A stretch of 64,000 bases of DNA from Branchiostoma floridae (Eukaryota; Chordata; Leptocardii; Amphioxiformes; Branchiostomatidae), in the NCBI RefSeq assembly GCF_000003815.2, contig NC_049990.1, forward strand, positions 19,280,394 through 19,344,393, in the 5' to 3' direction. The notes below the pieces were generated by a model. It was not told the DNA's origin, did no database searches, and worked only from the letters and a program-made list of their open reading frames with translations. Made by a program: the position numbers and the translations under genes. This document shows positions 1-64,000 of this stretch, in pieces (the stretch's first letter is position 1; every line of letters starts with the position of its first letter).

Positions 1-202
1 AGTGAAGTCATATACTACATTAGGTGTGAACATTTTTACAACCTTGTTGACTTTTAATGCAGAAGTTATACTATGCAAGAATGCATTCTGCAAGTAGTTC
101 TTTCATGTGGGCTGCATGTATTTTCACTTCCCATTTACCCAATGTTTGCCTCAGTTTCACAATCTATTTTGTATCTCTACTACAGGCCAGACTATGCTGA
201 CA
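1..202. repeat. Left arm of a ~200-bp inverted repeat
   Basis: This stretch reappears in reverse complement at 3937-4137 with only a few differences, such as one extra T in a T run. The arm is cut by the start of the window, so its outer limit is unknown. Both arms carry the same small open frame on their outward-in strand; I regard it as repeat-borne rather than a gene. The 3.7 kb between the arms has no recognised transposase. Confidence 0.85.
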
Positions 203-1434
203 GCATAGCCCAGTCTCCAGCCATTAAAAGCAGAGGTTCACTGTTATCTGGGGAACATGAAATTAGGAATACTTTAGATCCAGGTGAGAATATTCATTTC
301 GTATAGCTATCAATATGTCGTGTAGGTATGTAATGATAATTGTCTATCCAGAGAGAGTTCCACCTTCAATTAAACATTGGATATACAATACACAAATGTG
401 GCTGATCTCCATTTTGACCTTTGCAACACTGCAACCTCAGCACAGACTGAGGGTTTTGATGGCTGCAGTCAAGTTCTCATTAGAATCCTTAGTTTAAGAT
501 GAGTGATACATTGTCATAGTGGAATTGGAATGACTCTCATTCATTTATTACCCAAACTTCATTATATGAATCTTCCCTTGATACAATGGTAGATGCCTAC
601 CAACAGAATAAAACAATATGATGGAGATTTGCATTCTTTATTTCTCATCCTAGCTTGCTCTTTTTTGCATAAAGCTAAATTAACTTACTTTCCTTTCTGA
701 CATGTTGATTCTGATTTGTTATCAGCAATACTCTCAGTCTGAAGCCACCCATGTAGGGTGAAACATACCATGCACCTTTTTGTGCATATTCTTTTCCCCA
801 GCCCTGTTGTTTTAGTCCCTTAATTTGATATAGTATGCAGATAAGCTATAATTTCATTTCAGAAACACTATGTTGGTGCTTTTGCCCTTACCTTCTACCT
901 TTCCTTATAGTTGTACTGCTACATGTAATATCTCCTTACTCATACCTTTTACAGGTCAGAGAGACAAGGATGCATCATAAGACATTTATGCATATGAATG
1001 ACAACATTGTTTGCATCCTAGACCTGATCAGATCAATACTAGGTAGCCGTAGAAAATGAGATTTGTATAAATTAGTGGTATGGAATGAAACATACTTTAT
1101 CTACAGATATCTTTATTCAGACATGTAGCATATTGCAGCATTTAACACAAATCTTCCCCATGTTCTTGCTTGGCTACAGGTCATACTGCTGTCCATGGTG
1201 GCTACTAAGAGAGTCCTGTCAGAATGTGGATAGTGTCCAACTCCAACTTCCTCAATGTCCATGCCAGGTTCTGTGATGTCCCAGAGTTGACTCACTAGCT
1301 AGATTTTTACATCACCACTGCTAGCTGCAGTTCAGTTTCCCCTAGTAAATGAACTTGTCACCTTGCATGGTTTGTGTGCATTTATGTTAAATACAGACTA
1401 AGATTGGTGACAGTTATTAGCTTCGCCAAGAAGC
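203..1434. other. Non-coding stretch, nothing recognised
   Basis: Only short open frames with no recognisable motif occur here, and composition is AT-rich. I see no convincing exon, RNA gene or repeat unit. Confidence 0.4.
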
Positions 1435-2130
1435 TTATGTTTTTGCCGACTTGGGTCTGTATGTAGGACAACAGGATATAACTCGAGAAATTGTGGATGG
1501 AACTTTTTTATTTTTTGCAGGTGTGTAGCGGTTGTTTAAAGGCATGCCTAGTTCGAAAATGGGTTACCTGGCGTTTTCCTATGGTACATTAGCGAGCTTG
1601 GTATTTTTTTTGGTGTTTTTTCGGGAGGCATAAGTCAAAATGTAGCTGGGCGATTTCCACGATATTTGGCAGGTCTGTAGCGGCTGTGGAAAGGATTGCC
1701 ATGTGCGAGAATGGTTTAGCTACCTTTTACCTATGGTGCTGTAGCTGGCTTTGTATGTAAGTGCGTTTGTCTGTAAGCAAGATAACTCGAGATGTTCTTG
1801 ATGGATGTTAATGATATTTGGTTGATAGGTAGGGGACACAGAAAGGAAGGTCAAGTTCGATAATGGGCCTCCTGGCAAATTGTTTTGGTACTGCAAGTGA
1901 GCATCAAAGTTTGCGCCTAAATTTTCCAGAAGTGCCAGGTTCGTGATTTTTTACTGGTGGATAGCTGTTGGTACTAGGAGTCAATGGTCTAATTTTGGGC
2001 CCCCTAGCAGCTTGTTTGGAATTGCAGTGGGTGTTATATTTCGTAACTTTTTAGATGGATAACTCCTGAGGGGATTGATGGATATTTTTGGTTTTTGGTA
2101 GGTAGGTACTTTGGATGATTATCAACATAA
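1435..2130 (+). repeat. Degenerate internally repeated element
   Basis: Three diverged units share a phrase built from GATAACTCGAGA followed by a TTGATGGAT-like and a TTTGGT..GGTAGGTA-like segment, near 1476, 1788 and 2056. The intervening text also repeats an AGTTCGAAAATGGG-like phrase. It reads as an old repetitive element with no open frame. Confidence 0.5.
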
Positions 2131-3414
2131 TGAGATGCAAATTATATAAATCACTCTGTATTTAATATAATTACTTAGGGAAACTTCTATAACGGTTGAA
2201 AAATACTTGTGACGGAGTCACCTGAAAGGACTTGAATCGACCCATAGATGTCTAAAAATAGAGAAGAAGTAGGTCAAAGGAGCCAGTGGAAGCAGGGGCT
2301 CCCTGATAAACAGACGTTGTCTTGGAAGCATGAAATTCTGATTGACCAGGGATGTTACTAGGTCATCCGTGTACTATTCCGCCAGGATGGAGTCTGGTAG
2401 AGACTACTGGCTGAAAAATGCCTATAAATGGTCATGGTTCATGTTAGCAAAATACAAAGCCTGACCGTGTCCAACACGTATCTATAAAATTAAGCAATTA
2501 AATAGCTTGCTGAATTGATGTCAATACGACGGCACACAGCAAAGGATTCATAGCAGTTGAAATATAACATATCTATATACAAGTGTTGCTTATATCTATA
2601 TACAGATCAACAATCAAAGCAACACTATATCATGGGAACGGTAAAAATGTAGTAGAGGGAACTTGACGAATATCACTTGATATAAAGATGTAGAGCTAAT
2701 ATCTACGAGACACTTCAGGTGTATTTTCTTATGATGGACTGCAAGGAAACTTGGTGTTCCATGTGCCAGTAACACTACATGGGTCTAAACAAACGAATAA
2801 GTACTATGTAAAGTCAGTAATATAACATAATTGAACAATGACGGCTTGTAACACATAGTACTTACATCTGTGAACTAGGTTAAAACAACAAGTGACCAAG
2901 TGCTGGGACAAGACAAACCCAACATGTTGAAGAACAGCACTTAGGTCAAAAGGGTCACCGTCAATTATCCACGCATTCCTCAACTCTTAACAGAGATGTC
3001 ATATTGTAAGGGAAAGGTCGGCTAGAAAGAACTGACATCATTGCGAGAAATACAAATCGCCAAAGGTGACAGGCGGCTGTCATCGGACAGTCGCAGAAAT
3101 CATAACCTTGGACTCTGTAAAATACCTCTGACTTAACTCGCGACTGCAAAACTTTACTTTCTATTTTCATGAGATTGAAACAAACGTTCACCAAGGCGGG
3201 GGTCGTAGCAATCCTTACATATGGCCCTTAGATGACCCTTGGTGAGTTAAAAAGTTCCGTAAATTGGAAGGAACAACTGTTACAGTGGCCGGGGTTTGGT
3301 GAGTGACGAATGCAATTATCGGCGTGACTTCCTGTGGTTTCCAGGTTTCCAAGACCTACCCACATACCAAATATCACTTCAATCCATTCAGCCGGTCTTC
3401 AATTTGCTGGTTTC
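2131..3414. other. Non-coding stretch, nothing recognised
   Basis: No protein family, RNA gene or tandem unit was recognised. The one short open frame on the minus strand (2961-3194) has no motif. Confidence 0.4.
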
Positions 3415-3448
3415 TACATACATACATACATACATACATACATACATA
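3415..3448 (+). repeat. (ATAC)n microsatellite at a dispersed-repeat junction
   Basis: About eight ATAC units are followed by a phrase beginning AAACGCTACCCAAAACA. The same phrase follows a degenerate ATAC tract near 21780-21860, so both belong to one dispersed repeat family whose microsatellite is part of the element. Confidence 0.7.
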
Positions 3449-3936
3449 AAAACGCTACCCAAAACATAACCAGCTCTCCGAAAGTAATTATGACAACACA
3501 AAATAGAACAGTAACCTCATACCTGTACAAATTGTTCTGATTATGCAAAGACATTCATTCACATCGCCAGACATTTGCTGCATTATGTACACCGACAGAA
3601 TAGACTAATCTACTCACAATGTTCATAATCCAACCAACCACTACATGATGTGACTAGATAACATATGGACTTATACACATTAATCATTCAAAAAGAACTA
3701 TCTTCCATAGAAATTGTTTATTTGGCGAAGATATGTGTTCGAGGAACTCTAGTTTCACATATCACTGCCTCCTAGCATCATGATATGACAAATGTTCAGT
3801 CTGTTGACAGATTAAAAGAGGAATTTTGCTTCTGTGAAGTAACCTTTTTAACTCACTTATCTTGTTGCATTGTATAAATTAGTTCATGATCCTTGTAAAG
3901 ACTTGTTTTGAATAAAGGATGCAGCATGCAATTTGT

Positions 3937-4137
3937 TGTCAGCATAGTCTGGCCTGTAGTAGAGATACAAAATAGATTGTGAAACTGAGGCAAACATTGG
4001 GTAAATGGGAAGTGAAAATACATGCAGCCCACATGAAAGAACTACTTGCAGAATGCATTCTTGCATAGTATAACTTCTGCATTAAAAGTCAACAAGGTTG
4101 TAAAATGTTCACACCTAATGTAGTATATGACTTCACT
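3937..4137. repeat. Right arm of the ~200-bp inverted repeat
   Basis: Reverse-complement partner of 1-202. Outside this arm, at 4138-4663, I see only AT-rich sequence without a recognisable feature. Confidence 0.85.
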
Positions 4138-4663
4138 GAGCTGAGGAATATACAACTGTGCTTATAATTTTTTGTTCTGGTCAAGTTGGTCTTCATTATT
4201 CACACTTCCTAAGACCTTTATTATTTACACTGACAATTAAACATTCCCTGCAACCTGTCACAAGTTCTCAGAATGTCCAGAATATAGTTGTCTCTACATA
4301 TAGATGCAGGGTATTATAGATACAAATGATTTATACATATGCACACATACCTTGGGGCTACCTTGAATAAGGACTTGTGTGAGTTGTCATCCTCTTCTCA
4401 TTCCTGGTACTTCATTTTCTCCCAGCACTTGTCAAGCCTTAAACATAGATAACACATGGTAAACATGGCTTCAAGGTACAATGGTAGGGATAGTAGATTA
4501 CATAATTTTTTCCTGATGACATAGTTGTTGACAAAGTGGAAATCTGAAGAGCAATTCTTTGTCAGTAGTATACCAGACCAATTGATTGTAACCGGACCAC
4601 CTTTGATTTTATATCCAATGTCTGCAAGTACTAGTACCTTTTTACATAAGCTTTTAAAATCGT

Positions 4664-4831
4664 ACCGGTAATAAAACTTACACTTGCTTACAGTAAGAAA
4701 AATATTACAGCTTTAAGTCCAAAGTACTGTCTGTGCACTGATTTCAAACATTTTCATAAAAATTAGAAGTATACTAGTAGAAGTTTTGTATATAGTGTCC
4801 CATGTATTATTATATGTATGCAACTTCCCCT
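4664..4831 (+). repeat. Direct repeat copy 1 (168 bp)
   Basis: Begins ACCGGTAATAAAACTTAC and is nearly identical to 4996-5163, with small indels such as an extra ATT in the ATTATATG run. The 164 bp between the copies is unique and T-rich. Confidence 0.85.
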
Positions 4832-4995
4832 ACAGGTGCTGTTACTGTACAAAAATAGTGTTTTTGTACTTTTTTCAAGCTGAAAACTTTTTTTCTTTAT
4901 GTTTTGGATTAGCCGTTACCTTTACCCCAACCATTTTACAATTTTTATTTCTATTTCGCCCTCTCGCTCCATATTTTTTATGAAAAAATCCGTGA

Positions 4996-5163
4996 ACCGG
5001 TAATAAAACTTACACTTGCTTACAGTAAGAAAAATATTACAGCTTTAAGTCCAAAGTACTGTCTGTGCACTGATTTCAAACATTTTCATAAAAATTAGAA
5101 GTATACTAGTAGAAGTTTTGTATAAAATAGTGTCCCATGTATTATATGTATGCAACTTCCCCT
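4996..5163 (+). repeat. Direct repeat copy 2 (168 bp)
   Basis: Near-identical partner of 4664-4831 in the same orientation. The short open frames overlapping both copies are products of the duplication, not genes. Confidence 0.85.
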
Positions 5164-5809
5164 CCATGCACTGCATGAACTATGGATGTGTTACTGTCTA
5201 CTTTCAAAATTCAATTTGGAGACTCATTTGATTGCAATTGACTTGGCTAATGTTTGTGAAAGAAGCACACTTCAAATATATATATATTCTATTATAAAAT
5301 GCTCTACTTTTGTTACTACAACAAACGAGACAATATCAGACAGCAGGTATTTGTTTCGCAGTAATGACGTCATCGCTCTGAAAAACATCATCTCGTTGTA
5401 TTCCTCCACTGAGAAATAAAAAAAACCATGCGAAAAATTCCGAAATTATACAAGCACTCGCATTGCATTTGGACACACAAAAAACTGTATAAAGTCTTTA
5501 AACGATCGAATTAACTTACCTAAGTCGGATGTTCAATGACGAAGGCACTTATCCACTCTTCTACGGGGAAAATGCGGCTCTGACCAAGAAAATGCGCATT
5601 TTCGGGTGTTTTTTTACGTTCACGTGTTCCTTCTACCGTGGCCATGTTGCCTCTGAAATATGAAGCGCCTGTGACCCGGATATGCATGCCTGCACGGGAG
5701 TCAAAGTCAGCGTGCACTATTGCGCAATCAGCCGGCTCACGTGGATCGGCGGCGGGCGGGGGATCGTGTTCTATGCCTCGTAGAACCCACGTTCGAACTA
5801 AGTGATCGA
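5164..5809. other. Non-coding stretch, GC-richer 3' half
   Basis: No gene recognised. GC content rises between about 5560 and 5860, but I cannot support a promoter or exon from sequence alone. Confidence 0.35.
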
Positions 5810-5982
5810 ATTCAGGGCCTTTGAAACAGCCGTGCGGTCGCGTTGGCCAGGTGGTCGTTGAGAAAAGGTCGCTTTAATAATGCTTACGTCAATGGGAAAA
5901 AAACGACGGGACCGAGAAAAAGCGGTCGAAATCGCCAGATGGTCGCTGAGAAGAGGTGGTCGCTCGGGCAGGTTTGACTGTA
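5810..5982 (-). mobile_element. MITE-like repeat of the CAGTCAAACCTG family
   Basis: The right end, read on the minus strand, starts ACAGTCAAACCTGCC and continues into repeated AGCGACCACCT-type phrases. This layout matches the CAGTCAAACCTGT..GTGGCCACT elements at 40461-40614 and 41470-41653. It is non-autonomous, with no open frame. Confidence 0.5.
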
Positions 5983-6135
5983 CTTCATAATTATATAAAC
6001 ATTTCGGGAATTATAAAATGTGATTTGCATATTATCCGCTGCAAGCCGTTTAGAAATTACGAAGGGGGAGGAGGCAAATGCGCACCACCCAACCCCCCAC
6101 CCACCCCCAGGGCAGGGAATGCCCAAAAAGCCATT

Positions 6136-6385
6136 TCTGTATTAGCCTCCTTCACCGGCCTTTCTGGGGGCATTGGCATAAGTTTTTTTTTGGGGGGGGG
6201 GGGGGGGGGTCGGATTCGTGACTTTTAACTGGGAATACGCCGGGAAAATATGCCGCGGAAGTAAAAATGCCGGGAAAGGAATATATGCTTAATATATTGT
6301 TTTCCCGGCATTTTCCCCCAAACAACTTACCCCAATGCCCTCAGAGCCTCAGAGAGGCCAGTGAAGGAAGCTAAGTCTGTATAGG
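6136..6385. repeat. Foldback repeat with an 18-G tract
   Basis: A segment at 6136-6180 (CTTCACCGGCCTTTCTG and the following GGGCATTGG) pairs imperfectly with the reverse complement of 6332-6385. The loop contains a pure G run of about 18 near 6192-6209, preceded by a T run. Confidence 0.6.
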
Positions 6386-6719
6386 ATTAACTAGCGTCTC
6401 ATTTTACTATATATATACTATATCAAACTACTCCCTCAAAACAGTAAGAAACGTTTTAGCTAGTCAGGCATAAGTGTTAGCTTTACCTGCTTTTATTGCA
6501 ACAACTATTTTATTCTATTACTGTATATACATGTTCATCTTGTATTGTATATTTATATGTCTGTGGCCACGTTACCAGCAATGCTGCCTAGTGCTCACAG
6601 TGTATTGTCTTGTTACAACCTGAATAAAGTAAGAAACACTGTGACACTACACATACGCCCTTCTATATTGCTTTACTGACGCCTTCGGATTTTTCGGACG
6701 TTTTAAGACATTGTGATTA
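6386..6719. other. Non-coding spacer
   Basis: AT-rich spacer before the tandem array. Nothing recognised. Confidence 0.35.
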
Positions 6720-7460
6720 TTTGGCTGGCCGAAAAAAATTGGTCCCCCTCACAATCTTCAAAATGGAGTGGTCTATGTGATGACAGTAATTCTTGTTAAC
6801 TCGGACATCTGTATTTGAGTCTTCACCTTGCAATATTAAATAATAAGTTTTTTCTAAAGTGTTTGCGGAACGATAGTATAGTGCAATTTTCTGAGTGAAA
6901 GGTGGACCAATGGTCATGGCCGTTCTAAAATAGTTGGTCCATTGTGAAAATTGGTCCCCAGACTCCCCACCCAATAATCTTCAAATGGGGTGATCTATGT
7001 GCTGACAGTGACTTTTATTATGTCTGGTATCTCTACGTCAGTCTTCACATTGCATTCAAGTTGTTCCTGAAGTGTTTGCGGAACGGATATTGCGATTTTC
7101 AGAAAGGCGGACCAACTCTCAAAGCCCTTGTAAAATATTTTGTCCGCCGTAAAAATTCATTAATTTTCCGAAAGGAGTGTTTAATGTGATGACAATGATT
7201 CTTATACCTCGGACATATCAACGTAAGTCTTATAACAGTGGGCTTACATTGTTTCAGAAGCGCGTTTGGGTGTAATGCGGGGCAACTCTCACGGCCCTTC
7301 TAAAATATTTGGTCCGCCGTGGAAATTGCACCCCCCCCCCCAGTCTTCCAAATGGAGTGATCTATGCGATAACATTGACTTTAATTAAATCGGACATCTA
7401 TACACGATTCTTGACGTTAAGTTTGAACATGCTTATAATGGTAGTGCAATTTTTAGGACT
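6720..7460 (+). repeat. Degenerate ~200-bp tandem repeat, about four units
   Basis: Successive units share TCTTCAAATGGAGTGATCTATG, a GACAGTGA..CGGACATCT segment, AGTGTTTGCGGAACG and AAAATATTTGGTCCGCCGT in the same order. Units begin near 6725, 6950, 7150 and 7320 and differ by many substitutions and indels. The array ends at the 3' end of TRIM A. Confidence 0.7.
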
Positions 7461-8760
7461 CTCGGTGTTCCCACGGGTAGGTCACGGTGTCTATTTGCAA
7501 AGCCTCTTTTCCCCTTTGGGACCTAAGCCTTAGCCTTAGGGTGAGATCATCATCATAGAATATGCAAATTATGCCATCCACAATGAGACTACACTTTGCT
7601 ACGATATGTTTACTTTTGTAACTTGTAGCTTTATAGTTCTTACCTTGCCTTGTCTTGAGTAGTCCCAGTCTAGGCTTCTTCATATTTATAGTCTTGTCCG
7701 CCTCAAATGCGATGTAGGCTTTCTTAGCTAATACGTAGTCCTCAGCAGTCTCTGCCAGCAACAGTTTGTTCAGTCTACTGCTCACTTCTCCACTAACCGC
7801 CATGATGTCAAACTCCGACCCATGTTCCACGATGTTCCGTCCGAACTCTGCCGCGCTCTCTAACGCCACAGTCGCCGTTTCTATCTCTTCCATAGCGGTG
7901 GAGAACTCCTTACTGCGGGTCTGGCTCACTGTGTTCACATAACTCAGTAACTCGGTCTCTTGTTGATTGACCAGCTTCACTAAGTTCTCTTTAGTTTCTT
8001 CTGATGTTCTCTTGATTTTCTCGAGAGTTTCGGTGACATTTTTCTCCAGCTCAGCCTTCTGTGCCTGCGCCTGTTGGTCGGCTTTCTTAAGATTTTCCAA
8101 CTTTCTCTCTGTTTTCGCAAGAAGAGCAAGTATGTCTTCTTTTGCCTTCACAGCTGTGTCAGCAAAATACTCGTACTTGTGGTCCTTGTGGGACAGAACG
8201 GTGCATACCTGACAAATAGCCTCGCTACAGTCAACGCAGAAGAATTTTAGGATCTCCTGTGAGTGGATCCTACACGGTGGTAGGGGACGAGGCTTGATCC
8301 TAACGGTGTCGGATTCCGCCTTGAGAAGCTCTTCGCCGATCACCTGGTGACCTCTAGTGACCTTTAGACGACGGTGAATTGCTACACATTCGTCACACAG
8401 AAAGTCGCCACATTCCGTACAGAAGGACTCCGCTTCTGACTTGGTCTCACAGCTACCACAGACCAGACTCTCTCCTTCATTAGTCAGCTTCTTGTGGACG
8501 TCAACCGTGTCCTTCAGGCTCTCCACGAAGAAATTATCTTTCAGTCCCGCGACCCCACCACCCGGAAGTAAAGTCTTGCTACGACAGGTGGGGCAATCTA
8601 GCTCGGTTTTGACCTTTTGTTTCTTCAGAAACTCTTCAAGACACTGCTGACAGAAGGAATGAAGACAAGACAGTACCTTGGGCCGGCGGTAGGGCTGCAG
8701 GCAGATCTGACACTCAAGGAAGTCTTCTGAGAGGCGAGACAAAAGTTTCGATTCCGCCAT
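7453..8760 (-). CDS. TRIM A: RING/B-box/coiled-coil E3 ligase-like protein
   Basis: Single-exon frame of 435 residues from the MAESK start, chosen over an ATG 12 codons upstream because TRIM B starts at the same residue with the same ATGGCGGAATC context. A C3HC4 RING occupies residues 17-59 (C17, C20, C32, H34, C37, C40, C56, C59). Two B-boxes follow (about 105-150 and 170-215, with CxxC..CxxC and CxxH..HKDH patterns), then a long Lys/Glu/Gln-rich coiled coil. Proteins of this family ubiquitinate substrates and often act in innate immunity; substrate and process cannot be read here. No SPRY or NHL domain is seen. From about 7644 downward the frame runs past a strong CAAG|GTAAG donor, so the last ~60 residues may be intron read-through. 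Closest relatives in the window are TRIM B and fragment C. Confidence 0.85.
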   Translation of the reverse strand: MAESKLLSRLSEDFLECQICLQPYRRPKVLSCLHSFCQQCLEEFLKKQKVKTELDCPTCRSKTLLPGGGVAGLKDNFFVESLKDTVDVHKKLTNEGESLVCGSCETKSEAESFCTECGDFLCDECVAIHRRLKVTRGHQVIGEELLKAESDTVRIKPRPLPPCRIHSQEILKFFCVDCSEAICQVCTVLSHKDHKYEYFADTAVKAKEDILALLAKTERKLENLKKADQQAQAQKAELEKNVTETLEKIKRTSEETKENLVKLVNQQETELLSYVNTVSQTRSKEFSTAMEEIETATVALESAAEFGRNIVEHGSEFDIMAVSGEVSSRLNKLLLAETAEDYVLAKKAYIAFEADKTINMKKPRLGLLKTRQGKNYKATSYKSKHIVAKCSLIVDGIICIFYDDDLTLRLRLRSQRGKEALQIDTVTYPWEHRES

Positions 8761-8926
8761 GTTGAAATATTTGGGAGGGGACCGAAACATGTACAAGCGA
8801 TAAGAACTAAAATGCTTGACTTGCTAGGTACACTGAACTTCCCAGAAATAACCGTGAAGTAGTGACCTCAATCCTCGATACCTTGTGCTGTTGCCTTCCT
8901 TGGGAGAAAACGACGTGAAGAAATGT

Positions 8927-9026
8927 NNNNNNNNNNNNNNNNNNNNNNNNNNNNNNNNNNNNNNNNNNNNNNNNNNNNNNNNNNNNNNNNNNNNNNNNNN
9001 NNNNNNNNNNNNNNNNNNNNNNNNNN
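8927..9026. other. Assembly gap 1 (100 N)
   Basis: Exactly 100 N, the usual placeholder for a gap of unknown size. It probably hides the 5' half of TRIM copy C. Sequence left of the gap (8860-8926) is an inverted copy of 9398-9460 right of it. Confidence 0.95.
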
Positions 9027-9039
9027 GGCGTGTACCTGA

Positions 9040-9357
9040 CACACTGAGCTAGCCTGCCCCACCTGTCGCAGCAAGACTTTACTTCCGGGTGGCGGGGTCG
9101 CGGAATTGAAAGATAATTTCTTCGTGGAGAGCCTGAAGGACACGGTTGACGTCCACAAGAAGCTGGCTAATGAAGGAGAAAGTCTGGTCTGTGGGAGCTG
9201 TGAGACCAAGTCAGGAGCGAAGTCCTTCTGTACGGAATGTGGCGACTCTCTATGTGATGAATGTGTTACAATGCATCGTCGTATGAAGGCCACTAGAGGT
9301 CACCAGGTGATCGGCGTAGAGCAGCTTAAGGCCGAAGTAACGCCATTTACATGCTAG
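9040..9357 (+). pseudogene. TRIM C: truncated RING/B-box copy
   Basis: Homology to TRIM A and B starts inside the last RING cysteine pair (CPTCRSKTLL) and runs through the linker and first B-box (CGSCETKS..CTECGD..CDEC) to LKAE. It then departs from its relatives and stops after 7 unrelated residues. The RING start is missing or lies in gap 1. The break follows GAA with GTAACG, which could be read as a splice donor, but no continuing B-box 2 exon was found. A remnant is more likely than a functional gene. Confidence 0.75.
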
Positions 9358-9456
9358 CCAACCTTCAACGTTACAGGTCGACAAGTCGGCCCTACCAACT
9401 TTTCTTCACACCGTTTTCTCTCAAGCTAGGCAACAGCACAAGGTACTGAGGTTTAA

Positions 9457-10907
9457 GGGCACTATTTTGCGGTGGTCAGAGGGACATTTCAACTGCAGAA
9501 AGGTAGGATCGCTGGCTATCATCACATGACATAGGTACAAACACTCACCACTTTTATTTACGACGTACACATCTACTCTATTTTGCTGTTAACAGACAAG
9601 AGCACTGAAGGAGGAGCTTGCAGCCGGCGCCTAAGTTAGGCAAGAGGGTCTGCATGGGGGGTCCTGACAACAATTTACACCGAATTCAGAAGAATCCCCC
9701 TATGTGTTACGCTAAATCAAGGAAGGCAATTACGCTAAATTCCGTCGCCTTGCTACGAATTACGTAGATAAGGTGGCTTTGCCTACGAATTACGGGAAAT
9801 AGAAATAGGCTGTCTACGCATATAAAGTATGCAGACCCTCAGGCAATTTTCAAACAGTGACCATGTATAGGTACAACGTCATTTCTTTCATTATTTATTA
9901 AGCTATAGCCATGTCAGATAATCAGTTAGATATCATGTTTAATAAAGGGCGGCTGATTAATAATTAATACTACCTGACATGGCTATATAAAGGATTCATC
10001 CATGACCAGTTTCTTGACTCATTTTGTGTTATGTTCTTCTAGGATGTCTAACCTCCATCTTCGAATAATTAGATGACCAATTATTTTCTACCCATCTGAC
10101 ATTCCGCAGTTATATGCCAACTGGCTTGTAATCAACATTTAAAATTTATTTTGTAATAAATTTCCTCGGTGATATTACGATATTTACAACATGTGACGTA
10201 ATGTTGTTCTGTCCACAGTACTTGGGCAGGAATACATTTTTGATATATCAGAGAATTTTTCATTTATTGTCAATCTTAGGTGAGGTCTTGAAGATTCTTG
10301 TTGGCCAAGAGGGAGGGGGAAGTAAGTCCAGCTATGGGGTCGGCGGTGGAGGCGGGACCTTCGTCACCAAGACGGACAACACGCCGCTGATCGTGGCGGG
10401 GTGTGTGGGGGGAGGTGATCTCTTGAAGAAAAGAAACACCAACAGTGACGGTACAACCGCGACAGCAGGGCAGTACAGCTCAGGTGGTCGCCGTAACTTT
10501 GCAGGAGGTTCTGACGGGGAAGGCGCCACACAAGGGGATGGCAGCTATGTAGGTGGGGGAGGCGGAGGGCTCCTATTGGACGGTGCGAGCTGGAAAGTTT
10601 ACTTCGGTGGCACTAGCGGTAATAAGGGGGCGGGGTGAGGGTGGGAAGGCATTCGGAGCGGTATAGTCGGTGGGAGGGGGGGTGTACAACAATGCAGAGG
10701 ACGGGTTTGGAGGAGGGGGAGATAGTCATGATAATGCAGGTGGGGGAGGTGGAGGGGGTGGGTACTCAGGAGGTTGGACGGGGGGGGGGGGGTCGGGATG
10801 GAGCCTGTGGGGGTGGAGGTTGCTCCTATAACTCCGGATCAGACACTAGCGGTGAAGGAGGGGCCAATGATGGGCCGGGATATGTCATTATTACCAGGGC
10901 GATATAA
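9457..10907 (+). pseudogene. Broken copy of the ALK/LTK-type glycine-rich domain gene
   Basis: A remnant of exon 2 (9457-9502, ending in the same FQLQK-G donor as the intact copy) is followed by exon 3 from 10280 after a TTAG acceptor. Exon 3 keeps the EVLK.LVGQEG..GGGGGTFVTKTDNTPLIVAG core in frame to about 10635. There it hits a stop after a frameshift, and the rest of the Gly-rich tail continues in two other frames, ending in GPGYVIITRAI and a stop at 10907. Exon 1 is absent. Compare the open copy at 17547-19033. Confidence 0.75.
9503..10279. other. Spacer inside the broken glycine-rich copy
   Basis: Corresponds to the intron between exons 2 and 3 of the intact copy. It contains a short hairpin-like pair, ATAGCCATGTCAG near 9906 and its complement CTGACATGGCTAT near 9973. 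No other feature seen. Confidence 0.4.
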
Positions 10908-12202
10908 TTACTATATCACTCCTTACACAAACATATTTTCCAAAACAAAAGTTAACCTGAATCTTTTGTCATCAATTGTGTTTGATGTCATCTAGTGCAT
11001 TTCCAATTTTGTTTGTATTGCCTCCTTTTAAACACTGCTGATTATCGTTAATGTCTAATATATACATATATGATATATATATACAAAATATATACAAAAA
11101 ATGTATGTCATGAAAGATAATAAAGGATGGATTATTATCTCACTGTATACAAACACGTGTGCTTCATTTTTAAAAGCTTTACATCAGAAAAACTCATATC
11201 ACAGGCACTGTCGGGAAACCTGTCCATCAAACAACTTCATAAAAATGGTGCATTGTTTGCGACATTACAGTAACGTAGCATACACAGTAAAAGGTAAGAA
11301 TTTAATACTCCAAGAAGGTACCTACATAAATCCTATTTGTTGACACAGCTCATAGTATATTATTGAAAAAACATCCAGTAACTAAACTTTGGAAGGTTTA
11401 TAAACCAAATTATGAACCATGGTCATTGTTTCAATTAATACGTGCTACGTTTGGACATGCATGAATGATATTTGCTGATTCACCTGCCTAAAAGTCTGCT
11501 GTATAGTCTAAAGTGTTTTCAATGATGTGCACAGTACACAGGATAACGTAATACTTAGTGTTACAGCTACCTAGAGCATTCCAGTCTATTAGGTAGTTGC
11601 ACACTCGGAAAGCTGATATTTTGTGATTTTCGATGTATGTTAAGTTCTTGATTGATGAATTGTAACAAACTGGCCGCACACTGGACTTTTAAAGACCTTC
11701 ATATTTTATTGTCTTCCCGTCATGACTCCTTGCACCAGAGTCAGGTAACAGGACTAGTCTACTTCTAAAATAGGGGGGTTTAGTTGTAGTCATCACATGG
11801 TTCACAGTGCTTTTTTTTCATAACAAGCCAGAAAACAGTGACGGCCGGGGTGTCGTGATTACCACCAAGTGTTCTAATTGTTTGGAGTAGCCATGGGTCA
11901 TGCGTGTGCAAATCCGAATGCTTCCGCCATGACCTTCTTGAGAGCAGCCGCATTACGTGATCGGCGTACAAAACCTTAACGTCACGTTTACAAACACGCA
12001 TTCTCAGGTAAGGTACCGTTACGTTAGGTATACAACCCGGTCCCTCCGATGTCTGCACACACCGTTGTCCTCCAGGTTTGGTAATGTTTTGAAATAATAA
12101 CCTTCTCGTTCGTCACATTTGAACTGTCTAGTGGGTCTTCGACATACATTTCTCAGCCCTGTTTCAGATGTGAAACCGTCACGGTCGAACACTATACACA
12201 AC
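10908..12202. other. Intergenic, downstream half shared with 19.5-19.9 kb
   Basis: 11099-11395 aligns by eye with 19580-19880 (both begin ATGTATGTCATGAA.GATA.TAAAG and end ATCCAGTAAC.AAACTTTG). It belongs to the segmental duplication carrying TRIM plus the glycine-rich gene. A TATA-rich simple tract occupies about 11055-11100. No gene recognised; 11690-12202 should hold the TRIM B promoter and 5' UTR. Confidence 0.5.
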
Positions 12203-13384
12203 ATGGCGGAATCGAAACTTCTGAATCGGCTCTCAGAAGACTTCCTCGAGTGTCAGATCTGCCTGCAGCCCTACCACCGACCCAAGGTACTGCCTTGTCT
12301 TCATTCCTTCTGCCTGCAGTGTCTTGAAGAGTTTCTGAAGAAGCAAAAGGTCAAAACTGAGTTAGATTGCCCCACCTGTCGCAGCAAGACTTTACTTCCG
12401 GGTGGCGGGGTAGCGAAACTGAAAGATAACTTCTTCGTGGAGAGCCTAAAGGACACGGTTGACGTCCACAAGAAGCTGACTGATGAAGGAGAGAGTCTGG
12501 TCTGTGGGAGCTGTGAGACCAAGTCAGGAGCGGAGTCCTTCTGTACGGAATGTGGCGACTTTCTGTGTGACGAATGCGCCGCAATGCACCGTCGAATGAA
12601 GGTCTTAAGAGGTCACCAGGTGATCGGTGTAGAGCAGCTCAAGGCCGAATCCGACACCGTTAAGATCAAGCCTCGCCCCCTGCCATCGTGTAGGATCCAC
12701 TCACAGGAGAGTCTCAAGTTCTTCTGCATTGACTGTAGCGAGGCTATTTGTCAGGTCTGCACCGCTCTGTCCCACAAGGACCACAAGTATGAGTATTTCA
12801 CCGACACAGCTGTGAATGCAAAAGAGGCAATACTCGGTCTTCTTGCGAAAACAGAGAAGAAGATGGTGGATCTTAAGAACGCTGACCAACTGGCGCACAC
12901 ACAGAAAGCCGAGCTGGAGAAAAAGGTCACCGAAACTATCAAAAAGATCAAGAAGAAGGCAGAGCAAACTAGGAAGGATTTAGTTGCGCTTGTCAATCAA
13001 CAAGAGGCCGAGTTACTGGACAGTGTTAACACGGTGAGCCAGACCCGGAGTAAGGAGTTCTCCACCGCTATAGAGGAGATAGAAACGGCGACTGTGGCGT
13101 TAGAGAGCGCGGCAGAGTTTGGACGGAACATCGTGGAACACGGGTCGGAGTTTGACATCATGGCAGTCAACGAGGAAGTGAGCGGTAGACTGACGAACCT
13201 GTTACAGGTAGAGCTTGCCAACATCACAGACGGATTATCTGCGAAGGCATACATCGCTTTTGAGGAGGACAAGACGTCATACAAGGTGAAGCCTTGCCTG
13301 GGAGAAGTGAAGACAACGCAGGGTAAGAGAAACGACAAGGTGAAGCCTCGCATGGAAGAAGTCAAGACAACGCAGGGTAAATAA
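12203..13384 (+). CDS. TRIM B: RING/B-box/coiled-coil E3 ligase-like protein
   Basis: Single-exon frame of 393 residues from the MAESK start; the frame is open 28 codons further upstream, but that extension lacks a counterpart in TRIM A. It has a C3HC4 RING at residues 17-59, two B-boxes, and a coiled coil of about 150 residues with KKIKKKAEQ-type heptads. The C-terminus is a short tandem duplication of a KVKP.L/M.EVKTTQGK unit, followed directly by a stop. Each GGTAAG in that unit resembles a splice donor, so an alternative spliced end is possible. Family knowledge points to a ubiquitin ligase; target unknown. The stop codon lies only about 20 bp from an inverted repeat that bounds a 3.8 kb block, so the present C-terminus may have been set by that insertion. 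Confidence 0.85.
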   Translation: MAESKLLNRLSEDFLECQICLQPYHRPKVLPCLHSFCLQCLEEFLKKQKVKTELDCPTCRSKTLLPGGGVAKLKDNFFVESLKDTVDVHKKLTDEGESLVCGSCETKSGAESFCTECGDFLCDECAAMHRRMKVLRGHQVIGVEQLKAESDTVKIKPRPLPSCRIHSQESLKFFCIDCSEAICQVCTALSHKDHKYEYFTDTAVNAKEAILGLLAKTEKKMVDLKNADQLAHTQKAELEKKVTETIKKIKKKAEQTRKDLVALVNQQEAELLDSVNTVSQTRSKEFSTAIEEIETATVALESAAEFGRNIVEHGSEFDIMAVNEEVSGRLTNLLQVELANITDGLSAKAYIAFEEDKTSYKVKPCLGEVKTTQGKRNDKVKPRMEEVKTTQGK

Positions 13385-13399
13385 AGGTGGTATTCCCTT

Positions 13400-13465
13400 T
13401 GCACTTCGCGTACCGGTGCGGCACTGCGAGGTTCGTTCACTGTGGCACTGTTGTGTTATTATATT
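13400..13465. repeat. Left inverted repeat bounding a 3.8 kb block
   Basis: GGTTCGTTCACTGTGGCACTG with its surroundings recurs in reverse complement at 17180-17250. The pair brackets the satellite array and the duplicated segments. A CTTTCTT-rich tract follows near 13508-13540. Confidence 0.75.
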
Positions 13466-13659
13466 TCAGCCATACATAGTATGGTGAAATATATTGTATT
13501 CGTAATGTTTCTTTCTTCTTTCTTCTTTCTTTCTCCTGTCAAATCTTCAAAGTGATTCATCTCCGCCGTTCCTGGACCGAATGACCTGAAATTTGGCACA
13601 GGGGTAGAATGGGCCAATACCTTGATGCTTTTTTCTCAGTTTTTTTCATATCTGCCTCT

Positions 13660-14580
13660 CAAATGATTTTATTGAGATTTTTTGGTCAATTTTAGACCAA
13701 AACTGTATATTTTTGCCCCTGTACCCTGGTATTACAATCAAATGAGCTGAAATTTGACAGAGATGTGCCTTAATAATGCCCCCATATAAATTCGATAACA
13801 CAATTGGTGTACAGTACAACAAAATGCTTATTTTTGCGATTTTTTTACCAATTTTTGACAAAAAAAGGACACTTTTGGCCCCTGTACCCTGGTATTACAA
13901 CCAAATGAGCTGAAATTTGACAGAGATGTGCCTTGATAATCTCTTCATATAAATTCAATAACACTTTTGGTGTACAGTACAACAAAATGCTTATTTTTGC
14001 GATTTTTTTACCAATTTTTGACCAAAAAAGGACACTTTTGGCTCCTGTACCTTGGTATTGCAACCGAATGAGCTGAAATTTGACACAGATGTGCCTTGAT
14101 AATCCCTTCATATAAATTCAATAACACTTTTGGTGTACAGTGCAACAAAATGCTTATTTTTGCGATTTTTTGACCAATTTTTGACAAAAAAGGACACTTT
14201 TGGCCCCTGTACCCTGGTATTACAACCAAATGAGCTGAAATTTGACAGAGATGTGCCTTAATAATCTCTTCATATAAATTCAATAACACTTTTGGTGTAC
14301 AGTACAACAAAATGCTTATTTTTGCGATTTTTGACCAATTTTTGACCAAAAAAGGACACTTTTGGCTCCTGTACCTTGGTATTGCAACCGAATGAGCTGA
14401 AATTTGACACAGATGTGCCTTGATAATCCCTTCATATAAATTCAATAACACTTTTGGTGTACAGTGCAACAAAATGCTTTTTTTGGCGATTTTTGGCCAA
14501 TTTTGACCAAAAAAGGACACTTTTGGCTCCTGTACCCTGGTATTACAATTAAATGACCTGAAATTTGGTATAGATAGGCA
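13660..14580 (-). repeat. 162-bp satellite array with ABAB dimer order
   Basis: Anchors GGACACTTTTGG fall at 13867, 14030, 14192, 14354 and 14515, so spacing is 161-163 bp over about 5.5 units. Units at 13867 and 14192 share one set of variants (CCCTGGTATTACAACCAAA, GACAGAG). Units at 14030 and 14354 share another (CCTTGGTATTGCAACCGAA, GACACAG). Because 162 is a multiple of three, a repetitive frame stays open on the minus strand for up to 170 codons. I do not call it a gene. Confidence 0.9.
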
Positions 14581-15120
14581 TTAGATACTTGGTAACAAGA
14601 TTCAAGTAAAATTTTTGACATAAACAACTTTAAAATGATTAATTTTGGCACTTTTCTGAGGGGAAATTTGTTTTCTTTTGGCCTCCTGACGTGACCTTCC
14701 GTGACCCCGCACAGAGCCACACCTGTGCGCGTCAGCCGGAGAGTTAATTGAATCAAAGACCTAGCCAATCAGCGAAGAGGAGGCCAAAGGCTAATTAATA
14801 TTCATAAGCGGGGTCTCATGATCCCGTATATAGCAGTGTTCCCGCCAGTGGGAGCGAAGCCCGCCTAAGGCTCTCGCATTTTAGACTATTCAGAAGGCTT
14901 TATATTGTATCAGTTCTTAGGGGCATATCTATGATAATCGCAGCAGTCACTTAACTTCTCTTCAGGAGTTTAGCGTAACACTATTTCAGGTCAAACCGTC
15001 AAAGGCAACTAAAAACAAACTTTAACGTTACTGAGTTCAACAGTACTTATAACTTGTTATCCGAAGTTGAAACGCTAGCGATGGTATTTTCGCTGCGCTG
15101 TTAGCTCCGTGCGACTGTTG
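14545..15120 (+). repeat. Duplicated segment, copy 1
   Basis: Shares with 15140-15890, in the same order, GGTATAGATAGGCAT, CCAATCAGCGAAGAGG, CTAATTAATATTCATAAGCG, GCATTTTAGACTATT and ATCTA.GATAATCG.AGCAGTCACTT. The copies are clearly diverged. No coding potential recognised. Confidence 0.75.
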
Positions 15121-15139
15121 TTGACGGTCTTATAACGGT

Positions 15140-15890
15140 ATATTTTGCACCCCTGTACCCTGGTATGAGTAACATTTGGTATAGATAGGCATAAGATAGT
15201 TGGTAAAATGATCCAAGTAAAATTTTTGGCATAAAGTACTGTAAAAGGCTTAATTACAGCACTTTTTTAGGGGAAATTGGTTTTCTTTCGTTCTCCATGC
15301 CATGACCTTTCGGACGTTCACCCCACAGAGCCGACATCTGCACCTACTTCTAGCTGGCAGGAAGAGTTAATTCAATTAATGGTTCAGCCAATCAGCGAAG
15401 AGGAAAGTGAAGGCTAATTAATATTCATAAGCGGGACCACACAATACGTTAACTTGAAGACTCAGGCCGTACAGACTTCTCGCCAGGATTTTTTCAAAGC
15501 GTCGGACAGGGGTCCGGGGGCCGCCTAATGTCCCTGGCGGGGTCCAGGGGCAGGGCCACTGTGGGGGGGGGGGGGGGGCGGACCCAGGTTGGCGAAGCCC
15601 CCCCGGAAGCTCTTGCATTTTAGACTATTGAGAAGGCTTCTTTTATCAGTTTTTTTAGGGCCATATCTACGATAATCGTAGCAGTCACTTACTTCTCTTC
15701 AGCAGTTTGACTTTAGAATATTTCGGGTCAAAGCTTCAAAGACAACTAAAACCTCATAAACAACAAACTTTACTTAGCTCAACAGTATACAAAAATATTG
15801 TACGGGTTGCCATCCTTAGTTGAAGCGCTTATTCATAGCGCTAGTATCTTCGCTGCGCCGTTAGCCGCCGTGCGACTTTTGTTGACGGTC
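15140..15890 (+). repeat. Duplicated segment, copy 2, with inserted G-rich tract
   Basis: Partner of 14545-15120. It carries an extra GC-rich stretch (about 15500-15610) with a long G run near 15565-15579 that copy 1 lacks. Confidence 0.75.
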
Positions 15891-17179
15891 TGATATCCCT
15901 ACGTCGCCGCCTCGCTGATATTCCCACGGACATTTTTCAAGAAAAATACCCAGCAAAAACGCTGTTCTGCGTCAAATTCTATTCTATAAAACATGTGGGA
16001 CTCAGTGTTACAGTCTAAATATTTTGTAGAAGCACCGCTGTAGGAAAGAAGGTCCAAGCAATGTGAAACATCACGTAGCATGAAGTTCGCTGTCAACTGG
16101 CACACAGCACATGACTGTTTGAAACTCTTAGTCTAATCAACAGCTGTGTTTCTTTGTCCTTTGATGAAGTCGGCGAAAGGTGCGTTAGTTAGAAAATCTG
16201 CGTTTAGTTTTGATACGTAATCATAAGTTAGACAGTGGCGAGAATGATTATTTTCTCATCAATATTTCTCTTCAGAATTATTTGAACTTAATTGTACATC
16301 TAAACAATTGGCTTACCTGTGCAATGTTTATATGATTAATGATCAGTGTACTGAAATCATGTGTAACGTATGGCTCCTAGTCAATAGATCAGCATTTTCT
16401 CTATAGTGACCACCTGTCTATAGTGGCCACATTTCCTAGTGCTGTTGTTGTTTGACATAAACTTTGAACATTTAAATTGTAAGTAACTTTAAACTGCCAG
16501 AGTTTCAGCCCAATAAAACACTCTCAGCGCCAGGGTATGAACAGACTGACCAGACAGACGAAAATAAATCCTCGAACAAGGTTCAATCGTATCTTCCGGG
16601 TCTGGCAGGAAGTTGTTAAACTAAAATAAGAATAGGCTCGATGGCTGATTGCATACAAAGTAAAACAGTTTAACAGTTTTACAGCTTGAAGAAAACAAAC
16701 GCTCCTACAGTACCTGCACCTGCTTGATAATTATTAAATTGTATGCCCTACTTGAATAAAAAAAGTTCACTGCAATAATAAATGTACCCACATCACAAGG
16801 AGCTTATACTTTTTTAAACTTACCTAGTTATCTTACTGAAAATTGTTAATGACATTACATGAAGTCATTCAACAATTTTCAGTCATGATGAAAATTTTCT
16901 GAATGGAAGGTGTGATTATTGTCATTTTCTGAAAAATAGAAGCAAGCTCTGTTTTTACCTGGAATCAATTCACAATACCAGTCCACTTTGGGGGATAATG
17001 TACTGTTAAGAGGATGTTCCATTTTTGCGCAGGGGTGATTTGGAACAGTCCAATGTTGCGTGGGAAGGGGTATGGCTGAAATATGCTGTATTTGCTCTTA
17101 AGCAAATGTCGGCCTTTCTAGTTTTCTTCGATTCTTTTTTTAAAACTGAGATATTTTAAAACGAAAAAAAGGAAGAAAT
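15891..17179. other. Non-coding stretch
   Basis: AT-rich. A fragment at about 16401-16440 matches the CACCTGTCTATAGTGGCCACAT phrase of the 40.5 and 41.5 kb MITE-like elements. Nothing else recognised. Confidence 0.45.
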
Positions 17180-17250
17180 TAACACAACAGTGCCACAGTG
17201 AACGAACCCCGCAGTGCCTCACCGGTGTCCCAAGTGTAGTGAGATACTAC
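17180..17250. repeat. Right inverted repeat bounding the 3.8 kb block
   Basis: Reverse-complement partner of 13400-13465, centred on CAGTGCCACAGTGAACGAAC. The ends do not show a clear target-site duplication by eye. Confidence 0.75.
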
Positions 17251-17546
17251 GCTTTTAGAGTCACCGAAATATACATATCTTCTAAAGTTATTACTACAAT
17301 CACAAAACTATATTTATATGCGACAGTATTCACAATTACTCAAACTTTTGTGTCATTAATTTCATATTGGTCTTGAACGAAGAAAAATAATCTTAGAGCA
17401 AATTCTATTTTTTTTCTTATTTTTGACTTGAAAGTCAGTATTAACTCAATACATACTATATACACCTTCCAGAATGCTATATAATGGACTGATTTCGATA
17501 TCTTTATGATATTGCACATATTTTTGTACCAATATATAAGATTCAG

Positions 17547-19033
17547 GTTTCCGTACTGCCCGTTTCACGACCCTCGGTACCACCGGCTGTCTGGGCCCGA
17601 CCAGCCTGGGGACCCACTACCGCGGACAGGACCACGAGGGGCTGGTGCAGCTGAAGGACGGGATTCAGTACTTCACTGTACCAGATACTGGGGAGTACAG
17701 GATAGAGGCGGCAGGTATTCTGATAAATGATTTAAATAAGTTCAGAGACCTAATTTTTTCTCGGTTAGAGTAGAACATGATAACGTAAACAACACCTTAT
17801 TCAGCATTTTTCTGTTTCTCTGTAAAATTTTAACTTGTATATGGTTTGAGGAGATACTGGTTTCTGATTGCACTTTCTAGGTGCTGCTGCAGGTTTTGGT
17901 GTTTATGATCCCAAGTCCGCCAGAGGGCGCGGTGCGGTGGTCAAGGGGGCCTTTCAATTGCAGAAAGGTAGGATTCCTGATGATCACCACATTGTAATAA
18001 ATGTACAATCATTCAACAGACTTAAGCATTTACAATTTACATTTCTACCTGACGATTTCTTTCCACTAGATCTTGCGTTTACAAGCAATAACACCGAAAG
18101 GGGAGACAACAACAAATTATTTTTTAAAGATAAGGTACTCTAAATAGGCAAAACACCAAAACTAAATATGTAAAGCATTCCCTTCTCGTAATTTCAGTAA
18201 GCTACGTCAAACATTTATCTAGATGATGCATTGAATCCTTTCGGCCTAACATTCCAAAGGTAGGTGAAAATAATGACAATTCATTAATGTATAGTTTCTA
18301 CTTCGGTAACATTTTCGCGATAGTTACAATATGTAATATTATCATGGTGACAGGATCATACATGTAATATAAAAGCTTAAGGTGCAAAATCCGTTTTGTG
18401 GCCACTATCATATTAGGTGAAGTGCTGAAGGTACTTGTTGGCCAAGAGGGAGAGAACAAGCACAGCGGTGGGGTCGGTGGTGGAGGCGGGACCTTCGTCA
18501 CCAAGACGGACAACACGCCGCTGATCGTGGCGGGAGGTGCGGGGGGAGGGAATCTCTTGAATAGTAGGAACCCCAACAGTGACGGTACAACCGCGACAGC
18601 AGGGCAGTACAGCTCAAGTGGTCCTTATGAATTTGCAGGAGGTTCTGACGGAAAAGGCGCCACACAAGGGGATAATGACAGTGCAGGTGGGGGAGGCGGG
18701 GGGCTCCTAACGGACGGCGCGAGCGGGAAAGTTCACTTCGGTGGCACTGATGGGTGTAGAGGGGGTGAGGGTGGGAAAGCTTTCGTGAACGGTGGAGTCG
18801 GTGGGAGGGGGGTGCACTGCAATGCAGGTGGTGGGTTTGGAGGAGGGGGAGGGAGTTATGGCTATGGAGGTGGGGGAGGAGGAGGGGGTGGGTACTCAGG
18901 AGGAGGGAGGGGTGTTAATTCACAAGGTGCGTGTGGGGGTGGAGGTGGCTCCTATAACTCAGGATCAAACACTAGTGGAGTAGGCGGGACCAATGATGGA
19001 CCAGGATATGTTATAGTTACTAAAGCGATATAG
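17547..19033 (+). CDS. ALK/LTK-type glycine-rich domain protein, 5'-incomplete
   Basis: Three exons fit one frame: 17547-17714, 17881-17967 and 18417-19033, with AG/GT borders and phase-1 junctions; together 289 residues to the stop. Exon 1 gives TTLGTTGCLGPTSLG, then FTVPDTGEYRIEAAG. Exon 2 gives GAAAGFGVYDPKSARGRGA. Exon 3 gives EVLKVLVGQEG, a GGGGGTFVTKTDNTPLIVAG core and a long Gly-rich stretch ending GPGYVIVTKAI. This order matches the glycine-rich ectodomain of ALK/LTK receptors and the related stand-alone domains of invertebrates. No kinase, membrane helix or further exon follows. The exon 1 phase shows that at least one upstream exon, perhaps with a signal peptide, is missing from this model. 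Function unknown; an extracellular ligand-binding or structural role is inference. Confidence 0.75.
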
Positions 19034-19865
19034 ATACGTTACCAATCATACTTTTGATACTTTTGCCAAACAACATCTGACAACCAAAAGTAAACATGAT
19101 TCCCAAGTTCATTGGATTAATTGTGTGTTGTCATCTAGTTCATTTCAACAACATTAACTTACTTACGTTACGTACCTACTTAACTAATTTGCATTGCCTC
19201 TTTTTTAAATAATGCTGATTGTTGTAAATGTCTACATCATATATCCGTTTTCAGCACATTATATAATCTTGAGCAACCACAATGTGATATGTAAATGCAT
19301 GAAGCGCCAGTGTTTTCAAATATATGATAACTTACTGACGACGCAACATCACCCGACAGTTACTGTTAGAAAGTATGTTATGTACTAGTACATTTGTATT
19401 TGCACTATGCTAGCCGAATATGTGTTGGCTTGCGCCTCATGGGGTTTTAGGCGTTAGAATTTAGACTGTCACGGACCCAAAATGTGAATGATGAGAAATA
19501 ATATGGGCAGACACCCTCGATAAAATGGTTCCATACAATTGTTCATGCTGTAGAAAAATGTTCATCCCATGAACAATCTAAGATGTATGTCATGAATGAT
19601 AGTAAAGAATGGATTCTTATCTCACTATAGAAGAAGACGCGAACTTCATTCTTTTAAACTTCCAACCCCCAAATAAGAAATACCATATAGCAGTCACCGG
19701 CGGGAAACATATCCATCCAACAACTCGATAAAATGGCGTATTGTCAGTGACATTAAGTAAGGTAGCATACACAGTAAAAGGTAAAGATAAGCACTACAAG
19801 AAGTTACGGACATTATCGTATTGGTAAGCACAACTCATAGTACATAATTGAAAAAAAAAATCCAG
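19034..19865. other. Intergenic, part of the segmental duplication
   Basis: 19580-19865 aligns with 11099-11395 (see there). No gene recognised. Confidence 0.5.
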
Positions 19866-19879
19866 TAACCAAACTTTGT

Positions 19880-20180
19880 GAGAGGACTGGCCAGGTACCT
19901 GTGGAAGTCACCATAAGGCGCAGGAAATTGAGGTGGATCGGACACACACTGAGTAAACCCCCACCATCCATTACAAGGGCAGTCCTAGAATGGAACCCCC
20001 AAGGCAAAAGAAGAAGGGGAAGACCTAAGCTGTCTTGGAGGACAGGTGTCAAGAAGGACTTAGAACATGCAGACACCTCTTGACACGAGGCAAAGAAGAC
20101 CACCAGAGACAGAGGAAGGTGGAGACAACTCACTGAGGCCCTGTGCTTCCGAAGGGGCAAAGAGGATCATAGTAAGTCAA
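19880..20180 (+). pseudogene. LINE reverse-transcriptase C-terminal fragment
   Basis: The frame reads RRRKLRWIGHTLSKPP..ITRAVLEW and then GKRRRGRPKLSWR, the basic C-terminal signature common to RT proteins of several animal non-LTR retrotransposons. After a stop at 20083 the sequence still resembles the usual continuation (DRGRWRQLTEALCFRRGK) in another frame. This is therefore a short, decayed 3' fragment. The clade cannot be set from this piece. Confidence 0.75.
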
Positions 20181-20420
20181 GCTAAACTTTGTAATCTACA
20201 TCTACATCTATACTCTACTGGGCAAAGCCCCCTTCAGGGGCATCCCGCCCAGGTGAAAAGAAACGAGGTGCACGGCATTAGTGCGACCGGTGGTGGTGGT
20301 GTAATGTTTATGAACCGTACTCGTACAATGTCGACGAACCGTGGTCACTGACAGGCCAGGTTATGTTCAACCTACCAGTCGACAGTCAGCAGGAACCACG
20401 TTGTGGGTGGAGCAACCCTA

Positions 20421-20968
20421 CGAGGGGCGTTCAATAAGTAATAACTCTGACCCACTTCCAGTTGTCTGATCTAGATGAAATTTTGCATGTGTAACGATTC
20501 ATATCTCTACAGTTTAGCTCTGAACTAATTGTTGTTTCTGATTTACTGGTGTTTGAACTGAGTTATGTGTGAAATGGACCAGGTCTGAAATGGAGCCAGT
20601 TGAGTGTCGCGCAGTGATCCGGTTTTTGTATTTGAAAGGACGCACACCAAATGAGACTTTTGATGAAATGAAAGAAACTTATGGTGATGATGCCCCATCA
20701 TGTGACCTTGTAAAACGCTGGCATCCTGAATTCAAACATGGCCGGAAGTCTGTGGAAACAGCTCCCAGACCTGGTCGTTCCTCTTCTGCCATTGATGAGG
20801 CATCTGTTGGAAGACCAGAAAACGGTGTCCAGAGCTGCTTCAAACGATGGGAGAAATGCATAACTCTGGGTGGTCCCTATGAAGAGAAAGACTAATAACT
20901 GTGCCAAGTTTCATTAATCTCCTGCTATGGGAAATGAGTCAGGGTTATTACTTATTGAACGCCCCTCT
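20421..20968 (+). mobile_element. Internally deleted mariner element with intact TIRs
   Basis: Terminal inverted repeats of about 32 bp start (C/A)GAGGGGCGTTCAATAAGT, and the element is flanked by TA at 20419-20420 and 20969-20970. At 548 bp it is under half of a usual ~1.3 kb mariner. The remaining frame is described separately. Clean ends suggest it could be cross-mobilised by a full-length relative; that is inference. Confidence 0.9.
20590..20895 (+). pseudogene. Mariner transposase with central deletion, ends joined in frame
   Basis: From MEPVECRAVIRF the frame gives the N-terminal helix-turn-helix region of mariner transposases (FLYLKGRTPNETFDEMKETY..SCDLVKRWHPEFKHGR, then APRPGRSSSAIDEASV). 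It passes directly to the family C-terminus (RPENGVQSCFKRWEKCI..GGPYEEKD) and a stop. The catalytic D,D34D core is absent, so the roughly 100-residue product cannot transpose DNA. An in-frame ATG lies 7 codons upstream. Confidence 0.85.
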
Positions 20969-20969
20969 T

Positions 20970-21309
20970 ATATCCCCATAAACAACCCACGCCCATCTAA
21001 GTACTACCGAAGTGAACTTCTTTCGTAGATAAAGTGAGGATAGAAGGAGTGAGATTACAAATACTTGTATTGTTTGTCCCTTTAAATGCCCGATTGTCGT
21101 GTATTTCTTCATTAAATGAATCAAATTCCACATGATTATTTCACTATATCACATGTGCATAATCTGTAGTAGTGCACGGCGTGGTAGTAGTATCCATGAA
21201 AATTCAGTGTGATAGCCACATAAGAAGTTACTGACATGCTATTGTCAATGACATCGTATATGCTACTGGAATTGTGCACGGTGGTGAATTTGCACTTGCT
21301 ATGTGGTTG
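20970..21309. other. Non-coding spacer
   Basis: Nothing recognised between the mariner remnant and the minisatellite. Confidence 0.35.
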
Positions 21310-21528
21310 GTTTCTCTAGATTGTAAGAAGGTAGGGTTAGTTTCTCTAGATTGTAAGGAGGTAGGGTTAGTTTCTCTAGATTGTAAGGAGGTATATAGGG
21401 TTAGTTTCTCTAGATTGTAAGGAGGTATATAGGGTTAGTTTCTCTAGATTGTAAGGAGGTAGGGTTAGTTTCTTTAGATTGTAAGGAGGTAGGGTTAGTT
21501 TCTCTAGATTGTAAGGAGGTAGGGTTAG
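21310..21528 (+). repeat. 30-bp minisatellite, seven units
   Basis: Unit GTTTCTCTAGATTGTAAGGA plus GGTAGGGTTA, starting at 21310, 21340, 21370, 21404, 21438, 21468 and 21498. Two units are 34 bp because of an inserted TATA. Very low divergence suggests recent expansion. Confidence 0.95.
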
Positions 21529-21779
21529 GACAGTTAACAACGGACATAGGTAGGAGGTAAACAATACTTGACAGAGACAGTTAGAACACGGTCTAACACC
21601 ATGTATCTATTAGAAAAACTACCACCTAGACGTTATGTGTTATATAGAACATCAACCTTGGGCGTATCTATATAAGTTCATTCAGATTAAGTTTGCTTCA
21701 TTTCTTCATTTCCAACTCCCAAACAGTATATGGCAGAAATAAACTATAAAGCGTTCTTAAAGTTGTACTGGCCTTATAT

Positions 21780-21910
21780 ACACATACATACATACGTACA
21801 TAACGTTAGTATTACATACATGCGTATATGCATGCATACAAACGCTACCCAAAACACAACCTTCTTGGCAAAAGTAACAAACACACCCAACCACAGTTCC
21901 TCGATCCTAT
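21780..21910 (+). repeat. Dispersed repeat with degenerate ATAC tract
   Basis: Shares the ATAC-rich tract and the following AAACGCTACCCAAAACA phrase with 3415-3540. Confidence 0.6.
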
Positions 21911-22244
21911 TCAAATGTATAGCCGGGGCTTTCCGACATGTTACACCACCCAGGACAATAGCCTGCCATGTCGTTCAATGCTTCACTGGAAACAGGACAC
22001 CCTGTATACACACGTCAGAGCGCGAGTGAAATACTGTCTGTCCCACCGAGACAAAACAACCCCAGGTAGCCGTGTGCGACGGACGCACCGACCTACGAGC
22101 GCACCTGGTTTCATGTGGTAAGTACCAAAGCTATATCTAACCCTTGTTTTATCTCTAAGACGATCTGTTCCTGTTAAAAACAAAGTACAATTCCATTTTT
22201 GACACCAGATTTTCGTACAGTTGACTCAGAGGTAAGTACGTACA

Positions 22245-22690
22245 TTCAGGCGCAGGTAGATATTTTTGAGCAGGTGAATGTAGACCGCCACGACAAGGAA
22301 GTAAATACCTTCAAAAATTCAAGTTCGCCTCTGAATATAAGGAGTTGGAAGGGGTTAGCATAATCAGTTGAGGTATATAGGGACACTTTGTTGTAGGTAG
22401 ACATGTTAGAGCAGGTGAATTTAGACGACGCCACGACAAGGAAGTAAATACCTTCAAAAATTCAAGTTCGCCTCTGAATATAAGGAGTTGGAAGGGGTTA
22501 GCATAATCAGTTGAGGTATATACGGACATTTTGTTGTAGGTAGACATGTTTGAGCAGGTGAATTTAGACGACGCCACGACAAGGAAGTGAATTCCTTCAA
22601 AAAGGCAAGTTTGCGTCTGAATATAAGGGGTGGGGAGGGATTTGCATAATCTGTACATGGTATGAACTCACTGAACACCTGTACAGACAT
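22245..22690 (-). repeat. ~142-bp tandem repeat, three units
   Basis: The phrase CCTCTGAATATAAGGAGTTG recurs at about 22329 and 22471, and as a diverged form near 22613. Each is preceded by GCAGGTGAATTTAGACGACG-like and AAGTAAATACCTTCAAAAA segments. Overlapping minus-strand frames are repeats of one another, not genes. Confidence 0.85.
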
Positions 22691-24195
22691 TTGGGCTTGT
22701 ACGGAGAAATACGTCGTGGGGAAAGTGGATTTTTTTTCTAATGACGGTACGTAAGGTTTTATTTTAGCTTTTCGACCTTAGGACATATCCACAATCTTCG
22801 TTATGCATTTGTAAGTATGTAACTTTCACGGATATGCTTTGGTTCAAGAGATGATTTACACAATGTTAATTTATACCATCTACTAATTCGTGATCCTTAT
22901 CGACACTGCTCTTTATGTCATACTTAATGGATATCTATGTTTACTTTGAACAGTTTTAACTTTGTTTGTAGGCGGGTTTATTCTTTGTGGTGGTGCGTTG
23001 TAATCAGTCTCCTTTGGTCAAAGATTTATCCACATGTACAATATCCCAAATCTGGTAGATCGACTTTGTACTTTTGTGGCTAATAGCAGGTCAGTTACTT
23101 ATTTTAATAAGTAACTGACCTGCTATTAGCCACAAAAGTTAAAACAGGGGAAGTCTTTATTTCTGGAACAATATCTGTCAAAAACTTCAACATTTCAAAA
23201 CAAGAGATGATCAAAATTTCTTAATAAGACAGTGGATTTGTAATCTATAAGGAATACATGTACACGCGAGTAACCCAAACAAAGGTAAACTTGAAATGGA
23301 CACGTAACAGATTAAAATTCAAGCGTGTTTAAACAGCAGTAAGTAAGAATAGATCACTAGTCAAATCGTCACAGAAAATCTTCAGAGTTCAGAATTTTTC
23401 GCCTGCAGTATACGTCTGAAACAACAGTCTCACTCTCTTGTGCAAAATAAAGTCACTATTTCAAGTTCAAGTGGAATGTTACCAAGACTCTTAACACGTA
23501 GTTAGCTATATAGGTCGCACGACTTGTTTACGTAAACCTACGCGTTGGTCTGCTTTGCATATTCGTGTATAGGGTCGAAAATCTAATTATAAGTGCTTTT
23601 GACAAAGAAATCTACATAATTTCTCTCATAATAGTCTTTTTGTGGGACAATATACTCTAAAATGGTGGCTTAGCTCACAATTCGTCCAAAATTTAGAGCG
23701 CGACAACGACGTATTTTTCTCGTCGATCGTTTCCTTCTTAGTATCGGGTTACCCTCCTCGAAGTCATTTGCATAACGCACACAAAAGACCGGATCAGGTA
23801 CAAAGGGTACAGGACATTGACCTTGTAACAGAGAACTGTTTACGAAATATAGGTCGATCTTTTTACATTAAAAATTTAAGAGATTGTCTGTGTTGAAGAC
23901 AATGGCTGTCATGATTTGAAGACTCTACCAGGCGACGTCTAGTCGTGATAGTTTTACGTTCTTTGTACTCATTTTTTTTCTCAATAGGAAACGAGCGGAC
24001 GTTGACCTTATAAGGTAGTATTTGCATAATCCCCGGTTTTCCCAGAAAAAGACTATAGGTCTACAACACCGCCGGTAAGATATACTGCTGTGTGTACTGT
24101 TTACGGTATACTGGGTACAGTACAACCTTACTGCGTCACAAATGTCTGGTTTAACTTATGGTAAGCTATTTCTAGGCAGATATGTGCCTTGTTTT
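22691..24195. other. Non-coding stretch upstream of the receptor gene
   Basis: Apart from the palindrome at 23070-23139, no repeat, RNA or coding exon was recognised. Untranslated first exons or promoter of the receptor gene may lie here, but I cannot place them. Confidence 0.4.
23070..23139. repeat. Perfect 34-bp palindrome with 2-nt loop
   Basis: The left arm (23070-23103, from ACTTTTGTGGCTAATAGC) and right arm (23106-23139) are exact reverse complements separated by TT. No target-site duplication is evident. Confidence 0.9.
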
Positions 24196-24368
24196 TAATC
24201 TCCAAGCAGATCCTACGGTACCATAAGATAGTATCAAAGCTGACCAAGGCGTATAGCCGGCCAAAGGGAGTCAAACGGGCGCCGTACACACTCCTAGACC
24301 GGCTTCACTCCTCTGCCAGCTTTTGATACTATATTTCATAATGCTACGTAGGTTCTGCTTGGAGATTA
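24196..24368. mobile_element. 173-bp MITE, TIR TAATCTCCAAGCAGA
   Basis: The inverted ends share TAATCTCCAAGCAGA and further paired sequence inward (ATAGTATCAAA, GCAGAGGAGTGAAGCCGG-like). The 9-mer CCTTGTTTT flanks it at 24187-24195 and 24371-24379, with two extra bases on the right. The same TIR with a perfect 9-bp duplication bounds the 1,000-bp element at 60018-61017, so both belong to one Mutator-like family. Confidence 0.85.
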
Positions 24369-24567
24369 TACCTTGTTTTCTGAACACTAACATGTGTTAA
24401 CAAGAAGTACAGCAGTACCATTTAGTGGCGAAATGCCGTGTTGTATTGTATTGTAAAACATGCACTGTTGGGATCACTGTCTTTGTTTCTTGCTTGCTTG
24501 GTTAACGACATGCTTCCTTATCTTTTTCAAACGTTGTCTTACAGATTAATGCGCCCACAGCGACAAG

Positions 24568-25337
24568 ATGAGACCTAAAGGTACACTCGTGTACTCCGTG
24601 CTGGTACTATTGATACTAGTGCCAGGTAAGTGATTTATGTGAACAACTGCTCAACGTGAATTTAGTACAACACAACACAATACAAGCTTTATTGTCACGT
24701 ATCTTAGCATTATGAGAGCTGTCGGATCTAAATATATAGTCAAATCTACTTCTGGTATTGGGTATCTTGAAATTTGTGTACGTATATAGTACTGTATTTA
24801 GTAGACAGCATTTTTCTCGCCGGTGTAAAGAGAAATACAATATTCTACAATAGTCTACTACTCCTTTCAAGATCTTCCAAGGCTACTAAATTACTACAGT
24901 TCAGCTAATGATCTGCGAGACTACGTTCTGTCTAGTACTACAGTTTCAAGGGAGAAGTGTAAATTGGGCATGAGCACCGAAAAGTACACATTTGCGAACT
25001 TTTTGCCATTGTCTTTGCTTCCTTGTCAGTATTTTCCACTGATCGTAGTCCAATATGTTACAGTATTCTGTGAGGAGAGCGAGGAACATGTCGGTGACGA
25101 CAGTTCGGATGGGCATGATGACAGTGGCGAAAGTTCGGATGAACATGACAGCGGCGAGAGCAGTTCAGAAGAAAACCGCTTGGGGGCGTTGGTGATATGG
25201 GCGGAGCAAAAGATCGGCCAGGGCGGCCCGTGGTTCTATGGACCTACCATCATCTCCTCGTCCCTACGGTCGCTACCAGCAGGGTCGGATGGTGCAAACA
25301 CGGACCCCGACGAACTTCTGACGCTCACTCCGCCAAG
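24568..25337 (+). CDS. Receptor exons 1-2: signal peptide, acidic linker, first propeller strand
   Basis: Exon 1 (24568-24625) encodes [19 protein letters not shown], a short basic start and hydrophobic core. The phase-1 junction to 25064 restores VFCEES, a plausible cleavage region. Exon 2 continues with an Asp/Glu/Ser/His-rich linker of about 35 residues built from DSGESS-like repeats, which could bind cations. [13 protein letters not shown] follows, probably the first propeller strand, and then a low-complexity link. An AG acceptor at 24543-24544 suggests that an untranslated exon lies upstream. Confidence 0.75.
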
Positions 25338-28300
25338 GTGAGGAACAGACTCTTGTTGAACTCATCACAAATGTTACAAATCCTTGTGTTACAATGTTAA
25401 CTATACCTATCAAAATAGGATACTACCTGACATATTTATAAAAGTAATACTACAAAGGCAACATTTTTTGAAAAAAATGCAGAATGTGGCCGAAGGGAAA
25501 ATGCAGCAAAAATCGCAAGAAAAGAAGCATCAAGAAAGGCAACATTTTCGCGAAAATGCAGCAAAAAAAAAAAAAGTATCTTACCACGGATTCGATCCCG
25601 GAGCGTTGGTATACAACGCGTGAATAATACCACTGTGCCAGTGCTACAATATGTTACAGGGGCACGTTTTAACAGGTATAGAAATGTATTGCGTGGCTTG
25701 AACACGTCCGTTCACCGTTGAATTTGCAAGATTCCAAGGTCCAATTTTCTTAAGATAATGTTTTTGTGTGAAAATTTATCAATCTCGTTCATTCCATGGC
25801 GGGCAACTTCTTCCTTGAGCGCCTGTTTTGTCGTCTCAGCTGCTATAGTATTATCAAACTGGCCGAATGCCATTTTGTGTTCTGTGCTTTGATTGGTTCA
25901 CCTCTGCGTACAGTACACCCGAGACAGTCCGTGACTTTATTCCAATCAAAAAGCTGGAAACGCGGAGTATATGTTTACAGCTTCCATTTTTTCTGAGTTC
26001 TAATTGGCTATTATGAAACTCGATGCCGATTGTGTTCTGTCCCTTGATAGGTTCACCTCTGACGTAAAACCGAGAAAGTGAGACTTCAAGCCAATCGAAA
26101 AGCTTGAAACGTGGAGTACATGTTTACAGCTTCCATTCTTTCTGATTTCCGGGTGGAATATGCAAATATCTGAGGAAAAACTAAATGTGTGGCTTCGCCC
26201 ACATAAATATTAGTAGGTAACGCTAGTTCACCTTTATCCGAAGGGTAACCTACAATAACAACGTATCTAGGCATATTGGGTGGTGGTTTCAAACTGTATG
26301 GAATTTTTTTGAAAATGATGCATATTGAAACGAAGGTCCGTTGACTCCAATCCCAAACCACCTACCATAAAGGTAACACTTCAGTACGTGACTTTAGTTA
26401 ACCTTTATCCGTGGGGTAACCTATTATCGTTATTTCTATTTTAAACAACGGATATTTAGGGATATTAAGTGGATGGACAGTGGTTTCAAAGTGCAATATT
26501 TTGAAGATATTGCTGTGTTTTAAAACAAGGTATATAGGTTACCTTATGGATAAAGATTAACTGACGTAATCAACAGTGGATATAAAATAATGGAAATGTC
26601 TGATTTTGTTTTATCTAGGTCCATTCGTGTAGTGACAGGGAACCACAACCAGAGTGTGGTGTTGTGGAGTGAAGTGGCACAGAATATCGCCAAGACGACC
26701 ATGGAGGAGGTATGTGCGTTATGTGTGACAAAGCCTGACACTGTAACGAGCTCGAGTACACTTGAGTTAACAGCATGCAACTTCAGCTTGGCTTTTCAAT
26801 GTTTATTTTTTTCTAGGAGTCAGATTGATCTATAAGACTAGATTTCAAATCTCCGCTCAAACGATACACCCAGAAGTAAACAGAACACTTGCGATCCTAA
26901 CGTTCTGTTCATGTCAACCAAGTGATTTCATAACAATAACTAATTGCCACAACAGAATTATGCAAACTTTGTTATGGTTACATTTTTAGGGATCAATATC
27001 TACAACAGCAACAATATAGCAATGTTTTTTTAACATTTTGCTGTTGCAGTTATTTGTTCGTTTAGAAGCGCAACCATACAAAAGTTTTCAAATACAAGAG
27101 AATTGTTTACCTGGATGTCTAACATTGATAAACGCATAAAGTTTGTATCATTTTGTTTTGTCAATTAGTCATTATGGCTAAAAATTAAACGAAAGGCTTT
27201 TAGTTTAATATCTAACAAATAAACGAAAGACTTCTAACATCAACCCTTTTTCCAGACGGGTCGCCTTACGTCCCCTACCCGGGTGTTTGTAACGGGCACG
27301 TCCGGCCGTGTAGGCGGGCTGGCGGTGGACTGGCTGTCCGGGAACATCTACTGGTGTGACGCCTCCTACAACAGCATCCTGGCGGCCACGTCTGACGGCA
27401 CCAGGCGGAGGGTACTGGTACAAACAGGCGCGTACAGCTCTCCGTCTGGACTAGCCCTACATCCAGAGAAAGGGTAGGAGACGACTTTTAAGTGTGTCTA
27501 CTATAAGGGATCGGGAGAAAGGCGTCATGAACATATACAGCTTTGCTAGCTAACGTTTTCAAATCGGGACCCGGCCGGGCTGTTGTGGAAACAGAAAATA
27601 GAAAATGTAACGTTAGTGCTGAAAAATATGTTTTACGCAAATAATGCCCAAGACTATTAGCTACACGTCTTATGTACTTTGGTGTCTTTTATATCATCTT
27701 TACTGGGGGTTCCCGAAAGCTGCCCGGCCGTGCCCCGGTTCGGAAATGTGACCTTAGGCGTTTTCTATCGATCGTAAATGTATACTTGCAAGGAGCTTTT
27801 ATCAGATAAAATTATAATAAAGCTCCTTGATATTTGTAAGAAAATATTTACAAACGCATGATTTTTCCAAAGTGTATTTACATGAAATAAAATTATTGAT
27901 GATGATTTGCAAAGGAAATCTATAAGAGAAAAACACAGTAGAGTATAGAGAGTAGACGGGCATGGGACGGGGGCAACAAAAGAAGAAAGTCTGAAAAGCG
28001 TAGAGGTTAACTGAAATATACTAGTAAATAGAGCGCTAGGAAATAACATGAATTTCCCCAAACTATAGACTTTCATTTTATTCCAAATGGTCCTATTGAT
28101 TAGCTAAGGCGTTATAGCGGCCCGCCCAACATCCAGCAAGTCCCCGAGCCTATGCCGGGAAAGGGCCATGTGCATTTACAGACCCGGCCAGCGGAGTTTA
28201 CGTTACACGGACTATGTATACAACTTGATAAGATTGTGTCGGAACTGCATTAGAAACGAAATTTGCATGTCAAACTGCAAAACAGTGCTGAATTAATTCA

Positions 28301-31300
28301 AACTGGTAGATGCATTTTTTTCCTTTATTCTTATCAACTCCTGTTTCCAGACTGATGTTCTGGGCCTCCCAAGGCTACCCGGGTATCGGCGGGAAGATCG
28401 AGCGGGCCACCATGACAGGACAGGGCCGGGTAGCTCTGGCACACCGCGGGCTGGTGGACCCACGGGGACTGGCACTGGACTACGCAGACGACAGGTCAGG
28501 CAATGCAAACACTTAGGACACCTTTCCACTAGGACGGCGATCTTAAGAATGCGCTACAATTCAAGTAAACGCCGGCCGAATTTTTAGATCGGCTGGTGCT
28601 CGCCGAATTTAAGAATCTCCCGAACGTTGTCCGTATTTTTCGCTGAATTCTGTCCCGTTATGAATTTAAATGGGCTTGGTGTTTCATTCCGTAAAGTTTA
28701 AGTCTTTTTTTTGGGGCACAGCTGACATTACACGGAGGTTTAAATCCCAACGGTAAAGCTACTAAAAATCGCCCGAAGCCCTAGGACGTCGGCCGTGCTT
28801 TGGTCGAAAATGCTCATTTGGAGCTCGCCGACACGTCGACCGGGCTCAGTTCTTGATTTCTAAGGGGGGCTTGACCTTGGTGTCTCTGCGTTCTAACGTT
28901 TAAAATAATGCTCAACGAAATTTATAGAAAAAATAACGAATCCTTTTACTCTTTGTGTGTGTTTTTTTTCTTCAATTAACGTTACACCTTTACATTTTGT
29001 ATGACATTCCATGTATGAAATCGAAAGTTACGCTCATATGTTTTACATCACAGTGAGAGCTCAGCGCAAACGCCATCTAGTGGAAAGGGGGTCTAAATAA
29101 TACAATGTTGCACAAAGGTGACTCAAGAGGACAAAGTTGAAGACGCATTCAAATGTACCAAAACATCATTTGACCATTTGAATATACTTAAAACATTTTA
29201 GATAATTCATAGGTAGCTGTGGTTAGCCTGGAAGAAAGTCTAAGTCCATTTGGCTTTGGTACAAATGTAAGTTGTGCAAAACATTAGATAATAGAAAAGG
29301 GAGAGTAAAACGCCGTTTAGATTATAACCCATGTATCTTGCAGACTGTACTGGGCAGACGTCATTACAGGGAAGATAGAGTCAGTCACCCTGGAGGGTGG
29401 AGACAGGACACTACTACTATCTGCACCAGGAACTAGCATCAAGGGACTCGCCATGTACCAGGTAACGTGTCATCTACATCTTGTGTGTTGTTGATTGTTT
29501 TTTGTCCAGAAATCGATATTGTACAAATAACGTTAACACTAAATGGTCGAGGACTCGAGATCATTCTGTGCTAAAAAGTGAGCCAATTGTACTAAATTAC
29601 GTAAATGATGAGAGCTATATTTGTATCTAGCTACATTTTCAGTTTCTAGTAGTGAAAAATACAAATTAGATCAACTTGCGAATGGGTTGATTGGTAGTTT
29701 GTGGAAAGAGCTGTACAGTCCATTGAGTGCAACCACACACAGAAAAAGTCAGACTGTTTCCACCCCCCACCCCCCTCATTAGGTTGGACCACAATTTCTT
29801 CCATCCATAATGGACCGTATTTTCCATCAACCCACTTGTGAATTAATTGAAAGCATTGATCTACTCGTAGCAGAAACAATTATAGTAATTTCTTGCCTTC
29901 CAATGGTTTACAAAGTTCTGTCAACTTTATTTCAGGATTACCTGTACTACACAGACTGGGTGGGCCGTAAGGTCCACTGTGTGGGGAAGTCTAATGGAAG
30001 AGAAGTGTTTGCTGTAACTGCAAAGACAAGTGCAAGGCCTGTCGGGATTACGGTGTACAACAGCACCAATCAGATTGCACCTTCAAACAGAGGTATTATG
30101 GGATATCTCTGTTGACTAATCTTAGAGGACTTAAGCCCAAGAGGTCTACTGTTGTTTTTAAAAGTAGCAGATAGTATACAATGTGCTTTGTGGGGACTTA
30201 GTTTAACAGTAAGAGAGTGTATATCACTAAATACAATTATACCTTTACTGATACCTTTGCAAAAATACTATCTATTACTGTAACTCTTTATTTTGTTGAT
30301 GATAACTTAATTTCAGCAACTTTTGCCATCACTATCTAAGTAACTGCTAGACTTTCATCATCACAAATATTGATACCATTTTGTATTTATTCCCACTTGT
30401 AAAATTCTATGTCATGAACCTTCCTTTGCCACCAAACTCAAAGATTTTACTGTAATATCAAATACATTTAAAGTTTACATAACGTTAAATCGTATGCAAA
30501 CATCGTTTCATATGGTTGGTATAGGTCCTTGGTTAACAACTTCTCTGTACATTGCCAGGCATTTCTACCTAGGTACTGCATAATGATTTAGTGACCATCA
30601 TTAAGAATGCTGTTTTTTCTGTTCCCATAGTGTCCTGTATCCATGGTAACCACAGTTGCGCCCATCTGTGCCTGACGACATCTGCTGGTTACGAGTGTGC
30701 CTGTGCTGACGGTTATGAACTTAAGCAGGACAACCACACCTGTAGGCCAGGTGAGACAAATAACAATGGTCGTATTGTTTGGTATGATAAGTTTTATCAA
30801 AGCATTTAACATTACGGCATAATTAGCTTTGATACTTATTGGTGATTGGATGCTGCCTAGCCTTCCATTGGACAACTGGTGCTAGCCTTGGTGCTGATTG
30901 GCCAAGTGGACATCTCTTCTGTGATATTATTCTGAAATGCCAAAGTATGAAAATTTCATAACTTAAAGTTTTTTTCAATTTTTTTATGTTGAGTACCTAC
31001 TTTATTTGAGTTCCTGATTTAACCAAACTTTACAGCATATTCCATTGCATGCTGTTTTCCATCAAACTTGTATACAAGTCCACCACAACATGCTTATAAC
31101 ATTGCACATCAACATGAACACATCAAAATGGTGACCTCCTTCCCAGCATACACCACTCCGATGGGGAAAAAAGGCAGCACCCATGGACGCAAGCAAAAAT
31201 AGTACAGTTTTTGCCATCGCAAACCTGTAAATGCATTCTTCAAACAAATGATTTTTTGTTACTTGTTGTCTCTATAAACTAATTGTCCTTATCTTGTATC

Positions 31301-34300
31301 ACTGTCCAGTGGAGAAGCCAGGAGACTGCCCTGACCAGAGGACCCTGTGGCCAGTATGTAGTGACCAGTGCCAGACAGACGGACACTGTTCACATGACCG
31401 CAAGTGTTGCTTTAATGGCTGTGGTCATACCTGTGCAGAACCAGGTGAGAAAAAAAAATGATAAATAAAGCAACAGATGTATAACTTTAAACACTCATTT
31501 CATGAAAACTTTGGTATGTCCAAATTTTCTTGTTGAAACCACAGTTCAACTTTGATCAAGAACACTTATTTTTGTTTACAAAAAAAAAATATACTTAGAA
31601 CAAGTAAAACAGGTGTGGCAAAAAAAAGTATTTCCATGGCGACAAAATTTTCCTTTTCCATATCCCTGGAAAGCAAATAATATGGTTAAAAATTATGAAT
31701 TATGAATTCCATCAATTTTTCTTCCATACTTCCTCAAAAGAGAATTCATTTCCTACAAAACTTGCCTTTCTACATGTATGACTGCTTGGAGATCTTAAGG
31801 TCCACTGAGCTCGAGTTTGAACAGAAACCTTGGAAATTCTGGGCAATTGATTCGGAAAAATACACTAGTGGGCTAGCCCCTGAGGTATTACCAATTTTAT
31901 CATTCACAGACATTAACCCCTGCGGTAGTGACCACAACCCCTGTGTGTCGGAGGCTCGGTGTGAGGACCACTCCTGGCTGGGGGCGGTGTGCATCTGTCC
32001 CGAGAGACAGGAGGGGGACGGGAGGACCCAGGGGACAGGCTGCCAAGGTAAAAGATGAGCCATTGACCTCCAAGTAGATACTGGGAAGGAAACTTGTAAT
32101 GTTTAACATCATGATTGTGAAGGGCCTTCTGTCAGAAGAAAATGAGTGGTCAGAAAACACTAAAAAGCATTTAATGTTACAGCATATTTAGCTTTGATAC
32201 TGATTAGTGATTGGATCCCATGAAGCTTTCCGTTGGCCTATCGGTGCTAGCCTTGGTGCTGGTTAGTTAACTGGATATTAATTGTATGATATTTCTGAAA
32301 ACACTATATATGTGTGATTACCTAGTAAGTATTTGTTTACCTTTGGTTATGAATTTGAAAGTTTTTCTTAAATATACATGTGTTTTAATCAAATTGTGTT
32401 TAGGAATACTAAAAGGAAGCATTGCTTGACCACATAAAAGACTTCAAAATGAATTTTATTTTTCTTATTTCCTGCTTTCTATAATATTGAAATTGTAGCC
32501 TTAATGCATTTTAGGGAAAGGGATAAAACGATCCTGTAGATTTTTTTATAAATGATCTAAATCTGAATATGAATATCCAATCTATAATTGAGTGCTTGCA
32601 CACTGAACTTTGTTTTGAAATACAAGAAGTACTCAGTGTAACAATTCCCCAGAACCCCGCTGTCCTGCCCTGACATCTTGCACCAAGTTCTGTCCACTCG
32701 GCTTCCGGCTGGATGATGAAAGGTGTCCCATTTGTGAATGCAGGGGTGAGTATAATATTATGATGTACAATATTATGTTGCTATGTTTCTTGATGAAATA
32801 AAAAATTAACTTATAAGGAAAAGTCTTTTGTGTCTCATATGTGGACTGAGGCTCTCTTTTATTGTGTATGCTTGTTGTGAAAATTTTACAAGTGTTGTTT
32901 ATTTCCAAGTGTGTGTGGAGAAACTGTCTTTATTCCACGCCCTGTCAAATAGTGGATGATAGATTATATGCATGGATCCAAAGCATGTAATGAATAAGAA
33001 TGTAGATAGTTACTTAATATACAATCATGTACTTACTGACATACAATAATATACTCAATATACAATAATTATGCTTGGTTACACAGTGACACAGTTTGCA
33101 TACTGTAATGTAGAAACGTTTGTGGTGGTAAGTTTTATGTTTGCGGTTTTCACAAGTCTGCTTCTTGGCGAACACGATGAAATATCCGCTAACTTAAATG
33201 CATTTACATGTACAATACACCTGCGTTTTGTTTCCATGGTTACAGGAAGTGACAAGCCAGGCCAGTGCCCTGCGCCAGATGATGATGATGATGATGACAC
33301 AGGACCATGTTGGTGCCACTGCACCTCCGACCACCATTGCCATGGTAACCAGAAGTGCTGCAGTGTGGGCTGCAGTCTGCAGTGTGTGGACCCTGTGACA
33401 GACAGTGACAGCAGTGAGGATGTCTGCTCATCGGATGATTCGTGCGTTGTCATGGCAACCTGTGGTGATGCTGGCTGTCAGTGTGAGCCTGGTTACCGTG
33501 GTGACGGGAGACGGGATGGTAGTGGATGTACAGGTAGCCTTGGAATTGAATTCTCTAAGATTTCTTAGATACATGTATGCTGGATAATTGCCTTCAAGTT
33601 GATACTTATAGCTACTGGCCTCTTTAGATAATGCCTGCATGTCCCTTTTCCATAATGCTTGCTAATTGATAGGCAGCTAATTCTATTTCCTTTTTATTTG
33701 TAGTAAAAGACTTCTTTTTTCACTTAGTTCTCAGTGAGTGTACTATAATTTGGCTAGTTTATTACCCTGCTTGATTTGAGCATAATATGTAAGGAGCTCT
33801 TCTAAAATTCAGCATAAAACATTTCAGGGCCCTCAAGTAGAACTTCTTCTAAGATGTTCTACAAGAAAAAAGTTAAAATATTTTTGCAAATTTTATAGAA
33901 ACGGGAGATAAAATTCCGCTCCTCAATTAAGTAACTTGTGAAAATTAAAAGTGTGTCAATTCAAAGGCATGAAATTGTCACCTTAAATTAACTAGACCGA
34001 GTATAGAAAATTCCCAAAAATTGTCAATAGATTTATGATTCTTGAAGTAATGTTCTTTAGGTAGAGGAATAAAAAGCTGTTGCAACAATGAATAGATTTT
34101 TTATTTTAATTCAATAATCAGCTTTTATTTTATCTTTCACAGACATCAATGAGTGTACTGAAGATGCTACACTATGTGATGACAATGCCATCTGTACCAA
34201 CACCAATGGGTCGTACCAATGCACCTGTAGGGAGGGCTTTGCAGGCAACGGAGTCACCTGCTCAGGTGAACAATCATCATTATCTATTACAGAATGTTAG

Positions 34301-37300
34301 AAACACACCTGCGACTAGCATTGGGTTGCCACACAAAGAATGCCACCTAGCTTAAAGCAGTTGCACTGCAGGCACTGTTTAACTTGATGTTTGGCTCAGT
34401 CAAAGTTGATGATTGCATTTCATTTTATACTCTCCAAGAAGGCCTTTAGCTATGGCTGCATGTTTCAATGTGTTTTATGCATTTTTGTCAGGCTTTCTAT
34501 ATTTCTATAAGTTTTCTTTATGGCTGGTAGACAAGAATAAAGTGATACAAAATAGAAATGACCCAAAACACATAACATAACAGCCAACATCTGCTTGGAG
34601 AGTAGTATGTTATGTCATGTATCAGCTTAAACAGTGAAGACATATCAAGTAATATCATTTTCAAAGGGAGACTACTACTTGTATATGGATATTTCATTAG
34701 CTCACTGTAATTATTTCTAACAACTTGACATTGTATTCATCACCTGGAACAAGTGGCGATAATTGATTGCAGAGTTAAAGGGACATAATGTAGAAATATG
34801 GCGCCAAAATTTCAAATGTTCTGAACTTGAAAATCTCCATTCAGATTGACATTTGCAACTTATTTCCAACTCATCTGTGTCATTTTATCACATTTCTAGC
34901 TCTAATTAACAACGCCAAAGTAAGCCACTGCCAAATTTACTTACTTCCGGGTAGCCTACCGGAAGTAAGCCGGCTGTAGATTTCCGAATCGACCGTTTCG
35001 GTCGCAGATCCTCGGAGCTTCGCGGGGACTTTCAACAAACTTCAGTAACGATTCAAGCGAACCACCGAACACGTTCTAAAGCGCACTTTGGTTCGTCGGA
35101 GAGTTGGATAAAATGGCGGACAACTCAAGCGGCGGAGGGAAGTGCGCATATTTCGAGACGTTCTCGCGGCACAACAAAGTCGTATCAATACGTTGTAAAT
35201 ATTACTGTGCAGTGTAATAAGGTAGACTCAACTCATAATGTAGAGAAATGGCCGAAAACAGTGACTTTCTTTTTTACATGATGTCCCTTTAACATGCCAG
35301 AAATATTTTTTTTGTGTTCCAGATGTTGATGAGTGTTGGTATGGGTCATCAGACTGCCATGACCACGCCCACTGTCACAACCAGCCTGGGTCCTACTTCT
35401 GCACCTGTGCAGCTGGGTACGAGGGAGATGGCAGGACTTGTGAAGGTGGGAGTAACTAACTGCTGAGTTTTATTTGTTTGTTTTTGTTTGTTTGTTTGTT
35501 TGAACCTTTGAAGCTGAAACTGGCCTGAAGGCTGCTTTTCATTGAGGTAATGAGGTAAGACGTGAGGGCCAAACACAATACAAATGCCTTGTACCACTTG
35601 AACTAACTGGTATCTAATTTGCCAGATGCTACAGTCATACAAGACTCTAATTGGAAAGAAATTCTAATAGATTTCAGCAACAGCACAGCAGAGGGCAGTA
35701 AGTGGGTCAAGAGCCGACAGTAAGAGATGCAGTGTGTCTGTAGCAATTCAGTACTGTCAAGACAGCTACTAACAGTAGGATATCAGTAGAAGTACCTTCA
35801 GTAACATTACAGGTGTGACGATAAAGCCGATTTACTGAAATGTTCCCAAATAGGACTGTCACTTTGCTAATTGCTGACAGTGTCATCTAAGTACTGATGG
35901 TTAAATGCAAAGGGTTTCCAGGATTGCTGAGTAAAACATTTAGTGTTTTTTGTCAAACTTTGTAACATCCTTTTTATAGATACTGATGGTTGTCTGGAGG
36001 GTATATGTGAGCTGGAGGCTGTCTGCACAGATGTGCCTGCCCCAGGGGTGGGGGCTGTGTGCACCTGCCCCCCAGGGATGGACGGAGACGGCAGGCAGGA
36101 TGGAACAGGTTGTTCTGGTGGGTGATGATTCATCCATTGAAGGATACATATCCAGGCAATGTGTGACTTTACAAAACTGAAAGGTGTAAACAGACAGTAT
36201 CCACAGCACCTACAAATGATGGTCCATTAGGATAGATCGATTGTAATGCTTAAAATAATCCACATTTACTTCTAAATATCTGTAGGAGGATCAAAACATG
36301 TAAAATAACAAAGGTGATGTCCAATTCAGCACTAAGGACAGATGCCTTCTAAAACACTTTATTCTTTAAATGATAACTTTTTATACTTTTCTTTCATAAA
36401 TATCTGCCAGGATGACCTTACAATTCCCTTCAGATGAAAAAAGTAAAAGATTATGTATAATTCTAGACTATTTTCTATTGACTTTAATTTTTTTTGCTAA
36501 CATTGTATTGCAGAGGAAGATGGCTGTGGTATGGAGAGGAGCCCCTGTGTGGATGACGCCTGGTGTGAGGATGTGCCTGCCCCAGGGGTGGGGGCTGTGT
36601 GCCACTGTCCCCCTGGGGCAGAGGGGGATGGGAGAAGGGAGGGGTCCGGTTGCTCAGGTAGGGTAATGCTATCCTTATGTCTACATCGTGAAATGTATAC
36701 ATTGCATAGCAAAGACTTAAAGATTTCTTTGGTTACTCTTTTAATTTGGTTATAATACATGGTCAGGTTCTCTGGAATTTCGTAGAAAATATATGTTTGT
36801 ATGACCTTTTTATATGAGCTCTATGAATAGTCAGCATGCACAGATTGCTTTCTTCTCAAAGTTTTCTTCACAATTCAAATGTCCACATGATTGTGTTTGT
36901 TGTCATTATTCTTCTAGACATCAGCACCTGCAGCTCTGTACACAACCCCTGTGTGTCCAATGCCACCTGTAATGACCAGGTGAGCCCACCTGTGTGCACC
37001 TGTCCACCTGGCTGGCAGGGAGATGGTAGGAGAGACGGATTCGGTTGTGAAGGTAAGGGCTTACTACAAAAGTCAATTTGGTTTGTTTCTTTGCACTGTA
37101 CACCTGGTAAACTTTCTAAACCCAATAAACGCACATACGTTTCTGAAACGGTTACAGGAAAACAAAACTGTTGTGTGATATTTCTTTAAGTTTTCTTAAC
37201 ACTTCAGCTTGCTTGATTGAAAGGCTTACAGAAATAAAACCAAGTGGTTCTGCTCAGTGAATTAATGGTTGCCTAAGAGTGACTTTCTCAATCCTTTGCT

Positions 37301-40300
37301 GTATCTAATAACAGTCCTGACTTGTCCCTGTTAACCACTATATGTTGCAATACTTTTATGTGTAAATTTTGAAGTATTCTATGATGCCTCACCTATCAAG
37401 CATGCAGATACTTGTCAGATACTTATAACACAGTCAGTAATATTATTGTTGAACTGTCCTCCAAGTGAGTTTTTATATCTTTTCTTGACAGACGAGGATG
37501 AGTGTGCAGATGACACCTCCATGTGTGAGCAGACCTGCACGAACACACCTGGCAGCTTCAGCTGCGCATGTCAACAAGGTTTCCTACTGAACAATGACGG
37601 GCGGACATGCCAGGATGTGGACGAGTGCACCGTGGACAACGGGGGGTGTCAGCATCTCTGTGAGAATGATTACGGAAGTTTCTACTGTGAGTGCAGGGAT
37701 GGTTTTCAACTGGCAAGTGACAGGAAATCATGCACAGGTATGGGAAAATTTACAGCCAGTCATTTAACTTCATATTCAGCACCAAGGAGAGATACTTTTT
37801 AACCTTTTCCCTTATGCCTAATCCCATAACTTTAGAGTTATGTGCCAAAAGGCTCCCTTAGCAGAACAAAGGTTAAGGAAATATGGTACTGGCCCACCTG
37901 ACAAAAATTTTCAATCACAAAGTATTATCATGTTAATGTAAGAAGATTGTAATGTTTCAATTGATTTGTAATGTTGATATAAAAGAGTTGCACAAGACAA
38001 CTATAACATTTGTAGGCAAATACATGTTGTTTCCCTTCACATGGTTTAGACTACTGCTATCTCCATTCTCACTAAAAAAAACATTCATATACAAATGTAT
38101 AATATAGTTCAGGGTTGAACAAGTTTTCTAAAATCCACTTGTCCTATCGGGCAAGCACATAAAAAATGTACTTGCCCGAACCAATTTTTCACTTGCCCAA
38201 AATTCAAATGTCACTGTTACTAGTATATGCATTTTCACTTCCAGCAATGGAATTCTCTGTAGACAATTGCTTGATGTCATGACTGTAAAAAGTAACAAGT
38301 ATATCAAAATTGCACGAAAATCAATGGAAAAATCTTACTTGCCCGATCGGACAAGTGGGGTAGGACATGCACTTGCCCGAACAGCACTTTCACTTGCCCT
38401 GGACAATAGGGCTAGTGGACTTGTTTATCCCTGTAGTTATCAGCCCCTCCAGTTCTGTCCTGCCACTTGCTACATAATGTAATCAAACACCACAGGGTGT
38501 CTGCTACTTTACCAGTAATGATGGTAACAGCCGTCTGCTACAGGTCATCGACCTTATTTGCATGAAGAAGAAGAAATGGAGCAAAAACAATATGTTTCCC
38601 TTTCCATGAAGGTAATGAAATGACTCAGGTTGCTTGTATTTCTGTAGATATAAATGAGTGCCAAGAGGACCACTCCTGTAGCCAGGTGTGTAACAACACA
38701 GCCGGGTCCTACTTCTGTTCCTGTTGGGAAGGGTTCATCCTGGATGAGGATGGCTGGACTTGTAGAGGTGAGTCACAACAACAGTTGATGGTGATGCAGA
38801 TACATTTCTGTTGCTGAAGATACCACTGGTTACAAAAGCTGTACAGACTAACTGTACATGTCATATGCCATTATGATTTATCCTGTAGGCTTTGATTGAG
38901 TTGCATTTGCTTGTCACAGTGGTAACTCTTGTGAGGACTGTTGCATCTAAAATATCATATGTTGACATTTATTTGTGAACCATTTTTTTTAAGCAATACT
39001 TTGTCATTTTGTCTCAAGGACATTTTCATACTTAACTTTTAAATATTTTGAAAATAAAAATTTTGGGAATTTTGGATGAAAGAATGAAGCTCTACTTTTC
39101 AATAAAAAAAAAATTTCATTCAAAAATGAAATGAACATGAATGCTACTTTGATTGTTAGCAATAATGTTGTTTATTCAATTATTTATTTTACACAATGTG
39201 TGGTTTTGACTGTAATATAGAAAAAAACTTAACCCACGCCTACCAGACTACATACCTTTCTGTCCATTCCCAGCGGAGAACCCGTGTGCGGATGAAGCCG
39301 CAGCAGGCTGTGATGATATGAACGGTTGGTGCAGGACTGTGGAGGGACAGGCTGTGTCTGGCTGTAACACTGGGTTTATACTGACTCAGGATGGGAGAAC
39401 TTGTCAAGGTATAGATATAACATAGATATAACATAGATATAACTCTATAAATAATGAGATGATGAGATGAACGGTTGGTGCAGGAGTGTAGAGGGACAGG
39501 CTGTGTGTGGATGTAACAGTGGGTTTATACTGACTCAGGATGGAAGAACTTGTCAAGGTATAGATATAACATAGATACAACTCTATAAATAATGAGATGA
39601 TGAGATGAACGGTTGGTGCAGGAGTGTAGAGGGACAGGCTGTGTGTGGCTGTAACACTGGGTTTATACTGACTCAGGATGGGAGAACTTGTCAAGGTATA
39701 GATATAACATAGATATAACATAGATATAACATAGATATAACATAGATATAACTCTATAAATAATGAGATATATGATGAGATGAACGGTTGGTGCAGGAGT
39801 GTGGAGGGACAGGCTGTGTGTGGCTGTAACAGTGGGTTTATACTGACTCAGGATGGGAGAACATGTCAACGTATGGATATAAAGTTAAGTATAGATATGC
39901 ATGTTATTGAGTGTTTATCTTAGTCCTTTTTGAAAGTAATTGCAGCACATTTTGCTCAGAACTCAGTGGTACTGTTTCAAATCATGGTATGCCACCGATC
40001 TTGTGCCCTTGGGATATAAGACACAACTTTCCTCACTCCGTCCAGATGTAAAAATTGGTACCTGACCTAGGCTGAGGCAGTAAAAGGTGATGGAAGGAGA
40101 GGGATTGGCTCTGCCTCCCACTACTGTGCCCTCCACTACAACCCACTGCCCCTAAGACCTCAAAAAGACTACTGGACTACCTTTACCATTTACCTAGTTC
40201 CTACTGTAAATGCATTTAAGTTCGCGGGGATTTGATTTCGCAGTAGCAGGAAAAGGGACTTTTCGCGGTGGTTTTAATTTTGTGGTAGCACCATGCACTG

Positions 40301-43300
40301 TAGTCTCTTACTACCATGAAAAAATATTTGCGGCGGTTTTAAATTCGCGGTAAAGTGGCTACCGCGAAAAACGCGAACATTAATCCACCGCAAACATTTC
40401 TGCAATTACAGTAATTCGTTATAGTGCCTGTGCTCTCCAGGGATGGACATAGAGAAAAGTATACAGTCAAACCTGTATTAGGGGCCACCTCTACAGAGGG
40501 GCCACCTGTCCATAGTGGCCACTTTTTGTCGGTCCCTTGGGTATTTTATCTACAAGTTGCCATCTCTATACAGAGGCCACCTGTCTATAGTGGCCACATT
40601 TCTCTGGTCCCTTGTATAATGACATTATTTCTTAACTTATACTTATTAATACATAATCTAATGCACTGTTTCTTAAATATATCCAGATGTTGATGAGTGT
40701 GCTGATGACAACCATTGCCATGGCAATGCCACCTGCATCAACTTCCCCGGCTCTTACACCTGTACCTGTGATGATGGTTACCAGGGCGATGGAAACACCT
40801 GCTCTGGTGGGTTAACAAAGCTGTTGTAACTGTCTTACAAATTTGCATGGCATTCAATCAAATTGATGACTACTAATGTTACATTGAATGAATGGAATGT
40901 AAACCAAAATGTTTCCTCAAATAACAGTAGACCTTTCTGGAACAATGATGAAATGTTTGTCTCCACATGAAATATAGATATGATATAAGTTGTCATAACT
41001 ATGATTATCATTATAACTCTAGATATTGTATATTACAGATATTAATGAGTGCACAGAGGACCTGTACATCTGTGACCCCCTGAGATCAACCTGTGTGAAC
41101 CTACCTGGATCATTCCGCTGTGACTGTCTGCCAGGGTTTGTGTTAGGAGATGGGGGTAATGTCTGTCAAGGTACTGATCAATTTTATGCTTTAAAGTTAT
41201 AGATAATGCAATTGTCACTGATTCATTTCATAATATGTGGATAATAGACAATTCTATTGTAGTTGCTAATTTTGTTCAAATATCTTCATTATAAATTTGG
41301 CACTCTAGACAAATAAATGACTCTTTCTGTCACATGTAGCAAAGCACTATCAACTGTTCAGGTCAGGTACTAGGTATATGGTGACAAATAACCTGTCTTA
41401 GTTAATAATTTGACACTTTTCATAATAGATTAAATTACTCTTCATGACAAATTTAGCAAACATGGTCAAACTACAGTCAAACCTGTCTATAGTGGCCACT
41501 CAAGGGACCAGAGAAATGTGGCCACTATAGACAGGTGGCCTCTGTATAGAGGTGGCAACTTGTAGATAAAATACCCAAGGGACCGACAAAAAGTGGCCAC
41601 TATGGACAGGTGGCCCCTCTGTAGAGGTGGCCCCTAATACAGGTTTGACTGTATTGAGGACAAGTACAGTACTGCAGAAAATAGCTAAATAAGTCAGTTT
41701 TTAAATTGTCAGAAGTGTTTGATTGACTCTATAAAAATGTCTGAAGTGCTTACTTGACTGATATTTGTCTTATGTAATTGATTTCTAAAATTTGACGCTT
41801 TCCTGACAGATATTGATGAGTGCATGTCAGACACCCACAACTGTGACCAGAATGCAGACTGTGAGGACACGGAGGGCAGTTATGTGTGTCGGTGTGCAGT
41901 AGGGTTCACTGGAGATGGTACAACTTGTACAGGTCAGTCAGAAGGGTCATAGTTCAAGTGACAGAGGGCCAAATGTCATTATAAATGGCCATAAGAAAAG
42001 CTTTACTTCCAGTCAAGTAAAAACATTGTAAAAGGCTGTTTGAAATGCTTTGAATAATCCCCAATTACTTCTATTTGTCTGTATAAGAAGCAAAACATAA
42101 CATAGCTGAATTAAGTTCAGCACCAAGGACAGGTGCCTTCTGAAACACAGTATCTTCTTTAAAACAGTACTAGCCGGATAAAACGTTTCATAAGAACTGT
42201 AGACTAAGCATTTTGAAGTATGTAGAGATGAGTAGAGTCTAATATGCCAACAGCAAAGAGTATGGTACAAAACATGCTTTGTATGATTCATTACAATGCA
42301 GAATTTTTTACTGAAATGATCACACATGAGGGTAAGTATTCATAATAATCCATCTGTTTCTCATTGATGAAATAGAATACTAACGATCATAATAACTTTT
42401 CTTGCATGCAGACATTGATGGCTGCAGTGTTGACCACAACCCTTGTGTGCCAGAGGCCACCTGTGCAGACATACCTGCCCCAGGGGTGGGGGCTATATGC
42501 ACCTGTCCCCTGGGGAGGGATGGGGATGGGTACGTGGATGGGGAAGGATGCAGAGGTACATTCTATTATTGCATTCTTGTCTTAGAATACAGGTCTTAAA
42601 AAATGATTGAGAGAAAACTAATTATTCTACTTAATATGTGACTAGGCTTACTAAATATTTTACTAGTCAGAAAAAAAATCATTTGTACTTTCCCTGCATT
42701 TTTATTAGTACTGACAGATTAATTCCGAGACTTGAGAATATTCTTCCTAAGGCTTATATATTATATTTTATTGTGACATTACAGTGGTGCCCCAGTGCAG
42801 TCCAGATGTCAGCCCCTGTGCTCCTGAAGCTCGGTGTACAGAGCCCCCCACCCCAGGGGGACAAGCTTCCTGTGCCTGCCCCACGGGGTGGGTAGGGGAT
42901 GGGAGAGTGGATGGACAGGGATGCCAGGGTTTGTATATCTCTCAAATCTTCTTTTTACTGCTAAAATTACCAAATTTTCATATACTTTCAATTGCTGAAT
43001 GCCAATGATAACACATGGCTGGATATATATCTCAAAGTAGTTACTCAAGCAACTGGATATGGTTTTGGAAACGGTCAGACGTTTCAACTGGAATCCACCA
43101 GTTTTCGTCCGTGACACTGAAGTGATCAACGTTTCCTATTGGACATCTGAAATTGTCTTCGTTCATAGTAAGAGTATTAAAGACCTGTTTCTTCCAGATC
43201 ACTTCAGTCACAGTCACGGACGAAAACTGGTGGATTCCAGCTGAAACATCTGACCATTTCCAAAACCAAATCCAGTTGCTTGAGTAACTACTTTTTGGTG

Positions 43301-46300
43301 TATCTTATTACTTGGAAACCTACATCGACGTATCTCATACATTGCTCTGAGTTATGAGTTTAGTTTAAAAGAAATTGAAATCCTATTGTACCTTGTAGAA
43401 CTCCTCATATTGAGTGGTCAGCATTCTCCTCTGGTTGGCTAAGGGGTGTTATACTTGGTCCCAGTCTGCTAAGAGCATACTGGCCTGTTTCTGTCAGAAT
43501 GTCTTTTTAGGCGGGCCTTTACATTTTTTTCTGCAGCCATGTAGCTGAAACTATCCCCTTAAAAATCCCCTCCAATTTGCTATGAACTTAGCAGGCAAGC
43601 AGAACTTTTAAGACTGTACAGACAGTTGATCCGAAAAGTACTGTAAATGCATTTAAGTTCGCTAGGATTTAATTTCGCGGTAGCGGGAAAAATGACTTTT
43701 TGCGGTGGTTTTAATTTCGCGGTAACACCAGCGACTGCAGTCTAATACCTTTATATAAAAATGGTTGTGGTGGATTTAATTTTGCGGTGAAGTGGTCGCA
43801 GCGAAAACCGCGAACATTAATCCAATGCGAACATTTCTGCATTTACAGTATCTTACACAGGCTAAAAAGTCCTTCAAGCAAAGAAATGTGCTAAATTTTT
43901 GTTGTCTGTTTCAGACATCAATGAGTGCCTGTTTGACACACATGGCTGCTCTCACACCTGTGTAAACACACGGGGCAGCTACTCCTGTGCCTGTCCTGAG
44001 GGGTACCTGCTTGGGGAGGACAGACGGACATGTGTGAACGTTAACGAGTGTCAGGATGACAATGGAATGTGCGCACAGGTGTGCGTGGACACAGAGGGAA
44101 GCTACAGGTGTTCATGTCACCCTGGGTACAAGCTGGAGGATGAATTCATGTGCACAGGTGAGACAAATAATACAGTTGCAAATGTAGCGTTTTGTTAGCT
44201 TATATTTCAGATCTATATCTTAGAAACAATCTTTAGTATGCTTCATATAGACAGGGTCTAAAAGATAGAACAACTAACATAGGGCTCCTGTGACATAAGG
44301 CTAGTAGGTTGGCCCCATAGGTTTGGTCGACAGCCATCCTCTTGATGTTTTTGTTCCAGTTCAAGTTGACTTCTCTCAATCATTTATCTGTAGTTTATAT
44401 TGGGTTACCTTTTTAAAAATCTCTTTCCCTGTTTGTTGAGTTCATTGCATGACTAAGATTTTAAGATTAAGAACAAGAATAGACTAAAGTAAACAATTTC
44501 ATCTGACTTTTGTTTGGAATGCAGCTATCCATCTCTTTAATGCTTTATACGTTGTATGCATGGTAATGTCCTCTTAGAGAAGTACAGACAATAGTACAAT
44601 CATTCTATATTGTATGTAATAGTCATGTTACAGTTCAGTAATATGATATTTGACTGCATCCCACAGATGTCAATGAGTGTGCTGAGGGCAGAGACAGTTG
44701 CCATGCCAACGCAGAGTGTGTAAACAATGAAGGGTCCCACGACTGCTACTGTCGGACTGGGTTTGAAGGGGATGGACGCACCTGCACTGGTATGGCAAAA
44801 AGCTACAGTATATAATATTGTGTGTTCGAAAATATTTTCTCTCAGAGAAAGTGACCATTTTCTCAGATGGTTGTTGTGTTTCAATTTAGTATTGTACTGA
44901 TGTTATGAAAAGCTATTATCAATAATAATGATTTGTTTTCATTACTTGACTGTTCAACAATATGAAGTAATGGAGTAATTTTCAAATACAACATGCATGC
45001 AACCCAAACTAACTCTTCTGTGTGAAAACACAAGACAGCAGATCCATTGTGATAGGATGAGCGGACACCCTGTGTAATCTGAAGTAATGAATTATAACTG
45101 GCTCAATAATGATTCTTTCATGAATTTACAAGTTGACTCTTTTATCAATTTATCAATGGCAAAGTTCACCTCCATTGAAATCATTGTAATGCTGTACACA
45201 AAGTGAAAGGCCAGAACTGTTACAACCTTACCTACATTTCAGGTAAGAAGCCAACAGATTTTAACCTTTAGCACACTAAGCTAGTACCAATTCCCTATTG
45301 ATTTTGGAGTTAGGCAGCAGGTAGGAGGTAGCCTGGAATCCAGTCGTATTGTGCTAATTGGTCGCTCCCCTGAGGTACGCTTCCTGCCAATACGACTGGC
45401 CTTCGTTACCATTCGAACGATCGGCATTTGAATATTCGCAGATTTCATCTGCGAAATTTCTGATTGGCTGAATTATGGATGGTAAAGCACTCGTTCGAAC
45501 AGCCGTTCCATTATCATCAACATGGCCACCACTTCAGACGTTCATAATGCCTGAACTAACCAGCAAATTACCCGGAATTTCTTCACTAAAACGAGCAAAC
45601 AAAAACCTTGGAGGCTTTTCTCAACGGAAAGGATATTTGAATAGCACTCTTGCCAACCGAGTATGGCAAGAGTTTGGTTTATCAGATCGTTCCAATAGTC
45701 TCGAAGAAGATGGGTCGTTGATGATAATGGAACGCCTGTTCGAACGAGTGCTTGAACCAGCCAAACAGAAATCTCGCATAAGATCTCTGCGAATATTCAA
45801 ATGCTGATCGTTTGAATGGTAACGAAGGCCAGACATATTGGCAGGAAGCGTACCTTTGGGGAGCGACCAAAGCACAATACGGCTGGATTCCAGGCTAGGT
45901 AGAAGATTAAAGACTTTTCTTTTCTCCAACAGACCAGGATGAATGTGCAACAGCCGACTGTCAGCAGCTCTGCACCAACACACCTGGCAGCTTCATGTGT
46001 GGCTGTCAGGAGGGGTACCTCCTATTGGACGACAAGAGGTCATGTGACAACATTGACGAGTGCTCATTGGACGACCATGGAGGGTGCAGGCACATCTGTA
46101 GAGACACAGAAGGCAGCTACTACTGCGAGTGTGAGCCAGGATTTACTCTGGCACCAGATGGAAAATCTTGCTACAGTAAGGCATTTTTAGGGGCTTCTAT
46201 TCTGAAAATAATGCTAGCTATTTAGGGATATAACGTTGACAGACAATGGCTAAGAAAACTGCAAATTGCATTTTGAAAATATTGCAATTTGAAACCACCT

Positions 46301-47798
46301 TCTATCGACTTGATATCAATCATATGTACTTTAAAACAGTAGATACAGTTTACTCCATGGATAAAGGTGAACTAGCACTACATGTATAAGAAAACACAAG
46401 TTAACAAATGTAAAGTAAAGACTCTAATATATACAGAATGATTGAAATATCAGTGGTTATGGATAGTGTTATTCATGGGTTCTTCAATGGTTCTGAAGAA
46501 ATGTAACATTGGAAAACAATTTTCTGAGTTGACTAGATGACTTACTCCTGTCATAATATTTATATCACTTATCATTATAACAAATATCCTACACTCAATT
46601 TCTTATCAATATCTCACACAACAATGCTTAAACACATGACTTGATTTTCATCATTTGATGTCTGTAATACAGGAGACAATATCATAACAGCCAACCAGGG
46701 AGGAGATGGGGAGACTGCAGTTCCATCAGAGAACACAGGGGGCGCTCCTGTTCCCATGGCTGTGGGGCTGTCCATTGCTGCAATACTGCTGGTCCTCCTG
46801 GTCTTGGCTTTTGTCAAGTGTCGACCCAGGATCAACCAGTCTACAGCTGGGTAAGTAGGACCGCGCAAGCAATGGTTTAAATATAGAAAATGACTTTTGT
46901 ATGGATTAGTTGGTACTTTGAGTAGTGGTGCATTATGAAGTTGACTATACATTGATGAAGGATCACTTAAGATAGACCAATACAGTCAATCACAATTAGA
47001 TGCTAAACCAATGAGGTCATGGCAATTAGCGGATCAACCTATCAGAGAGTAGTTGACTAGAAGGTCTGCCAAATCTTTGGATTTATATGTTTTTATTTTG
47101 CATTACTATCTTTTGACAAAGGTGGGCAGGGTTACAAGATTAATCGTTTTAAATGAATTTCAATAACTTATCCTCTAAAGTCTATTTTCAATTTCCTCTC
47201 TCAGTTTCCTAGCATTACAACAAAAATGTTAATTTTATGCCCAAGAAAGGGCCATGGAATGAACTGGGACCAGTGCAGACATCTAATCTACAACTTATAT
47301 TTCATTTACAGCCTACAGAAGACTCTGCCATCAGTGTTCTTCAAAAAGCCTCTGAAAGAACCGGACCACATCTACGACAACCCAAAGTTTCTTCCTGAAG
47401 AGACAGCCATCAACAAGAAGTCCATCAGTGAGAAACAGATCCACGTCATCCTGCCGCAACAGCCGGCCTTCCCACCCCCTCCACCTCCTCCTCTGATTGG
47501 TCAGAGCAGCAGGCGTACCAGTAGGAGGTCCCCAGCTGTATCACCTGCGCAGCCGCCTACAGCACCTGGCAGCCGCCGAGCCCCGCGGAAGGCGAGAGCA
47601 GAGAATCCATACGTCCTTGACCCAACGCGACACATCCAGCACAACCACCAGGCTGTTGACCCACCAGGTCAGGGGGCAGAGGTCAACGACTATGGCACCT
47701 TCCCAGGGCAAAGGCCAGAGGTCAACAATGATGACACCATCAGTGAGCACATCTATGAGACCCTTGATCACCATGATGTCCCTGTCTCAATGATTTAG
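24568..47798 (+). CDS. Large single-pass receptor: YWTD propeller, EGF, WAP, antistasin, tail
   Basis: Thirty coding exons join in frame (about 1,644 residues): 24568-24625, 25064-25337, 26619-26709, 27256-27473, 28351-28494, 29344-29461, 29936-30092, 30631-30750, 31310-31444, 31910-32047, 32653-32745, 33246-33533, 34143-34265, 35323-35445, 35980-36117, 36514-36657, 36918-37052, 37492-37737, 38648-38767, 39274-39408, 40687-40806, 41039-41170, 41810-41932, 42412-42555, 42785-42928, 43915-44157, 44667-44789, 45933-46175, 46673-46850, 47312-47798. All have AG/GT borders. From exon 7's end through exon 28's end every junction is phase 1, so domains can be shuffled or skipped without frame loss. 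The start ATG opens a typical signal peptide. The overall shape resembles pro-EGF or LDLR-related receptors, but WAP and antistasin-like inhibitor domains are not usual there, so I give no symbol. It acts at the cell surface; ligands and proteases bound are unknown. Confidence 0.85.
25560..25640 (-). repeat. tRNA-like sequence (SINE head or tRNA pseudogene) in receptor intron 2
   Basis: On the minus strand GGCACAGTGG resembles box A and GGGATCGAATCC resembles box B. Between them GCGTT..AACGC can form an anticodon-like stem, and a T run follows. The acceptor stem does not pair, so it is not a working tRNA gene. Separate from the SINE family at 40.0 and 58 kb. Confidence 0.45.
25880..26155 (+). 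repeat. Diverged ~160-bp direct repeat, two units
   Basis: TTGATTGGTTCACCTCTG.., CCAATC.AAAAGCT.GAAACG.GGAGTA and TGTTTACAGCTTCCATT occur in order at 25890-25990 and again at 26050-26150. Confidence 0.7.
26396..26562. mobile_element. MITE with TIR AGTTAACCTTTATCC
   Basis: Ends AGTTAACCTTTATCCGTGGGG and its imperfect complement AGGTTACCTTATGGATAAAG. Related diverged copies occur at about 26230-26385 and in introns near 46230-46375, 53713-53912 and 59185-59320, recognised by the GGTTTCAAA..AATATTTTGAA centre and the TTTATCC..GGGTAACC end. Confidence 0.7.
26619..30092 (+). CDS. Receptor exons 3-7: YWTD (LDLR class B) propeller blades
   Basis: Five exons (26619-26709, 27256-27473, 28351-28494, 29344-29461, 29936-30092) each carry one YWTD-type strand: VVLWSE, IYWCD, LMFWAS, LYWAD and LYYTD. 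They have the usual GLAVDW / GLALHP / GLALDY / GLAMYQ partner strands. With IWAE in exon 2 this makes six, the number needed for a closed six-bladed propeller, and the EGF of exon 8 follows directly as in LDLR, LRP and pro-EGF. Such propellers bind ligands extracellularly. Introns between blades mostly start in phase 2 or 0, unlike the phase-1 EGF part, so the two halves probably have different origins. Confidence 0.85.
28520..29091. mobile_element. Possible TIR element in receptor intron 5
   Basis: CCTTTCCACTAG near 28521 pairs with CTAGTGGAAAGG near 29077, and a GGCG..CGCC pair follows inward. No clear target-site duplication; family not assigned. Confidence 0.5.
30631..30750 (+). CDS. Receptor exon 8: EGF closing the propeller
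   Basis: [37 protein letters not shown] has six cysteines with the spacing of the EGF that packs against YWTD propellers. It is bounded by phase-1 introns on both sides. Confidence 0.85.
30797..30945 (+). repeat. Intronic direct repeat, copy 1
   Basis: AAGCATTTAA, TTAGCTTTGATACT, GGTGCTAGCCTTGGTGCTG and GATATT.TTCTGAAA recur in the same order at 32160-32305, within different introns (8 and 10) of the receptor gene. Confidence 0.75.
31310..31444 (+). CDS. Receptor exon 9: WAP four-disulfide core domain
   Basis: Eight cysteines fit the WAP pattern exactly: C-x9-C-x3-C-x5-C-x5-CC-x3-C-x3-C, read as [33 protein letters not shown] domains are small disulfide-locked units, many of which inhibit serine proteases or act as antimicrobial peptides. 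A whole-exon phase-1 unit, so it is easily shuffled. Confidence 0.9.
31910..32047 (+). CDS. Receptor exon 10: EGF-like, non-calcium type
   Basis: [31 protein letters not shown] has six cysteines and the EGDGR..G.GC ending shared with exons 12, 15, 16, 17, 24 and 25. These form a second EGF subfamily inside the protein, distinct from the calcium-binding D-I-N-E-C type. Confidence 0.85.
32160..32305 (+). repeat. Intronic direct repeat, copy 2
   Basis: Diverged partner of 30797-30945. Together they flank the exons coding the WAP and following EGF domain, so they may mark an old segmental duplication. Confidence 0.75.
32653..32745 (+). CDS. Receptor exon 11: antistasin-like domain
   Basis: [20 protein letters not shown] followed by RCPICECR gives six cysteines in the antistasin order (C..C..C..GF..D..CPxCxC). 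Family members from leeches and other invertebrates inhibit trypsin-like and clotting proteases. At 31 residues it is a single minimal unit. Inhibitory activity here is inference. Confidence 0.8.
33246..33533 (+). CDS. Receptor exon 12: second WAP domain fused to an EGF
   Basis: One 288-nt exon holds two domains. The WAP part has a seven-Asp run in its first loop and an extra cysteine between the second and third framework positions (CWCHC), making nine; the [10 protein letters not shown] end is standard. An acidic linker (DSDSSED) leads to an EGF-like unit ([27 protein letters not shown]). The odd cysteine could pair between molecules or be a polymorphism. Confidence 0.8.
34143..37052 (+). 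CDS. Receptor exons 13-17: five EGF-like domains
   Basis: Exons 34143-34265 and 35323-35445 encode calcium-binding EGFs ([16 protein letters not shown] and [16 protein letters not shown], with the Asn/Asp-x-aromatic hydroxylation and calcium pattern). Exons 35980-36117, 36514-36657 and 36918-37052 encode the second subfamily. The first two of these share [10 protein letters not shown] and are nearly identical in DNA over that stretch, pointing to recent exon duplication or conversion. The intron between exons 13 and 14 carries a TTAA-flanked 510-bp MITE. Confidence 0.85.
34779..35288. mobile_element. 510-bp TTAA-flanked MITE (piggyBac-type)
   Basis: The element begins AGGGACATAATGTA and ends with ATGATGTCCCT in inverted order, directly flanked by TTAA at 34775-34778 and 35289-35292. 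TTAA duplication is the hallmark of piggyBac-type insertion. The interior is GC-richer with no open frame. Confidence 0.85.
35466..35600 (-). repeat. Retroposon 3' end with (ACAA)n tail
   Basis: Read on the minus strand, a short retroposon-like segment ends in repeats of CAAA within 35475-35500. Only the 3' end is recognisable. Confidence 0.4.
37492..39408 (+). CDS. Receptor exons 18-20: four EGF domains
   Basis: Exon 37492-37737 carries two calcium-binding EGFs without an intron between them (DEDECADD.. and [16 protein letters not shown]..). Exon 38648-38767 carries one ([15 protein letters not shown]..). Exon 39274-39408 ([30 protein letters not shown]) has only five cysteines: the fourth is replaced by Ser. 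Three non-coding partial copies downstream still encode Cys there. Confidence 0.85.
38110..38433. mobile_element. MITE with repeated ACTTGCCCGA phrases
   Basis: Ends CAGGGTTGAACAAG and CTTGTTTATCCCTG form inverted repeats. TAGTT directly flanks both sides. The interior repeats ACTTGCCCGA and CGGGCAAGT several times in both orientations. hAT-like termini are possible, but the 5-bp duplication is short for that group. Confidence 0.65.
39400..39880 (+). repeat. Three partial tandem copies of receptor exon 20
   Basis: The 3' two-thirds of exon 20 plus its donor and about 50 bp of intron (ATAGATATAAC repeats, CTATAAATAATGAGATGATG) are repeated after 39460, 39600 and 39780. Each copy keeps the frame [15 protein letters not shown] and a GTATAG or GTATGG donor, but none has a pyrimidine-rich acceptor or the first cysteine. 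I read them as an exon-derived minisatellite and not extra exons. Confidence 0.85.
40006..40200 (+). mobile_element. SINE fragment, same family as 57955-58250
   Basis: TTCCTCACTCCGTCCAGATGT, AAAAATTGGTACCTGACCT, AGGCAGTAAAAGG.GATGGAAGGAGAG, and ACTACTGTGCCCTCCACT appear in the same order as on the minus strand of 57955-58250. The tRNA-like head is missing here. Confidence 0.75.
40204..40411. mobile_element. MITE, TIR CTGTAAATGCA, TA duplication (copy 1)
   Basis: Flanked by TA at both ends (40202-40203, 40412-40413). The interior alternates TTCGCGGT and TTTTAA phrases. Sister copies lie at 43641-43848 and 49770-49987. TA duplication suggests a Tc1/mariner-type source. Confidence 0.85.
40461..40614 (+). 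mobile_element. CAGTCAAACCTG-family repeat, left arm before exon 21
   Basis: Nearly identical to the reverse complement of 41501-41653 over about 153 bp. It ends at TCCCTTG without the second terminal repeat and so looks truncated. Confidence 0.9.
40687..41932 (+). CDS. Receptor exons 21-23: calcium-binding EGFs
   Basis: Exons 40687-40806 ([17 protein letters not shown]..), 41039-41170 ([15 protein letters not shown]..) and 41810-41932 ([18 protein letters not shown]..) each encode one EGF with the calcium-binding start and the aromatic residue of the GSYxC segment; exon 22 has GSFRC. Exons 21 and 22 lie between two nearly identical inverted repeats (40461-40614 and 41501-41653). Confidence 0.85.
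41470..41653 (-). mobile_element. CAGTCAAACCTG-family element, complete, after exon 22
   Basis: Both ends carry ACAGTCAAACCTGT in inverted order, and the interior repeats GTGGCCACT and CACCTGTC. It is the inverted partner of 40461-40614. Confidence 0.9.
42412..46175 (+). CDS. Receptor exons 24-28: seven EGF domains
   Basis: Exons 42412-42555 and 42785-42928 are of the second EGF subfamily; the first repeats the [10 protein letters not shown] phrase of exons 15 and 16. Exons 43915-44157 and 45933-46175 each carry two calcium-type EGFs in one exon, as does exon 18; exon 44667-44789 carries one. Intron insertions between them include two MITEs (43034-43294, 43641-43848) and a 569-bp TIR element (45329-45897). 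Confidence 0.85.
43034..43294. mobile_element. 261-bp foldback MITE
   Basis: Two arms of about 95 bp pair with high identity (AAAGTAGTTACTCAAGCAAC at the left, its complement at the right), leaving a loop of about 70 bp with GAAGTGATC/GATCACTTC at its base. No target duplication identified. Confidence 0.85.
43641..43848. mobile_element. MITE, TIR CTGTAAATGCA, TA duplication (copy 2)
   Basis: Flanked by TA at 43639-43640 and 43849-43850; sister of 40204-40411. Confidence 0.85.
45329..45897. mobile_element. 569-bp TIR element, TAGCCTGGAATCCAG
   Basis: Inverted arms of about 120 bp (45329-45449 and 45781-45897) enclose a short centre. The open frames crossing it on both strands are mirror products of the arms and the centre and match no family I know. 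A diminutive relative with the TIR AGCCTGGATACCAG lies at 52542-52626. Confidence 0.8.
46673..47798 (+). CDS. Receptor exons 29-30: transmembrane helix and cytoplasmic tail
   Basis: Exon 29 (46673-46850) gives a short stalk and [20 protein letters not shown], a membrane helix at about residues 1452-1471, stopped by KCRPR. Exon 30 (47312-47798) gives a 160-residue tail with a seven-proline run followed by LIG, Arg/Ser-rich stretches and tyrosine motifs IYDNPKF, NPYV, DYGTF and IYETL. Proline runs of this type bind SH3, WW or EVH1 domains, and NPxY/YxxL-type motifs serve endocytosis or signalling adaptors. The frame ends VPVSMI and a stop. Confidence 0.85.
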
Positions 47799-48423
47799 AT
47801 GTACCATTAAGAAAAGGGAGATGCAATTTGCATGATGCTAAATGGAGATTGGTACATAGATTTGATTGAACTAAGGCAATGTAAATTGCACTATGCAGCT
47901 GTCTATGCTGGTAGTATACTCTTACTACATGATTTTAAGATTTAAGCTAAGCTAGTTGGTACTGAACAGATTGTCTAACCAGACCTAAATCACAATGACG
48001 ATGACTTTAAAGAATAGAAAGAGTCAGTCACTGTCATTGTATAGAAAGTAGAATGCCAGAATTTGAAGAATATCTTACAACTGCAGAGCAGTTTTTATTT
48101 GCGGTGTTACATTATATTTTATCAATAATGTGTTGCTGTTTTACCATATATAGCATTCCCAATGTTATTTGCCAGCCAATATTTGCCATATTAGTTTAAA
48201 GGCTTAGAATATACATTAGATTTTGTGTTTTGGTGATTTTTGACGTAAGGGATTCTATCATAAATGTAAGAGAAATTTAAGACCTTAGAGTAAGAGATTA
48301 TACTCAAGACAAGATAATAATTCCCATTTGAATGGAATAATGCATTAAGCTAAGAGTGTGATCTAATAATACTGCACAGCATAAGGTATTTCATAATTTT
48401 GCTGACATCATGCTTCCTGCTTT

Positions 48424-48463
48424 AATAAAAATACAAACTTTAAGTTATCTTTTGGTCTTTATT
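48424..48463. terminator. Convergent poly(A) signals of receptor gene and MARS2
   Basis: AATAAA at 48424-48429 on the plus strand lies about 630 nt after the receptor stop. TTTATT at 48458-48463 is AATAAA on the minus strand, about 650 nt after the MARS2 stop. Both are the expected orientation for the two convergent genes. Confidence 0.65.
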
Positions 48464-49109
48464 TCAACCATACCAAGTTGAACCATTAGATGCATTATGA
48501 CTTTGAAGAAGTAGAGTCTATTATTAAAAAGTTACTTTAAGTTGATTCAATTATGGATTTTCCAAATGAACTCACATAAAGTACTTGTCTATTAAGTTAC
48601 TTTAAGTTGATTCAATTATGGATTTTCCAAATTAAGTCACATAAAGTACTTTAAGTTACAGAAAATGATAATGTATCCATTACAATGTGGAACATTTAGT
48701 CAAATCGAAATGTGACTTATTATATAAAGTGACAAAAGTACTTCATATAAAACTTTTCATTCTAGTCCCTCTTGTAAAGCATATCTCAAAATGTTTCATG
48801 TGTGTAATTAGAACAGTTATCAATTTCCAGTATCTGGGTGGTCTGGCTAAGCCTCAATGTCAAAAATAGGAGCAGGAAAGAAAGAGACCTAAACCCCATA
48901 AGAGCCCACTTCGTTTCCAAAGTCACAGTATGGTGAAATTTGGCAAAGTCAACGATGCTTCATTTGTAAGAGTCAGGTCTTTTTGGAATGCCAACTACAA
49001 AATGGAAGTATGGTGATTTCCGCTTTTTAAAAATTTGCATATATTATGTGCTGATGTTTCTCACCATCTGCAGCCTCAAGAGTACATGTGCACATCAAAA
49101 ACGGTTGGG

Positions 49110-52100
49110 TCAGTTTTTCTTCTGAAGTCTTTGAAACAATACTCCTCTGTTTGTTCCAAGAGTTCTTCCTACATAAGGTGCCTCTCTGCCTTTTACACAT
49201 GGAACATCCTCTGCATCACTCCAAGATCTCTCCGTTTCCTCAACTCCAAGTCTACTCAGAAGTCCACTCATCAAATTGGGCATGACAGGCTGTAGAAGTA
49301 TCCCAGAAACCCTCAGTGTTTCCATGGCAACGTGAAGGATGGTCGACGCCCACTCTTGGTCCTGAGGGGTGTTGCCAAGTTTCCACGGCTTGTGTCTGTG
49401 TACGAAACCGTTTGCCTGTTTCACGCATAGCATGGTTTCTTCTAGCACCTTGTAGATATGGAAGTTTTCATAGTGTTGATCAACAGAACCTGAAAAAAAT
49501 GACACAAAGAGAACTGCCTCGATGAAGGTTAGACACCCAGGTAAAATAAGATACGTAGGAAACGTAATTGCTTATTCAAAAATTAAGCATTTAACAGTCT
49601 CTCAATGATGACAATTGTCAAAGAAAGAACTGTTCAACTGTTGTTGATGTTGATGGTAGCAACACAAGTTAGAGTTGAAATATTCACTTAAAAGTGATGA
49701 AAACAGAGAAACAACTGTTACAATAAACTTACAATAATAAACATATTGATGCATAAAGGATTCCAGATACTGTAAAATAATGCATTTAAGTTTGCAGGGA
49801 TATAATTTTGCAGTAGCAGGAATAAGGACTGTTAGCGGTAGTTTTAAGTTTGTAGTAGTGCTATCCACTGTACATGTAGTCTCTTACTGCCATGGAAAAA
49901 TGTTCGCGGTGGTTTTAAGTTTGCGGTGAATTGGCAATGCAAACACTGCAAACATAAAACTGCCACAAAAATTTCTGCATTTAACAGTACTTTATGTTAC
50001 CTGGCAACTCTTGTAAAGTCTTCAGTAACTTGTAATCTTCTTCTGTTGCCAGACTGTTGCTCTGTCTCCCAGGATGCACTGGGAACGTGTTGGCTGAGAA
50101 TGCTGGGAAGGTCTGGGTGGGGTTCAGGCTTGTTGCCAGGCAACGGTTCAGCAGCCCTCCTATGTTGCCTGCCAGGTCTGCATTCAGGACTTTCACCACT
50201 TTCTCATCTGAATAATCTGGAAAAACACACATTCAAAGCTTACATATGCACACAAATTAGTACAAACAAATGCCCGAGTTAGATCTATTGGTCAACTAGA
50301 TACAGTAACTGTAAAAATTTAATGCAGAAATGTTCACGGTACGTTTCAGCCCCAAAGCAGTTTATAATCAACATTATCAAGCAACTAGCAAGTGCTGGGG
50401 GGTTCCATATGTAGCCCCCCTTTCCTGTTGAGCAAGATTGCAAATACAAAGATTTCTCAACCGCCATAGATATTGTATCTTGTCGTCCCTGCATATGTCT
50501 GTTATGTCTATTATCAGTGACCTGTACCTAGCCCGTCGAGGCATGAATGTACAATAAAGGTCTTTCAATTAATTAATGGCTGCACCACTCTGAGATTGTG
50601 AGTAATTGTAGGCATTAACATAAAATAGCAGAACATATGCAATACTATATCAAAGAAAATATGTAAGCCCTTATTGTAATATGTTACTAGTGACTAGGTT
50701 GTTAAGCTTTATCCTATAGTAGGCTATACTACATGTAAGCATATTTTGTACTTTGTGTAATATTTGTTGCCATACATCGTATCATGTACAATTGTCGTGC
50801 AATAAAGTGCTTCTAGGAAGTGTGTCCCAAGTTAGAAGAAAGTACACTCTCCCACTCACCTCCGTCTGCCTCCAACACCCCATGCTTGAGGAGGAAGTAG
50901 CGCAGTCCGTCTGCCGAGTACCGCTGGATTCTGTCAAACGGGTCTACAACGTTTCCTTTACTCTTCGACATCTGGAAGGAAAGAAGAAGGGAAACTTGAA
51001 CAAAAGCAAAAATTTCCAGTATATAAGACAGCTAATGCAAGTGCAAGGATGCAAGTTACCTTTCAGTATCATACAAAGTCATATAACCACTAAATGACTG
51101 GATCTGTATTGCAAAAGTTTAAACTTTGTTCCAACACAAAGAAAGAACTCACCATAAATTTTCGGTCGAGCACTCCGACCTTCTTCAGATGAAATGATTC
51201 GCTGACTAATCCGGAAGTCGTCGGATGACGTCAGGTAGCAGCGAATCATAAATGGCGGGAAGGCGAAACCTGCCACCATCACGGTTCAACGAGGGTTGAT
51301 GTGCCCTAATNNNNNNNNNNNNNNNNNNNNNNNNNNNNNNNNNNNNNNNNNNNNNNNNNNNNNNNNNNNNNNNNNNNNNNNNNNNNNNNNNNNNNNNNNN
51401 NNNNNNNNNNGCGCCATTTATGATTCGCTGCTACCTGACGTCATCCGACGACTTCCGGATTAGTCAGCGAATCATTTCATTTGAAGCAGGTCGGAGTGCT
51501 CGACCGAAAATTTATGGTGAGTTCTTTCTTTGTGTTGGAACAAAGTTTAAACTTTTGCAATATGGAATTTACCAACACAGATGAGCTTTCATTCAGATGA
51601 CTGGATCTGATTTTGTTTGATTCTGTTTAGACCTTTATTTGAACCTATATTTTTCATTGATGTCATGAGGGAGGTAAGAGTCAGATAAAATACAACAGAG
51701 GTACAGATTACACCGAGTCCTGATTTAAATTGAGTGAAATTACATTTGAAGATTCACTCAACTGTATCAAACTGTGTAAGGTAATTTTAGTGTCACAATG
51801 TCATGTCAAATAAACCTAAGGTTGCAAATATCTGGGTTACTAAATACAATCATTACTAGTATGCTAGAAAAGGCAACATGAAAATTACCACGAAAAACAT
51901 GTAGGCTGCAGTACCATTTCTAGTCACTAGAGAGCACTGCTAGCATTTCAAACAAAATTATGCTATGCACAGAGTTAATCACAGAGTTTTTAACACACAC
52001 CTTCTGACTTTCCATCAGCCAATGGGAGTGCGTTACCACGCTCCGTGGGGGGTCCAACCCTGCCGCCATCAGGAAGGCTGGCCAGTAGACAGCATGGAAC

Positions 52101-55100
52101 CTGTTATGTTAGATTAAACGTTTATTTTCAGGTATATGCACAAAGATATGCATGTTTTTTGTACAATGTAACTTTGACTATACAGTATATGTTTGATGTA
52201 ATAACCAAGTATGGCTGGATGCACTGTATGCACAAGTTTGTAACCAAGTTATTCCATCCTAAAAATTAAAGAGTACAGTTCTTCTATTATTTTCAACTGC
52301 ACATTGTTCTCTACATGAATATCACGCTCTAAAAATTAATAATTAGAAACATAATCAAGAAACTGCTTCACTCCCATTAGGAATAAGATAAGAAGGCAAT
52401 TGTTTTATTGTGCTACATCAAATAGGAGGACTACTATAAATCATTTTTACAAAATCATTAAAGACAAAATCAAAATTGCCAAAGCCATCAGAATCTGGTA
52501 GAGGATTAAGTTAGAAATAAAAAAAAAGCCCCTTTTATCAAAGCCTGGATACCAGCCCCCAGCCCGATCTCTATCTCTATCCTGTGATTGATATTTGAGA
52601 TTGGTCTAGGATCTGGTATCCAGGCTATTTTTTTCATTAGGCCACAGCAAGTAAATTTTATGGATGACATCAGCGCGCGCATTAATTTTCGCCTAATTTC
52701 AAACAATTTTTTCTTTCTTCGGAGATGGTCAACATGACGAGAAAGTACCAAAATGCGCAAAAATGTTGTGCTGTAGGCTAATAATTGTACTTGTAAAATT
52801 GACACTTGCGAGGTACCCAGGACTGTTGTTGTAGAAATGAAACTTATTGGATAGTTGTAAAAGTGACACCAATATGGAAGCCATGAGTGTGGTTACCAAC
52901 TTTGTTTGCAATGCCAATCTACCACACTAGTGTCACTTTTACCACACCAATACACGTCTTAAATACAGGAATGAATGCCTTGTTGGCTCTGATACCATGT
53001 TTAAAAATTTGTCCCTTTAATTCTTTTTACAACAGTTATCACAACTTTATGGTGCCTATTTTTGAAAATGTAGCCATCTTGTTTTTTTCACCCATCTTTT
53101 TTTTTCACCCTATCGCACTAATTTTGCAGTCTGCAGAGGATGTTATCCATAAAATTTACTTGCTGTGACCTTATGTCACAAAACAAGGTGGAAATGCTAG
53201 TGCACAAAGTCCAATAGGCACATGTTGGCCCCCATACCTTACAATGTCCTTTCCTACAACATGGCAGTCAGCAGGCCAGTGGGCGTGGTGGTTGTCAGGG
53301 TAACCACAGACTGTCAGATAGTTCACCAGGGCATCAAGCCATACATAGATCTAACATCAGAAACAGGAAAAAAGGTTGTAAAACTCATCACACATTTAGT
53401 CATAGCCGACAAGTGCATTCGGAATTGATCATAGCCTAAAGGACCAGTTCATACAAAGGACAGACCAGAATTCATAAAAAAGTGCTAAAAAATTGAGATA
53501 TGACATCAAATATTCTTAGTTTATCATACCAGTTATCTAATTCTACATACACTTTGATTTCAATGTACCAGTATATGTACATTCTGTAAAGAAAAAGTGA
53601 TATGAGATACATCTATTACAGACTTTACTAAGTACAATAAACTGAATTTAGCTATTGAGGTGTCAGGACAAATCAGGACTGAGTAGTAACATAGATCACT
53701 TTTTTCCAAGGGCTAACCTATATCCAATAAAAATGGCATCTAGGTATATCAAGTTGACGGACTTGATATCATATCGATAGACGGTGGTTTAAAACTTCAA
53801 TCTTTTGAAAATTTTACAATTTGAAACCATCATCCGTGAATCTGATATCCCTAAATACCCTGATTCAGAAACAGCCAATATACCTTACCCACAGGATAAA
53901 GGTAAACTTATAAGCATTAAAAAGTGACAATTTGAGTTAATTAAACTTGACAGTTGAGACCTACAGTTTGTGTGGGGTCGTCAGGTACAGGTATCCCCCA
54001 GGGGAGCCGATCACGTTGTCTGGACACGGACAGGTCCTCCAGCCCCTCCCCCAGCCAGCCTCGCACCAGGGTACGGTACTTATCAGGGTACACAGCTACA
54101 TGGGGAAACACATGGTGAAGTGTAACAATAACACTGTATATGATTCTATACGCAAAATTGACTGCATGCGTAATTGGAGAAGACAAGAAAAAAATGAAGC
54201 TGTCAGAAAACTAACTCTTCTCAACTTCTGGGCCTTTGTATGTATAGCTTTAAAGAAACTATTCGTGTCCATTGTTTTTTTTTTATCTAGACATTAACCT
54301 CTCTGACTAGAAGTTAGTTGATGTAAACTCCTTGGTAGAAGGTACATATAAATTGATTGATTGATTTTATTTTGCACTTTAAAAAATGATACATACAGAA
54401 AATTATAGAATACAACAGAACGTGCAAGGGGGGAGAAAAAAGCCATGTGGCTTATACAAACTCTCCCCCCGTCAAAATATACAAATCATGATACAATTAA
54501 ATGGTCATGAAGATTATACATCGAACAATAATAAACCAAGTGAAAATAATATAACTCAGTAATCATACACAACGTTACTATTAATCTTAACATCAAAAAC
54601 TGAAATTGGACAAAACTAAACATGATCAACAGATCATAAAGAAATTAGTCAAAATCATACAATTAATCATGCTAGCAAAACAAAATGAAAGCAAATACAG
54701 ATAACCAAGACAATGGGTGCAAAGACTGCAAACAAACAGGTTAAAGGAGCACCAAATACACGGTATAATACTAAATGATAATTGAGCATAACATGATCAA
54801 AAACAAGGAAAAAAACAAATCAGGAGTAAATAGTTGGCTTCTCTATAAGGTTGTTTTTCATACGTTTCTTGAAAATGGAAAGGGACTGACAATTTCGTAG
54901 GGAAAGACTTAGAGTGTTCCATATGGATGGGCCTCTAAACATTATAGTAAATTGTGTTAGGTTCGATTTTGTTTTGATAGGTCTAAGACTGTTTTGCTGC
55001 CTTGTACTGTGATTGTGAATATCTGCGTTGTACTTAAAAATGTCTTTATATAGGACTGGTAAGAAAGAATTATTGTGAATAACTTTATGGACGAAAATGG

Positions 55101-58100
55101 CTGACTGCAATTTGTTTATGTCGTATACTGTCAAAATCTTCAGATTGTGAAAAAAAGTTGCTGAATTTGCTATAAAAGAGGCGTTTGATGCAATTCTAAC
55201 AAAACGTTTTTGTAGTAGGTGCAATGGTTTTAATGAGGTAGTGTAAGTACTAGCCCAGATTATATTGCAGTATGTTAAGTAGGGGTATATCAAGCTGTAG
55301 TAAAGAGTCATAAATATTTTACGAGATAGGCAGTTTGCGACTTTTCTTATGATACCAATATTCTTAGCAATTTTCTTACAAATGATGTCTATGTGAAACT
55401 TCCACGTGAGTTTTTCATCTATAATGACTCCTAAAAACCGTGCGTTGCTTACCTGTTTAATGGGTTTATTATCTATGTGTAACTTTGCCATTTCTTTACT
55501 GTATTTCTTATTTCTTCCTGTGAAAATGATGAAATTTGTTTTGTCTATATTTAGGGATAACTTATTTGACTTAAACCACTGATTTAATTTGCAAAGTTCA
55601 TCGTTAATTGTTGAAATGAGTGTATCAAAATTTTTATGTGACATAAAAAGATTGGTGTCATCTGCAAATATTAAGGCGAAAAATTTGTCTGATATCATGG
55701 GAAGGTCGTTTACATAAATCAAAAATAAAAGAGGTCCTAGTATGGAGCCTTGCGGGACACCACATGTAACAAATTTCTGGGACGAGACAAAACTGTTATT
55801 AGAAACATACTGCGTTCTCTCTGACAGATAATCTTTTAACCATTTAAGTACAGAGCCTTTGAAACCATATGTGTTGAGTTTGTCAAGTAGAATGTTGTGA
55901 TCAACTGTGTCGAACGCTTTGGATAGGTCAAGGAATATTCCAATGGTGAATTCTTTATTTTCCAGGGCTGATGTAATTTTTTCTATGAGTTGTATAAGGG
56001 GCATATAAGTAGAATAGTTTTTCCGGAAGCCATATTGATGTGTATATAGAATATTATTGTCATCTAGGTGCTTTAAGATTCTTTTATACACTACTTTTTC
56101 TAAGATTTTTGAAAATACGGGTAATATAGATATGGGTCGATAATTTGTAAACAGACAGGAATTTCCAGATTTGTAAAGAGGAATAACTTTGGCTACTTTT
56201 AAGTCAGAGGGTACTTTACCGGTTTCAATGGAAGTTTTAAAGACATAAGTAATGGGTTCTACAATTTCTGATGCAACCTTTTTCAAAAGTGAGGCATGGA
56301 TTTCATCTTTACCAGGTGCTGCATTTTTTAAATTAATAATTATGTCAAGAATTTCCGCTGTGCTGGGGGCATCGAACAAGCTGATGGTTGGATATTCATT
56401 TTGCAGGTAGGATAAGGGAGAATTGTCAGTTTTGTCAATTTGTTTTGCCAAAGAAGGGCCAATATTCACAAAAAAATCATTAAATTTGTTGACTATGTTC
56501 TGCTGATTTGTTATCTCATCTTCTCCGTCCATAAACTTAGAAGGGAGGGTAGGACTTGCCTTTTTTCTATTAAGTAGTTCATTTATAAGTTTCCAAGTAT
56601 TACGTATGTCGTTTGACACAGTTGTAAACCTATCCTGATAATATTGCCTCTTAGACGAGCGAATCAAACCATTGAATTTATTTCTATACGTTTTGTATTT
56701 TTGTAAAGTTGTTGGTGTGGGGTTCTTTAAATACTTCCTGTAGAGCTTGTTTTTCACATTAGAGGACTTGCGTAGTCCCTTTGTAAACCAGCCTTTGTTG
56801 TTACTCTCCAGGTTCTTTTTTGTTGAGATAGTTTTTAAAGGAAAGCATTTTTCAAAATGAGTATTGAAAATCTTTACAAAATTACAGTAACAAGCGTTTG
56901 CGTCAGTGTTATTATAGACAGATTCCCAATTTTCTTTAGATAAGAGGGCTTTAAATTCATTGACATTTTTTAGATCGAAATTTCTGTAGCAACGTCGTTG
57001 ACCTATTGTTACTCCTTGATTTTTACTGATTTCATAATCTGTTATACAAAATACCGGTAAGTGGTCTGATATGTCTGTAACAAGAAGACCTGCTGAATGA
57101 GGATTTGTTGTAGAGTTTGTCATAATGTTGTCTATCAATGAAGCTGATCTATTCGTTATTCTGGAAGGCTTCGTTATTATAGGGTAGAACGTGCACGAGT
57201 ACATTGTGTTCAGAAAATCTGTAGTCAAAGAGTGGCTTTCATGTTTGAGAAGGTCTATATTAAAGTCACCGAAAATATAACAAGTTTTGCCTTCTTTGTT
57301 GATCATATCTAACGATGTTGTTAAATTGCTAATAAAATTTTTAATTTGAGTATTTGGTGGTCGATAAAGAGAGGGACCTTTCTGTAAAAAGTAAGGGGTA
57401 AGGTGTTCCAATGCAGTTGTGTTATTTTTTCTTCCTGTAGAAAATTTTTAGAAATGTCATACTAGAGTGTGTCAACTGGTTGAGGCTCACTTTTTTTTCT
57501 TAGTACTGTAAATTTGTATCACTCAAGGGACTTGAAAGGGTCACAGTGGACATGTGGCCACTACAGATAGAATTTTTCATGCCTATACTCAATGGATGGA
57601 AGGATGCCTACTACTACTCAATGCAAAAAAAGGAAGGATCATACCGCCAAAAAGTAACCACAATTGGCCTTAATACAGAGGCAAACACTCAATACATACA
57701 GGTTTGATGGTTGAAATACAATGTATAGGAGATAATCTTATGTTTCACCTCTGGGATTGGAGTCCAGCCATTTCAGCAGCCTGGGTCCAAACTCTGACAG
57801 TCTGAACATGTAGTTCTCTTCCTTCATCCACTCCACCTGGCTCCCTGTTTCTATGGAAACCTAGGGAGGAATATCATTGGTCAGAATATATTCCATCAAA
57901 AAGTTTGTACCAACAAACTTAAAAGGGACTAGAGATATTGATTTGACAGAGTAAAAAAAAGAAGATTATAGAGGAAGGCCTGTGGCTTTTTTGAGACCAA
58001 AGAGGCAGTGGACTGTCTAGGGCACGGTATTGGTAGGTGCAGCCTAAAACTCTCCTTCCACCAGCCCTTTTACCTCCCCAACCAACGTCAGGTACTCATT

Positions 58101-61100
58101 TTTACACCTGGATGGGTGAGGAAATTTGTGTGAAGTGTACCCATTTCCAAAAGGAACAAGATTGGTAGTATGACAGGGTTTGAACCAAGGATCTCTGAGT
58201 GTTCAATTGTTGTATACTGCATGACCAATGGGTCACACAACCCAAATCTGAGAGTCAGTCCAAAAAAGAAATTAATGTCATGTATTAGCCCTTTGGTAAA
58301 ATATTGCTGTACATAGTATATTGACTTTTGCTAACATTGCATCTACACTTACCTTGATACTTTTGCCAGTAGTCTTGTCCACACTGTCCATGACTTTGTT
58401 ATCAGGTACAAAAGCTTCATCAGAAGTGGAGTACCAGCCTTCGTACTTCCCCTGGTAAATATAACCTGCAGACTGGAGCTTTCTCTGGGGAAAACATGAA
58501 AGGAGTCATTACCTTCATGAAAAATGGAGGCATTGTTTTTGGTGTGTCAATATGTGCACATGTGTGTGTATGCGTTTGGATATTTGTGGTCAGCACAACT
58601 TAATACCCCTGGTTGGATTGAAATGATATTTGGTATAAAGATAGGGGCTCAGAAGATGAAGGTCAAGAACAATTTTTTGGCCTCTGGTGTGTGACCTTTG
58701 TAATGCAGCAGAACTTCCAGTTTTTGTAGCTTTTGTTCTGGACATGCTAGAGTCTTGATATGTTGCTGGCAGAAGGAAGATCTTTTTACGATTGGGGCCA
58801 TAACTGCTTTGTTATAAGTAGCTAGCCAGACCACTATTCTGTACAAATTACAATCATATATGTCTTCATCATGGATTGTCTAAAATGTTAGTCTGTTCCA
58901 AAAAATATTTTTCATTAAGAAATTTGATGGTTCTTAATTTTCAACAGTGACAAAGTTGTCTTTCTACTCATACATCACAGTAACTTCCTTACCCAGAAGT
59001 GTTCCACAGCCGTCCTATGTCTTGACTCAGTAGTTCTTATGAAGTCTGTGTGACCAACATGGCTCATACTGAACAGATCCTGTACAGTATGGGGAAACAA
59101 TAACATTGAACTTGATAGGCAACATGACCTTTTTTTAAAACACTGGCCTCTTGTCACCAAATAGTGTTGAATGATCTCATGCTAGGTCATGTTTATCCTA
59201 CTGGGGTAACCAATATCCATTGTTTAAAAACAACGTTTGAATCCACCATCCTTTTTAACCCTAAATACCCACATGTTCAAAAACAACAGATCTATGTTAC
59301 ACCATGGATAAACGTAAACTATCGATACATTTGTTTTCTGATCATTTTAGAAAGTAAACTTTATTTGAAATACTCTTTCTAGTTTCTTCCATCTTTCATA
59401 GCAAACCTAAATGCTTGCTTATTTGTGCTTCTTCCTCTAAAAGTAAAACCATCATCATCTTTGCCACACATGAGCAGTCTATGTTAAATAAATCTTCATG
59501 TATGTCAACCGCAAGATATGATGATGATAAGCAATAAATAAAAGCAATTTCTTACCCTGAAATGTGTTGATACCTCATCGCAAAACTGCTGAGGATCCTT
59601 CCCATGAGCCACTGCAGCCTGTTGGATCTGTAACCATAGCAACCACAATTCTATAAATCAGGCTGCAGGATACAGACAATACAGCTTTCAAACCACCAAT
59701 ATTTGATTTGTTGTGGTCTGGTTAATTTTCGACATGCATCTCTTGGTACACTTCATTTGATAGGTTGTGTTGAGAAGACTGGCATGTTTCTAGAAAATAA
59801 GACGTCTCCTTTGAATGTAAAAGTACACTCCTTTAGTGCTAACTTTGGATTATGCATTTCAGTACTAGTTTGTTTGTTCACACATGAAAGAATGCATGAA
59901 ACTACATTCCCACAAAACAAACAGCAACATAGCAATTTCTAACTATAAGCAGATGCCTGGGCAGAAAACAGTAATTTTATCTGACTGCTGACGTCCTGGC
60001 AGATGGCGGCCCACCTCTAATCTCCAAGCAGATCTTGCTTTGGCAAATGGGAAGGAGTTTAGCCGGCAGAGGAGTTATTGGCCACAGCGAAGATCTGCCG
60101 CAGGAAAAACTCAAAGGCTATTATCAGGTAATTAAACTGCGTTAGGAAGAAGGTGCGAATTACCCTGGGCGTGTTGGGCCAGGGATCCCGTCACGGGTCG
60201 GCTGTAAGAGTTCATTGTGTTTTCTGTGACATCTAGGGATTTCTTTGCGTCTTTGGTGTCAATAACTGACTACGTACTGGAGGAAAACAACAGCAAAACG
60301 CGTCAGCACGATGCGACAGGTCGAAAGTGCAGTGGGGAGGGGGGGCGCTGGTGTCGATTTCCCCATTGAACATTTCACGAAGCAACGGCGCCTTTGTTTG
60401 TCTGAGATCATCGCCGGACACCGTTAGAAATAATTCAAATCGGCTTCGCTAAAAATGCACGTGCTGATTATGTGGATACCTTTCCAAAATTTCAAGTTCT
60501 GTCTACATTTTTACACGCCGATGTCTGCCCGTCAAAAGTTAAGAGCGTGGGTCCTTCCGAATCCAAGTGTATATGATCGGTAAAGATTCGAAGTTGCAGA
60601 CAAGAAAAAATGACACAGGAAGTGTTTAGTTAAAATGCAGCTTTTACTGCGAAATATATACAAATAACTTGTTATTTGTGTACAACTGATAATTTCATAT
60701 TTCGATACGTTGTCTTTGTGCGCTGTGATGCGGTCTGCTCCAGCGATCTCTGGGGGAAGCCCCCGCTGTGAACTGGCGCGGATCGCCGCGTTTGTCCCAG
60801 ACACTGGCTCGGAAAGGTTGTAAAATAATAATCCCGGCCAATTTTCACGTTGGAGTTAAGTAGGCACTAGGAGGAGCAGAAACACGTTTCTGAAAAGATC
60901 GCCCCTCCCAGTGCCTTTGAGTTTTTCCGTCTTGCGGCAGATCTTCGCTGTGGCCAATAACTCCTCTGCCGGCTAAACTCCTTCCCATTTGCCACAGCAA
61001 GATCTGCTTGGAGATTAGCCCACCTCAACATCTGCTTGGAGATTGACATCATGTTATGCAGTCACAAGCACACAAAAAATTGATCAGCTTTTCTATTAAC

Positions 61101-62144
61101 ATTTTAAGGCTAACTCTTTATCAGACCTTTAGTCCATGTTCATCTGTGCCTGTGGAGAAGATGGATCCACCTGCACCCTTCAGCTGCTGCCACCTGTGGA
61201 TGGTGTCTGCCAGCACAGCTGAGTACAGGTGGCCCAGGTGGGGGACTAGTGGTAGGGAAAATCACCTGGTTATGAATCACACTTATGTATGACTCTAACA
61301 GTTAAGGCCCAATAATACTAATAGACAATAATAGATCTTTCTAGCAAAAACTTTACTCTCCATCTCATGTTTATAAATAAAGATTATTATTCTTGCATCG
61401 TTCTTCTTTTGTTGCCATCAGACAGTGTTGCTGAACATGAGTGCAATTCTACACTTGTGTCATTGACTCATTTGGGGTTAGAATAAATGAATGAATGAAG
61501 ACATTTATTGTACACTCTTGCCTCCAGGGACTAGGTAAGGTCACTTATAGTATGATGCAACAAACATTTACAGGAAACTAAAAACGATACAGTTGTTTAT
61601 AATTGTGTGATGATAAACATCTAGAAAATAATCTAAACTAAGATATGCATAGCCAGAAGGCTTATAAGAATTAATGAATGGCTTTATTGCTCAACAAACG
61701 CACAGGGTACAATGTAAGATGTGTAGTCGTTTTACTTGTAGTCAATTTCTCCTCAACCATTTGTGAGTTCAACATATTATAATATTGAATTTCAACATCA
61801 CGGGCCTTACTCGTACTCAAAACTCATACATCCTCACCTGAGTTGACATAGAAGATCGGTGTTGTTATGAGAAACTTGTCCTTTTGCTGATGGTTTCCAC
61901 CACAGTGTAACAGTCTGTACGGGGAGGGGCACACCAGCCGCCGTGCCTCGCACACAAATCGTGCCCTTCTCGACAACAAAATCGATCTCATCCCTCTCTG
62001 GACGATCCCCATCGGTAAAACAAGCTTTGATATGCTAGAGAATTCGTTTATAGTCCTGGAATGTGATGGTTTCGGTGTGAAATCCGCAAAATCAACGTGA
62101 TAGTGAAAGTTTCGATGGCACAGGCGCCGCCATGTTGGGTTCAA
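49110..62144 (-). CDS. MARS2: Mitochondrial methionyl-tRNA synthetase
   Basis: Twelve exons join in frame, 5' to 3' on the minus strand: 62144-61838, 61245-61127, 59627-59556, 59079-58993, 58484-58353, 57860-57749, 54095-53965, 53350-53238, 52100-52001, 50971-50860, 50216-50001, 49489-49110; 626 residues from the first ATG. It charges tRNA-Met in the mitochondrion. The class I HIGH-type motif (PHLGH) follows FYVNS; DTIHRW and STGTDEHG are typical Met[16 protein letters not shown] and [12 protein letters not shown] follow; KMSKSKGN is at 391-397. An alternative ATG at 62012 would give 582 residues with an Arg-rich, acid-poor leader, close to known lengths near 590. The C-terminal anticodon-binding helices end at QKKN. 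The zinc-knuckle of cytosolic MetRS is absent, as expected for the mitochondrial form. Many introns hold transposons. Confidence 0.93.
49770..49987. mobile_element. MITE, TIR CTGTAAA..TGCA, TA duplication (copy 3)
   Basis: Flanked by TA at 49768-49769 and 49988-49989, third copy of the 40204 family. Its right end lies only about 11 nt beyond the MARS2 exon 11 donor (minus strand GT at 50000-49999). A partial fourth copy starts near 50309. Confidence 0.8.
51105..51257. repeat. Left arm of inverted repeat around gap 2
   Basis: About 150 bp that returns in reverse complement at 51410-51562, sharing GGTCGAGCACTCCGACC, GATTCGCTGACTAATCCGGA and CGTCATCCGACG-type palindromic phrases. Confidence 0.9.
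51311..51410. other. Assembly gap 2 (100 N)
   Basis: Placeholder gap inside a MARS2 intron, lying between two inverted arms; probably an element the assembler could not resolve. Confidence 0.95.
51411..51562. repeat. Right arm of inverted repeat around gap 2
   Basis: Reverse-complement partner of 51105-51257. The arms differ at a few bases (CTTCTTCAGATG against CATTTGAAGCAG), so they are not a simple artefactual mirror. Confidence 0.9.
52542..52626. repeat. 85-bp hairpin, TIR AGCCTGGATACCAG
   Basis: Perfect 14-bp inverted ends, resembling the TIR of 45329-45897. Inside, AGCCCGATCTC and GAGATTGG pair partly. Confidence 0.7.
53713..53912. mobile_element. Diverged MITE of the TTTATCC..GGTAACC family
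   Basis: Ends GCTAACCTATATCC and GGATAAAGGTAAACT. The interior pairs GGTGGTTTAAAACTTCAA with TTTGAAACCATC. See 26396-26562. Confidence 0.6.
54352..57440 (-). mobile_element. CR1-group non-LTR retrotransposon (LINE), 5'-truncated
   Basis: On the minus strand one long RT frame is followed by a ~460-nt 3' UTR ending AATAAAATCAATCAATCAAT, a short (ATCA)n tail typical of CR1/L2-group LINEs instead of poly(A). The 5' side enters within the endonuclease and a stop precedes it at about 57450, so most of the endonuclease and any ORF1 are missing. It sits in the MARS2 intron between exons 6 and 7, in the same orientation as MARS2. Confidence 0.85.
54820..57411 (-). CDS. LINE ORF2: partial endonuclease and full reverse transcriptase
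   Basis: Uninterrupted frame of 863 residues whose first codon is TTG, so its true start is lost with the 5' truncation. Residues 1-150 are the C-terminal part of an APE-type endonuclease ([30 protein letters not shown]). Residues about 350-650 are the reverse transcriptase: [56 protein letters not shown] and FADDTNLF, with the catalytic ADD. The C-terminal part includes LRN..SLSIFKK. The lack of any stop or frameshift in 2.6 kb indicates a recent insertion. RT activity is plausible; retrotransposition by itself is not, as the endonuclease is cut. Confidence 0.88.
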   Translation of the reverse strand: MEHLTPYFLQKGPSLYRPPNTQIKNFISNLTTSLDMINKEGKTCYIFGDFNIDLLKHESHSLTTDFLNTMYSCTFYPIITKPSRITNRSASLIDNIMTNSTTNPHSAGLLVTDISDHLPVFCITDYEISKNQGVTIGQRRCYRNFDLKNVNEFKALLSKENWESVYNNTDANACYCNFVKIFNTHFEKCFPLKTISTKKNLESNNKGWFTKGLRKSSNVKNKLYRKYLKNPTPTTLQKYKTYRNKFNGLIRSSKRQYYQDRFTTVSNDIRNTWKLINELLNRKKASPTLPSKFMDGEDEITNQQNIVNKFNDFFVNIGPSLAKQIDKTDNSPLSYLQNEYPTISLFDAPSTAEILDIIINLKNAAPGKDEIHASLLKKVASEIVEPITYVFKTSIETGKVPSDLKVAKVIPLYKSGNSCLFTNYRPISILPVFSKILEKVVYKRILKHLDDNNILYTHQYGFRKNYSTYMPLIQLIEKITSALENKEFTIGIFLDLSKAFDTVDHNILLDKLNTYGFKGSVLKWLKDYLSERTQYVSNNSFVSSQKFVTCGVPQGSILGPLLFLIYVNDLPMISDKFFALIFADDTNLFMSHKNFDTLISTINDELCKLNQWFKSNKLSLNIDKTNFIIFTGRNKKYSKEMAKLHIDNKPIKQVSNARFLGVIIDEKLTWKFHIDIICKKIAKNIGIIRKVANCLSRKIFMTLYYSLIYPYLTYCNIIWASTYTTSLKPLHLLQKRFVRIASNASFIANSATFFHNLKILTVYDINKLQSAIFVHKVIHNNSFLPVLYKDIFKYNADIHNHSTRQQNSLRPIKTKSNLTQFTIMFRGPSIWNTLSLSLRNCQSLSIFKKRMKNNLIEKPTIYS
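57530..57720. repeat. Diverged copy of the CAGTCAAACCTG / GTGGCCACT family
   Basis: CACTCAAGGGAC, ATGTGGCCACTACAGATAG and TACAGGTTTGATGG occur in the order of the 41470-41653 element, with heavy divergence. Confidence 0.5.
57955..58250 (-). mobile_element. tRNA-derived SINE in a MARS2 intron
   Basis: On the minus strand a tRNA-like head has TGACCCATTGGTCATGC as box A and TTGGTTCAAACCCTG as box B. A body follows, shared with 40006-40200 (CTCACCCATCCAGGTGTAAA, GAGTACCTGACGTTGG, GTGGAAGGAGAG). It ends near a run of T on the minus strand after a CTTC phrase. Confidence 0.75.
59185..59320. mobile_element. Diverged MITE of the TTTATCC..GGTAACC family
   Basis: GTTTATCCTACTGGGGTAACC at the left and ATGGATAAACGTAAACT at the right form imperfect inverted ends. 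Confidence 0.55.
60018..61017. mobile_element. 1,000-bp Mutator-like non-autonomous element
   Basis: Inverted ends of about 105 bp, nearly identical over the first 86 bp, begin TAATCTCCAAGCAGATCTTG. A perfect 9-bp duplication GCCCACCTC flanks it at 60009-60017 and 61018-61026. Long TIRs with a 9-bp duplication are the Mutator (MULE) signature. The 790-bp centre is GC-rich in parts and has no transposase or other recognised gene. It lies in the second MARS2 intron. A further TIR-like scrap (CATCTGCTTGGAGATT) sits just outside at about 61030. Confidence 0.88.
61480..61720 (-). repeat. Two retroposon 3' ends
   Basis: On the minus strand CAATAAATGTCTTCATTCATTC (near 61510-61488) and CAATAAAGCCATTCATTAATTC (near 61690-61665) look like 3' ends with short CATT-type repeat tails, as in CR1/L2-group LINEs and their SINEs. 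Only the ends are recognisable. Confidence 0.45.
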
Positions 62145-64000
62145 AGGTTACACGAATGGGCCAATCATAGTAGGGCTGGACAAAAATGCGGGGAGTTCCA
62201 AAACAGCAATACCCCCGTACAGGTAAAGTTCACATCGTTGCTAACATTATGCATTTGTGCAACGGTCTGTCGTTTATGAACAACCAGTTTACTAGCTAGA
62301 GCTTTCATATCTATTGGTACAATCATTTCAAAGAAGAATGTTTTAAATACAATTTCTATCAAATTACCCCACATTTCTGTATTAAATGATCTGTAATTGC
62401 TAGATCGGGGTCGACCCAATATCATATGTCCTTGATTCGATCAACAATAATACTAACGTTACATGTGTATAACGTTACAGTAACGTTATGCTAAAACAGC
62501 TACATATGTTTTGAAGCTCCTTCATTGATAATGTCTCTTCTCGACTCCAAACGGACGTAACCTCCATTTTAAATTTATGATTATATGCAACCAAGGACAT
62601 TAACTTATAAATGTCCTTGATTCAACTATTAAAAATGAGGTTGAAAAACTGCTAGGTTCAACGTCTTATCATTTAACCTCCTTGCTCTTATCTAGGTACG
62701 TCCCGAAACAATGTAGTCATTTGACCTGAGTAAAGTGAGGAAAGCCATGTGAATTGCATTTCCCAAGGGCACAAACTAAGTCAAGGCATATTATACCCGG
62801 CACCTATGCGTTCTGGTCCCTGACGGCCCTACCATTCAACCTCCTTGATCCGACCATCTCATGCCTTAAGATTCTGCTATCTCACATTTTTATCTCGTAT
62901 ATTGTATACTGATCTTTTTACATGCGCATGTTGCCTGCACATGCATTATCTATATGAGTGATGTTTTATGTAGTACAGTGTTATCATGTAATCTCCATTA
63001 TGGCCCGTTTACCCCCCGGATTATCTCCATTGTGTTGAATTATTCATGCCTGGATTTGCAGGACAAATTTTGCGTCTAAAAATAGAAGATGATGTATGGT
63101 GCTCATTAGCATAGTAATGAGGTGAGGAAAACATGACTCTATTTTTGGAAACACGTTAGTGTAGATTACGGATTGGGATGATTGATAAGAAATTCTGTCA
63201 GCAATGAATGATTATCACCAACACCCAGTGCAAAAAAAGGTTCAGTATGTTTTAATATATATAATAGTAGTTTATTGCAAATCCTTGCTCAAGAGCTAAT
63301 TGCAGGTAACATGAAAGAGGAACAAACAAACAAATAGTGTGGAACAGTATAGAATATGTCTACCCTAGTCTAAAAGCTAACTCTAAACTGTAACTTGTTG
63401 GGTTCGACTTCTTTTCCTGAATCAGTGGAAGACGAAGGATAATTTTTTTTTAAATGTGTGGGTTCTGTGATCATAATATTAGGAGGAGGGTAGTTTTCTT
63501 TTAGTCTGTTAACATGGGGAAATTCGGGAGGAATTTAATGGGCTCTTTAAAAAGTTATTTAAAAAGCTTATTAACATTCAGGAAAGCAAATAGCCTCCAC
63601 CAACGTTTTCTACGGGGTATGGATCGCAAAACTTTTCAAAATGGGAATAATCTATAAGGAGTTCAGTTTAACATTGTCTTTTGTCATAGAATATTGATAT
63701 CTACATGTATACCATATGATAGAGCAAGGAAGTGATATCTTGATATAACCTCCTTGGATAGAGCCAGTTAAATTGATTAAAATGATTTTTATTTCGTCTT
63801 TGTATAATGTATGGTTGAGTAGCTACAAGAATTTTATATCTTGGAAATCGGGGATTTGGCTCATCTAGAAATAGGGGCAAAGCACTGCTATCCTATTACT
63901 GTTTATGATAATTAATAATTCAAGCCTTTCCCAAGGTCACACTAACATACTGTGGACCGGCTTACTCGTCTTGCAAGCTTTGAAAGTCATATGTCTATTT
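62145..64000. other. MARS2 5' flank, no further gene seen
   Basis: The MARS2 promoter should lie just above 62144, but I see no TATA box. Repeated ACGTTA phrases occur near 62455-62490, and a small inverted pair CAAGGACATT / AATGTCCTTG lies at about 62592-62618. No coding exon or RNA gene recognised to the window end. Confidence 0.4.

Follow-up and report, generated by a model that had tools for sequence, protein, structure and literature searches.

A predicted gene on the forward strand of a 64,000-nucleotide stretch of the Branchiostoma floridae genome (contig NC_049990.1; the whole stretch is referred to as the window, and positions are counted from its first nucleotide) encodes a predicted type I membrane protein comprising a signal peptide, an acidic linker, a YWTD propeller, 22 EGF-like domains, two WAP domains, one antistasin-type domain, a transmembrane (TM) helix and a tail of 174 residues. 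The gene is best explained, with a probability of roughly 0.55, as a single-gene type I receptor whose shuffled WAP and antistasin modules would serve as spacers or ligand contacts and which would be internalised via the YDNPKF motif of its tail. The modular structure is read from the sequence itself; ligand, expression and endocytosis we infer from it. The parts of the gene are as follows:

24568–24625 (+): exon 1, start codon and signal peptide (hydrophobic N-terminus; no support from codon usage)
25064–25337 (+): exon 2, acidic linker followed by a probable propeller-closing strand (strand judged by eye, outside any alignment)
26619–30092 (+): exons 3–7, YWTD (LDLR class B) β-propeller (Pfam Ldl_recept_b; phmmer matches to LRP2, LRP4, LRP6, LDLR and nidogen structures)
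30631–30750 (+): exon 8, EGF domain after the propeller, as in LDLR/LRP (aligned with the propeller as one unit)
31310–31444 (+): exon 9, WAP domain 1, eight Cys, Cys2–Cys3 spacing of 3 (Pfam WAP, 3.5e-12; best PDB match anosmin-1)
31910–32047 (+): exon 10, EGF-like domain (from the domain listing)
32653–32745 (+): exon 11, antistasin-type domain, six Cys, Thr at the reactive position (Pfam Antistasin, 2e-9; alignment with guamerin and antistasin)
33246–33533 (+): exon 12, WAP domain 2 (nine Cys, seven-Asp run) and an EGF-like domain (Pfam WAP, 1.3e-8; best PDB matches omwaprin and anosmin-1)
34143–46175 (+): exons 13–28, 19 EGF-like domains, every exon phase 1-1 (exon phases, Pfam, domain listing)
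46673–46850 (+): exon 29, stalk and TM helix (hydropathy maximum 3.02 over 19 residues; model frame not the top one by codon usage)
47312–47798 (+): exon 30, cytoplasmic tail with YDNPKF, polyproline, YGTF, YETL and C-terminal VSMI (from the tail sequence)

The model runs from an ATG at 24568 to a TAG at 47798 (+) and encodes 1644 amino acids in 30 exons; all 29 introns, which measure 229–1281 bp, are of the GT-AG type, and the spliced translation keeps its frame throughout, in agreement with the first-pass annotation, which had joined the 30 exons without a frame break. The domain order proposed there is matched by Pfam assignments for propeller, WAP, antistasin and EGF and by the single signal peptide and single TM helix of the predicted protein, and its EGF count (three interleaved with the other modules plus 19 more) gives the same 22 domains. 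When each exon was scored by the codon usage of all the others, its model frame ranked first in 28 of 30 exons (the misses being exons 1 and 29), and the score exceeded the maximum of 262 background intron windows (0.26) in all except exons 1, 7, 29 and 30, that is, in 26 of 30. Each splice site was scored with weight matrices that left that site out; about 1.3% of 1426 background GT sites score at least as high as the median true donor, and about 2.2% of 1373 background AG sites at least as high as the median true acceptor. The weak sites, equalled by more than 15% of the background, are the acceptors of exons 8, 9 and 25 together with donors 25 and 28. Two possible polyadenylation hexamers lie approximately 0.63 and 0.73 kb 3′ of the stop codon, and both assembly gaps of the window (8927–9026 and 51311–51410) fall outside the gene.

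Missed exons were sought in frames of at least 20 amino acids with an EGF profile made from the gene itself and with its own WAP, LY and antistasin sequences as queries. Outside the model and at i-E <0.5, the EGF profile matched nothing but three incomplete copies of exon 20 that lie in intron 20; for the WAP and LY queries, the best values outside the model were 0.076 and 0.14, with no match under i-E 0.07, the antistasin query had no match outside the model in these frames, and no Rfam family matched at gathering score in the window. As a prediction, the gene model is solid.

Exons 8–28 are all phase 1-1, so the modules that they encode could be inserted, duplicated or skipped in frame. One alternative is that the 30-exon chain merges several genes or isoforms, as would be the case if exons 17–30 made up a short EGF-TM protein. 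A scan with set thresholds for hydrophobic starts that reach a phase-1 donor returned, besides exon 1, only 36836 and 36887, which are in frame with exon 17 and which, together with the skippable exons and the weak splice sites, could be taken in favor of a merger; however, the two starts share one frame that simply reads through the exon 17 acceptor tract, and they sit in its polypyrimidine tract region. No other signal-peptide-like start passed the scan, the chain has one TM helix and the largest intron is only 1281 bp, all of which argues against a merger; such a chimera is very improbable and a splitting of the gene is unlikely.

The remainder of the window holds several other open reading frames (ORFs). 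Two similar TRIM-like ORFs (RING and B-box) lie in opposite orientation at 7456–8823 (−) and 12101–13381 (+), and a third TRIM-like fragment (9040–9354) adjoins an assembly gap. Two glycine-rich ORFs, 10132–10904 and 18368–19030 (+), are related to each other; a possible resemblance to the glycine-rich domain of ALK/LTK was left unsupported by the Pfam scans of 10132–10635 and 18368–19030 and the PDB search of 18368–19030, none of which gave a match. The ORF at 20557–20892 (+) encodes an HTH domain of the kind found in Mos1-type transposases. A presumed methionyl-tRNA synthetase gene lies in pieces across 49113–62147 (−), with a synthetase motif at 50813–51031, anticodon-binding matches below cut-off at 49113–49571 and a possible N-terminus at 61827–62147 that was assigned by eye and has no Pfam match; within its presumed span, an 875-codon open frame with endonuclease and reverse transcriptase domains (54823–57447, −) is probably a non-LTR retrotransposon.

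When the complete protein was scanned with Pfam, Ldl_recept_b (9.4e-15, three stretches), WAP (1.4e-13, two) and Antistasin (1.6e-6, one) all exceeded the cut-offs, as did the EGF-type families cEGF, EGF_3, EGF_CA, FXa_inhibition, EGF, hEGF and EGF_MSP1_1; Plasmod_Pvs28, a further EGF family, and Vgb_lyase, a further propeller family, remained below cut-off. The isolated propeller also passes for SGL, another propeller family, and the isolated WAP1, WAP2 and antistasin-type domains pass with the values listed above. Exons 3–8, encoding the propeller and the EGF domain that follows it, align with structures of LRP2, LRP4, LRP6 and LDLR, whereas nidogen aligns with the propeller alone and is outscored by these four. 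In the alignment with the LRP4 chain 3v65_B, residues 61–335 of the 335-residue query, a stretch that opens inside exon 3 and closes with the EGF domain of exon 8, pair with residues 122–384 of the chain, matching five YWTD-type motifs (LWSE, YWCD, FWAS, YWAD, and YYTD) and the following EGF domain. The propeller had been described as six-bladed; five motifs can be placed against LRP4, but the strand of exon 2 that would close blade 6 lies outside the alignment and was judged by eye, so that a total of six blades would follow from membership in the family. Six Cys are present in 21 of the EGF-like domains, whose limits were set by hand, the exception being the exon 20 domain with five; a D/N-x-D/N-E calcium signature was read from the domain listing in 13 of the 22.

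The WAP domains differ from the classic inhibitory ones. WAP1 has eight Cys with spacings of 9, 3, 5, 5, 0, 3, and 3. WAP2 has nine, with 13 residues between Cys1 and Cys2 and 3 between Cys2 and Cys3, provided that the additional Cys is the central one of C-W-C-H-C, as the omwaprin alignment indicates; the extra Cys then lies inside the short loop, which is preceded by a run of seven Asp. This run (33278–33298, +) is encoded by six GAT codons and one GAC codon and may differ in length between individuals. Among human WAP domains, Cys1-2-3 spacings of 6 and 8 are described only for the SLPI C-terminal domain and elafin, and the remaining domains have 3, 4, or 7 residues between Cys 2 and 3, which may be too few to accommodate an inhibitory site (PMC11408880). 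The corresponding spacings here are 9 and 3 (WAP1) and 13 and 3 (WAP2). The same source counters a strict rule, as WFDC2 and WFDC12 lack the 6/8 spacing yet inhibit proteases (PMC11408880), and crab and shrimp WAP proteins with other spacings have been reported as inhibitory. Against PDB, WAP1 scores highest with anosmin-1 (31.0 bits), followed by nawaprin (29.2), SLPI (25.2 and 24.5), omwaprin (17.7), and elafin (15.4; eight matches at E up to 1), and WAP2 with omwaprin (25.1), followed by anosmin-1 (21.6), nawaprin (19.2), SLPI (14.5), and elafin (12.4; nine matches at E up to 10), the margins between the best matches being a few bits only for either domain. The net charges are −3 (WAP1) and −8 (WAP2), opposite in sign to those of cationic antimicrobial WAP proteins, and make a direct antimicrobial action unlikely.

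The antistasin-type module carries the six-Cys antistasin motif; its two PDB matches, guamerin and antistasin, have weak E values (0.41 and 0.92) because the module is short. Thr495 follows the second Cys, at the position aligned with Met in guamerin and Arg in antistasin. The residue immediately after the second Cys is taken here to be the P1 residue of antistasin-type inhibitors, in agreement with this alignment. The predicted P1 residue is Met in guamerin, while antistasin members active as inhibitors of trypsin-like proteases have Arg or Lys there (PMC6265900); none of these residues occupies the position in the module. With neither the WAP spacing nor the antistasin Thr being classic, the features of canonical inhibition are thus absent.

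These observations bear on the function first proposed for the protein, that of a receptor acting as a protease trap. The receptor part of that proposal fits a single membrane-anchored propeller-EGF protein with a signal peptide, a TM helix, in-phase exons, LRP/LDLR homology and an NPxF tail; the protease trap is not supported, given a Cys2–Cys3 spacing of 3 in both WAP domains and Thr at the antistasin reactive position. The modules may nonetheless bind a protease that they do not inhibit. A membrane-anchored trap or clearance receptor, in which the WAP and antistasin modules would bind extracellular serine proteases for subsequent internalisation of the proteases, could still appeal to modules that pass the Pfam cut-offs, to the inhibitory activity of WFDC2 and WFDC12 noted above and to a tail motif that would suit clearance. 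Echinoderm antistasin/WAP-like proteins are also called inhibitors: a secreted one from a brittle star is termed a serine protease inhibitor, and the reference list of that paper includes a sea cucumber antistasin/WAP-like inhibitor whose title calls it functionally characterized (PMC11310086). Nevertheless, the short WAP loop, the extra Cys of WAP2, Thr495, and the best WAP matches, which are to anosmin and waprins and not to SLPI or elafin, make this alternative doubtful. Slightly more doubtful still is a variant in which the WAP and antistasin modules, presented by an LRP-type propeller, would use a non-canonical surface to capture proteases or their complexes with inhibitors, with clearance via the YDNPKF tail, as an exon-shuffling invention of this lineage. 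Most likely, the modules act as disulfide-rich spacers or ligand-contact modules and not protease inhibitors.

Exon shuffling has contributed to novel domain combinations in amphioxus (PMC10199209), and the gene bears possible traces of internal duplication. Near-identical DNA blocks, counted by eye, are shared by exons 15 and 16 (44 of 48 bases) and by exons 15 and 24 (41 of 47), a likely sign of duplication or gene conversion. Exon 20 (39274–39408, +) encodes only five Cys as a result of the replacement of a conserved Cys by Ser; the three partial copies in intron 20 all keep the Cys, and each has GT at the place of the donor. The regions concerned are:

35980–36117, 36514–36657, and 42412–42555 (+): exons 15, 16, and 24, sharing similar DNA blocks
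39422–39882 (+): three incomplete copies in tandem within intron 20, each derived from the 3′ half of exon 20 (sequence comparison)

Relatives of exons 9–12 were confirmed for none of 362 pattern matches in viral contigs, and relatives of the propeller-EGF unit for none of 17 pattern matches in prokaryote genomes; both collections lie outside animal genomes, and the results are silent on conservation.

The tail begins at residue 1471, its first residues lying at the membrane edge, and contains YDNPKF (1504–1509), YGTF (1610), YETL (1631), a polyproline stretch and the C-terminus VSMI. YGTF and YETL are assigned here, by assumption, to the YxxΦ class, and VSMI presumably fits a class I PDZ ligand. 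The single TM helix is followed by NPxF (within YDNPKF), vs. the NPxY of the LDL receptor family; Phe can replace Tyr in the NPxY motif of LDLR, but NPxF in place of NPxY may be weaker or inactive. YDNPKF fits the pattern [YF]xNPx[YF], which is tabulated, in the row for the platelet activating factor receptor, beside FDNPVY of LDLR (PMC4584282), and the adaptors Dab2 and ARH are described as binding NPXY in LDLR-family tails (PMC6912373). Short motifs of this kind arise by chance, so these are only suggestive of an endocytic or an adhesive receptor.

A receptor that serves adhesion or guidance and takes no part in endocytosis, making nidogen- or UMODL1-like matrix contacts and signaling through the tyrosines, the polyproline stretch and a PDZ protein, would accord with the nidogen match of the propeller, the calcium signatures of the EGF domains, the polyproline stretch and PDZ-type end of the tail and the precedent of UMODL1 (PMC8874799). 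The higher scores of the LRP2, LRP4, LRP6, and LDLR propellers and an NPxF motif that fits endocytosis leave it a tentative alternative of rather low probability. Several points also count against the preferred endocytic receptor: NPxF in place of NPxY, the WAP proteins with other spacings that are reported as inhibitory, the sea cucumber inhibitor, the scores of WAP1, for which omwaprin ranks below SLPI and anosmin-1 leads by a few bits, and the lack of LDL-receptor class A repeats, none of which turned up when the entire protein was scanned with Pfam at E up to 1. Class A repeats are the usual ligand-binding modules of the LDLR family.

Under the endocytic-receptor reading, an LDLR/LRP-type YWTD propeller and EGF unit would be displayed at the N-terminus on a long EGF stalk, the WAP and antistasin modules would have been gained through exon shuffling between phase-1 introns, propeller and stalk would bind an extracellular ligand, and the motif suggests that internalisation would proceed through YDNPKF by PTB adaptors and clathrin. 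The gene would then illustrate that phase 1-1 exon shuffling can graft modules of the protease-inhibitor type onto a receptor scaffold even though the classic inhibitory features are absent; with these features missing from the grafted modules, function is not readable from domain names. If the tail works, the protein would be a single-propeller uptake receptor lacking class A repeats and having an unusual ectodomain, useful for the study of how ligand choice evolved in the superfamily.

Among known systems, the LDLR superfamily (LRP2, LRP4, LRP6, and LDLR) shares with the predicted protein a YWTD propeller followed by EGF, type I membrane topology and the [YF]xNPx[YF] tail motif; the predicted protein differs in its lack of class A repeats by Pfam, which are presumably defining for the LDL receptor family in the strict sense, and in its single propeller, its WAP and antistasin modules and its long EGF stalk. 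Drosophila Cueball and pro-EGF combine a propeller, EGF domains and a TM segment in the absence of class A repeats; the WAP and antistasin modules and the 22 EGF-like domains set the predicted protein apart from them. UMODL1/olfactorin resembles it in joining WAP with EGF_CA and a TM segment, although the introduction of the same paper terms the protein, which has a role in cell migration and axons, secreted (PMC8874799), and anosmin-1 heads the PDB matches of WAP1 and comes second for WAP2. Both differ from it in carrying FNIII domains, UMODL1 also having EMI, SEA, and ZP, and the passages of that source cited here name neither a propeller nor an antistasin domain for them (PMC8874799); the predicted protein has no fn3 match at E up to 1 in the whole-protein Pfam scan. 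In molluscs and echinoderms, single proteins combine WAP with antistasin domains, as in limpet shell-matrix proteins (PMC3374290) and in sea star adhesive proteins, for which disulfide stability and an inhibitor role have both been suggested (PMC9382459); these are shell-matrix, adhesive or inhibitor proteins, in whose descriptions, as far as they are drawn on here, a propeller or TM segment goes unmentioned. No report of a YWTD propeller in combination with WAP and antistasin domains was found in the literature searched, a narrow search that was partly confined to the matches listed. The predicted protein is judged to be a propeller-EGF receptor form with WAP and antistasin modules, an unusual mix that would have been made by the shuffling of phase 1-1 exons.
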